From the NCBI RefSeq assembly GCF_000179615.1, contig NZ_AEDD01000003.1, forward strand, positions 1 through 64,000: DNA of 64,000 bases, written 5' to 3'. The DNA comes from Paenibacillus curdlanolyticus YK9. GTDB taxonomy: Bacteria; Bacillota; Bacilli; Paenibacillales; Paenibacillaceae. The notes below the pieces were generated by a model that did not search any database, had not been told where the DNA came from, and saw nothing but the letters and a program-made list of their open reading frames with translations. The translations under genes were made by a program, and so were the position numbers. Below are positions 1 through 64,000 of the stretch, in pieces. Each line of letters opens with the position of its first letter. The stretch's first letter is position 1.

Positions 1-14
1 TACTATATCAAATG

Positions 15-659
15 GGAGGGCAGATTTCTATGCCCTATTCCGGCGCTTGGGCCCGCCGCGGGCGGATAGGGCAGATTTCGATGCCCTATTCCGGCGCTTG
101 GGCCCGTTGCGGGCGGATAGGGCACTTTTCTATGCCCTATTCCGGCGCTTGGGCCCGCCGCGGGCGGATAGGGCACTTTTCTATGCCCTATTCCGGCGCT
201 TGGGCCCGCCGCGGGCGGATAGGGCAGATTTCTATGCCCTATTCCGGCGCTTGGGCCCGCCGCGGGCGGATAGGGCAGATTTCTATGCCCTATTCCAGCG
301 CTTGGGCCCGTTGCGGGCGGATAGGGCATTTTTCTACGCCCTATTCCGGCGCTTGGGCCCGCCGCGGGCGGATAGGGCATTTTTCTATGCCCTATTCCGG
401 CGCTTGGGCCCGCCGCGGGCGGATAGGGCATTTTTCTATGCCCTATTCCGGCGCTTGGGCCCGCTGAGGGCGGATAGGGCAGATTTCGATGCCCTATTCC
501 AGCGCTTGGGCCCGCCGCGGGCGGATAGGGCAGATTTCTATGCCCTATTCCGGCGCTTGGGCCCGCTGAGGGCGGATAGGGCAGATTTCTATGCCCTATT
601 CCAGCGCTTGGCCTCGCCGCGGGCGGATAGGGCACGCTGCACCTTCTCCTGCCCTATCC
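15..659. repeat. 51-bp tandem palindromic repeat array 1 (12 full units plus a partial)
   Basis: Conserved TGCCCTATTC arms begin at 31, 82, 133, 184, 235, 286, 337, 388, 439, 490, 541 and 592, exactly 51 bp apart. Each unit holds an inverted repeat GGATAGGGCA/TGCCCTATTC around an 8-nt loop, plus a second GC-rich self-complementary part (GGGCCC, GCCCGCCGCGGGC). A last, looser hairpin has its 3' arm at 650-659, covering the thiO stop codon at 654-656. The array lies directly downstream of thiO, so it would be transcribed as the 3' end of the thiamine operon mRNA. Open frames through it (17-residue repeats on both strands) follow from the 51 = 3x17 period and are not taken as genes. The left end may extend outside the window. 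Confidence 0.95.
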
Positions 660-1787
660 CCTTACGGCAGATGCGCCAAACCGCTCCGGCCGAAACGCGT
701 CGATGGACACGCCCGTCCTCGCACCGTCCAGCAGATCGCCCACGATCTTCGCCGTCCCGGGGCTGAGCAATATGCCGTTCCGGTAATGGCCGGCCGCGAG
801 GATGATTTCCGGTTTGCCAGCCAGCACGCCAAGCAGCGGCTGCCCGTCTCGCGTCGCGGGCCTTAACCCCGCCCAACGGCGAACCGTTTCGCGGCCCGTC
901 AGGATCGGCAGCGTCCGATCCGTCGCGCGGATCAGCCGATCGATTCCTCGATCGGTGACCGTCGTATCGAAGCCCGCGACGTCTTCCGAAGCGCCGCAAA
1001 CGACGGTTCCGTCGCATTTGCCAACCCAATACGCCTGATTCGAAAACACCATATGGCGCACCTCGCCAGCAGCGGAATCGAACGCGCAGATTTGACCGCG
1101 AATCGGATGCACGTCCAGCTTCAAGCCCAATGCTTCTTCATAAGCGCCCGACCATGCGCCAGCGCATACGACGAGCCGATCTCCCTCGAACCGGTCACCA
1201 GCCGCTGTTACGAGGGCAACGCCTGCTGCCGAGCCATGCAAAACTTGCTCGATCGCTCCAGCATGCGCAACGAGCCGTACCCCAAGCCTTCTGCATGCTT
1301 CAAACAACGCAGCCACCAGCTTCGGAGCGAATACATGGCTCTCCGCCGGGCTATACAAGCCCGCTACAGCTCTGGCAGTCACATTCGGCTCCAACCTGCG
1401 CAGCGCCTCGCCCTCCACGATCTCGGCTTGGGCGCCAAAATGATTTTGCCAAATAAGCCGTGTCTGCATCGGGAGCAAATCCGCTTCATGGAATGCCACG
1501 TTCAGGCTGCCTGTGCGCAGCCACTCGACATGGTCGCCGGAGCCCTGCTCCACCGCTTCGACCCACTCCGCATATTGCCGCAGGCTGTATTCGCACAGAT
1601 GGAAGAAAGCATCCGGCTGCTCGGTATTTTCCGAATACGGAGCCAGCATGCCCGCCGCCGCGCCTGAAGCCTGCCCGCCGAATCCGCCGGGCTCGACAAC
1701 CGTCACGCGCTTGCCTCGCCGCGCTGCCTCGAAGGCGCAGGACAAGCCGATAATGCCGCCGCCGGCAATTAGGACATGCTCGGCCAT
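654..1787 (-). CDS. thiO: Glycine oxidase ThiO
   Basis: FAD-dependent glycine oxidase (377 aa) that would oxidise glycine to dehydroglycine, the C2-N donor for thiazole formation by ThiG. The N-terminus has a dinucleotide-binding GGGIIG (residues 9-14) followed by a basic stretch and an acidic strand end (VVEP), as in the DAO family. The C-terminal part [23 protein letters not shown] is typical of ThiO and related amine oxidases. It is the last gene of the leftward thi operon; its start overlaps the end of thiG by 19 bp, which implies translational coupling. Its last codon and TAG stop lie inside the first palindrome of the downstream 51-bp array. Cytoplasmic. Function assigned by family motifs and context; very likely. 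Confidence 0.95.
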
Positions 1788-2599
1788 GCTTGCGCTCCTT
1801 CTCCAGCTTGCCGCTCAAACATGTTGCCCTCCAGGTCGCTGCTGGCGGACGCATACTTTTTACGCGGAATGCGTCCGGCCAAATACGACAGGCGTCCTCC
1901 TTCAATCGCCAGCCGCACCGCGCGCGCCATCGCGACCGGGTCCTTCGCCTTCGCGATTGGCGTATTCATCAGCACAGCGGAAGCGCCCAGCTCCATCGCC
2001 TGCGCCGCATCTGCCGCGGAGCCAAGGCCCGCGTCTACGATGATCGGCACCTTCGCTTCCTCAACGATCAGTCCCAGATGATACGGGTTCAGAATGCCCA
2101 GTCCCGTTCCAATCGGAGCGCCGCCCGGCATAACAGCCGCTGCGCCCGCTTCCTCCAACCGCTTGCACAGTATCGGGTCATCCGACGTATACGGCAGCAC
2201 GTGAAAGCCCTCCCGAACGAGCAGCTCCGTCGCCTTCAGCGTCTCGATCGGGTCGGGCAGCAGCGTCCGCGGATTCGCGCTTATCTCGACTTTGATCCAA
2301 TTGCCCAGTCCAGCTGCACGCGCTAAACGCGCAATACGGACTGCCTCATCGGCTTGGTTCGCTCCAGACGTGTTCGGCAAGTAGACGAGCTCCCGATCCG
2401 TCATATGCTGGAGAATCGAGTCGTCCTCCACCTCGTCCAGGTTGATCCGCCGCACGGCGAAGGTTACAACCTCCGCGCCTGAAGCCTCTAGCGCCTGTTG
2501 AAGCACGAACGGGCTTGGAAACCGCCCCGTTCCGAGCAGCAGCCGTGAGCCTAACGTCGTGCCTCCGATTACGAGCGGGTCTTGTTGTATGCCAGCCAT
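1769..2599 (-). CDS. thiG: Thiazole synthase ThiG
   Basis: ThiG (276 aa) is a TIM-barrel enzyme that joins deoxyxylulose 5-phosphate, dehydroglycine and sulfur from ThiS thiocarboxylate into the thiazole moiety. The family pattern is clear: [11 protein letters not shown] near residue 22, the Schiff-base lysine in NWIKVEI (Lys103), [11 protein letters not shown], and the phosphate-binding [12 protein letters not shown] and GASAVLMNT segments. The length is slightly above the usual 255-265 aa because of a C-terminal tail. The ATG sits 3 bp after the stop of the thiE/thiS frame, consistent with coupled translation, and the 3' end overlaps thiO. It acts in a complex with ThiS. Confidence 0.96.
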
Positions 2600-2602
2600 G
2601 CG

Positions 2603-2806
2603 TTAACCTCCCCCTACAAAATGAACAAGCTCAACCGCGGCGCCATCGCGAATTGGCGTCCGCTCCCAAGCAGCCCGTTCCACAATTTCGCCGTCCAGCT
2701 CGACGACCATGCGCCGATTTTCCAGCCCATGCTCCCTGACAAGCTCGAGCACCGAGCGAGCCGCCGTTCGCGTCGCTTTGCCATTTACGTTCACGCTCAC
2801 AATCAC
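2603..2806 (-). CDS. thiS: Sulfur carrier protein ThiS (C-terminal part of the thiE frame, possible internal GTG start)
   Basis: The last 67 codons of the thiE frame encode a complete ThiS: a ubiquitin-fold protein starting IVSVNVNGK and ending in the diglycine tail (HFVGGG), which ThiF adenylates and which becomes a thiocarboxylate. A GTG at 2804-2806 is preceded by a purine-rich GAGGGCAG, so ThiS could be made alone. No stop codon separates it from ThiE, so it may also be produced as a ThiE-ThiS fusion. A C-terminal position in a fusion would keep the essential GG end free. The ThiS identity is clear; the start is uncertain. Confidence 0.8.
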   Translation of the reverse strand: MIVSVNVNGKATRTAARSVLELVREHGLENRRMVVELDGEIVERAAWERTPIRDGAAVELVHFVGGG

Positions 2807-3495
2807 ACTGCCCTCTGCGGCGAAGAAAGCTCTCCCCGCGATACGCGCTGTGTCCGCTGCGGCTATCCATTCCTTGAACGAGCGACATACTGCCGCGGGG
2901 TCAGGCGCGCCGACCACGGCGGAAACCGCGCACACTCTCGTTGCGCCCGCAGCCAGAACGGTATCGACATTATCAAGCGTAATGCCCCCGATCGCGACGA
3001 AAGGAATCTTCACGGACGCAGCCGCTTCCGTAACGTAGTTCGTTGTGACCGCAGCTTTGCCGGGCTTCGTTCCCGTCGGATAAACAGGGCCAACGCCGAT
3101 ATAATCGGCGCCCCCCGCCTGCGCAGTTAAGGCGTGCAAAAGCTGGTGCGTCGAAATGCCGATGATCGCATCCTGCCCCAGCCGCTCCCGCGCCTCTGCA
3201 AGCGACCGATCATCCTGTCCCAAATGGACGCCGTCCGCCCCAACCTCCAGCGCAATATCGATGTAATCGTTAATAATAAGCGGCACGCCGTACCGCTTCG
3301 TCAGCTCCCGCAGGACGCGCGCCTGCTCTAGCAGCTCGCGCTGACTAGCGGTTTTATCGCGAAGCTGTATGATATCCGCGCCGCCGATCAGCGTCTGCTC
3401 CATGACATCAGCCAACGTCCGCCCGGGGTGATAGTTGGCGCCTGTAATGACATACAAGCGAATCCCCTCATGAAAACGCGATTGTCGTTCTGTCA

Positions 3496-3499
<4 letters not shown>
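2603..3499 (-). CDS. thiE: Thiamine-phosphate synthase ThiE, apparently fused to ThiS
   Basis: Residues 1 to about 231 of this 298-aa frame are ThiE, which couples HMP-pyrophosphate with thiazole phosphate to give thiamine phosphate. Visible motifs are QLRDK for the pyrophosphate site, IINDYIDIALEVGADGVHLGQDD, GVGPVYPTGTK and VAIGGIT. Residues 232-298 are a full ThiS. The frame opens at ATG 3497-3499, overlapping the thiF stop as ATGA, with AGGAGGGG about 10 nt upstream. The open frame continues upstream only as an antisense shadow of thiF. Either this is a true bifunctional protein, or thiS is also initiated internally; a sequencing error removing a thiE stop cannot be excluded. Usual ThiE proteins are 210-225 aa, so the ThiE part alone is full length. 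Confidence 0.88.
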
Positions 3500-6406
<2,907 letters not shown>

Positions 6407-6509
6407 TCAGCTTATAGAATCATCGAACTGTATCGCAAACAGAACAAGCTGGAGCACACCGCTCCCGCTATCCCCTTTACGTCCGTCTTCCTTCGTCGGT
6501 TCGGCTTAA

Positions 6510-6541
6510 ACAAATAAACCGCTCCCGGCGAAGGGAGCGGT
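6510..6541 (-). terminator. Intrinsic terminator in the thi leader
   Basis: A perfect 9-bp stem ACCGCTCCC/GGGAGCGGT (6518-6541) with a 6-nt loop is followed on the minus strand by TTTATTTGTTT. It lies about 150 nt downstream of the TPP aptamer and 150 nt before thiC, so it is a plausible expression platform for premature termination. Confidence 0.75.
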
Positions 6542-6693
6542 GAAAAGGCGCCGTCGATCGCAGAGACCGTCGAGCAGCAGCCATTCGTGCTCCTCGTCTG
6601 CGCATTGCCTGTCGCCATATGGAGCCTCGAAGCATCCATAATGACGGCCTCAGCATGCAGCAGCTGTCCCGCGTAACGTTCTGTACGCACAAT

Positions 6694-6781
6694 CCCACTT
6701 TCCTACGCTGGCATAACCCAGATCAGGTTCAAAGGGACCAAAGCTTGCGCTTTATCTCAGCCCATACAGGCGCCCCTAGTG
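6694..6781 (-). promoter_or_regulatory. TPP riboswitch (THI element)
   Basis: Read on the minus strand this contains the conserved aptamer pieces in order: AGGGG near the 5' end, GGGCTGAGA, then CCCTTTGAACCTGATC, GGGTTATGCCAGCGTAGGAA and the closing strand. The match to the TPP aptamer is unmistakable, and the downstream operon is thiamine synthesis. TPP binding should reduce thiC operon expression. It begins only about 10 nt after the predicted transcription start. Confidence 0.96.
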
Positions 6782-6786
6782 GATTT

Positions 6787-6825
6787 CCTGAACAAACTAT
6801 ACCGTTGTTCGTTCAGGCGTGTCAA
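6787..6825 (-). promoter_or_regulatory. Promoter of the thi operon
   Basis: Minus-strand -35 TTGACA (6825-6820), an 18-bp spacer and -10 TATAGT (6801-6796) lie just before the riboswitch. An imperfect inverted repeat, CCTGAAC (6787-6793) with GTTCAGG (6811-6817), brackets the -10 box and could be an operator or chance. Confidence 0.75.
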
Positions 6826-6847
6826 TCTTCTTTTTTCCAAAATGCAG

Positions 6848-8026
6848 CTACGGCTCGCTCGGTTGCCCCCCGATCATGAGGCCGGTCGCCCGTGCGTATC
6901 GATCCGCCGATGCTTGCCATGTAAAGTACGTTTCCGCTTTCTCGCGGCTTCGCCGCCCCATTCGCTGCCGCAGTTGATCGTCTGCGAGCAGCTGGTCTAA
7001 TTTCGCCAACAGCTCTTGCTGCAAACGAGCCGGATCAGCAAGAAAGCCGGTTTCGCCGTCCTGCACGACCTCGCCAATCCCGCCAATACGCGCTGCAACG
7101 ACCGGGACGCCCGAAGCCATCGCCTCTACGTTGACCAGCCCAAACGCCTCGCGCCTGATTGAAGGAACGACGACGACATCCGCCCCCAGCAGCCAATCCG
7201 GCACCTCATGGTACGGCACGTACGGCACGAATCGAATCCGATTGCCCATGGGCTTCGCCATCGCCTTCAATCGCTTCGAATAAGCCGTCATCCGATGCGA
7301 GCCATACCCGGCGCTGCCTACGATGACCAGCATCGCGCCCGGATGCCTCGCAGCAAGCTGCGGCATCAGCTTGATAAGATGATGCACGCCTTTGAGCGGG
7401 ATCAGCCTGCCAAGGAACAGCACGACCTTCCGCCCCGTCCAGCCTTTCCCTTGACGGAGCCGTTCCCGGCGGGCAGCTCCTTCTGGGGAATGCATGGATC
7501 GAAACCGCTCCGTGTCGACGCCCAGATGGACGACGGCAATTTTCGACGCAGCCTCCGGCGCCTTCGATGCTACGATATCGCGCAAATAATAGCTGTTTAC
7601 GATAATTTTCTCCGCGGTTCGCAGGCTCCGCCTCAATTGTTGAATGCCGATATAAGAAGGCTGAATATAGGTCGAGGAATGGAGATTGAGCCACAATCGG
7701 GCGTTCGGGTGCTTCCGCTTTAGCGCAAGCAGCATGCGCGGGCGATTTTCCACCTCGATCACGTCAGGCTGAAAACCCGTCAATGCGCGGCCCACCAGCC
7801 GTGTATACGTCGCTTTGCTTGCAGCCGGATAACGCTCGCACATGACGCCGTTCCAGCGCCCCTTGCGCGGGAGCCCCTTGGCGGTTCGGCCATAGATTCG
7901 CGTTTCCGCCGTTCCGGGCAGCCGAGGGACGATCTGCTCCACTACCCGCTCGACCGAGCTGCTTTGGGCTGAGGGCAGCGGGTACGCCCCCGGCGTTACG
8001 AATGCGATTTTGAGCGGACGGGACAT
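6848..8026 (-). CDS. Glycosyltransferase family 4 (GT-B fold)
   Basis: A 392-aa retaining glycosyltransferase with two Rossmann-like halves. The N-terminal acceptor half starts KIAFVTPGAYPLPS; the C-terminal donor-binding half has VVLFLGRLIPLKGVHHLI and the E(x7)E motif in EAFGLVNVEAMASGVPVVA. No signal peptide or membrane segment is seen, so it is cytoplasmic. Length and overall pattern resemble spore-coat or cell-surface GT4 enzymes such as CotSA of Bacillus, but sugar and acceptor cannot be read from the sequence. It lies upstream of and in the same direction as the thi operon, with its stop about 20 bp before the thi promoter, and is probably a separate transcription unit. Confidence 0.88.
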   Translation of the reverse strand: MSRPLKIAFVTPGAYPLPSAQSSSVERVVEQIVPRLPGTAETRIYGRTAKGLPRKGRWNGVMCERYPAASKATYTRLVGRALTGFQPDVIEVENRPRMLLALKRKHPNARLWLNLHSSTYIQPSYIGIQQLRRSLRTAEKIIVNSYYLRDIVASKAPEAASKIAVVHLGVDTERFRSMHSPEGAARRERLRQGKGWTGRKVVLFLGRLIPLKGVHHLIKLMPQLAARHPGAMLVIVGSAGYGSHRMTAYSKRLKAMAKPMGNRIRFVPYVPYHEVPDWLLGADVVVVPSIRREAFGLVNVEAMASGVPVVAARIGGIGEVVQDGETGFLADPARLQQELLAKLDQLLADDQLRQRMGRRSREKAETYFTWQASADRYARATGLMIGGQPSEP

Positions 8027-8113
8027 CAGCCCTAGCCTCCTCCTGCCGCGCCTGCCAGCACGGCTATGCTACACCAGCATACGCGGCAAGCAAGGCGTTG
8101 GCGACGCCGCCTG

Positions 8114-8422
8114 TCAGGATTCGGGCTTATTCGTATTGCGCGAAATAAACGCAGGCGTCCCGAGCCTAGCGATCCAATGGAGAGTCAAATACGCCGTGCA
8201 GATCAGCATAGCCGGGCTAAGCAGAATGCTGTGAATTTCAGTCATAAACACCGTGTCGTTGCGAATCGTTCGAAACGTCGCTGCGCCAAGAACGGAGGAC
8301 GCAACAACTAACGAAACCGCTGCAGCCCCATCCGCCAGCCGAGCCGCGAGACGGCTCATGCCATGAATCCATCCGATTAGTACAGCCCCCGCAATGGCAA
8401 GCAAGCCAATGACCCATTCCAT
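8114..8422 (-). CDS. Small membrane protein of unknown function
   Basis: A 102-aa protein with three hydrophobic stretches: residues 4-20, about 35-48 and about 64-85. It is probably an integral membrane protein ending in a short polar tail (ISRNTNKPES). AGGGAGCG lies about 10 nt before the ATG. I do not recognise the family. It is transcribed in the same direction as the glycosyltransferase, about 90 bp upstream of it, and the two could share a transcript. The adjacent gene to the right is divergent. Confidence 0.6.
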   Translation of the reverse strand: MEWVIGLLAIAGAVLIGWIHGMSRLAARLADGAAAVSLVVASSVLGAATFRTIRNDTVFMTEIHSILLSPAMLICTAYLTLHWIARLGTPAFISRNTNKPES

Positions 8423-8572
8423 ATCTTTTAACGCTCCCTATAAGCATGTCATTTTAATTAGTAGCATCTTCGATTGCAGGCCCGTTTATTACGGCTTCAT
8501 CGTCTTCGGTATATTTTTTTGGACAAAGCGAATATATAGCCAATAGGTATTTATTAAAGGAGGCTTTCGCCG

Positions 8573-9337
8573 ATGCCGAAGTCCCGTTATCGCCTGCTCA
8601 ACATCGCGATGCTAATCGTTATGCTCGTTGTAAACTTTCTTGCGGAACGGCTGCCAATCGGCGGCGTAACGACGGGCGAGGTTTCCGCGCAATACCCGAC
8701 GCTGGTTACGCCAGCAAACTATGCGTTTAGCATTTGGACGCTCATTTATGCGCTATTGATCGGGTTTGCGATTTATCAAACGACGCCGGTTGGCGCAGGC
8801 AAGCCGGCCATCCGAGCGATCGGCCCATGGTTCGCCGTTACCTGCGGATTGAACGCTGCCTGGCTGCTGCTCTGGCATCATTACAAAATCACCAGCAGCG
8901 CCTATGTAATGCTCGCTCTCCTGCTGTCGCTCGTTTACCTCTATGTGCGAACAAGACTCGCTGGAGGAGAGCCAACGTTCGGAGAGCGTCTCTTCGTCCA
9001 TCTTCCCTTCAGCCTTTATTTCGGATGGATCAGCGTGGCGTCGATGGTCAATTTTTCCGTCGTATTATCCATTCGCGTCAGCGGCTGGCACAGCTTGGAG
9101 GTAAGCCAGACAGCATGGGCTATCGGACTCCTTCTCTTCGCAGTTATCCTCGGCTATCTTGTCGGCTGGCTGTTCCGCGATCCGGTCTATCCGCTTGTCA
9201 TCGCATGGGGACTAACCGCCATCGCTATCAAGCAGCATGCCACCCATTCAGTCGCTATTGTGGCGATAATAGGCGCAATTGCGACGGCGCTGCTAGCATT
9301 CGGGATATTCGCTGGACGCGTTCGCAAACGTACCTAG
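8573..9337 (+). CDS. TspO/MBR-like (tryptophan-rich sensory) membrane protein
   Basis: A 254-aa polytopic membrane protein with about seven hydrophobic segments. The segment TPANYAFSIWTLIYALLIGFAIYQ resembles the first conserved loop-helix of TspO/MBR proteins, and further Trp-rich stretches (AAWLLLWHHY, FGWISVASMVNF) fit that superfamily. It is longer than classical TspO (about 160 aa) and matches the extended form common in Bacilli. AAGGAGG lies about 10 nt upstream of the ATG. Ligand and role are unknown; tetrapyrrole binding is known for the classical family only. No obvious operon partner. Confidence 0.65.
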   Translation: MPKSRYRLLNIAMLIVMLVVNFLAERLPIGGVTTGEVSAQYPTLVTPANYAFSIWTLIYALLIGFAIYQTTPVGAGKPAIRAIGPWFAVTCGLNAAWLLLWHHYKITSSAYVMLALLLSLVYLYVRTRLAGGEPTFGERLFVHLPFSLYFGWISVASMVNFSVVLSIRVSGWHSLEVSQTAWAIGLLLFAVILGYLVGWLFRDPVYPLVIAWGLTAIAIKQHATHSVAIVAIIGAIATALLAFGIFAGRVRKRT

Positions 9338-9429
9338 CAGGATTCATATTGATTTGTCGCCTCGGATGTGGCACACTAATTCGGAGATAATCGTAGCTTT
9401 TGCAGAAGAAAGGACGTGAAGGGACCGGC

Positions 9430-10218
9430 ATGTGGACTTGGTTGTTTCGCGCCATGACGGAATTAACATCCCGCAAATCTATTTCACGGCTGACCGGCGG
9501 CTTCGCACAATCCGCTGTAAGTCGCAAGCTTATCCCGCGCTTCGCCAAAATGTATAACATTAAGGTCGAAGAAGCCGAGAAGCCGTTACATCAATATGCA
9601 ACGTTGAATGAATTTTTCACCCGCCGCCTGAAGCCGGGCATGCGGGCAATCGATCAAGATCCGGCAGGACTCGCCAGCCCGGTCGACGCGCTTATTACCG
9701 GCTGCGGCCCGATTGAAGCAGGCACGATCCTGAACGTGAAGGGACAAGATTACACGATCGAAGAGCTGCTTAATCGTTCCCCGCGCACCGAGAACTACAA
9801 GCATGGCTACTATGCAGTCCTCTATTTGAGCCCGACCGACTACCATCGCATTCATGTTCCGGTCGATGGGATCGCAGAGGAACGCGAGCATATTCCCGGC
9901 AAAGTATATCCCGTTAATGAGTTCGGGCTTCGCCATATGCGCCGCGTGCTCAGCCGCAACGAGCGGTTAGTCACCTACATACGCCACAATGCGGGCGAAG
10001 TCGCGGTCGTCAAGGTCGGCGCCATGAACGTCAGCAGCATCCGTTATGTTGAGCCTCAGACACGAGAGATGGTCAAAGGCGCGGATCTTGCTTACTTCGA
10101 ATTCGGCTCAACGGTCGTCCTGCTTACCGAGGACGATACTTTCATCCCTCGCTCGGACTTAAAGGTCGGCTTGCGCGTGAAGATGGGCGAGAAGCTCGGC
10201 CAGCTGCGCTCTAACTAG
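9430..10218 (+). CDS. psd: Phosphatidylserine decarboxylase
   Basis: Pyruvoyl-dependent membrane enzyme (262 aa) that makes phosphatidylethanolamine. The autocleavage site is the FGST in YFEFGSTVVLL near the C-terminus; VDALITGCGPIE and LSPTDYHRIHVPVDG are family motifs, the latter with the conserved His residues. An in-frame TTG at 9400 exists, but ATG 9430 has GAAGGGA about 6 nt upstream and gives the usual N-terminus, so it is preferred. A strong terminator follows, so it appears monocistronic. Confidence 0.94.
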   Translation: MWTWLFRAMTELTSRKSISRLTGGFAQSAVSRKLIPRFAKMYNIKVEEAEKPLHQYATLNEFFTRRLKPGMRAIDQDPAGLASPVDALITGCGPIEAGTILNVKGQDYTIEELLNRSPRTENYKHGYYAVLYLSPTDYHRIHVPVDGIAEEREHIPGKVYPVNEFGLRHMRRVLSRNERLVTYIRHNAGEVAVVKVGAMNVSSIRYVEPQTREMVKGADLAYFEFGSTVVLLTEDDTFIPRSDLKVGLRVKMGEKLGQLRSN

Positions 10219-10256
10219 AGCCAAGCTAATTAACGAGCGTGCCGCACTGCTGTGAC

Positions 10257-10301
10257 AAAACCCTGATGGGCTCCGTACAACCGGAGCGCTATCGGGGTTT
10301 T
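10257..10301 (+). terminator. Terminator of psd
   Basis: Stem AAAACCCTGAT (10257-10267) pairs with ATCGGGGTTTT (10291-10301), with an inner stem CTCCG/CGGAG; the T-run closes it. Confidence 0.85.
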
Positions 10302-10340
10302 CGTTTACTTATGCAAGCTATGCTCGCTATCGCCCTAAAC

Positions 10341-10590
10341 CTAACTTGCTGCAACACGCCAGCCATCCAGCCGCCCCTCTCAACGTCGCCCCGTTGCAGT
10401 TCATGCAACGAAAAACCATCGTTTGCTCCCGCACACCCTCTCCCGTTGCATTCCGTACAATCGTACACGCTCATCAGCCGCTTTTGAGACCAATTTAGCA
10501 GTTGCAAGACAATTCCCGTTGCACAGTTTGCAACGCGAATTGCTGTCTGCCTCGCTCGTCATGCAGCCGTTGCACGTTCTGCAACGGGAC
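10341..10590. repeat. Palindromic repeat array 3 (TTGCA...TGCAA family, 51-bp spacing)
   Basis: Inverted repeats with the core GTTGCA/TGCAAC are centred at about 10350, 10401, 10452 and 10504, then in a shifted phase at 10526 and 10577; spacing is 51 bp (52 for the weak fourth) except across the one jump. The best copies are CGTTGCAGTTCATGCAACG (10392-10410) and the one at 10567-10587. The array fills the convergent space between psd and the AraC-type gene. Small open frames with 17-residue Cys-rich repeats cross it and are judged non-coding. Confidence 0.8.
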
Positions 10591-10708
10591 GAACTAAACA
10601 GCCGTGTTTGGCGTTTCATCGAATCATCGATCTAGGCATTTCACTCAGAGCCGCTGCTTTTTCGCGATAGGCCGCTCACACAGGGCCCCAGACTCCGCGC
10701 GCGCGCGC

Positions 10709-10743
10709 AAAAAAACAACCCGTCAGCGAATTTCTGACGGGTT
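10709..10743 (-). terminator. Terminator of the AraC-type regulator
   Basis: AACCCGTCAG (10717-10726) and CTGACGGGTT (10734-10743) form a perfect 10-bp stem, followed on the minus strand by a run of seven T after one G. The stem includes the stop codon of the gene. Confidence 0.88.
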
Positions 10744-11508
10744 GCGTCCGGTATATTGCTTAAATTGCCGGCTGAAGAAGAAGATATCCCGATAGCCCAG
10801 CGCGTCTGCGACCTCGGTGACATTCATCCCCGCATGCGCGAGCAGATGCTGCGCACGCTCGATTCGGGTACGGATCATATACGTTTGTACAGACTGCCCG
10901 ATGAACTCCTTGAACTTGATGGAAAAATACCGCGGCGACAGCTGCGCGCGCATCGCCAAATCCTCGACCCGATGCGGGACGCCGGGATGCTGCCGAATAT
11001 AGTTGGCGATTTCATGAATCGCTTCTGTTAGCTGATTGCTTGCCTTTTTCTCTAACGCTGGCTCCCGATCGGCGCGCAGCAGATGAATCATCATCTGGTT
11101 CAGCAGCAGCCTTGCCTCTTCCTCCGCCGCAAACGTCTTCACAAGGAACAGCCGCACGTATCGAGACAGCATGTACTCAAAATCAACCGTTTCATCCAGC
11201 ACCCGATACCGATTCGGCACGAATGCAGTCGACCCGTTCACATCGAAGTGAATGTACGTCAGCACGAGCGGCCTTTGCGGATTATGGGTCGCACTTGTAA
11301 AATCGCCCGGCCTGAATAAAAAACAGCTGCCCGGACCTACCTCGTAGGAGGCCCCGTTGAGCTCCAATTCACCTTCGCCACTCCACACATAGAATAGATC
11401 GTAATTCGCCATCGGTTTCTCCCGCTTTTGCCATTTCCAGCCTGGCTCGCAGACGATCTTGGCAAACGCGGACAGCAATACGAACGATGACGGTGCTACA
11501 TCCAGCAT
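10723..11508 (-). CDS. AraC-family transcriptional regulator
   Basis: A 261-aa regulator: an N-terminal cupin-type sensor region (FYVWSGEGELELNGASYEVGPGSCFLFRPGD) and a C-terminal double helix-turn-helix of about 100 residues (LAMRAQLSPRYFSIKFKEFIGQSVQTYMIRTRIERAQHLL...VTEVADALGYRDIFFFSRQFKQYTGRNPSEIR). The cupin implies a small-molecule ligand, often a sugar. ATG 11508 is chosen because GGAGGGG lies 5 nt upstream; the longer frame to 11547 has no SD. It is divergent from the aminotransferase at 11683, which it may regulate, but that is only inferred from position. Confidence 0.88.
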   Translation of the reverse strand: MLDVAPSSFVLLSAFAKIVCEPGWKWQKREKPMANYDLFYVWSGEGELELNGASYEVGPGSCFLFRPGDFTSATHNPQRPLVLTYIHFDVNGSTAFVPNRYRVLDETVDFEYMLSRYVRLFLVKTFAAEEEARLLLNQMMIHLLRADREPALEKKASNQLTEAIHEIANYIRQHPGVPHRVEDLAMRAQLSPRYFSIKFKEFIGQSVQTYMIRTRIERAQHLLAHAGMNVTEVADALGYRDIFFFSRQFKQYTGRNPSEIR

Positions 11509-11601
11509 ATCGCCCCTCCGCTTCCGTCTCTGCCCATTTGCAGTCATCTTACCGCAGACAAATTTTTTTTACAATGAGAATGGCTCTTGATCTTCAAAAA
11601 A

Positions 11602-11610
11602 TGTTATAAT
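11602..11610 (+). promoter_or_regulatory. Extended -10 promoter before the aminotransferase gene
   Basis: TGTTATAAT is an extended -10 element (TGnTATAAT). No good -35 box is seen at the proper distance, as is common for extended -10 promoters. The start codon follows about 70 nt downstream. Confidence 0.5.
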
Positions 11611-11682
11611 AGCACCCGAAAGCTTACATGAGAGCTCACATTGTGCGCATAGACGAATTATTCGGAAGGATGGAAAGAATCC

Positions 11683-12981
11683 ATGAATCAACTTGCTCAG
11701 CAATTGAACGAAACGTTGGAGCGCGAGAACGCCCACGTATACGCCATGCTGTCGAATCTCGGCCGAGGAATCTATTTCCCGAAGGTAGGCATCTTGAGCC
11801 AGTCAGCTGAGGCAAAAGCAAAAGCCAAAAAATTCAATGCCACGATCGGCATCGCGATTGAGAACGGTCAACCGATGCATCTCAACGTTATCCAAGAAAC
11901 CTTGTCCGCTTACGATCCTAAGGACATTTATGAATATGCGCCGCCTGCCGGCAAACCAGAGCTTCGCAGCGCTTGGCGCACGAAGATGATCAAAGAAAAC
12001 CCTTCGATCGAAGGCAAAGGCTTCGGCACGCCAATCGTAACGAACGCGCTGACGCACGGGCTCAGCATCGTGTCCGACCTGTTCGCAGATGCTGGCGACG
12101 CTGTCGTTATTCCGAATAAAAACTGGGAAAACTACGAGCTCACCTTCGGCGTTCGCCGCGGTGCTGAAATCGTTGAATACGAACTGTACAACAGCGAAAA
12201 CCGCTTCAACAGCGCAGGCTTGCGCGAGGCGCTGCTCGCACAGAAGGGCAAAGGCAAAGCGATCGTCATTCTGAACTTCCCGAACAACCCGACGGGCTAC
12301 ACGCCTGACGCGCAAGAAGGCGATGAAATCGTTGCCGTCATTCGCGAAGCGGCGGAAGCTGGCATTAACGTCGTCGCGGTAACGGACGATGCATACTTCG
12401 GCCTGTTCTTCGAGGATTCCGTTCATGAATCGCTGTTCGGCAAGCTCGCCGGCCTTCATGAGCGCGTGCTGACGGTCAAAGTGGACGGCGCTACGAAGGA
12501 AGAATACGTATGGGGCTTCCGCGTAGGCTTCATTACGTACGCATCGGCTTCCGAAGCGCTGCTCGCCGCATTGGAGCAAAAAACGCTCGGCATCATTCGC
12601 GCCACGATTTCCAGCGGCCCGCATCCGTCGCAAACGTTCGTGCTGCGCGCCCTGCAATCGCCAGAATTCGAAGCGCAAAAAGCGGAGAAATACGATATTA
12701 TGAAACGCCGCGCCAATCGCGTCAAAGAGCTTCTCGATAGCGGACGCTATGGCGATGTATGGGACTACTACCCGTTCAACTCGGGCTACTTTATGTGCCT
12801 GAAGCTGACGAAGGTTTCGGCGGAGGACGTTCGCCAGCGCCTGCTTAGCGAATACGGCGTCGGTACGATTGCCTTGGGCGATACGGACCTTCGCGTCGCA
12901 TTCTCGTGCATCGAAGAAGGCGATCTGGAAGAGCTCTACGATACGATTTTCAAAGCAGTGAACGATGTACTAAACGCATAA
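11683..12981 (+). CDS. Class I/II aminotransferase
   Basis: PLP-dependent aminotransferase of 432 aa. Fold-type I landmarks: NFPNNPTGYTPD (Asn that contacts PLP), VAVTDDAYFGLFF (Asp for the pyridine N), and KVDGATKEEYVWGFRVGFITYA with the Schiff-base Lys in GATKE. The N-terminal MNQLAQQLNETLERENAHVYAMLSNLGRGIYFPKVGILSQSAEAKAKA is longer than in aspartate aminotransferases and defines a separate Firmicutes group; the substrate cannot be read. GGAAGGATGGAAAG precedes the ATG. It is followed by its own terminator. Confidence 0.88.
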   Translation: MNQLAQQLNETLERENAHVYAMLSNLGRGIYFPKVGILSQSAEAKAKAKKFNATIGIAIENGQPMHLNVIQETLSAYDPKDIYEYAPPAGKPELRSAWRTKMIKENPSIEGKGFGTPIVTNALTHGLSIVSDLFADAGDAVVIPNKNWENYELTFGVRRGAEIVEYELYNSENRFNSAGLREALLAQKGKGKAIVILNFPNNPTGYTPDAQEGDEIVAVIREAAEAGINVVAVTDDAYFGLFFEDSVHESLFGKLAGLHERVLTVKVDGATKEEYVWGFRVGFITYASASEALLAALEQKTLGIIRATISSGPHPSQTFVLRALQSPEFEAQKAEKYDIMKRRANRVKELLDSGRYGDVWDYYPFNSGYFMCLKLTKVSAEDVRQRLLSEYGVGTIALGDTDLRVAFSCIEEGDLEELYDTIFKAVNDVLNA

Positions 12982-12993
12982 TTCGCATCATCA

Positions 12994-13032
12994 AAGTCGA
13001 AGTCATGAGATGTCATGCCTTCGGCTTTTTTT
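12994..13032 (+). terminator. Terminator after the aminotransferase
   Basis: AAGTCGAAG (12994-13002) pairs with CTTCGGCTT (13019-13027), followed by T(7). An in-frame ATG at 13010 for the next gene lies in this hairpin and is therefore unlikely to be used. Confidence 0.8.
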
Positions 13033-13060
13033 ATATTTGGAAAGGAAGTGTTCGCTAACT

Positions 13061-13894
13061 TTGCCTCGATACCTATTAACTGACCTTGACGGCACGCTGC
13101 TCACCTCCGATGCCCAGCTTTCCGATTACACGGTTCGCGTCATCAATAATGCACTTGAGAATGGCGACTGCATCAGCTTCGCAACAGCCCGCAGCTATCA
13201 GAGCTCGATGGCCGTCACCTCCCGAATCCTTTGGCGCTATCCACTCGTTCTATATAATGGGAGCCTGCTCTTCGATCCTGTGAATCGCCAAGTGCTCGGC
13301 GGGCATTGGCTGGCGAATGAGACGACGAATGCGATCATCGCGCTCGGCCGCGAGATGGCGCTCGTTCCTCTTCTGTTTGCCTTGGATGATACGGATCGCG
13401 AACGCGTGCTGCATGAACGGTTAACGCGGGAAGGCGATCAACGGTTTTACGCAAGCCGCCCAGGCGACCCTCGCTTCACAGAGGTGGAGCAGCTCTCATG
13501 CCTTCCCTCCTATCGAACGCTAATCGTGACCTACATTGGGCTGCGCGAGGAGCTTGAGCCATTGTTCCACGCCATTACGGGCCGATACGGCGCCGCGGTG
13601 CATGTTCATTTTATGCGGGATACGTACATCGACAATCATTACTTCCTTGAAGTCTCTCATCCGCTAGCCAATAAGGAGCACGGGATGCGCCTATGGTGCG
13701 AGCATGTGGGCTGCCTGCCAGAGGACGTGACCGTATTCGGCGACAATCTGAACGATATTGGGCTGTTCAAACGAGCGGGCACCCGACTAGCCGTATCAGG
13801 CGCGCATCGCGAGCTTAAGCTAATGGCAAGCCGCATAATTGGCAGCAATGATGAGGATGGCGTCGCCAAAGAAATCGAAGCTTTATATTTGTGA
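13061..13894 (+). CDS. HAD-superfamily hydrolase, Cof type
   Basis: A 277-aa Cof-type (IIB cap) phosphatase that would hydrolyse small phosphorylated metabolites in the cytoplasm. Motif I is LLTDLDGTLLTSD, with the nucleophile Asp and the second Asp; motif IV is FGDNLNDIGLFKRAG; the Lys of motif III is in LANKEHGM. I propose TTG 13061 as the start, with GGAAAGGAAG about 12 nt upstream, because the upstream ATG (13010) lies in the terminator of the preceding gene. The exact substrate is unknown. The next gene starts about 20 bp downstream. Confidence 0.85.
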   Translation: MPRYLLTDLDGTLLTSDAQLSDYTVRVINNALENGDCISFATARSYQSSMAVTSRILWRYPLVLYNGSLLFDPVNRQVLGGHWLANETTNAIIALGREMALVPLLFALDDTDRERVLHERLTREGDQRFYASRPGDPRFTEVEQLSCLPSYRTLIVTYIGLREELEPLFHAITGRYGAAVHVHFMRDTYIDNHYFLEVSHPLANKEHGMRLWCEHVGCLPEDVTVFGDNLNDIGLFKRAGTRLAVSGAHRELKLMASRIIGSNDEDGVAKEIEALYL

Positions 13895-13913
13895 ACCAAA
13901 AGGAGACTTTGCG

Positions 13914-14309
13914 ATGATTACTTATTCCACTGAAAAACCGGTCACGGCTCAGCAGCTATCCGAAGTGTTCGAGCGCTCCTCGATTAAACGACCTTACACG
14001 GATCTCGAACGTCTGCAAAAGATGATTGACCACGCTGACCTCATCGTGTCCGCTTGGGACGGCGAACGCCTTGTCGGCATTGCGCGCGCCTTGACCGACT
14101 ATTCGTACTGCTGCTACCTCTCGGATCTGGCCGTCGATCTCGGCTACCAGAAGAGCGGAATCGGCTCAGTGCTCGTCGATCACGTTAAAGCGCTAATCGG
14201 CGAGCAATGCTCGCTCGTACTGATTTCCGCGCCTGGCGCAGTCGATTATTATCCGAAGCTCGGCTTCACCCTTTCGGACAAAGCTTATCTCATCCCGCGC
14301 AGCCGCTAG
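13914..14309 (+). CDS. GNAT-family N-acetyltransferase
   Basis: A 131-aa acetyl-CoA-dependent transferase. The conserved motif A (VDLGYQKSGIGSVLVDHVKALI, with Q-x-x-G-x-G) forms the pyrophosphate loop; PGAVDYYPKLGF is motif B. ATG 13914 has AAGGAG 9 nt upstream; longer frames run into the preceding gene. The acceptor is unknown. It lies in a run of same-direction genes between the HAD phosphatase and the DUF817 gene, the latter starting just 1 bp after its stop, so they are probably co-transcribed. Confidence 0.85.
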   Translation: MITYSTEKPVTAQQLSEVFERSSIKRPYTDLERLQKMIDHADLIVSAWDGERLVGIARALTDYSYCCYLSDLAVDLGYQKSGIGSVLVDHVKALIGEQCSLVLISAPGAVDYYPKLGFTLSDKAYLIPRSR

Positions 14310-14310
14310 T

Positions 14311-15090
14311 ATGAAGCGACGACTGGCACAATTTATACGATTTGGCTGGATTCAAGCCATTTCCTGCATGTTCGCTGTCGTCATTTTCGGCGCGATGGCA
14401 GTAACCAAATATATGCCGATTCCCTTCATTCCGCGTTATGATGCGATCCTGCTTATCTGCATCGTGATGCAGGGGCTTCTCCTCTGGACGAAGCAAGAGA
14501 CGCTCGATGAATGCAAGGTCATCATCGTGTTCCACCTCATCGGACTCGCGCTGGAGCTGTATAAAGTACAGATGGGCTCATGGTCTTATCCGGACGAAGG
14601 CTGGACCAAAATCGGCGGCGTTCCGCTGTATAGCGGATTTATGTACTCGAGCATTGCGAGCTATATATGCCAAGCCTGGCGCAGGTTCGATATTGCCGTC
14701 AGCGGCTGGCCGCCCGTCTGGATGGGCATCAGCTTGTCGGTCGCGATCTACGCGAACTTTTTTACCCATCATTATCTATTCGATGTGCGATACTTCCTAA
14801 TGCTCGCGCTGCTGCCCGTGTTTGGGCGTTCGACCTTCACCTACAAGATCAATGGGCAAACGTACCGAATGCACGTGATTCTCAGCTTTCTCTTGATCGC
14901 CTTCTTTATCTGGATCGCGGAAAATATATCGACCTTCATGGGTGCATGGGCGTATCCCGATCAGGAGAGCGTGTGGCGACTTGTTCATCTCGGCAAGCTC
15001 GGCTCCTGGTTTTTACTTGTCATTATTTCCATCATCATCATAACGGAGCTCAAGCGCTTCAAGGGGAAAGAGCAAATTTGCGTTACTTAA
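14311..15090 (+). CDS. DUF817-family integral membrane protein (YoaT-like)
   Basis: A 259-aa protein with about eight hydrophobic helices. The conserved segment LALELYKVQMGSWSYPDEG...GVPLYSGFMYSSIASYICQAWRRFD, together with AENISTFMGAWAYPDQ and LGKLGSWFLLVIISIIIITELK, is characteristic of the DUF817 family, whose Bacillus member is YoaT. The conserved Glu, Lys, Trp and Tyr near the membrane suggest a binding site, but no function is known. Its start is 1 bp after the GNAT stop. Confidence 0.85.
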   Translation: MKRRLAQFIRFGWIQAISCMFAVVIFGAMAVTKYMPIPFIPRYDAILLICIVMQGLLLWTKQETLDECKVIIVFHLIGLALELYKVQMGSWSYPDEGWTKIGGVPLYSGFMYSSIASYICQAWRRFDIAVSGWPPVWMGISLSVAIYANFFTHHYLFDVRYFLMLALLPVFGRSTFTYKINGQTYRMHVILSFLLIAFFIWIAENISTFMGAWAYPDQESVWRLVHLGKLGSWFLLVIISIIIITELKRFKGKEQICVT

Positions 15091-15140
15091 CCAGTGTGGT
15101 AGAATCAACCTAAATGAACCAAAACCAAGGAGGTTACGCT

Positions 15141-15536
15141 ATGATGAAGGATCTTATTCAGAAGGCAGTATCACTCGGATTAGGTGCAGCGGTAGCATCC
15201 AAGGAGCAAGCGGAGAAGCTGGTCGAGGAGCTTGTGAACAAGGGCGAGGTCAGCAAATCCGACTCCAAGCAGCTGGTTGAGGATCTCGTCCGCAAAGGGC
15301 AAGAAGCGCAGGCGTCCATCGATGCGCGGCTCAAGGATTACGTGCGAAGCGCATTGCATGAAGCCCATCTGACGACGCGTGACGAATATGTCCAGCTTCA
15401 GCAGCAGGTTGCCGCTCTGACGTCCCGCGTAGCCGAGCTTGAAGCTGCCGTCGCTCAGCACCAGCCTTCGCCAGCCTTGGACAAAGCGGCGAGCGACGCT
15501 CCCGACGCGCCTGCTGCCTCGACGGAAGAGCAATGA
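15141..15536 (+). CDS. Phasin-like protein
   Basis: A 131-aa hydrophilic, largely helical protein: MMKDLIQKAVSLGLGAAVASKEQAEKLVEELVNKGEVSKSDSKQLVEDLVRKG, then a heptad-like coiled coil (LQQQVAALTSRVAELEAAV) and a disordered tail. This matches the short phasin / polyhydroxyalkanoate regulator group often found beside UbiB-like kinases. GGAGG lies 7 nt before the ATG. Its stop overlaps the start of the UbiB-like gene (ATGA), so the two are translationally coupled. Actual PHA binding is not shown by the sequence. Confidence 0.75.
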   Translation: MMKDLIQKAVSLGLGAAVASKEQAEKLVEELVNKGEVSKSDSKQLVEDLVRKGQEAQASIDARLKDYVRSALHEAHLTTRDEYVQLQQQVAALTSRVAELEAAVAQHQPSPALDKAASDAPDAPAASTEEQ

Positions 15537-17215
15537 TCGGGCTGAATCGCCGAATTCGGCATTTGCAGCGATATCGGGACATCGCCAAGGCGTTCGTCCG
15601 CAACGGATTCGGTTATCTCGTGAAGGAGCTGGGGCTTGCGGAGCGCATTCCGCTGCCCGGGCTCCGCTCCAGCGTACGCCGTGACACCGGGTCCAAGACG
15701 ACCGGTGAACGCGTACGCTTGTTTCTTGAGGAGCTTGGGCCAACTTTTATCAAAATCGGCCAAATTGCCAGCACGCGCCCTGACCTGCTTCCCGCTGACA
15801 TCATCGAAGAGCTCGTAAAGCTTCAGGATCATGTGCCGCCTATCCCCTTCCAGGAAGCGGCTGCTGTGCTCGAATCCGAGCTCGGCGCATCCATCATCGA
15901 GCTATTCTCCGAATTCGAGGAGCAGCCCATCGCTGCTGCTTCGATCGGACAGGTTCATCTTGCCAAGCTGCCGGATGGCAGGCCGGTCGCGGTAAAGATT
16001 CAGCGGCCGAACATTCGGGAGCGTATCGAAACCGATCTCGAGATTCTCGAGCAGCTGTCCCGGATGGCTGAGCATCGGCTCGAATGGGCTGCGCGGTATC
16101 AGCTGCGCGATATGGTCAATGAGCTTGCCCACTCGCTGCGCGCGGAGCTGGATTATACGATTGAAGGCCGAAATGCCGAACGAATGGCCAAGCCGCTGGA
16201 ACGGGATAAGCATGTGCATATTCCGGCCATCTATTGGGATTATTCGAGCCGACGCGTGCTGACGATGGAGTTTCTGTCAGGGTGCAAGGTGACCGATCTG
16301 GACGGGCTCTCGCAATTAGGCTTCTCGCCAAAACAGATCGCGGAGCGCGTGACGACGATGCTGTTTCGTCAAATTTTCGACGAAGGCCTTTTTCACGCAG
16401 ATCCGCATCCGGGCAACCTCGTCATTATGAGCAACGGCGTTGTTGGCCTGCTCGACTTCGGCATGGTCGGCCGGCTGACGCCTGCAATGAAGCAGCATTT
16501 CGGATCGCTTATCATCTCGCTAAGGCGGAACAGCACAAGCGGCATCATTCGGGCGATCGAAGCGATGGGTGCCATCCCCGAGGAAACCGATATGCGCAAG
16601 CTCCGAGACGACATCGATCTGCTGCGCGACAAATATTACGATGTACCGCTGAGCCAAGTGAGCCTTGGCGAGTCCGTCACCGATCTATTCGCCGTCGCTT
16701 ATGCGCATCGTATTCGCATTCCTTCCGACTTCACGCTGCTTGGCAAAACGCTGCTGACGCTCGAGGGCGTCGTGTCTGCATTGGACGCCACCTTCAGCAT
16801 CGTCGACGTCGCGGAGCCGTTCGGGCGCAGGCTGTTTTTGGACCGGCTTCATCCGCGCTCCTTCGCAGATCAGGCGCTTCGCCATGTCGGCGAATATGCC
16901 GACCTAATCGCCGACTTGCCGGATAAGCTGCGCGATATCACGAACATGCTGCGCAAAGGAAAGCTCCGGCACGATATATCCGTACCGGAGCTAGACACGT
17001 TTCTGAAAAAGATGGATCGCGTCGGCAACCGCCTCTCCTTCAGCATCGTATTGCTGTCGTTCAGCATAATTATGGTTGGCCTTATTGTCGGCTCCTCCCT
17101 CGGGCGCCAATCGACGTTCATCTGGCAGTTCCCCGTCATTGAGATCGGCTTCGGCATTGCCACGCTAATGTTTGTTTTCCTCTTATATGCCATCTTCCGA
17201 TCGGGCCGATTCTAA
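15533..17215 (+). CDS. ABC1/UbiB-family atypical kinase
   Basis: A 560-aa ADCK/UbiB-family protein. The family's KxGQ motif is in PTFIKIGQIASTRPDLLP, the alanine-rich nucleotide loop in AAASIGQVHLAKL, the Lys in VAVKIQRP, and the metal-binding residues in HADPHPGNLVIM...GLLDFGMVG. Two hydrophobic helices at the C-terminus (about 495-515 and 530-555) anchor it in the membrane. UbiB proteins support isoprenoid lipid or quinone metabolism; Firmicutes members have no settled role. It is coupled to the phasin-like gene by a 4-bp overlap and convergent with ecsB. Confidence 0.9.
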   Translation: MIGLNRRIRHLQRYRDIAKAFVRNGFGYLVKELGLAERIPLPGLRSSVRRDTGSKTTGERVRLFLEELGPTFIKIGQIASTRPDLLPADIIEELVKLQDHVPPIPFQEAAAVLESELGASIIELFSEFEEQPIAAASIGQVHLAKLPDGRPVAVKIQRPNIRERIETDLEILEQLSRMAEHRLEWAARYQLRDMVNELAHSLRAELDYTIEGRNAERMAKPLERDKHVHIPAIYWDYSSRRVLTMEFLSGCKVTDLDGLSQLGFSPKQIAERVTTMLFRQIFDEGLFHADPHPGNLVIMSNGVVGLLDFGMVGRLTPAMKQHFGSLIISLRRNSTSGIIRAIEAMGAIPEETDMRKLRDDIDLLRDKYYDVPLSQVSLGESVTDLFAVAYAHRIRIPSDFTLLGKTLLTLEGVVSALDATFSIVDVAEPFGRRLFLDRLHPRSFADQALRHVGEYADLIADLPDKLRDITNMLRKGKLRHDISVPELDTFLKKMDRVGNRLSFSIVLLSFSIIMVGLIVGSSLGRQSTFIWQFPVIEIGFGIATLMFVFLLYAIFRSGRF

Positions 17216-17228
17216 CGGTTCGGCTCGA

Positions 17229-18548
17229 TCAGTCCAGCTCCGCATCCTTCGCAATCTTGCGCCGCAAAGCGCTTGGCCGCCGCAGGAACCCATATGCCGC
17301 GGCCGCTACCGGCGGAACGAATGCCGCGAGCCATTCCCCATGCACCGCAAGCACAATACATGCTGGCGTCCATATAAGCAATAAGCACGCCAGATAAGCG
17401 GTACGGTCCACGCGAATCAATGATTCGACGCGCCTGTGATCCGGCAGCGGATAAATGTGGCGCCAAACCGCGTATTTATGCGATTGGCGGAGCGTGCCGA
17501 GTTGAAGCCCGATAACGGCTGCAAAAAGGACGTAAACGGCGATTGCCCCCCAGCCATCGAGCCATACGGCATCGCCTAGCCAATACAAGACGAGCATGCC
17601 AAGCAGTAAAATCCGCACAAGCATGCCGCCAAGCTCCGTCCGAACGAGCGTCATTGCGTACATGTACACGTATGTATTGTGCTGATCGAAACGAACTCGC
17701 TGCCCAATCCAGCCAAGATACGCTCGCTTTGCAATGCGAGGGGCATGCGTCGGCACATCGATGAAGAACGAGAAGAAGCGGTAATACCTTCTACGCGTTT
17801 TCGCCTCCTCGCGAATGAGCGTATCCCACGGCATGCGATGCCTGCGAGGCAGCCGGTGCAAGGCAGCAAGCAGCAAGCCAGCGAGCAGCCCAAATGCTAT
17901 CGCTTTCCACGGGACAAGACGCAATAATGCAGCTAAAGTTAGCGCCGTCAGCGCCCAGCGCAGCAGCCGCAGCGTAATCCGGGATGACGGCTCGGCAGCC
18001 TTTCTCTCCTGCCACGCTCCGGCGATATTGCCAGCCTTAAGCGCCGCTAATGCGACAAGGAGCACCCAAGCTCCGGCCACTCCGTTTCCATGGGTGTACA
18101 AAGGCCAATAGACAAGCAGCGCCGCCGCGACGCCCAGCATGCCCGGCAGGCCATTGTAACGAAACGAACGCTGCATATAACGTTTCATTGCCGCTTCGCG
18201 CGGCAGCAGAAACACGCTGTCAGCGGGCAGCAGCCACGTGCGCAGGGGACTCCAGCATACGGCAGCCATCAGCAAAATAACGCCTACTGCCGTGATCGGA
18301 AAAGCATCTGGCAAATGACGCAGCAGCTGCGCATAGCCAATCGCCGTCACGATGATGCCCAGCATCATAAAGCCGGGAAATCCGCTCATTGCCATATAGC
18401 CCATGTAAGGCTTTATTTCCTTGCGAAATGCTCCAGCGCGAATCGACCACAGCTTGTCCGGCTCGAATGGCTCCGGCGGCAAAGCAGAGCCTCGCTTCGC
18501 CGACTCGGGAGCGGCCAGCCCCTTCAACTGTTCCGCCTTATCGCCCAT
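17229..18548 (-). CDS. ecsB: ABC transporter permease EcsB
   Basis: A 439-aa membrane component paired with EcsA. After a soluble N-terminal segment (PFEPDKLWSIRAGAFRKEIKPYMGYM) it has about ten hydrophobic helices grouped in pairs. Motifs such as RVRFDQHNTYVYMYAMTLVRTELGGMLVRI are EcsB-like. The longer reading frame to 18674 is an extension into ecsA; ATG 18548 has GGGGGAGC upstream and overlaps the ecsA end by 11 bp. In Bacillus, Ecs affects secretion, competence and regulated proteolysis. The transported substrate is unknown. Confidence 0.87.
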   Translation of the reverse strand: MGDKAEQLKGLAAPESAKRGSALPPEPFEPDKLWSIRAGAFRKEIKPYMGYMAMSGFPGFMMLGIIVTAIGYAQLLRHLPDAFPITAVGVILLMAAVCWSPLRTWLLPADSVFLLPREAAMKRYMQRSFRYNGLPGMLGVAAALLVYWPLYTHGNGVAGAWVLLVALAALKAGNIAGAWQERKAAEPSSRITLRLLRWALTALTLAALLRLVPWKAIAFGLLAGLLLAALHRLPRRHRMPWDTLIREEAKTRRRYYRFFSFFIDVPTHAPRIAKRAYLGWIGQRVRFDQHNTYVYMYAMTLVRTELGGMLVRILLLGMLVLYWLGDAVWLDGWGAIAVYVLFAAVIGLQLGTLRQSHKYAVWRHIYPLPDHRRVESLIRVDRTAYLACLLLIWTPACIVLAVHGEWLAAFVPPVAAAAYGFLRRPSALRRKIAKDAELD

Positions 18549-19305
18549 CGCTTGCTCCCCCGCCTCCCGCGGTGCTCGACACCAGCTTGAAGAAGGCGTC
18601 ATCCAGCGTACCGCCTCGCATGTCCGCGGCTTGCAGCACATCATCCAGCGCACCCATCGCCGCAATTCGGCCATGATGCAGCACGATATAACGGTCGCAA
18701 TAAGCCTCCACCGTAGACAAAATATGCGAGCTCATCAGCACCGCTGCCCCCGCCTTCTTCACTTCAACCAGGCGATCCAGCAGCGACCGAATCCCGAGCG
18801 GGTCCAGCCCAAGGAAGGGCTCGTCGATAATGTATAAAGGCGGATTCGCGAGAAGCGCGTTCATAATCATGACCTTCTGCTTCATCCCTTTGGACAGATG
18901 CTCCGCAAAAGCGCCGCGTTTGGCGCGCATATGAAATTCATCAAGCAGCCTTTCCCGCCGCTCGGCGAAAGCATCTCCTTCAACGCCGTAGGCCATGCCC
19001 GTCAGCCGCAGATGCTCATCCACAGTCAATTCATCGAACAATACCGGCGATTCCGGCACATATGCGACGGAGCCCCGATAAAGCTCAGGCTGCTCCTCCA
19101 AGGTCGCTCCGCTTACGCGAACCGAACCCGAATGAGGCGCCATAAGCCCGAGAATATGTTTAATCGCCGTGCTTTTGCCCGCTCCGTTCAAGCCGATCAG
19201 CCCGACGATTTCACCCGGTTTGACATTGAACGTCAAGCCATGCAGCACCGGCCTTCTAGGGCTGTAGCCGCCCACTAATGATTCCAATTGCAATACTGGC
19301 AACAT
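18538..19305 (-). CDS. ecsA: ABC transporter ATP-binding protein EcsA
   Basis: A 255-aa ATPase with Walker A GLNGAGKST, signature LSKGMKQK, Walker B PLYIIDEP and the switch His in LMSSHILS. The sequence following Walker A (AIKHILGLMAPHSGSVRVSGATL) and the SKGMKQKVMIMNALL signature match EcsA closely. It is coupled to ecsB. It energises the membrane partner EcsB at the inner face of the membrane. The gene is the first of a two-gene unit; a bidirectional terminator lies upstream, separating it from the SLH-protein gene. Confidence 0.9.
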   Translation of the reverse strand: MLPVLQLESLVGGYSPRRPVLHGLTFNVKPGEIVGLIGLNGAGKSTAIKHILGLMAPHSGSVRVSGATLEEQPELYRGSVAYVPESPVLFDELTVDEHLRLTGMAYGVEGDAFAERRERLLDEFHMRAKRGAFAEHLSKGMKQKVMIMNALLANPPLYIIDEPFLGLDPLGIRSLLDRLVEVKKAGAAVLMSSHILSTVEAYCDRYIVLHHGRIAAMGALDDVLQAADMRGGTLDDAFFKLVSSTAGGGGASDGR

Positions 19306-19394
19306 GCCTCATCACCTCGTCTCTATTGCCCCATTATACCCGATTCAATAGGTGAGAAGAAATTCCAACCGGACTTGATAAAGTCGGAAAGCAC

Positions 19395-19438
19395 AAAAAA
19401 GCTGCTTCAGACGGTTTTTCCGCCCGAAGCAGCTTTTT
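19395..19438. terminator. Bidirectional terminator, functionally for the SLH gene
   Basis: AAAAAAGCTGCTTC (19395-19408) and GAAGCAGCTTTTT (19426-19438) form a stem with T runs on both strands. It follows the SLH gene stop in the minus direction. Confidence 0.88.
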
Positions 19439-19447
19439 GCAATACTA

Positions 19448-20647
19448 CTACTTAATTACGATCAGCTTAACAACATTATTCTCAACCGTCAGGTCAACAG
19501 GGTTGCCTGCCACCAGCTTCGCGAAATCGCCCGTGATCACAACGTTTGCGTCCACGTTGTAGATCGTTGCTTGCGCTACGCCGTTCACCAGTTTCATGAT
19601 GGATACCGTCGCGATTTTGCCTTGCGCATTCAAGGAATAGGAATTAAGAGTGCCCGATTCGATTGTCGTCGTCGGCTGTACCGCCGCCAGCTTCGTTACT
19701 TCGATGAAGATCACTTTGTTCTGGAACGTGCGAACGAGCACTTCGTCGCCAGCTTTCAGGTCAGCTACAGTCGCTTTCTTATTGTCGCGGAAAATAAAGA
19801 CGTTCGGATCGAGCGTCAGCGCCACTTCGGTTTTGTCTGCCTTCACAACCGTGATTGCACCATTAGCCGCTGCTGCTTTCAGGCTGCCCGTAATCGCTTG
19901 CGCATCGTTGTCAGGCAGCTGCGAATCGGTGCGATCAAGCAGCGCAGCTAGTTCGGCGCGCGTAACTTGTTGATTCGGGCGGAACGTATTGTCGTTATAG
20001 CCGGTTACGATCCCCTTGTCCAACGCAACGGCAACATAGCCGACGGAGCCTGCTGGAATTTGTTTTGCATCCTTGAAGTTTAGCTTCGTGTTCGCCTTCG
20101 CTTTTGCTTCCTCATCCAACTTAAGCGCTTTGACGAGAATCGTCGCTGACCATAGGCGAGTAGCCGGCTTCTCAGGCTGAATCGAATCTTCCGTTTCGCT
20201 GAACAGGTCATTTTCCAGAGCGACAGCTACGTATCCGACTGCCCACGGATACTTCTTCTTCAGCTGGTCCGCATCCTTGAAGTTAAGTTCCGTGCTCATC
20301 TCTGCCGCCGATTCAGCCTGCTCGCGCAGCCCCATCAAGCGAACCGCAGCAACGATCGTCTCGATGCGCGAAATTTTTTGAGCCGGCTTGAACGATCCGT
20401 CCTCGTAGCCCGTGAATACGCCCTTCGATGCAAGGCGAACGATATATTCCGTCGCCCATTTCATATCCTCTTCATCGGAGAAGTTGATGTTAATCGTAAC
20501 TTCGTTTTTGCCTTTATTGTCATCCTTGTCGCCTTTGCCTTTGTCATCATGCCCATGGTCCTTCGCGAAAGCAGTAGAAGCACCGCTCATCAAGGTCATT
20601 ACAGCTAGCGAGGAGATTGCAAATTTCTTCCAGTTCGTTGTTTTCAT
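19448..20647 (-). CDS. S-layer homology domain protein
   Basis: A 399-aa exported protein. A signal peptide (MKTTNWKKFAISSLAVMTLMSGASTAFAK) is followed by a charged HGHDDKGKGDKDDNKGK linker, then three SLH domains (about residues 60-240: KWATEYIVRLASKGVFTGYEDGSFKPAQKISR..., AVGYVAVALENDLF..., GSVGYVAVALDKGIVTGYNDNTFRPNQQVTRAELAALL). SLH domains bind pyruvylated secondary cell-wall polymer. The C-terminal part (about 245-399) is a beta-rich region without a recognised enzyme motif. ATG 20647 is preceded by AGGAGAGG at about 11 nt; the upstream GTG is too close to it. Confidence 0.88.
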   Translation of the reverse strand: MKTTNWKKFAISSLAVMTLMSGASTAFAKDHGHDDKGKGDKDDNKGKNEVTININFSDEEDMKWATEYIVRLASKGVFTGYEDGSFKPAQKISRIETIVAAVRLMGLREQAESAAEMSTELNFKDADQLKKKYPWAVGYVAVALENDLFSETEDSIQPEKPATRLWSATILVKALKLDEEAKAKANTKLNFKDAKQIPAGSVGYVAVALDKGIVTGYNDNTFRPNQQVTRAELAALLDRTDSQLPDNDAQAITGSLKAAAANGAITVVKADKTEVALTLDPNVFIFRDNKKATVADLKAGDEVLVRTFQNKVIFIEVTKLAAVQPTTTIESGTLNSYSLNAQGKIATVSIMKLVNGVAQATIYNVDANVVITGDFAKLVAGNPVDLTVENNVVKLIVIK

Positions 20648-20755
20648 TAAAAAAGCCACCTCTCCTGTGTGTGATTACGGTTTCATGCCGTATTTTCCCT
20701 CTCGCCCATATCATTCGGACGGTCGGTTTCACTTTCAGGGGGTGGCTTCTAAAAA

Positions 20756-22267
20756 TTATTCGATTTTATTTTCGCTATTATTTTCGCTGCGTTTTGCCTT
20801 CAACCATTTTGGCGCGCCTTTATCCTTCTTCTCCTTAAGCTGCTGCTTCTTCGATAGAGGCGGCTTGCTCTTTGCTGGCTTCGCAGCAGCGACAGCCTTC
20901 TCCTTGCGCATTGCAGCCGGCCGTTCCATTGGCACAGGCTTCGCCTCGAATGATGCGCTCGCGCTCGTGCTTGCCGTCTTTGCACGCTCTTCCTTGCCTC
21001 GCGTGCCTTTGGCCTCCATGTCGCTTCCGCCACGAACCGGTCGATCGCCGCTAATCCGCGCTCTCGGTTCGCGATCCTGCGACCCGCCAGTGCGGCGGTT
21101 CTCGCCAGACGCGCCGAATTGCCGCGCCTCTTCAGGCGTGCATAGCTTGCCGCGCATCATCACGCGTTCCGTTAGATCAATGCCAAGCCGTTTGGAGAAC
21201 TTGTCCATAATAAACCGCTCTTGATACGTAATAATCGAGATCACGACGCCCGGCTTGCCCATGCGGCCGGTACGGCCCGCCCGATGGACGTAGTGATCCG
21301 CATCAATAGGCGGGTCCAAATTAATAACAAGCGGCAGGCCTTCGATATCCAAGCCGCGAGCTGCAACATCCGTCGCCAGCAGCAGCTTGCAGCTTCCGCT
21401 GCGGAAGCGGTCGAGCGTTACTGAACGGCGCTGTTTGTTTGCGTCGCCATAAAGCATTTCAACCGAGAAGCCCTCGTAGCGGAGCTTCGATTCCCATTGC
21501 GCAATATTTTCGGTATCGTTAAGGAACAAAAGCGCTGCGGAAGGGTTAATGAGGCGCACGAGCCTGCGCGCGACATCAACTTTATCCCGCTTGTCTACGA
21601 CGATAAAGTGATGCTTGATCGATTCTGCAACCCGCTGGGTGCCCGATACATCTACAAGCTTCGGTTCGCGCATCCACTTCCGTTCCATTCCCGCCATCTC
21701 TTCCGGGCGCGTCGCCGAGAAGAAGGCCACTTGCCGCTCGCGGGACGTCCCTTTGAGAATGACATCCACCTCTCGTACAGAACCAAGGTTAAACACTTGA
21801 TCCGCCTCGTCGATCACGACCTTCGTGACCGAGCTTAACTTCAGCTTGCGACCGGCGGCCAGCTCATGAATGCGTCCTGGCGTACCGACCACAAGCTGCG
21901 GCTTATGCTTCTTCAGGTTCTCGACCTGCCGGGACATCGCAGCTCCGCCAATCAACGAGACGACGCGAATGCCTACCGCTTCGCCATACGCCTGCGCTAC
22001 TCGCGTAATTTGCATAGCCAGCTCCTGCGTTGGCGCTAGCACGACCGCCTGTACGGCGGAGCTAGCGCTGTCCAGCTGCTCCAGCATCGGCAGCAAGAAA
22101 GCCAGCGTCTTGCCGCTTCCCGTCTGCGAGCGCGCCGTAACATCCGCGCCTGCCAGCAGTGCGGCAATCGCTTCGCTCTGAACAGCTGTCGGCTCCTTGA
22201 TGCCCGCTGCTTCAAGCGCATCCGCAAGCGGCTGTCCGATTCCAATTTCAGTCCATTTGGATCCCAT
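20756..22267 (-). CDS. DEAD-box ATP-dependent RNA helicase
   Basis: A 503-aa RNA helicase. Motifs in order: Q-motif region (EPTAVQSEAI), I (SQTGSGKT), Ia (APTQELA), Ib (TPGRI), II (VIDEADQ), III (FFSATRP), IV-V (LLATDVAARGLD), VI (HRAGRTGRMG). A lysine-rich, low-complexity C-terminal tail of about 120 residues (KAVAAAAKPAKSKPPLSKKQQLKEKKDKG) probably binds RNA. It looks closer to YfmL-type than to the larger CshA. It is the downstream neighbour of the SDR gene in the same direction (49 bp between). Confidence 0.9.
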   Translation of the reverse strand: MGSKWTEIGIGQPLADALEAAGIKEPTAVQSEAIAALLAGADVTARSQTGSGKTLAFLLPMLEQLDSASSAVQAVVLAPTQELAMQITRVAQAYGEAVGIRVVSLIGGAAMSRQVENLKKHKPQLVVGTPGRIHELAAGRKLKLSSVTKVVIDEADQVFNLGSVREVDVILKGTSRERQVAFFSATRPEEMAGMERKWMREPKLVDVSGTQRVAESIKHHFIVVDKRDKVDVARRLVRLINPSAALLFLNDTENIAQWESKLRYEGFSVEMLYGDANKQRRSVTLDRFRSGSCKLLLATDVAARGLDIEGLPLVINLDPPIDADHYVHRAGRTGRMGKPGVVISIITYQERFIMDKFSKRLGIDLTERVMMRGKLCTPEEARQFGASGENRRTGGSQDREPRARISGDRPVRGGSDMEAKGTRGKEERAKTASTSASASFEAKPVPMERPAAMRKEKAVAAAKPAKSKPPLSKKQQLKEKKDKGAPKWLKAKRSENNSENKIE

Positions 22268-22316
22268 TTTCGTTTCCTCTTTCCATTATCCGTAGTCCTT
22301 CTTGTCCGTTCCCATG

Positions 22317-23099
22317 CTACTTCTTATTCAACCAGCGGCCCGCCACTCTGTCAGACAACCGGGGAAACAGCTGATAAAGCTTGGCGCCTATTGAGGCCCA
22401 GCCCGGCAAATCAATCTCTGCCTTCTGGCGGTCAATCACGCGTACGACAGCATTCGCCACCCGCTCCGGCTTCATCATGAACCCCTTCACATTGCTCACA
22501 TAAGAGCCGTCCGGATCAGCGATCTGAAAGAATGGCGTATCGAACGGTCCGGGGTTAACAGCAGATACGACAATCCCCGAGCCCTGAAGCTCCTGCCGAA
22601 GCGCATTCGTAAATCCGAGCATCGCATGCTTGGATGCCGTATAGCCCGTCGACTTAGGCGTACCGATCTTGCCCGCAATTGAAGCAATATTAACAATCTG
22701 TCCGTTTCCGCGCTGAAGCATAAGCGGCAGCACAGCTTTGGTGCAGCGGACCGCTCCCATATAATTCGTATCCATCATTTGTTCAAAATGCTCAAGCGGC
22801 GCATCAACCAGCCGCTCGAACAAACCGAAGCCGGCATTATTCACCAGCACGTCAATGCCGCCCATCTCGTTCCAAATCTGAGCCAGCACGCTCGAAGCCT
22901 GATTTGCATTCGTTACATCGAGCGTAAACAGCTTGTAACGGCTCACCCCGCCAGGCAGTCGAGCAGCCGCCTGCTCAAGCTTCGACATATTGCGACCCGT
23001 CAGCGCAACCGTCGCCCCCTGCGCAACGAGCATCGATGCCGCTAGCAGTCCTAAGCCGCTAGAAGCGCCCGTTATGACGATTTTTTTCCCGTTAATCAT
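22317..23099 (-). CDS. Short-chain dehydrogenase/reductase (SDR)
   Basis: A 260-aa classical SDR: cofactor loop TGASSGLG (residues 10-17), NNAGFG, catalytic Ser in IVNIASIAG and the YxxxK in YTASKHAML. Residues after the second strand (TGRNMSKLEQ) favour NADP(H), the Arg being near the ribose phosphate. The family resembles YqjQ of Bacillus; the substrate is unknown. A hydrophobic C-terminal patch may associate with the membrane. Same direction as the helicase gene. Confidence 0.88.
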   Translation of the reverse strand: MINGKKIVITGASSGLGLLAASMLVAQGATVALTGRNMSKLEQAAARLPGGVSRYKLFTLDVTNANQASSVLAQIWNEMGGIDVLVNNAGFGLFERLVDAPLEHFEQMMDTNYMGAVRCTKAVLPLMLQRGNGQIVNIASIAGKIGTPKSTGYTASKHAMLGFTNALRQELQGSGIVVSAVNPGPFDTPFFQIADPDGSYVSNVKGFMMKPERVANAVVRVIDRQKAEIDLPGWASIGAKLYQLFPRLSDRVAGRWLNKK

Positions 23100-23222
23100 T
23101 ATCGCATCACCTGCTACTAGTGTACTTCATCCCACTATGACACGCAAAAAAAAGACGGCTGCACCTGCCGTCCATGCGATGAGAATCGTGGGCCAAACAT
23201 TAATCCTTTCTCATCTTTCATA

Positions 23223-23250
23223 GAAAAAGGCTCCCGCGGGAGCCCTTTTC
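23223..23250. terminator. Terminator of cheX (bidirectional)
   Basis: GGCTCCCGCGGGAGCC is a perfect palindrome flanked by A and T runs. It lies immediately after the cheX stop in the minus direction. Confidence 0.85.
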
Positions 23251-23253
23251 GTG

Positions 23254-23712
23254 TTACGATGCGATTAAGAATTGGATGTCTAGCTCCCCGAGCCCTTCCA
23301 TAATGAGCGGAATGGTTAACGTTTTCGCCATCTCCAACGACACATCCGGCGAATTCACGACAATCGGCGGCGTAATATCGACATGCACGCCTTGATTGTA
23401 AAGCAGCGTGCTCGCATTGCCGCTTATCATATTGCCTAGCTCCGAGATGGCGCTTCGGCCAATCTCGTCGATGGCTGCGATCGTGAACCCGCCCATCATG
23501 GCGGATACGATTTTCACTGCAACCTGCTCGCTAATGCCAAATATGATATTGCCTGAAACTTGACCATGAATGCCAATTTGAATAAATATGTAATTTTCGA
23601 CGAGCGTGAATTGCTTTAAACCGGGCTTTCCTGGCGCCGGCTTAACTTGAGCGACTTGCTCGATTACTATAATGGCTGATTCCAAAAACGGATTGATGTA
23701 CTCTGCTTTCAT
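23254..23712 (-). CDS. Chemotaxis phosphatase CheX-like protein
   Basis: A 152-aa protein of the CheX/CheC class of CheY-P phosphatases. The active-site helix ISELGNMISGNAS holds the E-x-x-N pair. The N-terminus (MKAEYINPFLESAIIVIEQVAQV) and the DITPPIVV...LTIPLIMEGLGELDIQFLIA dimer strand fit CheX. It would remove phosphate from a CheY-type response regulator in the cytoplasm. No chemotaxis genes are adjacent, so the partner is elsewhere. Confidence 0.88.
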   Translation of the reverse strand: MKAEYINPFLESAIIVIEQVAQVKPAPGKPGLKQFTLVENYIFIQIGIHGQVSGNIIFGISEQVAVKIVSAMMGGFTIAAIDEIGRSAISELGNMISGNASTLLYNQGVHVDITPPIVVNSPDVSLEMAKTLTIPLIMEGLGELDIQFLIAS

Positions 23713-23844
23713 GTAGAGGTAGCGCCCCTTTTCGACAGCGTTCGCGTGCTTCCGTTATTTGTATCCATTATACTTAAATCATTAGGACAAGTATACTATT
23801 TTGTCGACGAATGGTTCTTTATACCCATCTAAGGGAGGAACATC

Positions 23845-24894
23845 ATGCCGAACGTTTGGGCACATTTCCTATTCGGACATACGATCCTGGAACGTCTCGG
23901 AGAACAGGATTTACTTAGAGACGAAACGACTTGCAAGTGGTTCAACATGGGCTGCCAAGGCCCGGATTTTCTATTCTATCATCGATATCTTCCATGGCAC
24001 AAAAGTACCGTTATGAACGAGCTGGGAACAGCCATGCATCAGCGGGAATGCGGTCCCGTGCTTATGGACCTGCTGGATGCCGTCAGCGGCCGCCATTCGC
24101 AAGCCGAGGAGCAGCATGCCACAGCCTATGCGCTGGGCTTCGTGCTGCATCATGTGCTGGACCGCAACCTTCATCCTTATGTATTCAGCCGATCCGGCTT
24201 CCGCAAATGGGATCATCAGCGATTCGAGGTTGCCATGGATACGATCGTTGCGCATAAGCTTCGTGGAATCGAAACGTGGAAAACGCCTGTATGGAAGGAA
24301 ATTGCGGTGAAGGGCCCATTCCCTGATACGATACTTGAGACATTCGAGAGCATCGCCGCCGTGCGTTACCCTGAGCTGGCCTCCCAAATTACGCGAGAGA
24401 GCTGGAATGAAGCATTGCGCGATATGATCAGTGCGCAACGGGTGTTTTATGACCCGACGGGCATTCGACGCCTGTTAACATTTGGCAAAATCGAACCTTT
24501 CGCCTTCCGCAGAGATATTCCGAAGTACGATTGGATGAACGAGAACGAGCATCCTTGGCTTGATCCTTCCGACGGTGTTACGCTGTATACCACAAGCGCT
24601 TGGACATTATGGGATCAAGCAATTGAGGACGGCCTAGCCGTAACAGCCGCCGCGCTCGAAATGATTCGAGGAACGAGTATAACGAATGCGGCGCGGGCGG
24701 CAACGGCTGAGCTCGAGCTGAATCGTTCCTTCGAGCTGCGCGAAGCCGTCACGGAGCTGCTCGGCAGCCGCTCCTACGAAACGGGGTTGGCGTGCAACAG
24801 CGGATTATCGATTCGATTCGCCGACCCGATCTGGCCCGATGGCGGCATCCGGATCGCGGATACCGCCGATATGCCGGGAGAAGTAACCGGCTAA
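23845..24894 (+). CDS. Zinc-dependent phospholipase C family protein
   Basis: A 349-aa protein of the bacterial zinc-dependent phospholipase C-like group that is common in Bacilli. It starts MPNVWAHFLFGHTILERLG, with an early His-containing pair, and has GCQGPDFLFYHRYLPWH, then the core ALGFVLHHVLDRNLHPYVFSRSG. His and Asp residues are placed as metal ligands. There is no signal peptide, unlike secreted PLC toxins, so a cytoplasmic or membrane-lipid role is likely. AAGGGAGG precedes the ATG. A strong terminator follows. Confidence 0.82.
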   Translation: MPNVWAHFLFGHTILERLGEQDLLRDETTCKWFNMGCQGPDFLFYHRYLPWHKSTVMNELGTAMHQRECGPVLMDLLDAVSGRHSQAEEQHATAYALGFVLHHVLDRNLHPYVFSRSGFRKWDHQRFEVAMDTIVAHKLRGIETWKTPVWKEIAVKGPFPDTILETFESIAAVRYPELASQITRESWNEALRDMISAQRVFYDPTGIRRLLTFGKIEPFAFRRDIPKYDWMNENEHPWLDPSDGVTLYTTSAWTLWDQAIEDGLAVTAAALEMIRGTSITNAARAATAELELNRSFELREAVTELLGSRSYETGLACNSGLSIRFADPIWPDGGIRIADTADMPGEVTG

Positions 24895-24917
24895 TCCAGC
24901 ACTGCCAGTAACGCCAG

Positions 24918-24953
24918 GCACGAAGCGGCTTAGACCGCTTCGTGCTTTTTGTT
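24918..24953 (+). terminator. Terminator of the phospholipase C-like gene
   Basis: GCACGAAGCGG (24918-24928) and CCGCTTCGTGC (24935-24945) make a perfect 11-bp stem followed by TTTTTGTTT. It overlaps the 3' end of the convergent HRDC gene. Confidence 0.92.
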
Positions 24954-25937
24954 TCGCCGATAGGCCATCCGAAGAAACCTTAGGCGATCATAAATCTGAT
25001 CAAGCGGTCGATCGGCCATTCCTTCTTCTCCGTAAACATGCTGCATCACAGGCTTGAGATATTTATCGCCTACTGCCTCGAATGCTTGCAGCACGGACTG
25101 CTGCTCCTCATCCGGCATTTCGGACAATTCGCTCTGCATAATCGAGGCCATGTCGTAACCTTCCGATTCCAGCTGCTCTATCCGTTCGATCAGGTGGCGC
25201 CTATTCATCTCGAGCTCAGCTTGCAGCTCGGCCAAGGTGCGCCCCTCCGAAATCGCCTGCAAAATCTGGCGTTTCTCTTGATGGCGGGTCATCTGCCCTT
25301 TGTATTTGAGCTCCTTCTGCTTATACAGCCATTGCATGAACACTTTGGAATCGAGCGTCTGCGTTACCCAATCCAACGGGAACGTCGTCTCTCGCTCGAA
25401 CTTTGCCGTAACCGCAAGCAAATCCTCCGCATAAGCGTTCTGCTTCGCCTCGCCCCAGCCCGGAATTTGCGCCAGCTCCTTCGCTTCATGCGGCTTGAAT
25501 GCGCTGATCATCCATAGCATCCGGTTCGTCGCTACCATATACGCGGATTTGCGGTGATTCGCAGCCGTCCGCCGCCGCCATTCGCGCAGCTCCTCGTACA
25601 ACGCCTCATCGGCATGAAGCTCGCCGTAACATTGCATCATCGCGACGATCCCGCCTTGATGGCCCTTTTTCTCCTCCAGCATGCTATCAATGATCGGCGA
25701 ATATCCTTCTCCCATCTTCATGGCAATGCCATGCCGGAATGAGGCCAGCATCTCTTCCCACGATGTGCCTTCGTACCAAGTCGCAACATCTTCACCTCCC
25801 TGGTCTGCCTCGCTCATCGCTTCTTCTGTCCACAGCACCATCCAAGCTCCCTCATGCTCACAAATGGATACATGCGCCCCGTTCCCATTCTGCTCCCCAT
25901 CTACGCGATCAAACGTATTCATAAATACAACCTGCAT
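24930..25937 (-). CDS. HRDC-domain protein
   Basis: A 335-aa protein with an HRDC domain around residues 125-205 (ALYEELREWRRRTAANHRKSAYMVATNRMLWMISAFKPHEAKELAQIPGWGEAKQNAYAEDLL), the nucleic-acid-binding helical domain of RecQ-type helicases and RNase D. There is no helicase core. A C-terminal RQC/HTH-like region follows (ILQAISEGRTLAELQAELEMNRRHLIERIEQLESEGYD). ATG 25937 is preceded by GAGGG; the longer frame to 26006 would start within a leader terminator. The specific function is not known; probably DNA or RNA binding. Confidence 0.8.
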   Translation of the reverse strand: MQVVFMNTFDRVDGEQNGNGAHVSICEHEGAWMVLWTEEAMSEADQGGEDVATWYEGTSWEEMLASFRHGIAMKMGEGYSPIIDSMLEEKKGHQGGIVAMMQCYGELHADEALYEELREWRRRTAANHRKSAYMVATNRMLWMISAFKPHEAKELAQIPGWGEAKQNAYAEDLLAVTAKFERETTFPLDWVTQTLDSKVFMQWLYKQKELKYKGQMTRHQEKRQILQAISEGRTLAELQAELEMNRRHLIERIEQLESEGYDMASIMQSELSEMPDEEQQSVLQAFEAVGDKYLKPVMQHVYGEEGMADRPLDQIYDRLRFLRMAYRRNKKHEAV

Positions 25938-25991
25938 CCTGCATCCCTCTCTTATCTTCAATGTAGGCTGAATATTAGACCCGGTCCACGC

Positions 25992-26036
25992 AAAAAAAGG
26001 AGGCACCTCCCCCGCATAAGCGGTAGAGGTGCCTCC
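25992..26036 (-). terminator. Terminator-like hairpin in the leader of the HRDC gene
   Basis: GGAGGCACCTC (25999-26009) and GAGGTGCCTCC (26026-26036) form a perfect 11-bp stem, followed in the minus direction by T(7). No minus-strand gene ends here, and a good promoter lies only about 20 nt upstream, so it looks like an attenuator, or the end of a small RNA, in the HRDC leader. Confidence 0.7.
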
Positions 26037-26062
26037 TCATGTCCAAACATTCAACTGCTCTA

Positions 26063-26091
26063 AATATAGCATCATTTTCCAATCTGTACAA
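26063..26091 (-). promoter_or_regulatory. Promoter upstream of the HRDC gene
   Basis: Minus-strand -35 TTGTAC (26091-26086), a 17-bp spacer and -10 TATATT (26068-26063). Transcription would start near 26056, just before the terminator-like hairpin. Confidence 0.65.
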
Positions 26092-26180
26092 CTACAAAAT
26101 GCGCGGATTCGTTTGCCTGCCTGCATAAGCCAATGATATGATGGGGGCATTATGTATAACCGAAATGGAGGCTTTATCCT

Positions 26181-26477
26181 ATGCTTCTCCCTGATTATGA
26201 TTTCATGTCCGACTCCACCGAAGAGACGTCGACGCGCTTCGTGACGTTCATTGGGCCAAGCATGAAACGGTTTGACCTTGCAGTGACGACTACGAATCGC
26301 TTCTATGGCAAGAAGCTGGTCACGGATTTGCAGATCGGCAAAACGGCCATCATCGGCGCGGATGATTTGGAAGAAGAAGGGTATCTCGAGCATACATTCA
26401 AGCTTACAGCCGAGGAAGCGGATGAACTTAACCAATTTCTCCAGCTTGTCGTCGGAACGGTGAATTTTACCGACTGA
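26181..26477 (+). CDS. DUF3055-family protein
   Basis: A 98-aa acidic cytoplasmic protein. The run STRFVTFIGPSMKRFDLAVTTTNRFYGKKLVTDLQIGKTAIIGADDLEEEGYLEHTFKL matches the DUF3055 family of Bacilli in both length and pattern (TRFV-F, RFDLA, RFYGK-LV, AIIG-DD, GYLEH). Function is unknown. AAATGGAGG lies upstream. It is followed 80 bp later by another small gene in the same direction. Confidence 0.82.
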   Translation: MLLPDYDFMSDSTEETSTRFVTFIGPSMKRFDLAVTTTNRFYGKKLVTDLQIGKTAIIGADDLEEEGYLEHTFKLTAEEADELNQFLQLVVGTVNFTD

Positions 26478-26557
26478 TTCAGGGCAATCTTATCTGTGGA
26501 GCGGAAGAGAAGAAGAACAATTCTCGTTCCGGCCTACGTCTAAATAAGGGGTGTGTC

Positions 26558-26836
26558 ATGAACCGGTTCACCGACGAGAAGCGCAACCGCTACACGGACT
26601 TCGCGGCAGTAGAGTCCCAGCGCAATGACTTGAATCTTGAGGAATTCCCGGAAGGGCCGTATGGGGCTGATCTGCACCCCGCAACGGTCAGCAAGAGCCA
26701 GCCTTGGCGGATCGATCAACAGAATGCGAGTCGATTCGATTATGAGAACCATGCTCTTCATGCCGGTATGGAGCGAGATTACCCTGGTGAAGACGTACGC
26801 GGACACGCTATTCCTGAAGTACAAGATGAGCCATAA
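26558..26836 (+). CDS. DUF3905-like small protein
   Basis: A 92-aa hydrophilic protein with the sequence pattern PWRIDQQNASRFDYENHALHAGMERDYPGEDVRGH. This fits DUF3905, a family of short spore-former proteins with W-x-x-DQ, YEN-x-x-LH and YPG motifs. The N-terminus carries RNDLNLEEFPEGPYGADLHP. AAGGGGTG lies upstream of the ATG. Function unknown; a strong terminator follows. Confidence 0.7.
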   Translation: MNRFTDEKRNRYTDFAAVESQRNDLNLEEFPEGPYGADLHPATVSKSQPWRIDQQNASRFDYENHALHAGMERDYPGEDVRGHAIPEVQDEP

Positions 26837-26856
26837 GCGACGATCGCACACAAACA

Positions 26857-26894
26857 AACGGCATCCAGCGCAATACGCAGGGATGCCGTTTTTT
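26857..26894 (+). terminator. Terminator after the DUF3905-like gene
   Basis: AAACGGCATCC (26857-26867) pairs with GGATGCCGTTT, followed by T residues to 26894. Confidence 0.9.
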
Positions 26895-26980
26895 CATGGT
26901 TTAGCCCTTGCTATCTTTCGAGGAGGTTCTGAAGATTTCATTTGAAGCCGATCCGGCGCTTCCAATTTCTTGCGGATCTC

Positions 26981-27160
26981 AATGACGTTATTTGGGCAGA
27001 AAAACGCTTGCTGTAAATGTAACGGACTCCACGGCCGTTATTTCGCAGACAGAGCAAGGATTTGGCGCCAAATCCGATGAATAACGGCGACTGGGTCCGT
27101 TAGCTTAAGAAAAGCGCCAAATATCCGCAAATAGCGTTTCCTGGGTCCGTTAGCGTAAAC
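26981..27160. repeat. Palindromic repeat array 4 (TAACGG...CCGTTA family, 50-bp spacing)
   Basis: Inverted repeats TAACGG/CCGTTA are centred at 27030 and 27092, with a degenerate copy at 27142. CTGGGTCCGTTAGC occurs at 27091 and 27141, 50 bp apart, and CGTTATTT at 26986 and 27036, again 50 bp. The segments in between share AGCGCCAAAT-type pieces. It lies between two convergent genes, and no gene is seen in this 360-bp gap. Confidence 0.75.
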
Positions 27161-27197
27161 CGTGAGCGTGAAGGGCACCCTCACGCTCACAGTTTAC
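27155..27197. terminator. Hairpin after the phosphodiester glycosidase gene
   Basis: GTAAACCGTGAGCGTGA pairs with TCACGCTCACAGTTTAC with one mismatch. A short TTTT lies on the plus side only. It is probably a stabilising 3' hairpin or weak terminator, bidirectional by position. Confidence 0.55.
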
Positions 27198-27200
27198 CTT

Positions 27201-28655
27201 TTAATAATGAAGCTTGCTGCCGAACAGCAGCGCATTGCTCAGCAGCCTGCCCTCCGCTGTGACCGTCTGGCCCTGCATATATAAGCCCGAAGATGCCCCG
27301 CCATCCAGATTCATTGCTTGGTAAGCGCCTAGTTTCTGCATAATGGCTGCCCATTGCTTCATCGTTGCGCCCGGTACGGTTGCGATAATGATCGTGCCGT
27401 CCTGCTTGATGCCGATCCCGCTCCGCGCGCCCGCCGATGTTAAAATTTTGTCATCGCGGAAGCCTTCCGCCGCCGCATCGAGCGATACGGCGCCATTGCG
27501 CACCAGTCGGGGCCCTGCGCCAATCGCGGTATGCACGCGGCTCCAATCCACTTTATTTCCATTCACATCCTGCAGCACCGTCTCGTAATGAGCCTCATGC
27601 CCAATCTTGAACCGATTGGCCAGATGCTCCTCGCTGCCCATAAACACGACAACGAAACCGTTTTTCGGAATCGCCGCGTTCACGTTTTTCTCGATTTTCG
27701 TTACGATGCCGCCGCTCACCGTAATCGCTGTGCCGTAAGCAAAGCCGATGCGCGCGCCCCGTTTGGGCGTGAATAAAACGGCAGAGGTGCTGCCCTTCAC
27801 CGGCGTTCGATTAATGAAATAGGCATACCAATTGCCTGACCAATTGTTTTGGCCATCCGTTCCGCCCAGAACGCGAACGCGCAGCGCATCCATTTTGACC
27901 GCGCCGTCCGTCGAGAAGCCAATCGTCGTCCCATAATTGCCGACATGCGCGACTTCTCCATCCGCAATAATCGTGCCATATGGATCAGTTGGCCCGTTGT
28001 AGGCTTCGAAGAAGGTGCCGTTGACCGCTACGTCGGCCTTATAGTTATTCGCCATCGCCTTGAGCGACTGGACTTGCCCGACCGCCCTACCCGCGATGCC
28101 CGCCGTAACCGGCGTCCCCTTCGGAACGGTGACCGTTTGTACCGTATAGGTTTTGCCTGAAACGCTTACCTTGACCTGTGCCTTCTTCGGCGAACCTACT
28201 GGCGCTGCCGCAGCAACGACAACAGGCAGCGTCAGCCTGCCGGTATATCCGCCCGTCGTAACCGTAATGGTCACATTCGTCTTACCCGCAGCTACACCGG
28301 TTAACAAGCCGTTCGCTTCCACTCGGGCGACGGCTGGATTTCCCGATGCGAAGCTAATGGCCACCTGCTCCGAAAGCGACAGCTTCTCCTTCAGCCAGAT
28401 GCGTTGGCTAACCTTCACCGATTCTTGCTTCACGGCATATTTCAAGATGACATTGGCAGTGGCTCCCGCTCCATTGCCGGCAGCAGCAGCGACTGCCCAG
28501 TCGCCGTGTTCAACGATCCTTCCGCCATCGCCTCCGAATACTTCTGTATGCCAATCTCCTGCAGCTCCAGCGGTCAACGCTGCCAGCAATGCCGTTGCCG
28601 CCGCCACCCGAGCAGCATGCGCAATTCGACCGCTCACTTGAGATATTCCTTTCAT
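27201..28655 (-). CDS. Secreted phosphodiester glycosidase (NAGPA domain) with Ig-like domain
   Basis: A 484-aa protein: an N-terminal signal peptide (ARVAAATALLAALTAGAAG), a Big2-like immunoglobulin-fold region about residues 85-150 (SFASGNPAVARVEANGLLTGVAAGKTNVTITV), then the phosphodiester glycosidase/NAGPA domain (ADVAVNGTFFEAYNGPTDPYGTIIADGEV ... AIGAGPRLVRNG ... RSGIGIKQDGTIIIATVPG ... AMNLDGGASSGLYMQGQ). The conserved NG-FF and NLDGGASS motifs are the active-site markers of the family, which removes GlcNAc linked by phosphodiester. It probably acts on the cell wall or exopolymers. GGAGGG lies 11 nt upstream. Confidence 0.87.
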   Translation of the reverse strand: MKGISQVSGRIAHAARVAAATALLAALTAGAAGDWHTEVFGGDGGRIVEHGDWAVAAAAGNGAGATANVILKYAVKQESVKVSQRIWLKEKLSLSEQVAISFASGNPAVARVEANGLLTGVAAGKTNVTITVTTGGYTGRLTLPVVVAAAAPVGSPKKAQVKVSVSGKTYTVQTVTVPKGTPVTAGIAGRAVGQVQSLKAMANNYKADVAVNGTFFEAYNGPTDPYGTIIADGEVAHVGNYGTTIGFSTDGAVKMDALRVRVLGGTDGQNNWSGNWYAYFINRTPVKGSTSAVLFTPKRGARIGFAYGTAITVSGGIVTKIEKNVNAAIPKNGFVVVFMGSEEHLANRFKIGHEAHYETVLQDVNGNKVDWSRVHTAIGAGPRLVRNGAVSLDAAAEGFRDDKILTSAGARSGIGIKQDGTIIIATVPGATMKQWAAIMQKLGAYQAMNLDGGASSGLYMQGQTVTAEGRLLSNALLFGSKLHY

Positions 28656-28725
28656 GCCTATCAGCCCTCCATTTCGATTATTCTGCTATTGGTAGTCATC
28701 GGTTGATTGGAAGCAATTATGAAGG

Positions 28726-28812
28726 CAGCTGCTTCGATTCATTAGCGAGCAGCTTGGCGCGACGGTGGAATGGCTGCCGAAGGAAGATCGAATTGCGATT
28801 ACGCTGAAATGA
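28726..28812 (+). pseudogene. Remnant of a copper-amine-oxidase-like (stalk) domain
   Basis: The plus-strand frame reads QLLRFISEQLGATVEWLPKEDRIAITLK and then stops (TGA 28810). It matches the C-terminal repeat of the copper amine oxidase N-terminal-like domain that Paenibacillaceae append to many secreted proteins (PLRFISE-LGA-V-W--K---I-I). There is a stop codon just upstream and no start or SD, so only the last 29 codons of a lost gene remain. Confidence 0.7.
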
Positions 28813-28827
28813 TAAGGAAATAAACAT

Positions 28828-28863
28828 AGAAAACCGTAAGGGCACGCCCTTACGGTTTCTTTG
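28828..28863. terminator. Terminator of the IPT-repeat gene
   Basis: AAACCGTAAGGG (28831-28842) and CCCTTACGGTTT (28847-28858) form a perfect 12-bp stem with T-rich flanks on both sides. It is nearly identical to the terminator at 31409-31436. Confidence 0.9.
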
Positions 28864-28874
28864 TGCAGATTTGA

Positions 28875-31316
28875 TTAGCCATGGTAATAGGAATAGGCAA
28901 AGTGATAGATGCTGCTGTCGCTTGCATTTGTAATGAAGCGGGAAGCTGCTGCATCAGACGAATCATATTTGCCCTCATAGAATTGAATTTCTACGATATC
29001 AAAGTAATGAGTCGAAAGAGGCAAGGAATAAGACTCTTCCCCTACTGCTGGAGGAAGCACGAACTGGAATCGGAAGTGTCCATTAGCATCGGTAACAAAC
29101 TCAACCTGCTTCGCAGTACCAGGCGTGATATGACCTAGGAAGCGGAAGCTCATATGCTCATTGGACAACGGATTTCCGTTATCGTCGTATACAACTCCTT
29201 CTACGGTCATCGGCACCGCGCTTCCTGCGCGCCATTTCTCGCCAGAGCCATAGTCGACTCGGCCTTCATTCGCAGCTGTAATGCTCGTGATTTGGACATT
29301 GCCGACGTCATTCAGCGTATCTTGTCTTTCGTTAGGATCTGCTGCGCTTCTATACGTATAAGCTGATGCAAGCACAACCGATTGATTATCCGGATTAACA
29401 ACCTGAACATCAACGGCGCCCGCAATTAGCGATTCAGGCGCAAGCACTTCTAAATAGCCGTCAGCATAGTAGGTAACAATTGAAGCCTCTGCTGTGCCAA
29501 AATAAACTTTTACCCCTTGCTGGTAATGACTTCCGCTAATAAAAACATGCTCGCCGCCTGCGAGCAGTCCGCTGTTAGGCGCAACTTGGTCGATCTCGGG
29601 AGCCGGCAGCGCCAGGTACGTATACCCGTTTGTCAGCATGCCTTGCGTTCCGTCATAGTTGACGATCGAGACATCCACAGCACCAACCGACGTGCTCGAA
29701 GGCGCATGTACGGCAAGCTGCGTGCTGGAGAAGTTGATGAGCGCCGCTTCCTTCGTGCCGAAGTATACTTTGGAGCCTGCCGAGAAGTCGCTTCCGTTAA
29801 TGTAGACGGTTTCCCCGCCTGCCAGTTGTCCACTGTTCGGAGATACGCCTGTAATGGTTGGCGTAGGAAGGAGCTTGTACGTATACCCGTTCACAAGCGT
29901 TCCCTGCGTAGGCTGCGTTGCGTCCGGATTAATGACCGTGACATCTACCGATCCCAGTACCGCACTTGCGGGAACCGTCACTTTAAGTTTAATCGCAGAT
30001 AGGAACGTTACATTGGTAGCCTCAATGGATCCGAAAAAAACCTTCGTTCCCGAATTATAGTTGCTTCCATTCACATAAACATCAAGGCCGCCCGCCAGGT
30101 AACCGCTATTATCCGATAATGACGTTATGACTGGCGCTGGCGGCGGTGGCGGCGCTAAGTAGGTGTATCCGTTGCTGAGAATCGCTTGCGTTCCGTTGGG
30201 ATTCACAACCTTCACGTCAACTGCCCCAGCTGCTGTGCCTGCTGGTACGATCACTGTCAGCCTGACGCTTGAATTGTGGTTACTAATATAAGCTAGATTC
30301 GATCCGAAATATACGACTGTACCTGATGTGAAATTGCTTCCATTCAGATAAAGGCTCTCCCCGCCAGCCAACGATCCGCTATAGAAGGACATTGTGGTAA
30401 TGGAAGGTGCGGGAGGCGGCGGCGGCGCTATATACGTAAAACCATTGGCAAGCGTCGCTTGCGCCCCGTCCGCTTTGATGACCGTGACGTCAACCAAGCC
30501 TAGCGCAGCGCCGGCAGGTACGATTGCTATAAGCTTCGTGCTAGAAACATAGGTTACGCCTGTCGCTTCATTCGAGCCGAATAACACTCGCGAGCCTGTA
30601 GAAAAATTGCTTCCGTTAATATAAACAGAGAGACCGCCTGTTAGCGCGTAGCTGTTAGGAGATACATCGGTAAGGACAGGAGCAGTCGCTGGCGCTAAAT
30701 ACGTATAGCCGTTCGCCAACGTTCCTTCCGTCCCGTTAGGGTTTTTCACAGTCACATCAACTGTCCCTGCAGCAGCACCGGCTGGCACGGTTGCCTTCAG
30801 CCTCACGCTTGAAGTGTACGTTACCGCCGTCGCTTCAATGGAACCGAAAAACACCTTCGCCCCGTTCACAAAATTGCTTCCATTCACATAAATAGTGTCT
30901 CCACCAGCAAGAACACCATAATTGGGGGATAACGTCGTAATAGCCGGAGATGGCGGCGGTGGCGGCGCAACGTACGTGTATCCGCCTATAAGCGTCGCTT
31001 GTCCTCCATCCGCATTGACAACCGTTACATCAACTGCGCCCAGCGCGGTGCCCGCCGGGACGGTTGCTTTCAGCCTAGCACTCGTAGAAAGCGTTACTGA
31101 GGGGGATTGGACTGATCCGAAATAGACTTTTGCCCCGGATGCAAAATTGCTTCCATTCACATAAAGAAGATCCCCACCCTCTAATTGGCCGCTGTTTGGG
31201 GACAAACTCGTAACTGTCGGAGCGGAAATCGCATTTACGTGAGGTATAAACGTCAGGAAGCTTAACAGCAACATCAAACTCATAACGCTACACGTCAATC
31301 TTTGTACAGTTTTCAC
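28875..31316 (-). CDS. Secreted protein with seven IPT/TIG repeats
   Basis: An 813-aa exported protein. The signal peptide is VKTVQRLTCSVMSLMLLLSFLTFIPHVNA. Seven IPT/TIG immunoglobulin-like repeats of about 85 residues follow, each with a P-N-SG-L-GG--VYVNGSNF-SG-KV-FGS core; several are joined by PPPPP linkers. A distinct C-terminal region of about 150 residues (VPMTVEGVVYDDNGNPLSNEHMSFRFLG...) looks like another beta-sandwich ending HFAYSYYHG. GTG 31316 is chosen because AGAGGAG precedes it and a signal peptide follows; the longer frame to 31379 adds a polar stretch before it. No LPXTG or SLH anchor is seen. Probably an adhesin or matrix protein. Confidence 0.85.
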   Translation of the reverse strand: MKTVQRLTCSVMSLMLLLSFLTFIPHVNAISAPTVTSLSPNSGQLEGGDLLYVNGSNFASGAKVYFGSVQSPSVTLSTSARLKATVPAGTALGAVDVTVVNADGGQATLIGGYTYVAPPPPPSPAITTLSPNYGVLAGGDTIYVNGSNFVNGAKVFFGSIEATAVTYTSSVRLKATVPAGAAAGTVDVTVKNPNGTEGTLANGYTYLAPATAPVLTDVSPNSYALTGGLSVYINGSNFSTGSRVLFGSNEATGVTYVSSTKLIAIVPAGAALGLVDVTVIKADGAQATLANGFTYIAPPPPPAPSITTMSFYSGSLAGGESLYLNGSNFTSGTVVYFGSNLAYISNHNSSVRLTVIVPAGTAAGAVDVKVVNPNGTQAILSNGYTYLAPPPPPAPVITSLSDNSGYLAGGLDVYVNGSNYNSGTKVFFGSIEATNVTFLSAIKLKVTVPASAVLGSVDVTVINPDATQPTQGTLVNGYTYKLLPTPTITGVSPNSGQLAGGETVYINGSDFSAGSKVYFGTKEAALINFSSTQLAVHAPSSTSVGAVDVSIVNYDGTQGMLTNGYTYLALPAPEIDQVAPNSGLLAGGEHVFISGSHYQQGVKVYFGTAEASIVTYYADGYLEVLAPESLIAGAVDVQVVNPDNQSVVLASAYTYRSAADPNERQDTLNDVGNVQITSITAANEGRVDYGSGEKWRAGSAVPMTVEGVVYDDNGNPLSNEHMSFRFLGHITPGTAKQVEFVTDANGHFRFQFVLPPAVGEESYSLPLSTHYFDIVEIQFYEGKYDSSDAAASRFITNASDSSIYHFAYSYYHG

Positions 31317-31408
31317 TTTTTCTTCTCTCCTCTGTATTTTCTTAGGCGACAACATTACTATATCGGATAATTCTCCCAAATTTATTAGCCTGCAAATAGA
31401 GAAAAGAA

Positions 31409-31436
31409 AAACCGCAAGGGTCGCCCCTTACGGTTT
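31409..31436 (-). terminator. Terminator of the excalibur-domain gene
   Basis: Stem AAACCGCAAGGG/CCCTTACGGTTT is fully paired (with one G-U) when read on the minus strand, followed by TTTTTCTTTTC. It is very similar to the 28831-28858 terminator. Confidence 0.88.
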
Positions 31437-31444
31437 CTTTTGCC

Positions 31445-31702
31445 TTATTTCTCGCAAGCGATAAGATCCTTGTCGCGATCGCTTTTTTTGTTGGCATCAT
31501 AAAGCTCTTGCGAGACATATGGCTTATACTTCGTTTTGCCGCCTTTATTTTTCACGTTCGCTGCCCGCGCTACACCGCCCGGGTAAACTTTGTTCAGCTC
31601 GGTGCAATTTTTGTAAGTCGTCGCTTTGGCATCGGCTGTGTCAGTTAAGAGCGTCCCCAAGAACAGAGCTCCAGCAAGCGCGGTTAATGCGATTTTCTTC
31701 AA
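31445..31702 (-). CDS. Excalibur calcium-binding domain protein
   Basis: An 85-aa secreted protein. A signal peptide (MKKIALTALAGALFLGTLLTDTADA) is followed by an excalibur domain: YKNCTELNKVYPGGVARA ... DANKKSDRDKDLIACEK, with the DxDxD calcium loop and the two Cys of the fold. AAGGAGAGATCA lies upstream of the ATG. Members are found alone or attached to nucleases and wall proteins; here it is alone. Extracellular, role unknown. Confidence 0.9.
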   Translation of the reverse strand: MKKIALTALAGALFLGTLLTDTADAKATTYKNCTELNKVYPGGVARAANVKNKGGKTKYKPYVSQELYDANKKSDRDKDLIACEK

Positions 31703-31861
31703 AGTGATCTCTCCTTCTTCGATCGAGCTAATCTACTAATATAATAATAGCAAACTTATGGCATGGATAAGAAGTAAACTTTTGTAAACTAAATGCTAGA
31801 GGTTTTTTCTAAAAAAAAAAGCAAGCCTACCGAAGCGACACTAGTTACCGCTATCATTTGT

Positions 31862-32290
31862 TTAATGCAACTCCACCAAAAGTCTCCTAAGCGTCGGATG
31901 GAGTGACTCGAATTTAGAATCGTTTAATTCTTCCTTGGTCACCCAGACATATTCCGAATGCTCGTCGTTAATGGCGAGGCGGTCAATTTGATCAAGCTTT
32001 GGCTTGACCAGATACGTGAAGACTAACCGATATATTTCTTCAACCGTGCTTCTCCCTTTAAACGTGCGTTGATCCAATTCTTTTATAAGCTCGACCTCAA
32101 GGTTCGTTTCCTCCATTGCTTCTCTATACATAGCTTCGATTGGTATTTCTTCATATTTGACTTTGCCGGATGGCACGCACCATTCGCCCGGCCCTACCTC
32201 CACATGCTCCGCCCGTTTGGTTAACAACACTTTGCTTTCGTGCAATATGACGATTTCTACCGCAATTCTGTAATTAGGATGGTTCCTCAA
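31862..32290 (-). CDS. Nudix hydrolase
   Basis: A 142-aa Nudix-fold protein. The Nudix box is GKVKYEEIPIEAMYREAMEETNLEVE, matching GX5EX7REUXEEXGU except that the usual Gly near the end is Asn. The preceding AEHVEVGPGEWCVPSGKVKY is typical of nucleotide-type members. I choose TTG 32290 (protein beginning LRNHPNYRIAVEIVIL), as AGGAGG lies 7 nt upstream; the longer frame also starts with TTG but has no SD. The substrate (a nucleoside diphosphate derivative) is unknown. Confidence 0.85.
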   Translation of the reverse strand: MRNHPNYRIAVEIVILHESKVLLTKRAEHVEVGPGEWCVPSGKVKYEEIPIEAMYREAMEETNLEVELIKELDQRTFKGRSTVEEIYRLVFTYLVKPKLDQIDRLAINDEHSEYVWVTKEELNDSKFESLHPTLRRLLVELH

Positions 32291-32396
32291 CGTAATGCCT
32301 CCTCTTGAAATGCCCAAAAACCTATAATGACTAACTGAGTTCTTAACGAATGGCTAGATTTCCTTCTTCCTCCTTTGGACCATCATTCCATTCCGG

Positions 32397-32433
32397 GTAA
32401 AAATAAAAATCGGCGCGGGATTATCCCGCGCCG
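32397..32433 (-). terminator. Terminator closing the antiporter 3' UTR
   Basis: CGGCGCGGGA/TCCCGCGCCG (32411-32433, 3-nt loop) is followed on the minus strand by ATTTTTATTTTTA. It lies downstream of the second 51-bp array, so a transcript from the antiporter gene would include the whole array. Confidence 0.88.
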
Positions 32434-32444
32434 CCTACTTTATT

Positions 32445-32826
32445 TCATTCGCATGCCACGCCGACTTCTGACCGAATAGGGCAGAGTTTTATTCCCTATT
32501 CGCTCGCCACGCCGACCTCTGACCGAATAGGGCAGATTTATATTCCCTATTCGCCCATAACGCCCACTTCTGGACGGACAGGGCAGATTTCTCTGCCCTA
32601 TTCACGCGCCGCACCCACTTCTAGCCGGATAGGGCAGATTTTTATTCCCTATTCGCGCGCCGCACCTACTTCCAGCCTAATAGGGCAGACTTCTCTTCCC
32701 TATTCGCACACTGCGCCCACTTCCAGCCGGATAGGGAAGATTTGTGTTCCCTATTCGCCCGCAACGCTCACTTCTAGCCGAATAGGGCAGATTTCTGTGC
32801 CCTATTCGCGCGCAACGCCCACTTCC
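32445..32826. repeat. 51-bp tandem palindromic repeat array 2 (7 units)
   Basis: The (T/T)(T/G)CCCTATTC arms begin at 32492, 32543, 32594, 32645, 32696, 32747 and 32798, each exactly 51 bp apart, although the units differ at many bases. Each carries GAATAGGGCA or GGATAGGG... paired with CCCTATTC. The unit at about 32730-32756 has GGGAA/TTCCC where its neighbours have GGGCA/TGCCC, a compensatory change. The intervening part (GCGCAACGCCCACTTC-like) differs from array 1. The array lies directly downstream of the antiporter stop, before a terminator. A degenerate partial unit begins about 32445. Confidence 0.93.
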
Positions 32827-32846
32827 ATCATTGCTGTCGATCAGCG

Positions 32847-34103
32847 CTAACCGACTCTCTTGGAAAACAAGTAGTAGGAGTCGCCCTTCTCCTTAATCGA
32901 TAAGTTGTAAATGACGACGGCCATCACGGATGTGATGACGGCGAGCAGGACAAACAAGGAGTACATCGACTGATCGATGATGCCGTACGTGAACCCGATG
33001 TTGGCGATGATCAGCCCCATCGTTCCTTTGGCGTTCATCAGCCCTCCCGCTGCCGAAGCTTCGCGCCAGGAGAAGCCCATTCGGCGCATCGTGAACGAGC
33101 AGCCGCCGTATTTTCCCAGCACCGCCATGAAGAAAATAAGGGAAAAAGCAATCAGCATGCCCATGCTAATATTTTTGATATTCATGCTCATGCCAGCGTA
33201 AGCAAAGAAAATCGGAACGAACAAAATGTTAACCAGTTCCTTCAGCTTTTCCTCCAGCTTCATATAAGCTGCTGTTCTCGGAATCGACAGGCCAAGGAGA
33301 AACGCGCCAAATACGGAATGTACCCCGATATAATCAGCCGCCGCCCCTGTTGCGAGCAGAAGGATGATAACTACTGCGAATAAGCCTGTCGTCAGCTTAT
33401 GATCTGCACTACGGTCCAACCGTTTGAGAATCGGGCGTACGACGAAAAACAGGACAAGCACGAGACAGAGGCATAAGCCGAGCGAGCCTAGCCCTCCATA
33501 TGCGCTCTTGGCAGTTGCCAACGATGTTACTATCGCCAGCAAGCACCATGCCAGCGCATCGTCGAAGCTCGCCGCCATCAGAACGAGCGAGCCCATTTTG
33601 GTACGAAGAAGCCCTTTTTCCTCTAAAATTCTCGACAATACAGGGAAAGCCGTGACGGAAAACGCAACGCCAAAAAACAAACTGACCGTCAGCAGGCTGG
33701 AATCGGTCGTGAGCACGGTCTGGTAGAGATACAATGCCGTCACGACACCAAGGATGAACGGCAGCACCAACCCCGATGAAGCGAGGATGCCGGAACGCGC
33801 CAGCTGGCCCCGATTTAGATTTTTGGTATCCAGCTCCAGACCGATTAGAAACATGTAAATGGTAAGGCCGATGTTGCTGATGGCATAGAGCACGCTTTTG
33901 ACCTCAGGCGTGTACAGATGCGTCATAAAACCGGGAAACAAGGAGCCAAACAGCAGTGGTCCCAAAATAATGCCCGCTACCATTTCGCCAATGACCTGAG
34001 GTTGTCCCACCATACTGAACAATTTGCCCACGACTCTACAGCAGATCAAGACGACTACAATTGAAGCTAATACGAGAAACAAAAAGCTCGGCTGCAGATT
34101 CAT
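32847..34103 (-). CDS. Cation:proton antiporter (CPA2-type)
   Basis: A 418-aa membrane protein with about 12 hydrophobic helices. The CPA2 pattern is clear: GQPQVIGEMVAGIILGPLLFG, then LIGLELD, then a helix with the two acidic residues ASFDDALAWCLLAI (DD pair), and GVHSVFGAFLLGLSIP. No C-terminal TrkA-N regulatory domain is present. It exchanges Na+ or K+ for H+. It lies at the left edge of the biosynthetic cluster in the same direction as the LuxR-type gene; it may belong to the cluster (ion homeostasis or self-protection) or be a flanking housekeeping gene. Confidence 0.85.
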   Translation of the reverse strand: MNLQPSFLFLVLASIVVVLICCRVVGKLFSMVGQPQVIGEMVAGIILGPLLFGSLFPGFMTHLYTPEVKSVLYAISNIGLTIYMFLIGLELDTKNLNRGQLARSGILASSGLVLPFILGVVTALYLYQTVLTTDSSLLTVSLFFGVAFSVTAFPVLSRILEEKGLLRTKMGSLVLMAASFDDALAWCLLAIVTSLATAKSAYGGLGSLGLCLCLVLVLFFVVRPILKRLDRSADHKLTTGLFAVVIILLLATGAAADYIGVHSVFGAFLLGLSIPRTAAYMKLEEKLKELVNILFVPIFFAYAGMSMNIKNISMGMLIAFSLIFFMAVLGKYGGCSFTMRRMGFSWREASAAGGLMNAKGTMGLIIANIGFTYGIIDQSMYSLFVLLAVITSVMAVVIYNLSIKEKGDSYYLFSKRVG

Positions 34104-34187
34104 CCACGATCACCACGATTACGGGTATTCTGGAAATTCATCAATATGATCACTCCAATGATACGTATTTTTGAAGCCAAGAAACCG

Positions 34188-35009
34188 TCAGGAATGGAGA
34201 TAAAACCTGCGAATGAAATCGCCTTTGCTGCACACATTGACTTTGTTATAAATGCGTTTAATGAACGTTCTGACGGTTAGCTCGCTAATTTTATGTTTAG
34301 CGGAGATATACTGAACCGTCTTGTTCTCCAGCCACTCGTACCCGATTTGCTTCTCGCGGGGGGTGAGCTTGTATTGATCAAACTCCGAAAATACTTTTTG
34401 CTGCTCCATCATCGCATTCGGCTTCAAATGCTGCTCGATTCCTTGAATGGCTTGAACGAGCACGGGAATGGCAAAATTGGTTTGGTACAATAGATCGAAC
34501 GTCAAGCCCAGCATGGCTACGATCGTATCCTGATTATAGATAGGGGCGCATAACCCGTAGTTGTTGCAAAATTTGTGCAGCGTGTGCTCGTTCCCTTTGA
34601 CAACGGACAGCTTATTCGTCTGCTGGCAAAGCGAGGCGGCATTAATGCCGGCCGTATTCACATCAAGCGAGCATCCCTTATGAATGCCGAGCACATGCAG
34701 GTTGTCGATCACATTCGAGGTCCCTTCGTAATCGATCACCTGCGCATCGGGCGTTAGCAGCAGGAACAGATGAGGCATCAGCAAGGATCGGCTCAACGGC
34801 TCCATCATTTGCCTGAAAACGGCCGTAATCGATTGAAACTGCTCGGCGACGGCCGCGCTTAACGCTGTCGGGCGCTTGTCTGTTCCACCGCCATTGTTTG
34901 CTGTTCGATAACATTGATTGAGCTGGGATAGTACGCTCCAGTCCAGGTCATCCACTTCGATCCAAAAACGCTTGTTGTCGGTGTTCAAATCATTAAATAA
35001 GCTTTTCAT
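34188..35009 (-). CDS. LuxR-type transcriptional regulator
   Basis: A 273-aa regulator. Residues 1 to about 200 form an unclassified sensory region, perhaps GAF-like (LLLTPDAQVIDYEG...GCSLDVNTAGINAASLCQQ...HTLHKFCNNYGLCAPIYNQDTIVAMLGLTFD). The C-terminus is a LuxR helix-turn-helix: KLTPREKQIGYEWLENKTVQYISAKHKISELTVRTFIKRIYNKVNV. AAGGAG lies 9 nt before the ATG. There is no response-regulator receiver domain. It probably controls the adjacent PKS operon and perhaps the main biosynthetic operon, since both share an 11-bp motif upstream. Ligand unknown. Confidence 0.82.
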   Translation of the reverse strand: MKSLFNDLNTDNKRFWIEVDDLDWSVLSQLNQCYRTANNGGGTDKRPTALSAAVAEQFQSITAVFRQMMEPLSRSLLMPHLFLLLTPDAQVIDYEGTSNVIDNLHVLGIHKGCSLDVNTAGINAASLCQQTNKLSVVKGNEHTLHKFCNNYGLCAPIYNQDTIVAMLGLTFDLLYQTNFAIPVLVQAIQGIEQHLKPNAMMEQQKVFSEFDQYKLTPREKQIGYEWLENKTVQYISAKHKISELTVRTFIKRIYNKVNVCSKGDFIRRFYLHS

Positions 35010-35124
35010 TTGAATGAGTCTCCTTTAATGTTAGAACGTCTCTCGTCTATCAATCGATCCCCTTTTATAATATAGATTTTGGCTTCGACGACCGCCTCTG
35101 GAGCCACTCCCTTCAATCTTATGA

Positions 35125-35144
35125 TTGGGGCCAGTCGGCCCCAA
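35125..35144 (-). other. Hairpin after the dehydrogenase gene
   Basis: TTGGGGCC/GGCCCCAA is a perfect 8-bp stem with a 4-nt loop, directly downstream of the stop at 35151. There is no U-run, so termination is not certain; it may mark the 3' end of the PKS operon mRNA. Confidence 0.5.
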
Positions 35145-35150
35145 ATCCGT

Positions 35151-36611
35151 TTACCATCTTGCCGTTACCATTTTTTTGCGCGTGTAAAATTCAACGCCAT
35201 CGGGACCATTCACATGCAGGTCGCCGTAAAATGATTTTTTCCAGCCGGAGAATGGGAAGAAGGCCATTGGGGCGGGAACGCCCACATTAACGCCGAGCAT
35301 GCCAGCGTCAATCGTTTCACGGAATTGGCGGACATAGCTCCCATTCGTCGTGAAGATGCAAGCTCCGTTGGCATAATCAGACCGATTCGCCAGCGCGATG
35401 GCCTCCTCCAGCGTATTCACGCGAGCGACCGACAATAATGGCGCAAAAATTTCATCTTTCCAAATCTTCATCTCCGAGGTCACGTTGTCAAAAATAGTAG
35501 GACCGATAAAATAGCCCTCCCGCCTCGACTCCGCATCTTGCCGGCCATCCCGCTTCAAGTCCGCGCCTTCATGCTCGCCCGATTCGATATAGCTCACGGT
35601 ACGCGCTTTATTGCTCTGTCGAATGACGGGCCCGAGGAACGCGCCTTCGTCCAGCCCGTTCCCAATCTGGATCTGGTCGGAGGCTTCGACCAGCTTCTCC
35701 ACCAGCTGATCGCCGATTTCGCCGACTGCAACGACGACCGAAATCGCCATGCAGCGCTCGCCTGCCGAACCGAAGGCAGCCGTCACGATTTGATTCACCG
35801 CTGCATCCAAATCCGCGTCGGGCATTACGATTGAATGGTTCTTGGCGCCAGCCAATGCCTGCACCCTTTTGCCAAAAGCAGCGCCTGTCTTGTACACGTA
35901 CTCCGCAACTGGCTGGGAGCCGACGAATGAAATCGATTTGACGTCCGGATGCGTCAGCAAGCCATTCACCACATCGTGCGTGCCGTGGACGATATTGAGC
36001 ACGCCATCCGGCAATCCGGCTTCCATGAATAGCTCAGCCAAGCGGTTAGCAAGAATCGGCGTCCGCTCCGAGGGCTTAAGCACGAACGTGTTGCCGCAAG
36101 CGATAGCCAGCGGGAACATCCAGCAAGGAACCATGACTGGGAAATTGAACGGCGTAATCCCGCCTACGACGCCGACCGGATACCGGTACATCCCGGACTC
36201 CATATTGGTTGCGATGTCGGGCAATTGCTTGCCCATCATCAGCGACGGAGCGCCCGATGCGAACTCCACGCATTCGATGCCGCGCAGCACCTCCCCGTAG
36301 GCTTCCGTGTAGCTCTTGCCATTCTCCTCGGTAACCATGCGAGCGAGCTCTTCCCAATGCTCGACCAGCAGCTGCTGGTATTTGAACAAAATTCTTGCGC
36401 GGCGAGGAACCGGCACTTTGCTCCATGATTCGAAAGCCGTCTTCGCCGCTTGAACGGCCTTGTCCACATCATCGATGGAGGAATGCGGGACATGCGCCAA
36501 TATTTCCTCCGTTGCCGGGTTATACACCGGATCTTTCGTCAGCGACGAAGAATGGACCCATTTGCCGCCAATCAAATTAGCTAACGTTCCGGACTCGGTT
36601 AAAATCGGCAT
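35151..36611 (-). CDS. mmsA: CoA-acylating methylmalonate-semialdehyde dehydrogenase
   Basis: A 486-aa aldehyde dehydrogenase of the MMSDH group (IolA/MmsA), which converts methylmalonate semialdehyde to propionyl-CoA or malonate semialdehyde to acetyl-CoA with NAD+ and Co[21 protein letters not shown] is the group signature, KPSE lies at the cofactor site, and [10 protein letters not shown] contains the catalytic Cys. The usual Glu general base is absent ([18 protein letters not shown]), which is the hallmark of the CoA-dependent subgroup. Its ATG overlaps the thioesterase stop. In this operon it may supply an acyl-CoA starter or extender precursor for the PKS; that is inferred. Confidence 0.9.
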
Positions 36612-37378
36612 TAATATACCCCCATCGGATTGACTGCTTTTTTCATATAATCCAGCATTTCATTGCGGTGGCTGTGCACGATAAAGTGATCGCCTTGGAA
36701 CAGCTCCAATTGGAATCCCTCACTCGTCTGCTCGCACCAATCGCTTAATTCATTCGGCGTGATCCCTTGGTCATACAAGCCGCCGAAGGCTGTAATCGGG
36801 CATGGCAGCGGCAGTTCATCCGTGTACGCATACGTCTCGCAAACTTCCAAATCCGCTCGCATCACCGGCAGGAACATATCCATCAGCTCTTTGTCCTTCA
36901 ACAGAATTTCCGGCGTCCCGTTAAAATGGCGAAGCTCTTCAATCAAATCCTCATCGCTTAGCCGATAGCGCTCGGTTTTCATGCGAGGCAGATGAGGCGC
37001 TTTAAAGGCGGAGACGAATAGATGCGCAATCGGCTTCGCATACGTGCTGCGCAGCTGGCGCGCCACCTCAAAGCCGAGCAATGCGCCCATGCTGTGGCCG
37101 AAGAAAACGAGCGGCTTGTCGGCGACCGCCATAATTTCCTTCGCCAATACGGGTACGATCTCGGAAATATGCGAGCACAGCGGCTCAGCGAATCGATTGC
37201 CTCTGCCAGGCAGCTGCACGACATGCAGCTCCAGCTCTGCCGGCATGCTAGCCGCCCACGAATCATAGATTCGCGCATTCCCGCCAGCATAAGGGAAGCA
37301 GACAAGCCGCATGCGCGCCGCCGGGTTTGGTTTTTGGCATAACAGCCATGAACGATTAATCATCACCGTATTCATCAT
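36611..37378 (-). CDS. Type II thioesterase
   Basis: A 255-aa alpha/beta hydrolase of the proof-reading thioesterase family found with PKS and NRPS genes. Nucleophile elbow GHSMGA; the Asp is in GGLYDQGI and the catalytic His in [22 protein letters not shown] is a typical TEII stretch. It would remove wrong or stalled acyl groups from carrier proteins. It sits between the PKS (11 bp upstream) and the dehydrogenase (overlapping), so the three genes form an operon. AAAGGATAG precedes the ATG. Confidence 0.92.
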
Positions 37379-37389
37379 TCACTATCCTT

Positions 37390-40300
37390 TCATCGTGTAA
37401 TTAAGGCTTGGGCTTGCTCGGCCGCGTCGGCTTCCAGCTGCTGGCCGATTTTCTCGGACAGCTTGGCAACCGTCGATCCTCTAAGCAAATCTGCAACAGA
37501 GATATTAACGCTCAAGTCTTTCTCCATCTGGTTCTTCAGCTCAATCGCCATCATCGAATCCAATCCATAATCGATCAGCGATTGATCCTGCTGCAGCTGT
37601 TGGCTGCTTAGCCGCAGCACTTTAGCGGACATTTGCTGCACATAGCCCACGATTAGCTGCTGCCGTTTCTCAGGCTCGGTTTCTTGCTGGAGAAGGTCCG
37701 TGATCTTGCCGGTCAGGGCCACAGCTGTCTCCGCTGCCTGAGCATCCTCCGTTTTCTCAACAATCAAGTCCTTAAGCAATACAGGCGAAGCGCCCATCGG
37801 ATAGTTTCGTTCCTGTACCGTAGGCCAATCAGCGGCAACGACCATCACTTGAGGAAGGCCTTGGCCCAAAATCTGCTCGAGCGCTTCCAAGCCTTGGTCC
37901 GGCTGAATCGGAGTGAAGCCGCGTTTTTTCATATACTCGGCCATCTCGATCGTCCCCATCCCGAGCTCCTCCCACGGTCCCCAGTTAATGCTGTAAGCAG
38001 GCAGGCCTAAGGAACGGCGATGATGCGCCAGCGCGTCCAAGAACGAATTGGCAGAAGCATAGCTGCCCTGGCCCGCCGAAACGACAACAGAGGCAATCGA
38101 GGAGAACATGGCGAAGAAATCCAGCTCTTGATCCTTAAAGTAATGGTGCAGATTCCATGCGCCTAACGCTTTAGGGCGCAGAACGGTGCGGAAATCGTCG
38201 GCACTCATCTGCGTGACCAGCTTGGATTGCAGCACGCCAGCCGCATGAATCACGCCGCGAATCGCAGGCCAGCCTTCGCGCTCGAATTGATGGAGGAACG
38301 CATGCAGCTCCGATTCCTCTGCGATGTCCAAACTTGCCACATGGACGCTTGCGCCCAAGCGCTCCAGCTGCCGAACCGCTGCGATCCGCCGTCCTTGCGC
38401 GCTCGTTTTGTCAACCTCATGCCATGCGCTTCGTGGCGGCAGTGCGGTGCGTCCGATTAAAATCAGTCGCCGCGCCCCCTGCTTGATCATCCATTTTGCC
38501 ACCAGCTGGCCCAGATCGCCCAAGCCGCCGGTAATGATATAGCTTGCGTCCGATCGAAAGGCTAGCGGAATCGGGTTCGGGCGCTTCTCTACAGGCAGCA
38601 GCCGCGCGACGTACCGCTTTCCGTTGCGAACCGCAATTTGGTCATCTTCATCTGCATGCCAAATCTCTTCCCATATGAATGCGGCATCCGCTGAAGCCTG
38701 CTGCTTATCCAGATCGATAATGCCTCCCCAGATATCGCCGTGCTCCTGATGGCCCAGCGATCGCGCAAGTCCCCAAAGGGTAGATTGCGAAACGTTCAAT
38801 GCGGTTACTTCATCCGTCGATTGAGCCTCCCTCGTGACCAGCCAGAGCTGCGGTTTGCTGTGCCATGCCCATTTTTGCACCGTTTGTACGATATGCAGCG
38901 CCGTATTGACCGTCAGCGCCTCCGATGCCAATAAGGACTTCGGCGTGACCGCATGCTCCGCGTCAAGACTCCATAGATGGACAATGCCTCGACAAGCTGC
39001 CTTGGAGGAACGGAATACGCCGTTAAACAATTGTTCAAAATGCGCAGGCTGGTTCGGATCAATCGCATACGTATTGCCGTCCTGTTCAAAGCTCGCCGAC
39101 TCGCTCGCCCAAATCGCGATGCACCGTTCGCCTTGCGCATGCAGTCGGTCCATTAAGGATTGGCCTACGCCTTGCGCATCCATGAAGATCAACCAATTGC
39201 CATCGCCTTCCGTCTGGCTTGCCATCGCAGCTTCCCGCGGCAGCTGCCGATCCTGCTGAACCCACTGGATGGCATACAATTGCTGCTCCCTGCCCGGCTC
39301 CTGCTCTTCCTGCTCCATCAGCACGGCATGGCATCCCTGAATTTCTAGAATCAGCTGTCCATGCTCGCCAAGCAGCTGGATGTCCCCCTTGATCGATTTT
39401 GCATCCTGCTCCTCGACCTTCGCATGCACCCACATGCATCTTTCCATCGGCTGATGGATGACGAGCCTCTCCACTTCAAACGGCAAGTATCGAGACTGCT
39501 CATGCTGCCCATTGGCCAGCTGCGTGCAGGTCATCGCTTCGCTTAGCACATGGAAGCTCGAATCGAGTACAGCCGGATGCACCTCCAGCGCATCAATCTC
39601 CTGCATGACGCTCGAAGGGATCTCGAAGAAGGCAAGCGCTTCGTTGCAGCTTCTTCTTATTTCCTTGATTAGCGTAGTCGAGCGGGCATGCTCCAGATTA
39701 AACAGGATCGATTGATTCAACAGCGTAGGCATATTGACGATTTTCTCGCTGGATTGAACAGCGGTGCGCAGCTTGCCGGTAGTCAGCAGCAGCCATTGCG
39801 AATACGCCGGAGCTGATGCGCTATAGACGCTGAACGTTGCATCGGTGGGGTCGATGATGAAGCGAAGCTTCACGGATGCATCGTCGGTCAGGAACAACGG
39901 CTGCTTAAACTGAATATGCTCGATCTGCACAACCGCGGATGAATCGTCGACGAGCGAACGTGCCGCAGCCACCGCCATTTCGATATATCCGGCAGCAGGA
40001 AGCGTATTCTGGCACTGCAGATAAGCTTTGCTCAGCGCAGACAGCACATCAGCATCGATCACCTTCTCCCAGGTTGGATATGGAGCAGGAAGCCGCTTGC
40101 CTAATAACGGGTGATTCTCGACGCCGACGCGATCCAGCTCCGAGGCTTCGGATTCCAGCCAGTACCGCTCGCGCTGCCATGCGTATGCTGGAAGCTTGAC
40201 GTGTTTGCCGTTCGGATACACATTCGCCCATGCGATCGGATAACCAATCGTATACAAGGCTCCAAGCGCAGTTAACATTGTTCCGCGCTCTGGCTCCCCT

Positions 40301-42846
40301 CGACGAAGCGATGAAACGATCGTCGCTTGGCAATCGAGCTTAGCTGCACATTCGGCTATCGAGCTTGTAAGCACCGTGTGCGGGCCGATTTCGACGAACA
40401 TGCTGTAGCCATCCTTGAGCAGCTCCTGCGCAGCTGCCGCAAAATAAACCGGTTCGCGCACATTTTTCCACCAATAGCCCTCATCCAGCTGGCTTCCCTC
40501 TATTAAGGCTCCCGTTACGGTTGAATAGAGCGGCAGAGTCGTCGGATGCAGCTCAAGCGCTGCAAGCTTGTCGAATAATTCTGATTTTATAGGCTCCATA
40601 TAGTGGCTGTGGTAGGGAACGTTAACGCGTAAATATTTGCAAAACACATCTCTGGCTTGCAGCGGAACGACGACGTGCTCCAACGCTTCCGGGTCCCCGA
40701 CCAGCGTGACTGCATGCGGGCTATTGATAGCGGCAATCGAAATGCGGTCCTCATACCCGCGCAGCAGCTCTACTGCTTCTTCCATCGGGAGCCCAACCGC
40801 GACCAGCTTGCCTTGTCCGGTCGTCTTCTGCTGCAAGCGGCTGCGGTGGTAAATGACGCGCACGGCTTCTTGCAGGCTCATCGCCCCTGCGATGTAAGCG
40901 GCAGCTACCTCGCCAGCGCTATGTCCGACGATCGCATCCGGCTCGATGCCCCATGAACGCCACAGCTCGACCAGACCGACTTGCAGGGCAAAGTTTGCCG
41001 TTTGGGCCACTTCTGTATCGCCCATACGCGATGCTGCTTCGTCGGCCAGCATCTCTTCCAGCAGCGACCATCCCGTATAAGGCGTCAGCAGCGCATTAAT
41101 ATCATCCAGCACCTTCTGGAACACAGGCTCCTCCCGGTACAGCTGCTGGCCCATTGCCCACCATTGCGGCCCCATTCCCGTAAATACAAACGCCATTTTG
41201 GGTAAAGCGTGACCCTCATCGTTCTTCGCACTGCCGCCCGCATGGCCTGCGATCATCCCTTGGCGGGCTTCGTTCGCGGCAAACGCCTCCAGCGATTCCA
41301 CAAGCTCTTCCTTGGATCGCACGACGACAGCGAGTCGATGATCATGCTGGTCACGCCGCTTGCTTGCGGTATACGCAATGTCATCCAACGACATCTCCGG
41401 CCGCTCCAACTGGGAGGCAACTGCCGATTTCAAAGCATTCGCGTTGGCAGCCAGCGCTTGCTCGCTGCGCGCGGATACAGGAATGAGATAAGCCGAATGC
41501 TGCCTGTTCGCCTGCGTGTCTTCGGTTGCGCGTACCGGCGCTTCCTCCAATACGACATGCGCATTCGTTCCTCCAAAACCGAAGGAGTTGACGCTGGCGA
41601 TAGCTTGGCCATTTGTCCTCGGCCATGGCGTCACCTTATCCGAGATTCGAAGCTTAAGCGCTTGGAGCTTGATTTGGGGATTCAGCTGTTTCAGATGGAG
41701 ATGCGGAGGAATTTCTTTATGCTTCAAACTCATCACCGTCTTGATCAATCCGGCAATGCCCGCTGCAGCTTCCAAATGGCCGATGTTCGTCTTTACGGAG
41801 CCGATATAGCACGCCTGATCGTCCGGCCGCAAGTCCGAGATCACGTTGCCGATCGCCGATGCTTCAATCGGATCGCCGACAGCAGTCCCCGTGCCATGCG
41901 CTTCGACATACTGCACTTCGTACGGCGCCACGCCAGCACGCTCGTAAGCTTCACGCATCAATGCCTCCTGCGCCTCTCCGCGCGGCACGGTAATGCCTGC
42001 GCTGCTGCCGTCCTGATTAACGGCCGTTCCTCGGATGAGCGAATGGATCGGATCGCCGTCTGCAAGTGCTTGCGACAATGGCTTAAGCACAACAACGCCT
42101 GCGCCTTCTCCCCGCACATAACCGTTCGCGCTCGCATCGAACGTCTTGGACCTGCCGTCAGCGGACAGCATTCCGGGCTTGGATAGCGCAATGAAATAAT
42201 CCGGCTTCAGCATGACGTTAACTCCGCCGGCTAAAGCAACGGCGCTCTCGCCGGACCAAATGCTCTGGCAAGCCATATGTACGGCTACCAGCGAAGAAGA
42301 ACAAGCGGTGTCGAGCGCCATGCTCGGGCCGCGAAAATCGAACGCATAGGAAATCCGATTGGCCAGCAATGTCATCATGGTGCCGGTTGCCGAATGGGAA
42401 TCCACCAGATGACGGTTATGCTCGGAAAACTGCAGCAATTGGTAATCGAGCGTAAAGCCGCCCATGAACACGCCCGTCCTGGAGCCTGACATCTCGCTCA
42501 CGATCTGGCCGCCGTCTTCGAGCGCTTCCCAGCATGTTTCCAGAAGGAGCCGCTGCTGCGGGTCCATCATGGATGCTTCGCGAGGCGAGATGCCGAAAAA
42601 CCGGGCATCAAACTCGTCGATCTTATCGAGGAAGCCTCCCCATTTGGCAGCGGTCTTCCCTGATTTGGAGCGCGTAGGATCATAGTAAGACGAAATGCTC
42701 CAGCGGTCGCTCGGCACTTCTGTTATCGCATCAACACCTGCCCGAAGCATCTCCCAGTACTGCTGCGGATCGCTCGCTCCTCCAGGAAAACGGCAACCCA
42801 TCCCAATAATTGCGATCGGCTCACGTGCTTGCACATGCTTATTCAT
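37390..42846 (-). CDS. Single-module type I polyketide synthase (KS-AT-DH*-KR-ACP)
   Basis: An 1818-aa PKS. The KS has DTACSSSL, EAHGTGT and NIGHLEAAAG (active Cys-His-His). The AT has GHSAGE and, in the specificity region, VPYHSHYM, which is neither the usual malonyl (HAFH) nor methylmalonyl (YASH) motif. The DH region starts at ENHPLLGKRL, but the catalytic His motif HxxxG is replaced by AYLQC; the later Asp is kept (HPAVLDSSFH), so DH is probably inactive. The KR has GGLGDLG and the Ser-Tyr pair (FSSIASVV, GQGSYASAN). The ACP has the DSM phosphopantetheine Ser. There is no docking, loading or TE domain. ATG 42846 has GAGGAGG upstream. Predicted to extend an acyl starter to a beta-hydroxyacyl chain. 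Confidence 0.93.
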   Translation of the reverse strand: MNKHVQAREPIAIIGMGCRFPGGASDPQQYWEMLRAGVDAITEVPSDRWSISSYYDPTRSKSGKTAAKWGGFLDKIDEFDARFFGISPREASMMDPQQRLLLETCWEALEDGGQIVSEMSGSRTGVFMGGFTLDYQLLQFSEHNRHLVDSHSATGTMMTLLANRISYAFDFRGPSMALDTACSSSLVAVHMACQSIWSGESAVALAGGVNVMLKPDYFIALSKPGMLSADGRSKTFDASANGYVRGEGAGVVVLKPLSQALADGDPIHSLIRGTAVNQDGSSAGITVPRGEAQEALMREAYERAGVAPYEVQYVEAHGTGTAVGDPIEASAIGNVISDLRPDDQACYIGSVKTNIGHLEAAAGIAGLIKTVMSLKHKEIPPHLHLKQLNPQIKLQALKLRISDKVTPWPRTNGQAIASVNSFGFGGTNAHVVLEEAPVRATEDTQANRQHSAYLIPVSARSEQALAANANALKSAVASQLERPEMSLDDIAYTASKRRDQHDHRLAVVVRSKEELVESLEAFAANEARQGMIAGHAGGSAKNDEGHALPKMAFVFTGMGPQWWAMGQQLYREEPVFQKVLDDINALLTPYTGWSLLEEMLADEAASRMGDTEVAQTANFALQVGLVELWRSWGIEPDAIVGHSAGEVAAAYIAGAMSLQEAVRVIYHRSRLQQKTTGQGKLVAVGLPMEEAVELLRGYEDRISIAAINSPHAVTLVGDPEALEHVVVPLQARDVFCKYLRVNVPYHSHYMEPIKSELFDKLAALELHPTTLPLYSTVTGALIEGSQLDEGYWWKNVREPVYFAAAAQELLKDGYSMFVEIGPHTVLTSSIAECAAKLDCQATIVSSLRRGEPERGTMLTALGALYTIGYPIAWANVYPNGKHVKLPAYAWQRERYWLESEASELDRVGVENHPLLGKRLPAPYPTWEKVIDADVLSALSKAYLQCQNTLPAAGYIEMAVAAARSLVDDSSAVVQIEHIQFKQPLFLTDDASVKLRFIIDPTDATFSVYSASAPAYSQWLLLTTGKLRTAVQSSEKIVNMPTLLNQSILFNLEHARSTTLIKEIRRSCNEALAFFEIPSSVMQEIDALEVHPAVLDSSFHVLSEAMTCTQLANGQHEQSRYLPFEVERLVIHQPMERCMWVHAKVEEQDAKSIKGDIQLLGEHGQLILEIQGCHAVLMEQEEQEPGREQQLYAIQWVQQDRQLPREAAMASQTEGDGNWLIFMDAQGVGQSLMDRLHAQGERCIAIWASESASFEQDGNTYAIDPNQPAHFEQLFNGVFRSSKAACRGIVHLWSLDAEHAVTPKSLLASEALTVNTALHIVQTVQKWAWHSKPQLWLVTREAQSTDEVTALNVSQSTLWGLARSLGHQEHGDIWGGIIDLDKQQASADAAFIWEEIWHADEDDQIAVRNGKRYVARLLPVEKRPNPIPLAFRSDASYIITGGLGDLGQLVAKWMIKQGARRLILIGRTALPPRSAWHEVDKTSAQGRRIAAVRQLERLGASVHVASLDIAEESELHAFLHQFEREGWPAIRGVIHAAGVLQSKLVTQMSADDFRTVLRPKALGAWNLHHYFKDQELDFFAMFSSIASVVVSAGQGSYASANSFLDALAHHRRSLGLPAYSINWGPWEELGMGTIEMAEYMKKRGFTPIQPDQGLEALEQILGQGLPQVMVVAADWPTVQERNYPMGASPVLLKDLIVEKTEDAQAAETAVALTGKITDLLQQETEPEKRQQLIVGYVQQMSAKVLRLSSQQLQQDQSLIDYGLDSMMAIELKNQMEKDLSVNISVADLLRGSTVAKLSEKIGQQLEADAAEQAQALITR

Positions 42847-42897
42847 CAGCTTCCTCCTCACATTTACTCAAAATTCAAACCTAATTTCTATAAAATC

Positions 42898-42908
42898 ACT
42901 TAATCACT
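42898..42908 (-). promoter_or_regulatory. Shared 11-bp motif upstream of the PKS operon
   Basis: AGTGATTAAGT (minus strand) lies about 52 nt upstream of the PKS ATG, followed 5 nt later by TATAGAAA. The identical 11-mer occurs at 57482-57492 upstream of the first gene of the other biosynthetic operon. Candidate regulator site or promoter element. Confidence 0.5.
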
Positions 42909-43381
42909 CTTTCGTGTAAAATAACCGTTAATTTATTGTTTTTTGAATTATTTAACGTATACTCTAGAAATAGATTCGTGTTCAGCAACGTTCTTAAATT
43001 CGAGCCACTTCTACTGCGAACACCATTTTCTTCAGCTCAATGGTCAAATTTTCTACGATTCATACGCGTTTTCTCCCTTTCTCGCCATTTTGATACAAAA
43101 CGTAACCCAATGATACCACACCAAAAATGATTTTCAATTATTTATTTTATATAGAATAAATTGTCGAATAACGTAGTTAAATATTTTTCTAAAAATAGTC
43201 TATTATCTGGTTGCGCTAGTCGAAATTAGATGCTATCATGATTACGTAATCGATTGGACGATAATTGACCCTGTGGGACTTTTATCGTCCCGTATGGAGG
43301 GATGAGCTCACTTTACTTCACCTGCTGATGTCTCGCTGATGTCTGTAATTCAAAACCAAAACCAAATTGGAGGTAATTAGA
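42909..43381. other. AT-rich divergent promoter region between PKS and gapA
   Basis: The whole gap between the PKS and GAPDH start codons is about 535 bp, markedly richer in A+T than its surroundings, and shows no plausible coding sequence. It holds the promoters of two divergent genes, the shared 11-mer just to its left, a perfect 12-bp palindrome (43240-43251), and a stem of GGACGATAA/TTATCGTCC (43256-43290). The rest shows no structure that I can define. Confidence 0.6.
43211..43291 (+). promoter_or_regulatory. Promoter and operator-like palindromes of the GAPDH gene
   Basis: -35 TTGCGC (43211-43216), a 17-bp spacer, -10 TATCAT (43234-43239). Immediately after is GATTACGTAATC, a perfect palindrome (43240-43251). 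Then comes GGACGATAA/TTATCGTCC (43256-43264/43282-43290), which overlaps an alternative inverted repeat GGGAC-N7-GTCCC (43275-43291) reminiscent of CggR/SorC-type operators. Regulation of this promoter is likely; which protein binds is unknown. Confidence 0.5.
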
Positions 43382-44392
43382 ATGACTACAAAAGTTGGAA
43401 TCAATGGATTTGGACGTATTGGCCGTAACGTGTTCCGTGCTGCATTTAACCGTGACGATGTTGAAATCGTAGCTGTCAACGATTTGACGAACGCAGAAAC
43501 GATGGCTCACTTGCTCAAATATGACTCCATTCAAGGTGAGTTTCATGCCGACGTTGAAGCGAAGGACGGCAATCTCTATGTAAACGGGAAGGAAGTAAAG
43601 GTGTTCGCTGAACGCGAGCCTGCTAACCTTCCTTGGTCGAATTACGGGGTTGAATTGGTCATTGAATCGACTGGTCGTTTCAATGATAAGAAAACAGCTG
43701 AAGCCCATATTACAAGCGGCGGTGCGAAGAAGGTTATCATCTCTGCGCCTTCCAAGAACGAAGATATTACGGTAGTTCTCGGCGTTAATGAGGATAAGTA
43801 CAATCCTGCGATGCATGATGTCGTATCCAACGCTTCCTGCACGACTAACTGCTTGGCTCCGCTCGTTAAAGTTATTCATGATAAGTTCGGCATTAAACAC
43901 GGCCTTATGACGACAATTCATTCCTATACGAACGACCAACCGGCTCTCGATACGCCTCACTCCGACTTGCGTCGCGCTCGCTCTGCCGCGTTGTCGATTA
44001 TTCCAACGACTACAGGTGCCGCTAAAGCAATGGGGCTGGTAATGCCTGAGCTTAACGGCAAAATCCATGGCTACTCGATGCGGGTTCCTACGCCAGTCGT
44101 ATCTGCAGTCGACTTCAGCTTCGAAGTATCGCGCGAAGTGACCGTAGATGACATCAACTCTGCTTTGAAAGAAGCAGCGGAAGGCCCACTGAAAGGCATT
44201 CTGGGTTACAGCGAATTGCCGCTCGTATCGAAGGACTACCTCGGCAACCAGTTGTCCTCCGTGATCGACGCATTGTCGACGATGGTAATCGACGGCACGA
44301 TGGTGAAAGTTGTCTCCTGGTTCGACAATGAATGGGGCTACTCGAACCGCGTTGTAGACCTTACGGCCTACATGGCAGAGAAAGGTTTGTAA
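43382..44392 (+). CDS. gap: Type I glyceraldehyde-3-phosphate dehydrogenase
   Basis: A 336-aa NAD-type GAPDH with everything needed for catalysis: [14 protein letters not shown] for NAD, the active Cys153 in [12 protein letters not shown], His180 in IHSYTNDQ and [11 protein letters not shown] near the end. GGAGG lies 8 nt before the ATG. It is the only rightward gene inside the biosynthetic region and stands alone, with its own promoter and terminator and none of the usual neighbours (cggR, pgk, tpiA). Either it is a second GAPDH that protects the producer from a GAPDH-inhibiting product, as known for pentalenolactone producers, or it is an ordinary gene flanked by two operons. Confidence 0.95.
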
Positions 44393-44401
44393 GCTTTAAT
44401 C

Positions 44402-44445
44402 CCAGCCTGACAGCACGAGCAAGCGCTGATCAGGCTGGTTTTTTT
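44402..44445 (+). terminator. Terminator of gap
   Basis: CCAGCCTGA (44402-44410) and TCAGGCTGG (44430-44438) form a perfect stem followed by T(7). Confidence 0.9.
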
Positions 44446-44478
44446 AAAATAAGTTTTTAATAACGACCATCAAATGGT

Positions 44479-45486
44479 TTACGCAAATACCGAAGCATAC
44501 TTCTGTTTGTTCAGCAGCTCCAAGAACTCGGTTTCCTTCGCTTTAGCCGCGTTGGCTTTGTCCGTGATCCGTTTTACGTCAAGCTTGCCGCTGAAGCGGA
44601 ACTTATTCGCAACGAAACGAACAGCCTCAATTGCCGCTACCGTTTCCTGCAGAACAGGAATCAGCTCGCTAGTCGGATTCGTGTATTGGATAAAGCGCAG
44701 GAAGTGGTTACGGGAGCCAACCAACGTCGACAGCAGATGGAACACGATCTCATGGAACGCCTCTGCATCCGCAAAGCTTTGGATGATGCTTTCATCTTGC
44801 AGCAATCCCGGAATTTTCGTATAGACAGCAAAATCGTCGTTAAAGTTTTCCAGCCAGTTGGCATATTTGGCTTGGAACGCTTCCTTCGCTTCCTTCTCCC
44901 TCAGCGTACTGAAGTCGAAAATCGTCATCCGGTCTTTCGCCAGCACGTTAACGCCGCCCTCAGTTCCTTGGTTCTCGATATACTCCTTCATGACCTTATG
45001 GCTGATGTCGTAGTGCATGAACTCTTGTCCGCGCTGTACGCCGTCGAATACATCGTCGAAGATCTTGTAGGTTCTTCCCTCTGGCTTCTCTTCGTAAGCA
45101 AACGCCGGGATGGAGTGCACGATTTCAACCTTCTGGTACGTATTTTGCTTGTAATCCAAATACCAAGCCGCTCCATACAAGAACACCACTTGATGAGAAT
45201 CGATCAGGCGCGGCAGCAGCTCATCTACGATATCAAAGCTTGATGTCGGGTACATGAACGTGCTCACGCCAAGGAGGTTAAGATCCGCTTCCGGAAGCGT
45301 TTTTTCCAAATACAGATAACGATGAATCCGTTTCTCGAACACGTTCTGATAAACATCGTCCGAATTCTCATAAGCGTTGTACAGCAGCAGGTCGACAGGC
45401 AGGTTTTTTGCAGCCAAATAGCTAAAAATCTGATTTTTCCGGCAATTCAAGTACTGGTCAAACTTATCAATTTTTACGATATCCAT
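44479..45486 (-). CDS. Papain/BtrH-like fold protein, biosynthetic paralog A
   Basis: A 335-aa cytoplasmic protein, clearly paralogous to the gene at 56197. Shared blocks: DQYLNCRKNQ (Cys15), YKQNTY followed by a His (VEIVHSIPAF) and an acidic residue after an aromatic strand (YKIFDDVF), GSRNHFLRFIQ, and SGKLDVKRI near the C-terminus. The order Cys ... His ... Asp fits a papain-like catalytic triad, as in BtrH-type acyltransferases and C39 peptidases, but I assign this only by motif order. It is the last gene of the main biosynthetic operon. ATG 45486 follows GGAAGGTG. Possible role: transferring or trimming an acyl group on a carrier protein. Confidence 0.75.
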   Translation of the reverse strand: MDIVKIDKFDQYLNCRKNQIFSYLAAKNLPVDLLLYNAYENSDDVYQNVFEKRIHRYLYLEKTLPEADLNLLGVSTFMYPTSSFDIVDELLPRLIDSHQVVFLYGAAWYLDYKQNTYQKVEIVHSIPAFAYEEKPEGRTYKIFDDVFDGVQRGQEFMHYDISHKVMKEYIENQGTEGGVNVLAKDRMTIFDFSTLREKEAKEAFQAKYANWLENFNDDFAVYTKIPGLLQDESIIQSFADAEAFHEIVFHLLSTLVGSRNHFLRFIQYTNPTSELIPVLQETVAAIEAVRFVANKFRFSGKLDVKRITDKANAAKAKETEFLELLNKQKYASVFA

Positions 45487-45516
45487 TAATAACACCTTCC
45501 GTTGCTCTAATTTTAT

Positions 45517-46464
45517 TTACGAGGCACTGAATTGCATGACATTGTCCCCGAAACACCAGCGTGCTTCTCTCTCGGTTACCAGATACTGCAGGTAAGCATA
45601 CGTCTCGACTAGTTTCAACTTAAACAGATGGGGCTTGCCCACATACGACGGGAATAATCTTGTACATAATGCATAAGATGATTGCGTCCCGCTTCTCAAC
45701 AACACTCTCACTGCTTCCAGCTTGTCCATATGATAGCGCAGCACCTCGTCACATCGCTCAGCGAAGTTAAGAAGCGTGTGCATATGGCCTGGCCACGCCA
45801 CCTTGACCGGCAACTGCTTTTGCAGCTCAATGCTTTGAAGCAGCTCCAATAGCGGGTTGCGATCAATGCCATTGATGAACGTAAGATTAGGCATCATGAT
45901 AGGTAAAATCTGATCCCCGCAGATGAGCAATCCGCCTTGTTCATCATAGAAGCTGACATGTCCGCGGGTATGGCCTGGCGTACACAAGGCGCGCATCCAT
46001 CGGTCCCCAACCGGGACTAAATCCTCATGCTGAATGTAGTGGACATCGCATGGGTGTTTCTCGCATATCTGATTTTGCGAAGATAGGCTATCCGCATCAC
46101 CTCCCAGTCTCTTACACCAGTTGTTGATGTACTTCCGGTCATTCTGATAGGACCATTCCGCCTCCATATGACAGGTTTTCGACATCCACACCTCAGCATT
46201 GGAGCGCTCCTGCAGCCACCCCGCCAACCCGTAATGATCCGAATGATGATGCGTAACGTAAATGTGTTTCATGTCCGCGTAGCTGATCGTCAGCCGCTTC
46301 GTAAGCTCATCCCAACGCTTCTTGTTCACCGGGCTGCTCATGCCGGGATCGACAACGGAATACCCGTCTTTCCCCTTGAACAAATAAGCGTTCACCCATT
46401 TGAGCGGCCCTTCAATATCCAATCTGATGCGCCAGGCATCCGGAGCTAGTTGTTTATAGATCAT
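45517..46464 (-). CDS. Metallo-beta-lactamase fold hydrolase
   Basis: A 315-aa MBL-fold protein. The metal motif HxHxDH is THHHSDHYG (residues 71-79); further ligands are in TPGHTRGHVSF and the Asp in ICGDQILP; WPGHMHTLL supplies the last His. The C-terminal part (about 215-315) is helical, as in the glyoxalase-II-like/RNase Z-related group. In biosynthetic clusters such enzymes can act as thioesterases or lyases; the substrate here is unknown. It overlaps the sialidase-like gene start region by 11 bp, so it is translated from the same operon. Confidence 0.88.
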   Translation of the reverse strand: MIYKQLAPDAWRIRLDIEGPLKWVNAYLFKGKDGYSVVDPGMSSPVNKKRWDELTKRLTISYADMKHIYVTHHHSDHYGLAGWLQERSNAEVWMSKTCHMEAEWSYQNDRKYINNWCKRLGGDADSLSSQNQICEKHPCDVHYIQHEDLVPVGDRWMRALCTPGHTRGHVSFYDEQGGLLICGDQILPIMMPNLTFINGIDRNPLLELLQSIELQKQLPVKVAWPGHMHTLLNFAERCDEVLRYHMDKLEAVRVLLRSGTQSSYALCTRLFPSYVGKPHLFKLKLVETYAYLQYLVTEREARWCFGDNVMQFSAS

Positions 46465-48247
46465 GCCGTGCCAGCGAATGGTTCGCGGTTATGACGTATC
46501 GAATATAACAAGAGGATGCGAGCACCTCCACTGCCGGTATCGCTTGATCGGGCAGGTCCAGCTTGGTTGACAACTTAGGCTCTGGCCAACGCTCGCCAGC
46601 CCGAAACCCGATGCGCTCAACCGAAGCGAGCTTGTTGATCAAGGCATGCCGCTGCGGCTCGCCTTCATTGATGGCGACTACTACATGCATCGAAGCCAGA
46701 TCGATATGTACATGGAAGTCATGCCACTGCAATGCCGTATAGCAGCCTATCGGATCAGACGCTTCGCCCTGGCGCAGCTGAATCGCCCCCTCCTCTTCAA
46801 AGCAGATGCTTATCAGGCTGCTCGATTTGCCATCCAAAATTTGAACGGCTAACGGCTGCCCTCCCTTCCATACCGGCATGATCGAGAACTGGATATCCAC
46901 GCTGGTGCTCGCAGGGAAAATCCTCTCCGCTTTCGCCCAATCGGAGGAATTATTATTCTGAATCCGCAGCGCGTAAGCCGAGGAGCTAGGATCCTTCCCA
47001 AGCTCAATCTGCGCGAGATGCGGAATATACAGATTCCAATCATCCAACAGGCTCTGCTGATGGGCATAGGCATCGAATCGATCATGGACAGGAGCAGGGT
47101 TAGCGTATCGAATGGGCACCGGAATGCGAGAAACCCATATATCTTCCTTGTTCATGCTATAGGAGAGCCACAAGCTTCGAAGATACTCGCTTCCCACCTC
47201 AAGTCCTTTCACATAGTTGATGCCAAAAAACTTGTAGTAGCCTGCATATCGCCGAACAGGCACCTCCCCCTGAACAAGCCCGATATTGGCGTAGTTGACG
47301 CCATCGCTGCTCGTCAGAATGGCGAGCGGCCAACGATGCTCATTCATGGGACTCGCGTTGTAGACGACAGCATAGGTTTGATCCGACAGCTTCTGGCCCC
47401 AAATCTTGCTGCCTGCCGTATTTAATGAAGGAATATCCTGCACGTCGCTCCAGGATTCCCCGTTATCCTGACTGATTGCGCTTTTTCCCCATTTCCACAA
47501 GCCGACAATGGACTGGTCGCCGATGCGGTAAGCTGACATCGCCTTATAGCCTTTGACAGGATAATCGCCATCCGGGCGCTGCTCTTCCTCCCACCACTGC
47601 ATTGTGACCAACCGGTCGGCCAAGCAGCTATCGCATGCTTCGACAAAAGCCGCGTCCCTTGATTGGATATAATGCGGAAAAGTCGTATTCGATTCGTCCC
47701 AGCCAGCATGCCGATTATAGCGAATAAAGTAGATTGGCCCCAATGAGCCGTCCTTGCCGATCTCGCGCACGACTCGGCCGATCCCTTGCCCGTTGTTCGG
47801 CATGACCGAAGGCTCAGGACTTATGCCGTAGAAGCCCAGCGTAAGAAATTTGCCATTGGGCGCGAGGTAGAAGCCCATCCGATGATGCATGACGGAATAG
47901 GATTCCCCTGCCGACAGATCCGAATCCTGCTCCCGAGCTTGCATGCAGTACGTCGGGAATGCAATGCGCGGATCGCTCCAATTCCGGCCATTGTCAGACA
48001 TCGTCAGCATGGCCCGGCTCGGCGGCATATTCTCGCCGACCGGATTGGCGATATATTGCAAATAAAATTTGCCGTTCCAGAACGCCATTGTAGGGGCATT
48101 GTGAAAGGTCCAGCCAGGACCGTCCTCGATGTCAGGCACAGCGCGATCCGCGTGGATCACCTCATAATGCTTGGCTCCGATGACCGGGCGCAGGTTGCCG
48201 TGATGGGCATTAATATCGACTTCGCTTTTCACATCCACATGAATCAT
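46454..48247 (-). CDS. Sialidase-fold (beta-propeller) protein
   Basis: A 597-aa protein without a signal peptide. Asp-box-like repeats (TMSDNGRNWSDPR, SQDNGESWSDVQ, SSDGVNYANIG) mark a six-bladed propeller like that of sialidases and related glycoside hydrolases; FHNAPTMAFWNGKFYLQY and LRSLWLSYSMNKEDIWVSRIPVPI fit the exo-sialidase/GH-like uncharacterised families. A C-terminal beta-sandwich (about 410-597) follows. Presence inside a biosynthetic operon is unusual. It may trim or rearrange a glycosylated or cyclic intermediate, or be a tailoring lyase; no reaction can be named. The cytoplasmic location is inferred from the missing signal sequence. Confidence 0.65.
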   Translation of the reverse strand: MIHVDVKSEVDINAHHGNLRPVIGAKHYEVIHADRAVPDIEDGPGWTFHNAPTMAFWNGKFYLQYIANPVGENMPPSRAMLTMSDNGRNWSDPRIAFPTYCMQAREQDSDLSAGESYSVMHHRMGFYLAPNGKFLTLGFYGISPEPSVMPNNGQGIGRVVREIGKDGSLGPIYFIRYNRHAGWDESNTTFPHYIQSRDAAFVEACDSCLADRLVTMQWWEEEQRPDGDYPVKGYKAMSAYRIGDQSIVGLWKWGKSAISQDNGESWSDVQDIPSLNTAGSKIWGQKLSDQTYAVVYNASPMNEHRWPLAILTSSDGVNYANIGLVQGEVPVRRYAGYYKFFGINYVKGLEVGSEYLRSLWLSYSMNKEDIWVSRIPVPIRYANPAPVHDRFDAYAHQQSLLDDWNLYIPHLAQIELGKDPSSSAYALRIQNNNSSDWAKAERIFPASTSVDIQFSIMPVWKGGQPLAVQILDGKSSSLISICFEEEGAIQLRQGEASDPIGCYTALQWHDFHVHIDLASMHVVVAINEGEPQRHALINKLASVERIGFRAGERWPEPKLSTKLDLPDQAIPAVEVLASSCYIRYVITANHSLARHDL

Positions 48248-48269
48248 AGCCTAGCTCTCCCGACTCTTA

Positions 48270-49262
48270 TCAGCATGGTATGCAATCGAGGAAGCCCATT
48301 AAGCATTGCTTCTCGGACTGCGCTATAACGCGGAGGGAATCATCGATTTGCTGCAAAATAACATCCTTATGGTTCGCTTCGTACTTGATCAAATCATTCC
48401 GCAATTTCATCAATTGCTTCTCGAACGCCTGATAGTGCAGCATCGATTCCGATGCAAGCGCAACGCCATGCCCATGATAGCCTTGCAGCCGCTTATGCAT
48501 CAGCTTCTTATGCTCCGCAAGAATATGAAGATAGGCGATATTCGGCACGACCAGCTCGTGTCGTTCGGCCAGATTTCGGATCGATTGCCGAAGGCTTGCA
48601 TACACCTGCAGGCCATATGACCGTTCAAGGCCAGATTCGCCGATATGTTCAGCGCCGGCATTGTCGGAAAGCAGATACCGATTCAGCTGCTCCCGAATAT
48701 CGATCAGATCAAAAGCGGATTGATCGAACGGCTTGGCTTTCAATAAATAAATCGTAGGCGTATCGGAGTGCAGAAATCCGTTTGCGATATCGGAATGAGG
48801 AACCACGGACTTCTCGAACCTGCGGTTTCGATTAAAGCCTAGAATATGAAACTGCCCGTCTTCATCGCCATAAATGAGTGATTCCTGCACGACATGCTTC
48901 TTCCCGGAGAAGGGATTATCCGACACGTAAAATTTGTCTACATATATATAGACGTAACGATGCAGCGCGATCGCTTTGCGAATGTAGCTCGTAACGTCAC
49001 TGCCGTACATCCCCGCCATCGAGATGGCTTCGACTTCGAATGCATCGGTGTAGCATTCCGGATGATCCGCATGGGCAAACCGCAGCTCGGCAATTCCCGT
49101 ACGATCGACCTGCTCCAGCGTATGCGACTGAAGCTGGACGAATCGGCTCATGATCCAGGACTGGGCATGGCGGTCGTTCGCATCGATAAGGCTCAGCGGA
49201 AAAGCGTAATACATTCTTCCATGAATAATAGGTTCAAATATAGGCAAAATGTTCGCGGCCAC
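48270..49262 (-). CDS. Unrecognised 330-aa protein of the biosynthetic operon
   Basis: I do not recognise a family. The protein (330 aa) has no signal peptide or membrane helix. The central stretch HRYVYIYVDKFYVSDNPFSGKKHVVQESLIYGDEDGQFHILGFN has the same layout (aromatic strand, His, small-residue strand, acidic turn) as the His-Asp half of the two BtrH-like paralogs in this operon. The N-terminal Cys motif is absent, so it may be a catalytically different relative. The C-terminal 130 residues are helical and charged. It starts 13 bp after the dapL-like stop and is followed at 22 bp by the sialidase-like gene. Confidence 0.7.
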   Translation of the reverse strand: MAANILPIFEPIIHGRMYYAFPLSLIDANDRHAQSWIMSRFVQLQSHTLEQVDRTGIAELRFAHADHPECYTDAFEVEAISMAGMYGSDVTSYIRKAIALHRYVYIYVDKFYVSDNPFSGKKHVVQESLIYGDEDGQFHILGFNRNRRFEKSVVPHSDIANGFLHSDTPTIYLLKAKPFDQSAFDLIDIREQLNRYLLSDNAGAEHIGESGLERSYGLQVYASLRQSIRNLAERHELVVPNIAYLHILAEHKKLMHKRLQGYHGHGVALASESMLHYQAFEKQLMKLRNDLIKYEANHKDVILQQIDDSLRVIAQSEKQCLMGFLDCIPC

Positions 49263-49274
49263 GAAAACTCCCCT

Positions 49275-50525
49275 CTATTCCCAAATAAATGGAATGCTGC
49301 TTAATCGCTCTTCAATCTCGTGAATGATTCGATCCTCTTCCTCTTCGCTATCCGCGACAAACGTGACGGAAAACCGGACGTTCGCCCCTACCTCATCCCA
49401 TGGCACCGTTGAAATCAATTGCTCCCGAATGAGATATTCCGAGAACTGCTCAGCCGACGTAAATTCTGGTCCGCCCGCTATTCCCTTCGGAATTTCTACA
49501 TATAAGAAGAAAGCTGCTTTCGGCTTCCGGGCGTTAAATCCGACCCGATTGAGCGCTTCGACCAATTTGCCATGCCGCCGCGAATACTTTTGTCCCGTCA
49601 AAACCGTTAATTCCGGATGATTCAGACAGTACACGCCCGCTTTCTGAATCGGAATAAATTGTCCGGAATCGCAGTTGTCCTTCACGTGAGCGAACGCTTT
49701 GACAACAAGCTCGTTGCCTGCCACGAAACCGAGGCGCCAGCCGGTCATATTAAACGATTTGGACAAGGAATGGATCGAAACGCCGATTTCCTTAGCCCCG
49801 GGCACAGACAGGAACGACAAAGGCTGTTCGCCTTCGAACGTTAACGCGGCATAGGCCTCGTCTGAGACGACAATGATCTGATTCGCTTGGCAGAACTCGA
49901 CCACGCTCTCGTAAAATTCCCGGGTCGCCGTCGCGCCGGTCGGATTGTTCGGGTAATTAATGTAGAGCAGCTTAGCCCGCTTCCGTACGTCCTCCGAAAG
50001 AGCCGACAGATCCGGCAAGTAATTGTTCGCTTTCGTTAATGGGAGATGGACAACCTCTCCGCCCAGCCATTGCGTATGGGTAGCCATCACCGGATAGCCG
50101 GGCGTCGTCATTAACAAGATATCGCCGGGATTGATAAACATGAGCGGGATTTGGGACAAAGCGGATTTGGAGCCGATGCAGTGGTTGATTTCGGTAGCAG
50201 CGTTCATCCCGGTAATGCCGAACACCTCTTGCAAATAATGAGCGGCCGCTTCCTTGAATTCGGACATGCCGTTATCGGAATAAAACCGATTGTCCCGCTT
50301 CGCCGCCTCTTCCGCCAGCACTTGAACGACAGCAGGGTCAGCCATCCAGTCCGGCTCGCCAAGCCCCATGTCGATCAGCTCGCGATCCGGAAATTTGGCC
50401 TTCGCCTCGTTTTTCGCGCGCTTAATCTTCTCGAATTTATACACCTTCGTATCCAGCCCGAATGTACTGCCGCCAATTCGATTGGCGAATGCATTTTGAA
50501 TCGTGCTTTGCGTAATCACCGACAT
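49275..50525 (-). CDS. LL-diaminopimelate-aminotransferase-like aminotransferase
   Basis: A 416-aa class I PLP enzyme related to DapL and other subgroup I-gamma aminotransferases. GLGEPDW near the N-terminus, NYPNNPTGA, VVSDEAYAALTF and SIHSLSKSFNMTGWRLGFVAGN with the Schiff-base Lys are all present. DapL itself transaminates tetrahydrodipicolinate, but within this operon it more likely moves an amino group onto or off a pathway intermediate. Another DapL-like gene is at 60679. It is 8 bp from the SagB-adenylation fusion gene; AGGTG precedes the ATG. Confidence 0.87.
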   Translation of the reverse strand: MSVITQSTIQNAFANRIGGSTFGLDTKVYKFEKIKRAKNEAKAKFPDRELIDMGLGEPDWMADPAVVQVLAEEAAKRDNRFYSDNGMSEFKEAAAHYLQEVFGITGMNAATEINHCIGSKSALSQIPLMFINPGDILLMTTPGYPVMATHTQWLGGEVVHLPLTKANNYLPDLSALSEDVRKRAKLLYINYPNNPTGATATREFYESVVEFCQANQIIVVSDEAYAALTFEGEQPLSFLSVPGAKEIGVSIHSLSKSFNMTGWRLGFVAGNELVVKAFAHVKDNCDSGQFIPIQKAGVYCLNHPELTVLTGQKYSRRHGKLVEALNRVGFNARKPKAAFFLYVEIPKGIAGGPEFTSAEQFSEYLIREQLISTVPWDEVGANVRFSVTFVADSEEEEDRIIHEIEERLSSIPFIWE

Positions 50526-50533
50526 ATTAGCAC

Positions 50534-53455
50534 CTATTTTCTATTCGAATTGAGGAAGTCTTCAACGAGCTGCTTCCGTTTGATTTTGCCGACGCCGCTG
50601 CGAGGTATTTCGGAGATCGCAATGATTTTTTGCGGCAGCTTGAACGGCGCGAGATATTGCTGGCAGTAAGCAATAATAAGGTCCAAATCAAAATTCGCAT
50701 CCGTCACGATGTAAGCAACCGGGAACTCGGTCGTCTGACGCTCGTTCATCACCCCGACGACGGCTGCATCGCGGATAAATTCCAGCTTGAGCAGCACGTT
50801 CTCGATCTCGACAGGATCTACCTTCTTGCCCGCGACATTGATAAGATCCGATGTTCGTCCGTTGATATAGAGATAACCGTCTTCCAGATAACCTTGATCC
50901 GACGTCTGGTAATACCCGTCTGGCGTGACTTGGAACTGGGCTTCGCCCTTGAGATAGCCTTTGGACATCGATTGGGATTTGATATGCACGAAGCCCGTGG
51001 CCCCATCCTCAAGCTGCTTGCCCTGCTCGTCGACGATTCGGAAGGAAACGCCTGGTACCGGAATCCCTTGCGATAACGGCTTGCTGCCGTCATTGAAGGT
51101 GCACGGACCGCATTCGACGATACCGTAATAATCGCAAATATCGAGACCGACCTTCGCCGTGAACGCTTCTTTGATCGCATGATGCAAAGGCGCCGACGAG
51201 GATAAGCAGAGCCTTAACCCATGCTGGCTGTTGCAAAACTTCGATTGGTTCAGCAGATCGTAGACGACCGGGAAGGCGACCAAAATGGATATGTTATGGT
51301 TGCTGACGATTTCCCAGATCGATTTTGGCGTAATTTGCTTCTGGATATAAAGGGTAGCGCCCGACAGGAATACAGCTAGGAAGGAGGTATTGAAGGCCAA
51401 TCCATTATGGAATAAAGCCGTGCATAATACGTTGTCCTCCTGCGTAATGCGGGTCGCCTTCGCCCAGTTTAATCCGGCATTCACGATCGCTTCTTCCGTG
51501 AACATCAGGCATTTCGGACGGCCTGTCGTACCGGAGGAAAACCGGCAGGTTGCCACATCGGACAGCTGCTCCAGCAATGGCGAGGTAACGGACAGCTCTT
51601 CGGGCAGCAATTGCTCCACGCATAGCTCGTTGTTCGCGGTTAGGCTAACGATAGCTGGAATGTGATAATAGTCGCATAGCGAGTTCATTTCATCGCGGGT
51701 GAAGGTGTGATCGATGAGCATCGGGAGATACCCTTCGAGCAGCAGCCCGTAATACGTGAATAAATATTCCGCGCAGTTTTTCATGCTGAGCCCTACAGGC
51801 CCCTTCAGCGGCAGCTGCTCTTTCAGCCACGCGCCTCGAGCGGTGATATGCGCCCACATTTCCTTGTAGGTATACGCCTTTTGATCGTATTGAATGGCGA
51901 TCCGATCGCCATTTTCCAGAACGGAGCCGTACAGCTTGGAAATAATCATGCTTTGCGAAATGCCCGTTTCATTCGTGAGCGTATCCACGGCGCCTTCCGC
52001 AGGCGTAGACTGATTCAAATAATATCGGTCCCGCTTCAACGGGTTCGCTTGATCGCTTTCCATGCCTAATGTCCCTGCATAAATGATTTCCATATGCGCG
52101 GGCAGCTCCATGAAGATTCTTGCATCGTCGTCGTAATAGCCGCCGATCGCTGAATAGCTCATCTTATACTCGAGCGACTTGATGTATAAATTTTGGCTTA
52201 GGAGGCCTGACTCGATCAGCTGTTTCTGATAGAGATAGAAGTCCGAATCGGAAATCGCGGAATGATCGATTGCGAAGAAGAACAGGACGGAAGAATCATA
52301 GACGAATTGTTGGTCAATACAGAGCTTGGTCGAGATTTCTCTGAATTCTCCTGCCTTGATCAGGCTTGGAGCTCCATCTATTCGATAAACGCCCGGCTGC
52401 ATATTTTCTACAGCGTGAACGATGGCATACGTTTTGATTTGCAGCTGCTCAGATTGAAGATACTGCGCCAAGCTCATAAAATCAGTATAGGATAACTCGG
52501 AATTAGTATAGCGGGCGCTCGACCTTCTTTGATAAAGGAGGTTAATCGTATCCTTATACCCCCACTGCCCGGGCACTTGATACTGCTGCACCCAATCGTC
52601 GGACGGCTTCTTGATCGACCGGTTCACTTTATCCTGATAATTCAGAATCGCCGTCCAGTCGAACGCGAGAGCCCCTTGATCGTTTTGCCCGGAAGTCGCG
52701 GTTGCCAGCTTCGTATTGGTATCCATCGTCCGCTTCCGGTCTTTCTCCTGCTCTTCGTTATTCGGAATGTTGACGGCGATGACGGCGAACGGCTCCTCGA
52801 AATTATCGATCGACAGCAGCGTTCTCAAGTAGTTCGCCTTGCACACGGTATAAGCGGAGAAGTCTAATCCCAAACTCTGCAGCACCAATTGGAAGTTCGA
52901 TAAGACATGGCCCGTCTCAATCATGCCGAACCGGTAGCCGCGATTGGAATATTTCCAACAGCTGCGCCAGTGGTAGGCTGTAATAATGAAGTAAAAATCA
53001 GCATCCTGATGCTCTTCCAGCAAAGATTCGTTCAACAAATACATCGAATCTTGATTGTTCACCTTATAGAACGAATGATTCGGAATGGAGTAGTAGTAAA
53101 CGCCTTTGTCAACTCCGTCCAAGCGTGAGGAAACGAGGTAGATTTCCATTGGATAACAGCCGCCTGCCGACGGATAGGACAGCAGGATTTCGGATTGATG
53201 CCCATAAAATTTGACCGAGCTCATTCCGAACGAAGGCAGCAATATTTTTTCCAGCAGGTTCGTCCCGTTCGTAAAACAGATGTTTTCCAATTCATCATTA
53301 TAGAGGGATGTCTTTAAGCGGAAGTACGGCGTGTTATAATTCTTGAAGCGCTCAGGCTTCGGACTCTTGCTCGCTCGGCTGCCAATGTACTCATATCCCT
53401 TGTAATTTTGGAAAATTCTAAGAAGGTCATCTACGATCGCTGGAGAGTTGATCAC
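50534..53455 (-). CDS. Tandem SagB/nitroreductase-type dehydrogenase fused to an AMP-forming adenylation domain
   Basis: A 973-aa fusion. Residues about 1-245 and about 290-490 are two SagB/McbC-like flavin oxidoreductase domains; the first has the hallmark PSAGGCYPMEIYLV (95-108) and RFGMIETGHVLSNFQLVLQSLGL, the second begins with the nitroreductase motif QRRSSARYT. Residues about 500-973 are an ANL adenylating domain: SSGTTGRPKCLMF, YGIVECGPCTF, YQTSDQGYLEDGYLYINGRTSDLI and the lysine motif GVGKIKRKQL. The A4 region reads ALFHNGLAF, closer to acyl- or aryl-acid ligases than to alpha-amino-acid A domains with Asp at that site. It probably activates an acid for a free carrier protein, then oxidises it. 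Coupled to the aldolase gene (ATGA). Confidence 0.85.
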   Translation of the reverse strand: MINSPAIVDDLLRIFQNYKGYEYIGSRASKSPKPERFKNYNTPYFRLKTSLYNDELENICFTNGTNLLEKILLPSFGMSSVKFYGHQSEILLSYPSAGGCYPMEIYLVSSRLDGVDKGVYYYSIPNHSFYKVNNQDSMYLLNESLLEEHQDADFYFIITAYHWRSCWKYSNRGYRFGMIETGHVLSNFQLVLQSLGLDFSAYTVCKANYLRTLLSIDNFEEPFAVIAVNIPNNEEQEKDRKRTMDTNTKLATATSGQNDQGALAFDWTAILNYQDKVNRSIKKPSDDWVQQYQVPGQWGYKDTINLLYQRRSSARYTNSELSYTDFMSLAQYLQSEQLQIKTYAIVHAVENMQPGVYRIDGAPSLIKAGEFREISTKLCIDQQFVYDSSVLFFFAIDHSAISDSDFYLYQKQLIESGLLSQNLYIKSLEYKMSYSAIGGYYDDDARIFMELPAHMEIIYAGTLGMESDQANPLKRDRYYLNQSTPAEGAVDTLTNETGISQSMIISKLYGSVLENGDRIAIQYDQKAYTYKEMWAHITARGAWLKEQLPLKGPVGLSMKNCAEYLFTYYGLLLEGYLPMLIDHTFTRDEMNSLCDYYHIPAIVSLTANNELCVEQLLPEELSVTSPLLEQLSDVATCRFSSGTTGRPKCLMFTEEAIVNAGLNWAKATRITQEDNVLCTALFHNGLAFNTSFLAVFLSGATLYIQKQITPKSIWEIVSNHNISILVAFPVVYDLLNQSKFCNSQHGLRLCLSSSAPLHHAIKEAFTAKVGLDICDYYGIVECGPCTFNDGSKPLSQGIPVPGVSFRIVDEQGKQLEDGATGFVHIKSQSMSKGYLKGEAQFQVTPDGYYQTSDQGYLEDGYLYINGRTSDLINVAGKKVDPVEIENVLLKLEFIRDAAVVGVMNERQTTEFPVAYIVTDANFDLDLIIAYCQQYLAPFKLPQKIIAISEIPRSGVGKIKRKQLVEDFLNSNRK

Positions 53456-54183
53456 AGGCCCGTCCTCCTTGATTCATTAAAATGATGATCAACCTTCCTG
53501 CACCAATAAGCCCAATATTCTCGAAGCGCAGTCGTCCCGAAAATAATTTTTTTCTTCATCTTTACTTCATGAGCTTCCGATGAACCATACGGAACGCCTG
53601 TCGATTCCGCTAGCAATTGCAGCTTGCAAGCATTCTCCAATGCGATTGCCCAGCATACCGTCTCCGGTATCGACTTGCCAGCCGCTACGATGCCGTGATT
53701 TTTGAGCAGCATCGTATTGCTTTTCTGAAGCGCCTTCGCCACCTCTTGGGCAATTCCCTTATTCGTCACCGTATTCGTCGTTAATGTAAATCGGGTCGTA
53801 TCGATGATTGGCGTCGCATCATGCGTGACAGCCTTCAGCTCAAGCGCAGTCGCACTGAAGATCATGGCATACGGGGGATGAGAATGAATGATGCAATTCA
53901 CATCCTCCCTTGCCCGATAGGTTTCGGTATGCAATGGCCACTCCGCTGGAATGACCCCTTCGCCCGCAATCCGATTGCCATCCAGATCGATGTTTATGAA
54001 ATCGTCATGGGTCGTTTCTTCCCAGCCCATAAATGCCCGTCTGATCCAGATCGATTGACCGTCCCGGAACGAAATCTGTCCATTATTGATGTCGTTATGG
54101 CCTTCCAAATATAGGATTTTGGAACCGTACACCATCTCATCGATGAAGGCTACCTCACTCTTCTCTTTCACCTCGTTCGCCAT
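53452..54183 (-). CDS. Class II aldolase/adducin family protein
   Basis: A 243-aa member of the class II aldolase/adducin family. Zinc-binding His residues appear in IIHSHPPYA and in LLKNHGIVAAG; the acidic catalytic residue is in HTETYRARED. The N-terminus ILYLEGHNDINNGQISFRDGQS is characteristic of the decarboxylase/aldolase-like subgroup. It may cleave or form a C-C bond, or decarboxylate, on a pathway intermediate. Its stop overlaps the ATG of the SagB fusion gene and its own ATG is 9 bp after the carrier-protein stop. Confidence 0.88.
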   Translation of the reverse strand: MANEVKEKSEVAFIDEMVYGSKILYLEGHNDINNGQISFRDGQSIWIRRAFMGWEETTHDDFINIDLDGNRIAGEGVIPAEWPLHTETYRAREDVNCIIHSHPPYAMIFSATALELKAVTHDATPIIDTTRFTLTTNTVTNKGIAQEVAKALQKSNTMLLKNHGIVAAGKSIPETVCWAIALENACKLQLLAESTGVPYGSSEAHEVKMKKKIIFGTTALREYWAYWCRKVDHHFNESRRTGL

Positions 54184-54192
54184 TGGCCACCT

Positions 54193-54456
54193 CTATATCG
54201 ACAAAGTCATATTTTGATTTCCGCTCTCCACATAGTGCTGCAGCGCAGATAATTGATCGAACACTTCCGAGCTGACCTCTTCCACATCGATGTTCAAATC
54301 AAAATTTTCTTCTATTAATACGACGAGACGAATCTTTACTAGAGAATCAAGACCCAGCTGCTTGATGGAATCGCCTACACGCTCCAAGTCCTCCATCGTC
54401 ACGTTGTGATCAGAAGCTTCAATAATAAGCTCCTTCAGAAGGCTGCGGGTATCCAT
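54193..54456 (-). CDS. Free-standing acyl/peptidyl carrier protein 1
   Basis: An 87-aa carrier protein. The phosphopantetheine site is Ser38 in QLGLDSLVKIRLVVLIEENFDLNI, with the standard DSL motif and four-helix pattern. It lies between the halogenase and the aldolase and adenylation genes, so it is the likely carrier of the substrate loaded by the adenylation domain. GGAGGG precedes the ATG. Confidence 0.92.
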   Translation of the reverse strand: MDTRSLLKELIIEASDHNVTMEDLERVGDSIKQLGLDSLVKIRLVVLIEENFDLNIDVEEVSSEVFDQLSALQHYVESGNQNMTLSI

Positions 54457-54538
54457 AATATCCCTCCAATCTGTTCGATACTCCCTATAATCTTCGCGAG
54501 CCCTCCCCCCAAGGAAGGACCCGCGAAGTGTTTCTTCA

Positions 54539-56182
54539 TTAAACTAGCGTTAAGCTGCCGCTTGAGCTGTTTTCCATGTCGAAGTACAATTTGCGATTCC
54601 GTTCCGGTCCGATTTTCGTGCCCCACTCGACGATATCAAGCAGCGCTTTGCCATCCATTTTGGAAATATAGTGGCGATCCGGGTTTGTCAGCTCATACTG
54701 CTCTGGCACATAGTCGATTTCCGAGTACAGCTGATAGATTCGCGTAATCGCGGATTCTACATCCAGCTCCTCGTCGCCTACGGCTTCCAGGATCGATGCC
54801 ACTTTATCGAAGAGCTCTTGGAATTCCGGCAAATCTCCGCAGAGGGAGCCGACGAATGGATGCTGCTCCAACTGCAGCAAGCCTTCCTTGTCGCCCTTGT
54901 AATATTTGGACAGTACTTGCGTGAATCGCAGGGACGTATACGCTTGGCCCAGCGTCCAAACTCTGTACCATGCATTCCACAGCTCGAAGTTGCGGAACGC
55001 AATGTACGAGCAGTTAACCAGACGATCATTCGTATCGAACGACTTCGAAATGATGTCGCCGACACGGCTGAACCGTTCAACGTTAAAGTCGTTTTCTTTC
55101 GTTGCATCAATCAGCTGCTGAGCGAGCGAGAAGATCGTCTCGGACGTGATTGCGAGGCCGCGCGAGAACAGCGGATCGATGAAGCATGCGGCATGCGCCA
55201 TCAAGCAGTAACGATGGCCGATAACCGAATGCGCCGAATATTGCAAGCGATTCACCTTCACCCAGTCGCGAACCGGCTTCGCATTGGCGAACTGTTTGGC
55301 GATATCCGGGAACTTGTCCAGGAATGCGGCGAACATTTCTTCCGGCGGCAGGTTGATATCGAATGGCAGCTTGTCCAGCCGCTTATGATCGAATTGAAGA
55401 CCTACGCTTACGAGCGGATTTTTCGCGTCCTTATGGTTGTTGAACGGAATCACCCACAGCCAGCCGCCATCAAAAATATGATGGAGAGTGCCCTTATGTA
55501 ATGGGCTTGGAATGTCAAGATCGCCTTTTTTATAAAACTCGTCCAACGGCGCCACATCGATCATATGGGTGAAGATCGAACCCGTATTCGCCTTCATCCG
55601 CGTCGGCTCCTCGCGAAGACCCTTCTGTTTCGCAAGAACGGACTGCATGCCGCTGCCATCGACCAAAAACTTCGCGTAGAACGTGCCTTGCGAGGTTTCG
55701 ATAATGACTTGATCCTCTTCGAACGTGAGGTTCGTCACCATCGTTCTTTGCTTAACGACCGCGCCGTAGCGAACCGAAACCGCGTGCAGATAAGCATCCG
55801 TATCCTGACGATAGAGATGCGCCTCAGCGCCATACGGGATATTCGGAACAGGCAGCTGCGTCATTTCTTTCGGGTTTTGCGCTTCGCCCGGACGTTGATA
55901 CACGAACGAGAAGTTGCGTTTGATCCCGCACATGGAGGAGATATTGTCGCGAAGGAGCGGCAGCGTGCTGCAGTTCATAATCTCCGGTACGTCATAGCGC
56001 TCGGCGATCGAACGCATGTAGAAGGAGGTCGTCGGAATCATCGATTCGCCGATCGCGAACTTCGGATGCGTGCCGCCGTCCAGTACCAACGTCTTGACAT
56101 TATGTCTTGCCAATACGGCTGCGAGCGTGGCTCCGGCAACGCCGGAGCCAATAATTGCGACATCAAAGAACTGCTTTTCCAT
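54539..56182 (-). CDS. Flavin-dependent halogenase
   Basis: A 547-aa FAD enzyme of the tryptophan-halogenase superfamily. FAD loop GSGVAG (residues 12-17), KFAIGESMIP (41-50), and WLWVIP (241-246), which satisfies the halogenase WxWxIP signature. It resembles the group acting on carrier-protein-bound substrates (PltA/CmlS type) more than free tryptophan halogenases. It needs reduced flavin from a reductase encoded elsewhere. ATG 56182 has GAGAGGGG upstream; the in-frame codon at 56200 has no SD. It is placed between the BtrH-like paralog and carrier protein 1. A related non-halogenating monooxygenase remains possible. Confidence 0.85.
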   Translation of the reverse strand: MEKQFFDVAIIGSGVAGATLAAVLARHNVKTLVLDGGTHPKFAIGESMIPTTSFYMRSIAERYDVPEIMNCSTLPLLRDNISSMCGIKRNFSFVYQRPGEAQNPKEMTQLPVPNIPYGAEAHLYRQDTDAYLHAVSVRYGAVVKQRTMVTNLTFEEDQVIIETSQGTFYAKFLVDGSGMQSVLAKQKGLREEPTRMKANTGSIFTHMIDVAPLDEFYKKGDLDIPSPLHKGTLHHIFDGGWLWVIPFNNHKDAKNPLVSVGLQFDHKRLDKLPFDINLPPEEMFAAFLDKFPDIAKQFANAKPVRDWVKVNRLQYSAHSVIGHRYCLMAHAACFIDPLFSRGLAITSETIFSLAQQLIDATKENDFNVERFSRVGDIISKSFDTNDRLVNCSYIAFRNFELWNAWYRVWTLGQAYTSLRFTQVLSKYYKGDKEGLLQLEQHPFVGSLCGDLPEFQELFDKVASILEAVGDEELDVESAITRIYQLYSEIDYVPEQYELTNPDRHYISKMDGKALLDIVEWGTKIGPERNRKLYFDMENSSSGSLTLV

Positions 56183-56196
56183 TAAGTAATCCCCTC

Positions 56197-57192
56197 TCAT
56201 CGATTGACAGCTACAGACCTTTGCAAGGTATCGAATGCTGACTCTTCATCATTTTTTAGTAAATCGCATTTGTTTTTTAGCTTTGAGAGATCCAACTTTC
56301 CTGTCATATTTTTCTTAATTAGCGAATAGCGAATGGACTCCAAATAGCCGGTAATTCGATCAAACAATGCGATGGTTTCCGTGCTAATGGCATCAATCCG
56401 TTGAAGGAATTGCATGAAATGCTTTCTGGAGCCAATAAGAATGGTAATGAATTGAAGTAAACGGTCATCCTGCTGCAGGGGTTGGTCAATGCTCGCATTC
56501 GCAATAAGATCCGGAATTTCGGTGTACAACTCAAAATCCATACTTAAATGGCTTAGCATTTGTTCAAAACGGGGATAAAAAATCGATTGCAAATAAGGCT
56601 TGTCGCTGTTGAAATGGCTCTCGTAATAAATCACGTCCCATTTCGATTCCAAGGTCTCATGCGAACCAAAGTCAAATTCATTATCATAAAAGGAGGATAT
56701 CGTTGCTGCATCACATTCATAGGTGATGTAGTCCCTGCCGCTTCGATAAACATCGGCATCGTAGATATCATCCCTTACGTAATAGTGACCGGTCCCCGGG
56801 TTAATCCCGCAAAGGACGATGGAATGCAGCTCGTGGCGGGTCATGTACGTGTTTTGCTTGTAGGGAAGTCTGTACCCATCCCCGAATAACAAAGCCACAT
56901 CATTGCGTTTGAAAATCTCGGACAATTCGTCTTCGATTGCGTTGAACTGAAGCGCGTGGATGCGGTGCGTCTTAATATCGAGCAGCTCGAGCTCATCCGC
57001 ATTGGCTACCTTATCCAGATACAGATTTCGGTTCATGCCCTGCTCATAGATCGATTGGAAAATCTCCTTCGGCTGCTCATACGCGCCATAGAACAGCAGA
57101 TCGATCGGGATACCCTTCGTGTGCAGATAGCTTAAGGACTGGTTTCTTCTGCAATTCAGGTACTGATCGTTCAAATCGTATTTCGTAATCAT
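56197..57192 (-). CDS. Papain/BtrH-like fold protein, biosynthetic paralog B
   Basis: A 331-aa paralog of the 44479 gene: DQYLNCRRNQ (Cys14), PYKQNTYMTRHELHSIVLCG with the His, and the acidic YVRDDIYDAD, then GSRKHFMQFLQ and TGKLDLSKL. The Cys-His-Asp order fits a papain-like acyltransferase or peptidase fold as in BtrH. It starts 4 bp after carrier protein 2 stops, so the two are likely partners. Function inferred from motif order only. Confidence 0.75.
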   Translation of the reverse strand: MITKYDLNDQYLNCRRNQSLSYLHTKGIPIDLLFYGAYEQPKEIFQSIYEQGMNRNLYLDKVANADELELLDIKTHRIHALQFNAIEDELSEIFKRNDVALLFGDGYRLPYKQNTYMTRHELHSIVLCGINPGTGHYYVRDDIYDADVYRSGRDYITYECDAATISSFYDNEFDFGSHETLESKWDVIYYESHFNSDKPYLQSIFYPRFEQMLSHLSMDFELYTEIPDLIANASIDQPLQQDDRLLQFITILIGSRKHFMQFLQRIDAISTETIALFDRITGYLESIRYSLIKKNMTGKLDLSKLKNKCDLLKNDEESAFDTLQRSVAVNR

Positions 57193-57196
57193 TCCC

Positions 57197-57445
57197 TTAT
57201 TCTTCTTCCAGCTCGCTAATCAGCTGGCTGATTTTGCGAATGCTTGAGAAATGCTCAAGGCGGACAACGTCTTCGTCAAAGCTACAGCCAAACTCTTCTT
57301 CCAGCAGCACAATCGTTTTAACGATTGCGATCGAATCCAAGCTGATCTCGGCATCCGTGCTCAGCTCCAAATTAAATTCAGATTCGACAACTCTTTTCAC
57401 CACAGAAATAATCTCATCCATACCAAGTTTTACAGCAGTCGCCAT
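57197..57445 (-). CDS. Free-standing acyl carrier protein 2
   Basis: An 82-aa carrier protein with the phosphopantetheine Ser38 in ISLDSIAIVKTIVLLEEEFGCSF. The helices II and III pattern fits acyl carriers. It is the first gene of the long leftward operon, with AAAGGAGG upstream of the ATG. Paired with paralog B directly downstream. Confidence 0.9.
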   Translation of the reverse strand: MATAVKLGMDEIISVVKRVVESEFNLELSTDAEISLDSIAIVKTIVLLEEEFGCSFDEDVVRLEHFSSIRKISQLISELEEE

Positions 57446-57481
57446 TTAATTACCTCCTTTTGACTTTCTATATTGCATAGT

Positions 57482-57523
57482 ACTTAATCACTTCACCCCC
57501 CGTATATACCCAATATGGGGTAT
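57482..57523 (-). promoter_or_regulatory. Promoter region of the main biosynthetic operon
   Basis: Contains AGTGATTAAGT (57492-57482, minus), the same 11-mer as upstream of the PKS operon, with TATAGAAA downstream. Further upstream is an inverted repeat ATACCC-N6-GGGTAT (57506-57523) that could be a regulator-binding site. Confidence 0.5.
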
Positions 57524-57593
57524 TACGAGGGTACTAAGATCGAATATTGCCACATGAAGCGCTTCAACGCTTCTAATAATAAATCGGGCTTGT

Positions 57594-58205
57594 TCAGCCC
57601 GCTCCATCCGGATTATGAAGTAAAAAAAGCTTTAAATGTCCCGAAATATGTTCGATGGCGTACCCCATATGCTGGTTGCTTCCCTCCAGCTTGCTTAGCA
57701 ATATGCCCCCTTCGAGCGATGCAATGAAGAACGAAAACAATGATTCCTCATCGATCTCCTTTCGGAACTCTCCGCGATCGATCCCCTGCTGCAAGATGTC
57801 TTTCATCATCTGCTTCCATACTGCCAGCGTATGCCTTGCTTTCTCCAACAACAGGGGATGACCGTCATCATTCTCCACAGCCGTATTCAACAAGGGGCAG
57901 CCGCCCGTAAAGGGCGGATCGTCCACGACGTTGCCGTACACTTCAAAGAATGCGATCAGCTTATCGAACGCCGATGCTTTCCCTGCCAAGGCAGCATCGA
58001 TCTTCTCCCTTACTACGCGCACAGCGTAATCGTAGGCCGCCAGCGCAATTTCGTCCTTATTAGTAAAATGCCGATAAATCCCTCCTTTCTGAATGCCGGT
58101 CATCTGAATGATTTCATTCAGCGACACCCCTGCATAGCCGTGCGTGTTAAACAGAGCAGCCGCTTGCTCAATAATACGCTCGCGTGTTTGCTCGCCTTTT
58201 TTCAT
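57594..58205 (-). CDS. TetR/AcrR-family regulator
   Basis: A 203-aa repressor. The N-terminal helix-turn-helix is TRERIIEQAAALFNTHGYAGVSLNEIIQMTGIQKGGIYRHFTNKDEIALAAY. The C-terminal ligand domain carries PFTGGCPLLNTAVENDD, typical of the YcdC/TetR_C group with a Cys at the pocket. It is divergent from the MFS gene, and a palindromic operator lies between them, so it likely represses that exporter and is released by the exported compound or a related ligand. Confidence 0.88.
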   Translation of the reverse strand: MKKGEQTRERIIEQAAALFNTHGYAGVSLNEIIQMTGIQKGGIYRHFTNKDEIALAAYDYAVRVVREKIDAALAGKASAFDKLIAFFEVYGNVVDDPPFTGGCPLLNTAVENDDGHPLLLEKARHTLAVWKQMMKDILQQGIDRGEFRKEIDEESLFSFFIASLEGGILLSKLEGSNQHMGYAIEHISGHLKLFLLHNPDGAG

Positions 58206-58250
58206 AAAGCCTCCCTCCTCTCCGCCAAGGTAGTCAATGGAAAATTATAC

Positions 58251-58309
58251 TTGACTTTACTAGCGTATATGTTTAAACTTCGAAAATAAAGATACCGATC
58301 AGTATCTTT
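58251..58309 (+). promoter_or_regulatory. Promoter and operator of the MFS gene
   Basis: -35 TTGACT (58251-58256), a 17-bp spacer, -10 TAAACT (58274-58279). Directly after is the inverted repeat AAAGATAC-N6-GTATCTTT (58288-58309), centred near the start site: a probable TetR-type operator. Confidence 0.75.
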
Positions 58310-58330
58310 TTATGAGGGAGGATGCTACAA

Positions 58331-59584
58331 TTGGAGAAAATGTGGTTTCAGGAAAAACGGTCAGCCTGGATGTTGCTTTCGATCTTGTGGTTCATTGCCT
58401 TCTCGGGCAAACTGTCACGCTTCGTAATGGCAGTGTTTCAAGTGCAAATTGCAGATGATTTTCACATCGCCAGAAGCTTGGTGGCAGGGGCCTGGTCAAC
58501 GAACTTATTGATAACAGCGTTTTGCGCCCCTATTGGAGGAGCACTCGTCGACCGGTACGGAGCCAAAAAAGTGCTGATTCTCAGCAGCCTCTTCAACATC
58601 GTGGGCGCTGCCGTCGTCTGCTTATCAAGCGGACCGATCTGGTTCTACATCGGCTATGGCGTCATCAGCGGCTTCTCAGGCATAGGCGCATCTACAAGCT
58701 ATGTACTGCTCTTCAAATGGTTCAAGCAACATCGGGCCAAAGCAACAGCGATTCTAACTAGCGCTTCATCCATCGGGCTTGCGATCTGTACGCCTGTCTT
58801 CGTCTCCAATACGTGGCTGACCTGGCAAGACGCGTTCCTCGTCACGGCAGTGCTCGGCTTAATTACGACCCTTCCATTGTTCATCGTTGCCATGCGGTCT
58901 CCGGATGAAACCGCCAAACCTTCTCAAGAAGCAACTCCAGCGGACAAAACGAAAAAGCCGAAAAAACAAGGCGTTGGGCTCGTTAACTTCCTCAAGCATC
59001 CGCTCCTGTTCATCATCAGCTTGGCGCTGTTCACCTGCGGTTTTAACATGGGTACCGTCGAAATGAACCTTGTTACCATTCATCAAATGGCTGAGGTTTC
59101 CCCAGCTGTTATTGCTTTCGTCATGAGCCTTCTCGGCATTATGGAGATTACTGGCGTCTTCGCTTACGGCTATGTGCTGGACCGTATGAACAAAAACATG
59201 GTCATGGCCCTTTTGTATACCGTACGCATCGCTGCGTTCTTCATCCTGTTCCTCCATCTCGCTTGGTCGCCGCATATCTTTGCCATTCTGTTCGGCATCA
59301 CGTACCTCTCTGCGATTCCAGGCGGATTGCTGATTGCCAATGATGCGTTCGAGGAAAAAGGCAAAGCGACGGGCATTCTGATCATGTTCCACCAAGCCGG
59401 CGGCATTGTCGGCGCATTGGTAAGTGGTATCTTCTACGATATATTCGGCAACTACCAAATGCTGCTCCTATTAAACGGCGCGCTTTGCGTACTCGTCGCT
59501 TGCGGCTACTACATGACGAACAAAGCGAATTTCGCGAAAAAACGGTTTACGACTTCAGCTACTCGCGAGACTTCGCAAGCCTAG
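58331..59584 (+). CDS. MFS transporter
   Basis: A 417-aa major facilitator protein (from TTG 58331) with 12 hydrophobic helices and an acidic cytoplasmic loop between helices 6 and 7 (PDETAKPSQEATPADKTKKPKK). The motif between helices 2 and 3 is GGALVDRYGAKKVLI. It resembles the oxalate/formate-antiporter (OFA)-like branch. TTG 58331 has GAGGGAGG 9 nt upstream; ATG 58322 is immediately behind that SD and less likely. Divergent from the TetR gene; probably exports the cluster product or a precursor, though this is inferred from position. Confidence 0.88.
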   Translation: MEKMWFQEKRSAWMLLSILWFIAFSGKLSRFVMAVFQVQIADDFHIARSLVAGAWSTNLLITAFCAPIGGALVDRYGAKKVLILSSLFNIVGAAVVCLSSGPIWFYIGYGVISGFSGIGASTSYVLLFKWFKQHRAKATAILTSASSIGLAICTPVFVSNTWLTWQDAFLVTAVLGLITTLPLFIVAMRSPDETAKPSQEATPADKTKKPKKQGVGLVNFLKHPLLFIISLALFTCGFNMGTVEMNLVTIHQMAEVSPAVIAFVMSLLGIMEITGVFAYGYVLDRMNKNMVMALLYTVRIAAFFILFLHLAWSPHIFAILFGITYLSAIPGGLLIANDAFEEKGKATGILIMFHQAGGIVGALVSGIFYDIFGNYQMLLLLNGALCVLVACGYYMTNKANFAKKRFTTSATRETSQA

Positions 59585-59630
59585 TCTATTTTAATAGAAG
59601 AAATCGTTTCGAAATGTAAGCATAAAATCA

Positions 59631-59669
59631 AAAAGAAGCTGCCGATTTACACTCGGCAGCTTCTTTTTA
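59631..59669. terminator. Bidirectional terminator between the MFS and exonuclease genes
   Basis: AAAAAGAAGCTGCCGA (59631-59646) pairs with TCGGCAGCTTCTTTTT (59654-59669): a perfect 16-bp stem including A/T tails on both strands. Confidence 0.93.
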
Positions 59670-59686
59670 TGTCGATCGGCTATTCC

Positions 59687-60577
59687 TCACGCTTGCACCA
59701 AAAGCTTGGTCAAGCCTCCAAACTCCAGCTCCTCAAACTTTCGAGTCGCCGCATCTAACTGTACTTCCCACACGCATTCCGCCAGCTCGTACGTAATCGG
59801 CACGTCCAGACGAATCGTAGCCAAGTCGCGGGACAAATGCAGCATATCCAGATTCGCTTCGATCTTACTGCGAACCCCTTTCGGCAGCTGCTCCAAATTG
59901 TCCAGCACGCCTTCGATCGAGCCATACTCCAGCAATAGCTTCAGCGCGGATTTCTCGCCGATCCCTTTCACGCCAGGGTAATTATCGCTCGTATCGCCCA
60001 TGAACCCTTTAATATCGATAACCTGAAGAGGCGTTAACTGCTTCTCCGTCATCAAAAGCTCGATATCATAAATCGCGTAGTTGAGCTTTCCTTTTTTCAT
60101 AATGACGACCTTCACGTTCTCGCTCACCAGCTGAAGCATATCGTGGTCGCCCGTCAGAATCAGCACTTCCGAATCCGGGTGATCAACCGTCAGCTTCGCC
60201 GCCAGTGTCCCAATGCAATCATCCGCCTCATAGCCTACGATGCCGATGTTCGGAATGCCCATCTCCGCTACAACTTCCTTCACAAGATCAAACTGCGGAA
60301 TCAGCTCATTCGGCGGCTCGCCCCGGTTGCCTTTATAAGCGGGATACTGCTCCGTACGGAAAGTCTTGCTCCCCATATCCCAGCAGCACACGACATGAGA
60401 AGGATTAAACGTGTTGATCGCATCGTATAAGTATTGGATAAAGCCATATACCGCATTGGTCGGAATGCCTGTCGATGTTTTGCGAATGTATCCGCTATAA
60501 GACGTCGCATAGAACGCTCGGAATAGAACCGCCATCCCATCGACGATTAATACTTTATTGCTAGTTTGCACGCGCAC
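59687..60577 (-). CDS. 5'-3' exonuclease (YpcP-like, FEN domain)
   Basis: A 296-aa stand-alone relative of the N-terminal domain of DNA polymerase I. Metal-binding acidic residues lie in VLIVDGMAVLFRAFYA, VGYEADDCIGTLA, ILTGDHDMLQLV and FMGDTSDNYPGVKGIGEKSA (helix-hairpin-helix). It removes 5' flaps and RNA primers, backing up PolA and RNase HI. The length fits YpcP. Confidence 0.93.
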   Translation of the reverse strand: MRVQTSNKVLIVDGMAVLFRAFYATSYSGYIRKTSTGIPTNAVYGFIQYLYDAINTFNPSHVVCCWDMGSKTFRTEQYPAYKGNRGEPPNELIPQFDLVKEVVAEMGIPNIGIVGYEADDCIGTLAAKLTVDHPDSEVLILTGDHDMLQLVSENVKVVIMKKGKLNYAIYDIELLMTEKQLTPLQVIDIKGFMGDTSDNYPGVKGIGEKSALKLLLEYGSIEGVLDNLEQLPKGVRSKIEANLDMLHLSRDLATIRLDVPITYELAECVWEVQLDAATRKFEELEFGGLTKLLVQA

Positions 60578-60678
60578 TCGCCTCCTGTCGTCTATTCTAT
60601 CATGTCTAGCGAACTGACTCTATTGAAAATGCGACCAAGAAAAAAGCCCTCGTCCGATAACCGAACGAAGACCACTCT

Positions 60679-61887
60679 CTATTCCCCGCGAATAAATCGA
60701 CCGATTCGCTTCGCCGCTTCCAGAAGCTTCGCTTCCTCCTCTACGAGCGCGATTCGAACGAAACCAGCGCCTTCGCTGCCGAATGCGTCTCCAGGTATAA
60801 CGGCTACGCCAGCCCTGACCAGCATTTCCCGGGAAATGCGCCTTGCGTCCCATTCAGCGCCGTCAGGAAGCTGCCACTGCATCTGAGGTAGCGGCGCCCA
60901 TACGAACATCGTCGCCTTCGGCTTCTCGATCAGCCAGCCTTCAGCTGCTAGAGCCGCGATAAACACATCCCGCCGCTGCTGGTACAGCTTGCCGACCGGC
61001 TCCATTACACCTGAGATACCTTCCTGCAAAGCAACGATGCCGGCTTCCTGCACAGCTCCGAACACGCCATAATCGATGTTCGCCTTCAGCTCTCGAAGTG
61101 CGCCAACGGCCGTTTCATTGCCAGCGAGGAAGCCGATTCGGCAGCCCGCCATATTAAAGCTTTTCGATAAGGAGTGGAACTCGACCGCCACTTCCTTCGC
61201 TCCCTCAAGCTGCAGCACGCTCATCGGCTGCACGCCGTCGAAGCCCATCTCGGAATACGCCAGATCATGAACGAGCAGAAACCCGTATCGTTTCGCCAGT
61301 TCGATCATCCGAACAAAAAATGCTTCGTTCGCCACTGCCGTTACCGGATTCGCCGGATAACCGAATAGAACGAACTTCGCTTTCTCCCAAACCTGCTCCG
61401 GCACTTGATCGAGATCCGGCAAGAAGCCATTGTCTGCCCGCAGTGCCAACAGCTCAGGCTGAATGCCTGCAAGCTCAAGCGCTGCGGAATAGATCGGATA
61501 ACCCGGATTCGGCACGACAGCTACATCTCCCGGATTGCAAACAGCAAGCGCGAGATGAGCAAGGCCATCCTGCGAGCCCATTAAAGTGACGAGCTCGCGA
61601 TCCGGATCGACGCTCACGCCGAATCGATGCTGCAGCCAAGCCGCTGCCTGTTTGCGAAAAGCGATGCTTCCTTGCGAGGAAGGATACGCATAACGATCCG
61701 GCTTCAGCACGGCCTCCGAAAGCGCCTGTCGAACGCCTGCCGTAGGCGGAGAATCCGGGCTGCCGATGCCCAGATCGATCACATCATTCCCTGCTGCTAA
61801 CGCTTCCGATTTCCAGCTTGCCACCTCTGCAAAAATAGAGGAGCCAAGGCGCCCCAGCTTATCCGACCGCCAGCTTTTTGTCGGCAT
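60679..61887 (-). CDS. LL-diaminopimelate-aminotransferase-like aminotransferase
   Basis: A 402-aa class I PLP aminotransferase with DLGIGSPDSPP, GYPANPVTAVA, LVHDLAYSEMGFD and EFHSLSKSFNMAGCRIGFLAGN with the Schiff-base Lys. Related to DapL/AlaA-type enzymes. The start is uncertain: ATG 61887 has AGGGG very close by, while ATG 61905 overlaps the ArsC-family gene end and has no SD. I use 61887. A housekeeping role (lysine or alanine metabolism) is likely, independent of the gene cluster. Confidence 0.85.
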   Translation of the reverse strand: MPTKSWRSDKLGRLGSSIFAEVASWKSEALAAGNDVIDLGIGSPDSPPTAGVRQALSEAVLKPDRYAYPSSQGSIAFRKQAAAWLQHRFGVSVDPDRELVTLMGSQDGLAHLALAVCNPGDVAVVPNPGYPIYSAALELAGIQPELLALRADNGFLPDLDQVPEQVWEKAKFVLFGYPANPVTAVANEAFFVRMIELAKRYGFLLVHDLAYSEMGFDGVQPMSVLQLEGAKEVAVEFHSLSKSFNMAGCRIGFLAGNETAVGALRELKANIDYGVFGAVQEAGIVALQEGISGVMEPVGKLYQQRRDVFIAALAAEGWLIEKPKATMFVWAPLPQMQWQLPDGAEWDARRISREMLVRAGVAVIPGDAFGSEGAGFVRIALVEEEAKLLEAAKRIGRFIRGE

Positions 61888-61892
61888 TTCCC

Positions 61893-62264
61893 CTACGCTC
61901 CCCATTCTTGCTCGAACGTTTCTTCCTTGAATCCAACCGTTACGCGCTCGCCATCCGTAACAATCGGCCGTTTCACAAGACGGCCATTCGAAGCGAGAAG
62001 CGCAAGCCGCTCTTCATCCGACATGCCTGGAAGCTTGTCCTTCAAGCCCAGCTCCTTGTATACTTCGCCGGATGTGTTGAAAAACTTCTTTAACTCCAAG
62101 CCGCTTCGCTCGACAAGCGGTCGCAGCTCCTCAATCGTCGGCGCTTGCTCGAACAAGTCATGCTGCTCCAGCTCCCAGCCCCTCGCTTGCAGCCACTTTA
62201 CTGCCGATCGGCATGTGCCGCATTTCGAATATCCATAAAATCGCAACGTTCCTTTAGTCCCCAT
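61893..62264 (-). CDS. ArsC/Spx-family thioredoxin-fold protein
   Basis: A 123-aa protein of the ArsC/Spx/YusI family. The active-site motif is SKCGTCRSAVKWL (CxxC), followed by LKKFFNTSGEVYKELGLKDKL, KRPIVTDGERVTVGF, typical of the YffB/YusI group rather than true arsenate reductase. It begins just inside the pseudouridine synthase gene (11-bp overlap). A reductase or regulator role cannot be decided. Confidence 0.85.
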   Translation of the reverse strand: MGTKGTLRFYGYSKCGTCRSAVKWLQARGWELEQHDLFEQAPTIEELRPLVERSGLELKKFFNTSGEVYKELGLKDKLPGMSDEERLALLASNGRLVKRPIVTDGERVTVGFKEETFEQEWGA

Positions 62265-63207
62265 CGTATCCCGATCCTCCCAAAAAATGAGCCAGCTGCT
62301 GCAAATCCTCCGGCAGAGGCGCTTTCCAAGTCATTCGTTCGGCTGTCATCGGATGCGTAAACGCGATCGACTCCGCATGCAGCGCTTGCCGTCTTGCTTT
62401 CTCATCAGCGGGGCCATGTCCCTCTTCCCTGCCATACATGTCATCGCCGATAAGCGGACAGCCTAAAAACTTCATATGTACCCGAATTTGATGCGTCCTG
62501 CCCGTTTCGAGGTTCAAGCGGACACAGGAAGCGGTTCCTTCATTATATTGAGCAATCGTCTCGTAATGCGTAACGGACGGATAGCCTTCCGGCGTCACGA
62601 TCCGAATATGCGGGCGCTCCGGATCGCGATCGATCGGCTCGTTGACCGTTCCTTCGCTCGGCTCCGGCTTGCCATAAACGAATGCAAGATAACGCTTTTC
62701 AATCGTCCCTGCTTGCAGCTGCTCCGATAGCTGCTGATGCACATATGGCGTTTTGGCAATGACGACAAGCCCGGACGTATGCTCATCCAGCCGATGAATC
62801 GGGCGAAACCGCACAATTTCCCCGCGCTCCTGCCAATAATGGACGACGCCATTGGCTAATGTACCCGTATAATGCCCATGTGTAGGATGAACGATAATGC
62901 CCGCAGGCTTATTCACGATCAACAAATCATCATCTTCGAATACGACTTCAATCGGAATCGGCTCCGGCAAAATATCGTCCGAGCGTTCCTTCTCCATCCG
63001 TACCTGCAAGAGATCGCCCGTACTCACACGATCTGAGGTGTATACCCGCTTTCCGTTTACGGTTAAACCCAGCTCAGTCAGCTTCACGCGAGACAGCAGC
63101 TTGCGGGATACGCCCAATCGGCGCTCGAGCACGGTCCGGACCTGCTGCCCATGATCCCGCTCCTCCACCGTCACCGTCAGCGGCTTGTAGTAACCCGCCT
63201 CACTCAT
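62254..63207 (-). CDS. RluA-family pseudouridine synthase
   Basis: A 317-aa RluA/YtzG-type enzyme that isomerises uridine in rRNA or tRNA. An N-terminal S4-like RNA-binding region (SRKLLSRVKLTELGLTVNGKRVYTSDRVSTGD) is followed by the catalytic motif HRLDEHTSGLVVIAK with its Asp, and ETGRTHQIRVHM. It overlaps both neighbours by a few bases, so the four genes at this end likely form an operon. The target is unknown. Confidence 0.92.
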   Translation of the reverse strand: MSEAGYYKPLTVTVEERDHGQQVRTVLERRLGVSRKLLSRVKLTELGLTVNGKRVYTSDRVSTGDLLQVRMEKERSDDILPEPIPIEVVFEDDDLLIVNKPAGIIVHPTHGHYTGTLANGVVHYWQERGEIVRFRPIHRLDEHTSGLVVIAKTPYVHQQLSEQLQAGTIEKRYLAFVYGKPEPSEGTVNEPIDRDPERPHIRIVTPEGYPSVTHYETIAQYNEGTASCVRLNLETGRTHQIRVHMKFLGCPLIGDDMYGREEGHGPADEKARRQALHAESIAFTHPMTAERMTWKAPLPEDLQQLAHFLGGSGYDGD

Positions 63208-63788
63208 TGTTCCTTGCGCGGTGCACTGCGGAATACCTCCGCGCTGCGTACATATTCCGTATCCGCTTCGCCGAGCGCCGCGTTAGCCGAACGTGCCGCT
63301 GCGAAGAAATAATCCGACAAACGGTTCACATATCTCAGTACTTCCTCAGGTATCTGATGGGCTTCAGCTACCGTCACGATTTGGCGCTCCGCCCGTCTGC
63401 ACACGGTACGGCACACATGCAACGAAGCAGACAATGCGCTCCCCCCAGGCAAAATAAAGCGGCGGATTTCCGGCGCAGCATCCGCGTGCGCATCAATCCA
63501 GCCCTCCAGCCTAGCCGTCATATCTGCCGTCACCTTATAATGATCCTCCGCCGGCGAGGCGAAAGCCAGATCGGACCCGCAGTCGAACAGCTCCTGTTGA
63601 ATTTCGACGAGCTCGGCTGCCAATGCTCGCACCGGCTCCAATGTCGCAGCCTGCGCTGCTGCAGCGCCGACGAAGCTGTTCAGCTCGTCCAACGTGCCGT
63701 AAGCTTCAACGCGCGCATCATTTTTCATGACGCGGCCGCCTTTGACCGAGGTTTGCCCGCGATCTCCTGACTTAGTATATAACTTCAT
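63204..63788 (-). CDS. PduO-type cob(I)alamin adenosyltransferase
   Basis: A 194-aa ATP:cob(I)alamin adenosyltransferase of the PduO/MMAB type. MKLYTKSGDRGQTSVKGGRV is the conserved ATP site; EAYGTLDELNSFVG and RRAERQIVTVAE...YVNRLSDYFFAAAR are further family motifs. It produces adenosylcobalamin. Its stop overlaps the pseudouridine synthase start (ATGA). Cytoplasmic; helix-bundle trimer in relatives. Confidence 0.94.
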   Translation of the reverse strand: MKLYTKSGDRGQTSVKGGRVMKNDARVEAYGTLDELNSFVGAAAAQAATLEPVRALAAELVEIQQELFDCGSDLAFASPAEDHYKVTADMTARLEGWIDAHADAAPEIRRFILPGGSALSASLHVCRTVCRRAERQIVTVAEAHQIPEEVLRYVNRLSDYFFAAARSANAALGEADTEYVRSAEVFRSAPRKEQ

Positions 63789-64000
63789 GAATGGACCAGC
63801 TCCTTTATAACCTGTTTGGACAATGCAAGATCCGGCGCGTTAGTCGGAATGATCAGAAACATTTCTTCTGGCGCGAAGCCCGTTTTCTTGAACATGCCGG
63901 CTTGCTTCAAAGGGATGCCGAACAAATGCTTTTCTTTCACCTCTGCATTCTTCTCCTTCAAAATCGTACCGACCATAACCCCTTCCGAATATTGCTTCTC
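63785..64000 (-). CDS. Partial gene, C-terminal end only
   Basis: The reading frame is open to the window edge, so the start is outside. The visible 71 residues (ending MFLIIPTNAPDLALSKQVIKELVHS) contain no recognised motif. It overlaps the cobalamin adenosyltransferase start by 4 bp and is likely the preceding gene of that operon. An in-frame ATG at 63976 is preceded by GGAAGGGG at only 2 nt and may be internal. Confidence 0.55.
   Translation of the reverse strand, partial: EKQYSEGVMVGTILKEKNAEVKEKHLFGIPLKQAGMFKKTGFAPEEMFLIIPTNAPDLALSKQVIKELVHS

Follow-up and report, generated by a model that had tools for sequence, protein, structure and literature searches.

The 64-kb stretch of DNA from Paenibacillus curdlanolyticus analyzed here (the window) carries the following features, the proteins having been assigned to families with Pfam and NCBIfam profiles at curated cutoffs (positions in the window; plus or minus, strand):

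32847..34103, minus: Na+/H+ exchanger family antiporter (PF00999, 183.3 bits); likely cluster member
34188..35009, minus: LuxR-type regulator (PF00196, 34.9 bits)
35151..36611, minus: CoA-acylating (methyl)malonate-semialdehyde dehydrogenase family, MMSDH (TIGR01722, 650.8 bits, cutoff 448.5)
36611..37378, minus: stand-alone type II thioesterase (PF00975, 161.4 bits)
37390..42861, minus: single-module PKS, KS-AT-DH(inactive)-KR-ACP (Pfam domains and motifs)
43256..43289, plus: putative CggR-type tandem operator upstream of the GAPDH gene, 20-bp period (pattern match)
43382..44392, plus: second GAPDH, 336 aa from ATG (TIGR01534, 438.4 bits, cutoff 367.2)
44479..45495, minus: BtrH2, predicted CtaG/BtrH-like papain-fold acyl or peptidyl transferase (alignment with BtrH1)
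45517..46464, minus: MBL-fold hydrolase (PF00753, 76.2 bits)
46454..48247, minus: BT_1020-like beta-propeller protein with sialidase-like CBM domain (PF24067, 323.4 bits; PF22585, 90.5 bits)
48270..49262, minus: X330, predicted CtaG/AziU3/CcbD-fold protein without invariant Cys (structure model)
49275..50525, minus: LL-diaminopimelate-type aminotransferase, AT (NF004937, 672.4 bits, cutoff 585)
50534..53455, minus: SagB-SagB-ANL fusion of oxidase didomain and adenylating enzyme (TIGR03605, 133.6 bits; PF00501, 165.9 bits)
53452..54183, minus: class II aldolase-family enzyme, AldII (PF00596, 134.7 bits)
54193..54456, minus: ACP2, stand-alone carrier (PF00550, 25.7 bits, cutoff 20.8)
54539..56200, minus: flavin-dependent halogenase, CtcP/PltM clade (bit scores and motifs)
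56197..57192, minus: BtrH1, predicted CtaG/BtrH-like papain-fold acyl or peptidyl transferase (alignment and model)
57197..57445, minus: ACP1, stand-alone carrier (PF00550, 25.4 bits, cutoff 20.8)
57594..58205, minus: TetR-family regulator (PF16925, 102.2 bits; ScbR-type model 92.5, below cutoff 150)
58322..59584, plus: MFS exporter (PF07690, 152.9 bits)

The AldII and fusion genes overlap by 4 bases. A 251-aa open reading frame (43313–44068, minus strand) was discarded as an artefact, as it runs antisense to the GAPDH gene and spans only 137 aa in the relative. The profiles bore out the original prediction with respect to the ANL domain, the two stand-alone carriers, the class II aldolase, the aminotransferase, the type II thioesterase, the LuxR and TetR regulators, the MFS exporter and the CoA-acylating dehydrogenase, which falls into the MMSDH family. 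The predicted SagB-adenylation fusion was also recovered; the SagB profile matches its N-terminal half above the cutoff of 78.4 bits, and we read the protein as SagB-SagB-ANL. The GAPDH, the MBL-fold hydrolase, the beta-propeller protein and the Cys-less X330 had been missed. The limits originally drawn (34188..59584) do enclose biosynthetic genes, but leave outside the antiporter; P. phyllosphaerae, the P. chitinolyticus group and G439 each have its homologue inside the operon. The combination had been called undescribed, and a full-text literature search indeed found no described pathway with the same set, no joint mention of SagB, BtrH, acyl carrier protein and halogenase in a gene cluster, and no description of the SagB-SagB-ANL fusion family.

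The cluster is real and bigger than first described. Its gene set was found again in eight other loci, all of which encode an AldII homologue, the SagB-SagB-ANL fusion, a carrier (ACP2) and a CtaG/AziU3-fold protein; an X330-type protein is present in nine of nine loci when the window is included. Six of the eight additionally contain the halogenase, the LL-diaminopimelate-type aminotransferase, MMSDH, the MFS exporter, the antiporter, the beta-propeller protein and further CtaG/BtrH-like proteins. Counted gene by gene, the aminotransferase, the beta-propeller protein and the BtrH2 homologue each recur in seven loci, the halogenase, MMSDH, the antiporter, the MBL-fold hydrolase and the MFS exporter each in six, and the LuxR-type regulator in two. 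Between the window and its nearest relative, dN/dS ranges from 0.02 to 0.11 for 19 of 20 gene pairs, the TetR pair being saturated and ACP1 left out of the set. No plasmid record covered 80% of the fusion. This core set provides a genomic handle on a putative family of non-canonical thiotemplate pathways in Paenibacillaceae that centre on the SagB-SagB-ANL fusion.

The PKS carries intact KS (DTACSS, HGTGT, KTNIGH), AT (GHSAG), KR (YASAN) and ACP (GLDSM) motifs, in agreement with the single module originally predicted; a DH domain, which lacks the HxxxGxxxxP motif of active DH domains, had been overlooked. It has no thioesterase domain of its own. Together with the type II thioesterase, it recurs in only one of the eight other loci, that of the close relative MMS18-CY102. 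In other loci, two genes of the second operon, those for MMSDH and the antiporter, are located inside the core operon. The claim that the two operons are conserved together thus fails: PKS and thioesterase are an add-on to the core cluster, confined to the window and one close relative, which places PKS extension outside the core pathway; nor does MMSDH have to act for the PKS. The originally envisaged order of oxidation, halogenation and PKS extension is possible for the PKS variant, but does not apply to the core pathway.

No NRPS condensation domain was detected with Pfam among 20 scanned proteins. BtrH1 scored 24.4 bits against PF14399, below the cutoff of 29.7, and the BtrH likeness originally noted for the two paralogues is therefore not borne out by score; BtrH2 and X330 had no Pfam match even at an E-value of 1. 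Residues C14, H123 and D141 (BtrH1 numbering) are nevertheless invariant in all eight rows of the BtrH1/BtrH2 alignment, and structure models of X330 and BtrH1 (BtrH2 was placed by its alignment with BtrH1) have CtaG, AziU3 and CcbD as their sole matches at E ≤ 0.001, a predicted fold that sustains the likeness. The invariant columns of the X330 alignment contain no Cys, making this protein a test case for a transferase fold turned to another reaction. Based on the predicted CtaG/CcbD/BtrH-type papain fold, the Cys-His-Asp residues (X330 excepted), the stand-alone carriers and the absence of condensation domains from the scanned proteins, the cluster may, by analogy, work like members of the non-canonical, NRPS-independent thiotemplate line to which closthioamide and lincosamides belong.

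In closthioamide biosynthesis, the papain-fold peptidyl transferase CtaG shuttles 4-hydroxybenzoate between carriers (PMC6772006). Like that pathway of Ruminiclostridium cellulolyticum (CtaG, CtaE/CtaH), the present one appears to be an NRPS-independent thiotemplate system with stand-alone carriers and the fold modelled for X330 and BtrH1; it differs by its SagB-ANL fusion, halogenase, class II aldolase and PKS, and identity is only 10–13%. Pfam returned no AANH thioamide synthetase, a closthioamide trait, for any window protein that was scanned. Lincosamide synthetase CcbD/LmbD and butirosin BtrH, the latter an ACP:aminoglycoside acyltransferase (PMC10318531), are likewise related by a fold common with the cluster proteins (CcbD), but the window lacks the amino sugar or aminoglycoside genes of those systems. 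AziU3, from azinomycin biosynthesis, has the same fold as the X330 and BtrH1 models at 10% identity.

The halogenase shows the GSGVAG and WLWVIP motifs, the latter as originally predicted (WxWxIP), which conform to the GxGxx(G/A) and WxWx(I/V)P signatures of phenol-type flavin halogenases; its Lys94, retained in both alignments examined, aligns with a Lys that we take to be catalytic. The closest solved halogenases are the tetracycline 7-halogenase CtcP (444 bits) and PltM (324 bits), whose host pathways are unrelated to the present cluster. A pyrrole route via a PltA-like enzyme was excluded, given 64 bits for PltA vs 444 for CtcP. Halogenases of the PltM/CtcP clade act on phenols, and because the enzyme groups with these free-phenol enzymes, not with the pyrrolyl-carrier enzyme PltA, halogenation need not be carrier-bound, contrary to the original prediction.

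As to the building block, AT exceeds the curated cutoff for LL-diaminopimelate aminotransferase, five genomes, cluster-less or of the Cohnella type, have a stand-alone copy 62–64% identical to it, and the Cohnella lubricantis cluster encodes a second DapB besides the housekeeping DapB (160 and 267 bits, cutoff 122). To judge by these family assignments, the recruitment of DapL- and DapB-type enzymes suggests diaminopimelate-like chemistry. AldII keeps the metal-type His residues H100, H102 and H163 in four of four aligned sequences and matches the dihydroxyphthalate decarboxylase profile weakly (76.9 bits, cutoff 200). A tetrahydrodipicolinate/diaminopimelate-like ring acid could thus be formed by DapL/DapB-type steps, aromatised by SagB while carrier-bound, decarboxylated by the aldolase-family enzyme and chlorinated to a chloro-hydroxypyridine acyl unit, a route that we consider rather unlikely and for which the ANL domain offers no obvious pyridine-acid assignment. 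Still less probable is the conversion of tyrosine to 4-hydroxybenzoate by the aminotransferase and a NovR-like AldII, followed by ANL loading and chlorination: CtaG was crystallised with p-hydroxybenzoate (PDB title), the halogenase clade suits a phenol and the ANL motif HNG presumably occupies the Asn position of aryl-acid ligases such as DhbE, but NovR (78.5 bits) ranks only fourth among 34 PDB sequences, behind three other aldolases, AT is of the DapL type rather than aromatic, and the SagB oxidase would have no task on 4-hydroxybenzoate. In Cohnella, the genes around the stand-alone aminotransferase look by eye like pyrimidine genes.

The second GAPDH is the most telling gene of the cluster. 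It lies between the two operons, divergent from the PKS operon, while the glycolytic gapA of the genome is kept elsewhere (68% identity between the two). Its catalytic Cys and catalytic motif are intact, it is altered at many positions that are otherwise fixed, and dN/dS against the relative indicates purifying selection. In a phylogenetic tree, whose bootstrap is not settled and in which three gapB-like rows sit on long branches, it forms a separate accessory clade; subject to these caveats, the tree rules out a fresh copy of the host gapA. A second, functional-looking GAPDH in the cluster with a housekeeping copy elsewhere is the layout of putative self-resistance, and the altered spare enzyme hints that the molecule poisons GAPDH and that the spare protects the producer. 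In pentalenolactone clusters, gap1 is a second GAPDH with the normal copy elsewhere (PMC11727764). The present arrangement is alike and marks the enzyme as a candidate resistance factor, but the pathway there is a Streptomyces sesquiterpene pathway and here a Paenibacillaceae carrier/halogenase/PKS cluster. A resistance gene within a cluster reveals the target ahead of the molecule itself; in this case, if the reading is true, it would point to GAPDH. To our knowledge, few natural GAPDH inhibitors have been recognized (pentalenolactone, heptelidic acid); self-resistance to heptelidic acid has reportedly been described.

There is a realistic chance that the GAPDH is better explained as an accessory isozyme for glycolysis or stress that came to lie between the operons and has no bearing on the product. 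Three orphan members of the same clade (in G393, G394 and G414) lie outside any related cluster, and BLAST searches against the window genes found no further gene of the cluster within 20 kb around them; the GAPDH is thus an older accessory isozyme, not born in the cluster. No such extra GAPDH was found in six tested genomes with PKS-less clusters, nor within the 38-kb locus of G439. As the organism's genome lacks a gapB-type copy, the second GAPDH could be a plain metabolic isozyme, and it has its own CggR-type operator. Against this explanation, the gene occupies the same place, divergent from the PKS operon across a conserved intergenic region, in the two species that have the PKS (close relatives, which count as one event), and is under strong purifying selection; of four other genomes of the genus, three (G003, G035 and G057) manage with one GAPDH, and G046 has a second of only 39% identity. 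FkbH-type proteins use the GAPDH product 1,3-bisphosphoglycerate. A biosynthetic GAPDH-like enzyme that converts an aldehyde or acyl phosphate toward a PKS starter or extender would fit the many altered positions, the semialdehyde-handling MMSDH and an FkbH-type protein in the P. xylaniclasticus cluster, but is highly improbable given the passed GAPDH-I cutoff (438 vs 367 bits), the intact catalytic motif, the glycolytic type of the operator and the lack of an FkbH gene in the window.

We tentatively propose, with confidence a little short of even, a carrier pathway without NRPS modules whose PKS-variant product inhibits GAPDH, the second GAPDH being the insensitive isozyme. From the observed gene content, its conservation and the modelled folds, we infer substrates and an order of steps. 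The ANL domain would activate an acid and load it onto ACP2, the SagB didomain and the class II aldolase-type enzyme would oxidise or cleave the carrier-bound acid, and the DapL-type aminotransferase would set its nitrogen. The halogenase would then chlorinate an electron-rich, phenol-like ring. BtrH1 and BtrH2 could transfer acyl groups among the two carriers and an amine, like CtaG, CcbD and BtrH, and X330 may cyclise a carrier-bound intermediate like AziU3. In this organism and MMS18-CY102 only, one PKS module would add a two-carbon unit and reduce it to a hydroxyl. The product would leave via the MFS exporter. From the extra divergent GAPDH and its operator, both seen directly, we infer target and resistance: the PKS-variant product would block GAPDH, and the insensitive isozyme would keep glycolysis running. 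It is possible but doubtful that the product, as a chlorinated and maybe ring-strained or otherwise electrophilic acyl compound, founds a new class of bacterial GAPDH inhibitors. In this reading, a carrier pathway free of NRPS modules, with SagB-ANL fusion and Cys-less AziU3-like cyclase, would make it, one PKS module would extend it, and a self-sensing insensitive GAPDH would protect the producer. The PKS-less clusters share most of the chemistry yet do without a second GAPDH, an observation that goes against the GAPDH model.

The operator pattern GGACN6TGACN5GGGACN6CGTC, derived from the site itself, occurs once in the window, against 0.01 expected from shuffled sequences. The putative operator is kept in MMS18-CY102, and the same layout occurs upstream of the gene preceding the genome's own gapA. 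FBP and DHAP release CggR; a GAPDH block would thus itself induce the second GAPDH, as blocked glycolysis would raise FBP/DHAP. A resistance isozyme induced by the metabolites that accumulate when its target is blocked would, if true, be a simple self-sensing design. CggR control is equally compatible with ordinary glycolysis and with resistance. The name CggR for the regulator before the own gapA rests on location and a link to the SorC family; the only NCBIfam match was DeoR (85.6 bits, cutoff 420). With a looser pattern, the operator was found upstream of orphans L127 and L128, but not L083, L084 or L126; a scan for single half-sites revealed sites upstream of these three as well.

The window holds the PKS-bearing variant of a real and conserved cluster family of a non-canonical thiotemplate type, apparently one not previously described. 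Pfam and NCBIfam bear out, in outline, the families listed in the original prediction, but a GAPDH gene between the two operons was absent from that list.

57445 to 44479, minus strand: upper operon, leftward, with stand-alone carrier ACP1 (57445-57197), CtaG/BtrH-like protein BtrH1, halogenase, carrier ACP2, class II aldolase homologue (AldII), SagB-SagB-ANL fusion, aminotransferase, CtaG/AziU3/CcbD-fold protein X330, beta-propeller protein, MBL hydrolase and BtrH2 (44479)
43382-44392, plus strand: GAPDH gene
42861 to 32847, minus strand: lower operon, leftward, with PKS (42861), thioesterase, CoA-acylating semialdehyde dehydrogenase (MMSDH), LuxR regulator and Na+/H+ antiporter (32847)
Upper end of the cluster: MFS exporter (plus strand) and TetR regulator

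A long open reading frame opposite the GAPDH gene (43313-44068) was rejected as its antisense shadow. The beta-propeller protein within the biosynthetic operon (46454-48247) is of the BT_1020 type. The KS, AT, KR and ACP motifs of the PKS are intact and its DH domain lacks HxxxGxxxxP, so that a single PKS round would leave a hydroxyl group. The original prediction, a carrier-bound acid oxidised, halogenated and extended by the PKS, was well observed and right in part as a pathway, but overlooked the strongest clue, the GAPDH.

Of 295 sampled genomes of the family, 5 encode a full-length fusion. A scan of the GTDB collection gave 11 loci, seven with a full-length fusion (four of these from genomes already in the family sample): Paenibacillus sp. 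MMS18-CY102 (91% identity), sp. HGH0039, sp. UNC499MF and P. chitinolyticus (53-54%), P. phyllosphaerae (48%), P. xylaniclasticus (46%) and Cohnella lubricantis (45%). A halogenase search of the order matched 5 of 392 genomes and added one locus, G439. The resulting nine loci, window included, represent six lineages by our own grouping. The fusion, AldII, ACP2 and X330 are found in all eight other loci; the aminotransferase, beta-propeller and BtrH-like proteins in seven each; the halogenase, MMSDH, antiporter, MFS and MBL proteins in six each; and the LuxR regulator in two. PKS, thioesterase, GAPDH and TetR genes recur only in MMS18-CY102. Conservation of the two operons together, whose absence was named as refuting the original prediction, therefore fails for PKS and thioesterase but holds for MMSDH and antiporter, both of which lie in the single gene run of the G439 core (BtrH-like, ACP, halogenase, antiporter, ACP2, AldII, fusion, aminotransferase, X330, MFS, second BtrH-like, beta-propeller, MMSDH, MBL). 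Of 20 gene pairs compared between the window species and MMS18-CY102, 19 yielded a dN/dS, ranging over 0.021-0.104, with 0.034 for GAPDH and 0.093 for PKS (two of these pairs are genes flanking the cluster); these ratios indicate that the cluster genes, including both of these, are working genes.

The cluster GAPDH is probably a resistance GAPDH. YK9 has two GAPDH genes, as does MMS18-CY102: the cluster copy and a second that lies next to a SorC/DeoR-type regulator and to phosphoglycerate mutase or enolase (the enolase of MMS18-CY102 was assigned by eye). Among the other cluster-bearing genomes, six (G033, G035, G052, G310, G311 and G312) have one gapA-type gene each; G310-G312 and G033 have an additional distant GAPDH (37-49%). 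Both cluster GAPDHs deviate at 33 positions, one an inserted residue, that are identical in at least 32 of 33 GapA proteins of the order, and their SCTTN active site is unaltered. Ten of these changes, compared with 39 GapA proteins, are common to three orphan GAPDHs of another genus (G393, G394, G414), each the third GAPDH of a genome that also has an ordinary gapA and one gapB-like gene. Cluster and orphan proteins form a clade (95/91) containing the cluster pair (100/99), in a tree whose bootstrap had not settled. The orphans' surroundings share no other gene with the window cluster, which counts against an origin of the GAPDH within the cluster; even so, an older isozyme may be recruited as a resistance copy. 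A pentalenolactone-insensitive GAPDH is described, in a passage of PMC11727764, as close to thermophile and not mesophile GAPDHs.

The PKS gene and the GAPDH gene diverge from a common intergenic region of 520 bases, well conserved between the window species and MMS18-CY102. Upstream of the GAPDH gene lies GGAC-N6-TGAC-N5-GGGAC-N6-CGTC, a 20-base repeat (0.01 expected, for a pattern defined post hoc), and the same layout occurs upstream of the regulator gene preceding YK9's own gapA and near the orphan GAPDHs. CggR-type half-sites precede the orphan genes (L126, L127 and L128, in G394, G393 and G414, respectively). FBP and DHAP trigger the release of CggR (PMC11229326). Should the product of the cluster block GAPDH, both metabolites would be expected to rise and to induce the spare enzyme.

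The halogenase is nearest to tetracycline 7-halogenase and PltM, with Lys94 aligned to a lysine in both, and distant from PltA. The cluster aminotransferase scores above the LL-diaminopimelate (DAP) aminotransferase cutoff. Stand-alone copies in G005, G012, G092, G200 and G052 match it at 62-64% identity; 7 of 16 genomes searched had no such copy at E <= 1e-70. Directly behind its fusion gene, the C. lubricantis cluster encodes a second DapB (L046:3563-4399; 160 bits, cutoff 122) in addition to the normal one, compared with one DapB in each of four other genomes tested. Two recruited DAP-pathway enzymes suggest a DAP- or tetrahydrodipicolinate-like intermediate. Formation of 4-hydroxybenzoate from tyrosine via the NovR-like AldII has some support as an alternative, but would leave the SagB part of the fusion no task. 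By comparison with DhbE and GrsA only, the Asn of the ANL motif HNG presumably speaks against an alpha-amino acid substrate. Around the core, the P. xylaniclasticus locus (L044:4610-18125) carries aminodeoxychorismate-synthase-like, class IV aminotransferase, FkbH, glycosyltransferase and PPTase genes, arguing that the core serves different products.

Next to the cluster, alongside a 5'-3' exonuclease gene, lies a second DapL-like aminotransferase gene (60679-61905; 35% to the cluster enzyme); the two genes occupy the same place in MMS18-CY102. SagB didomains of about 495 residues, 37-43% identical to the N-terminal half of the fusion, occur elsewhere in YK9 (C24:36001-56000, L047) and in several Paenibacillaceae (L048-L052, L061, L062), adjoining large proteins of about 1,260-1,570 residues that match its ANL part. 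This appears to be a second type of locus, NRPS-like in character, whose SagB domains are the nearest relatives of those in the fusion.
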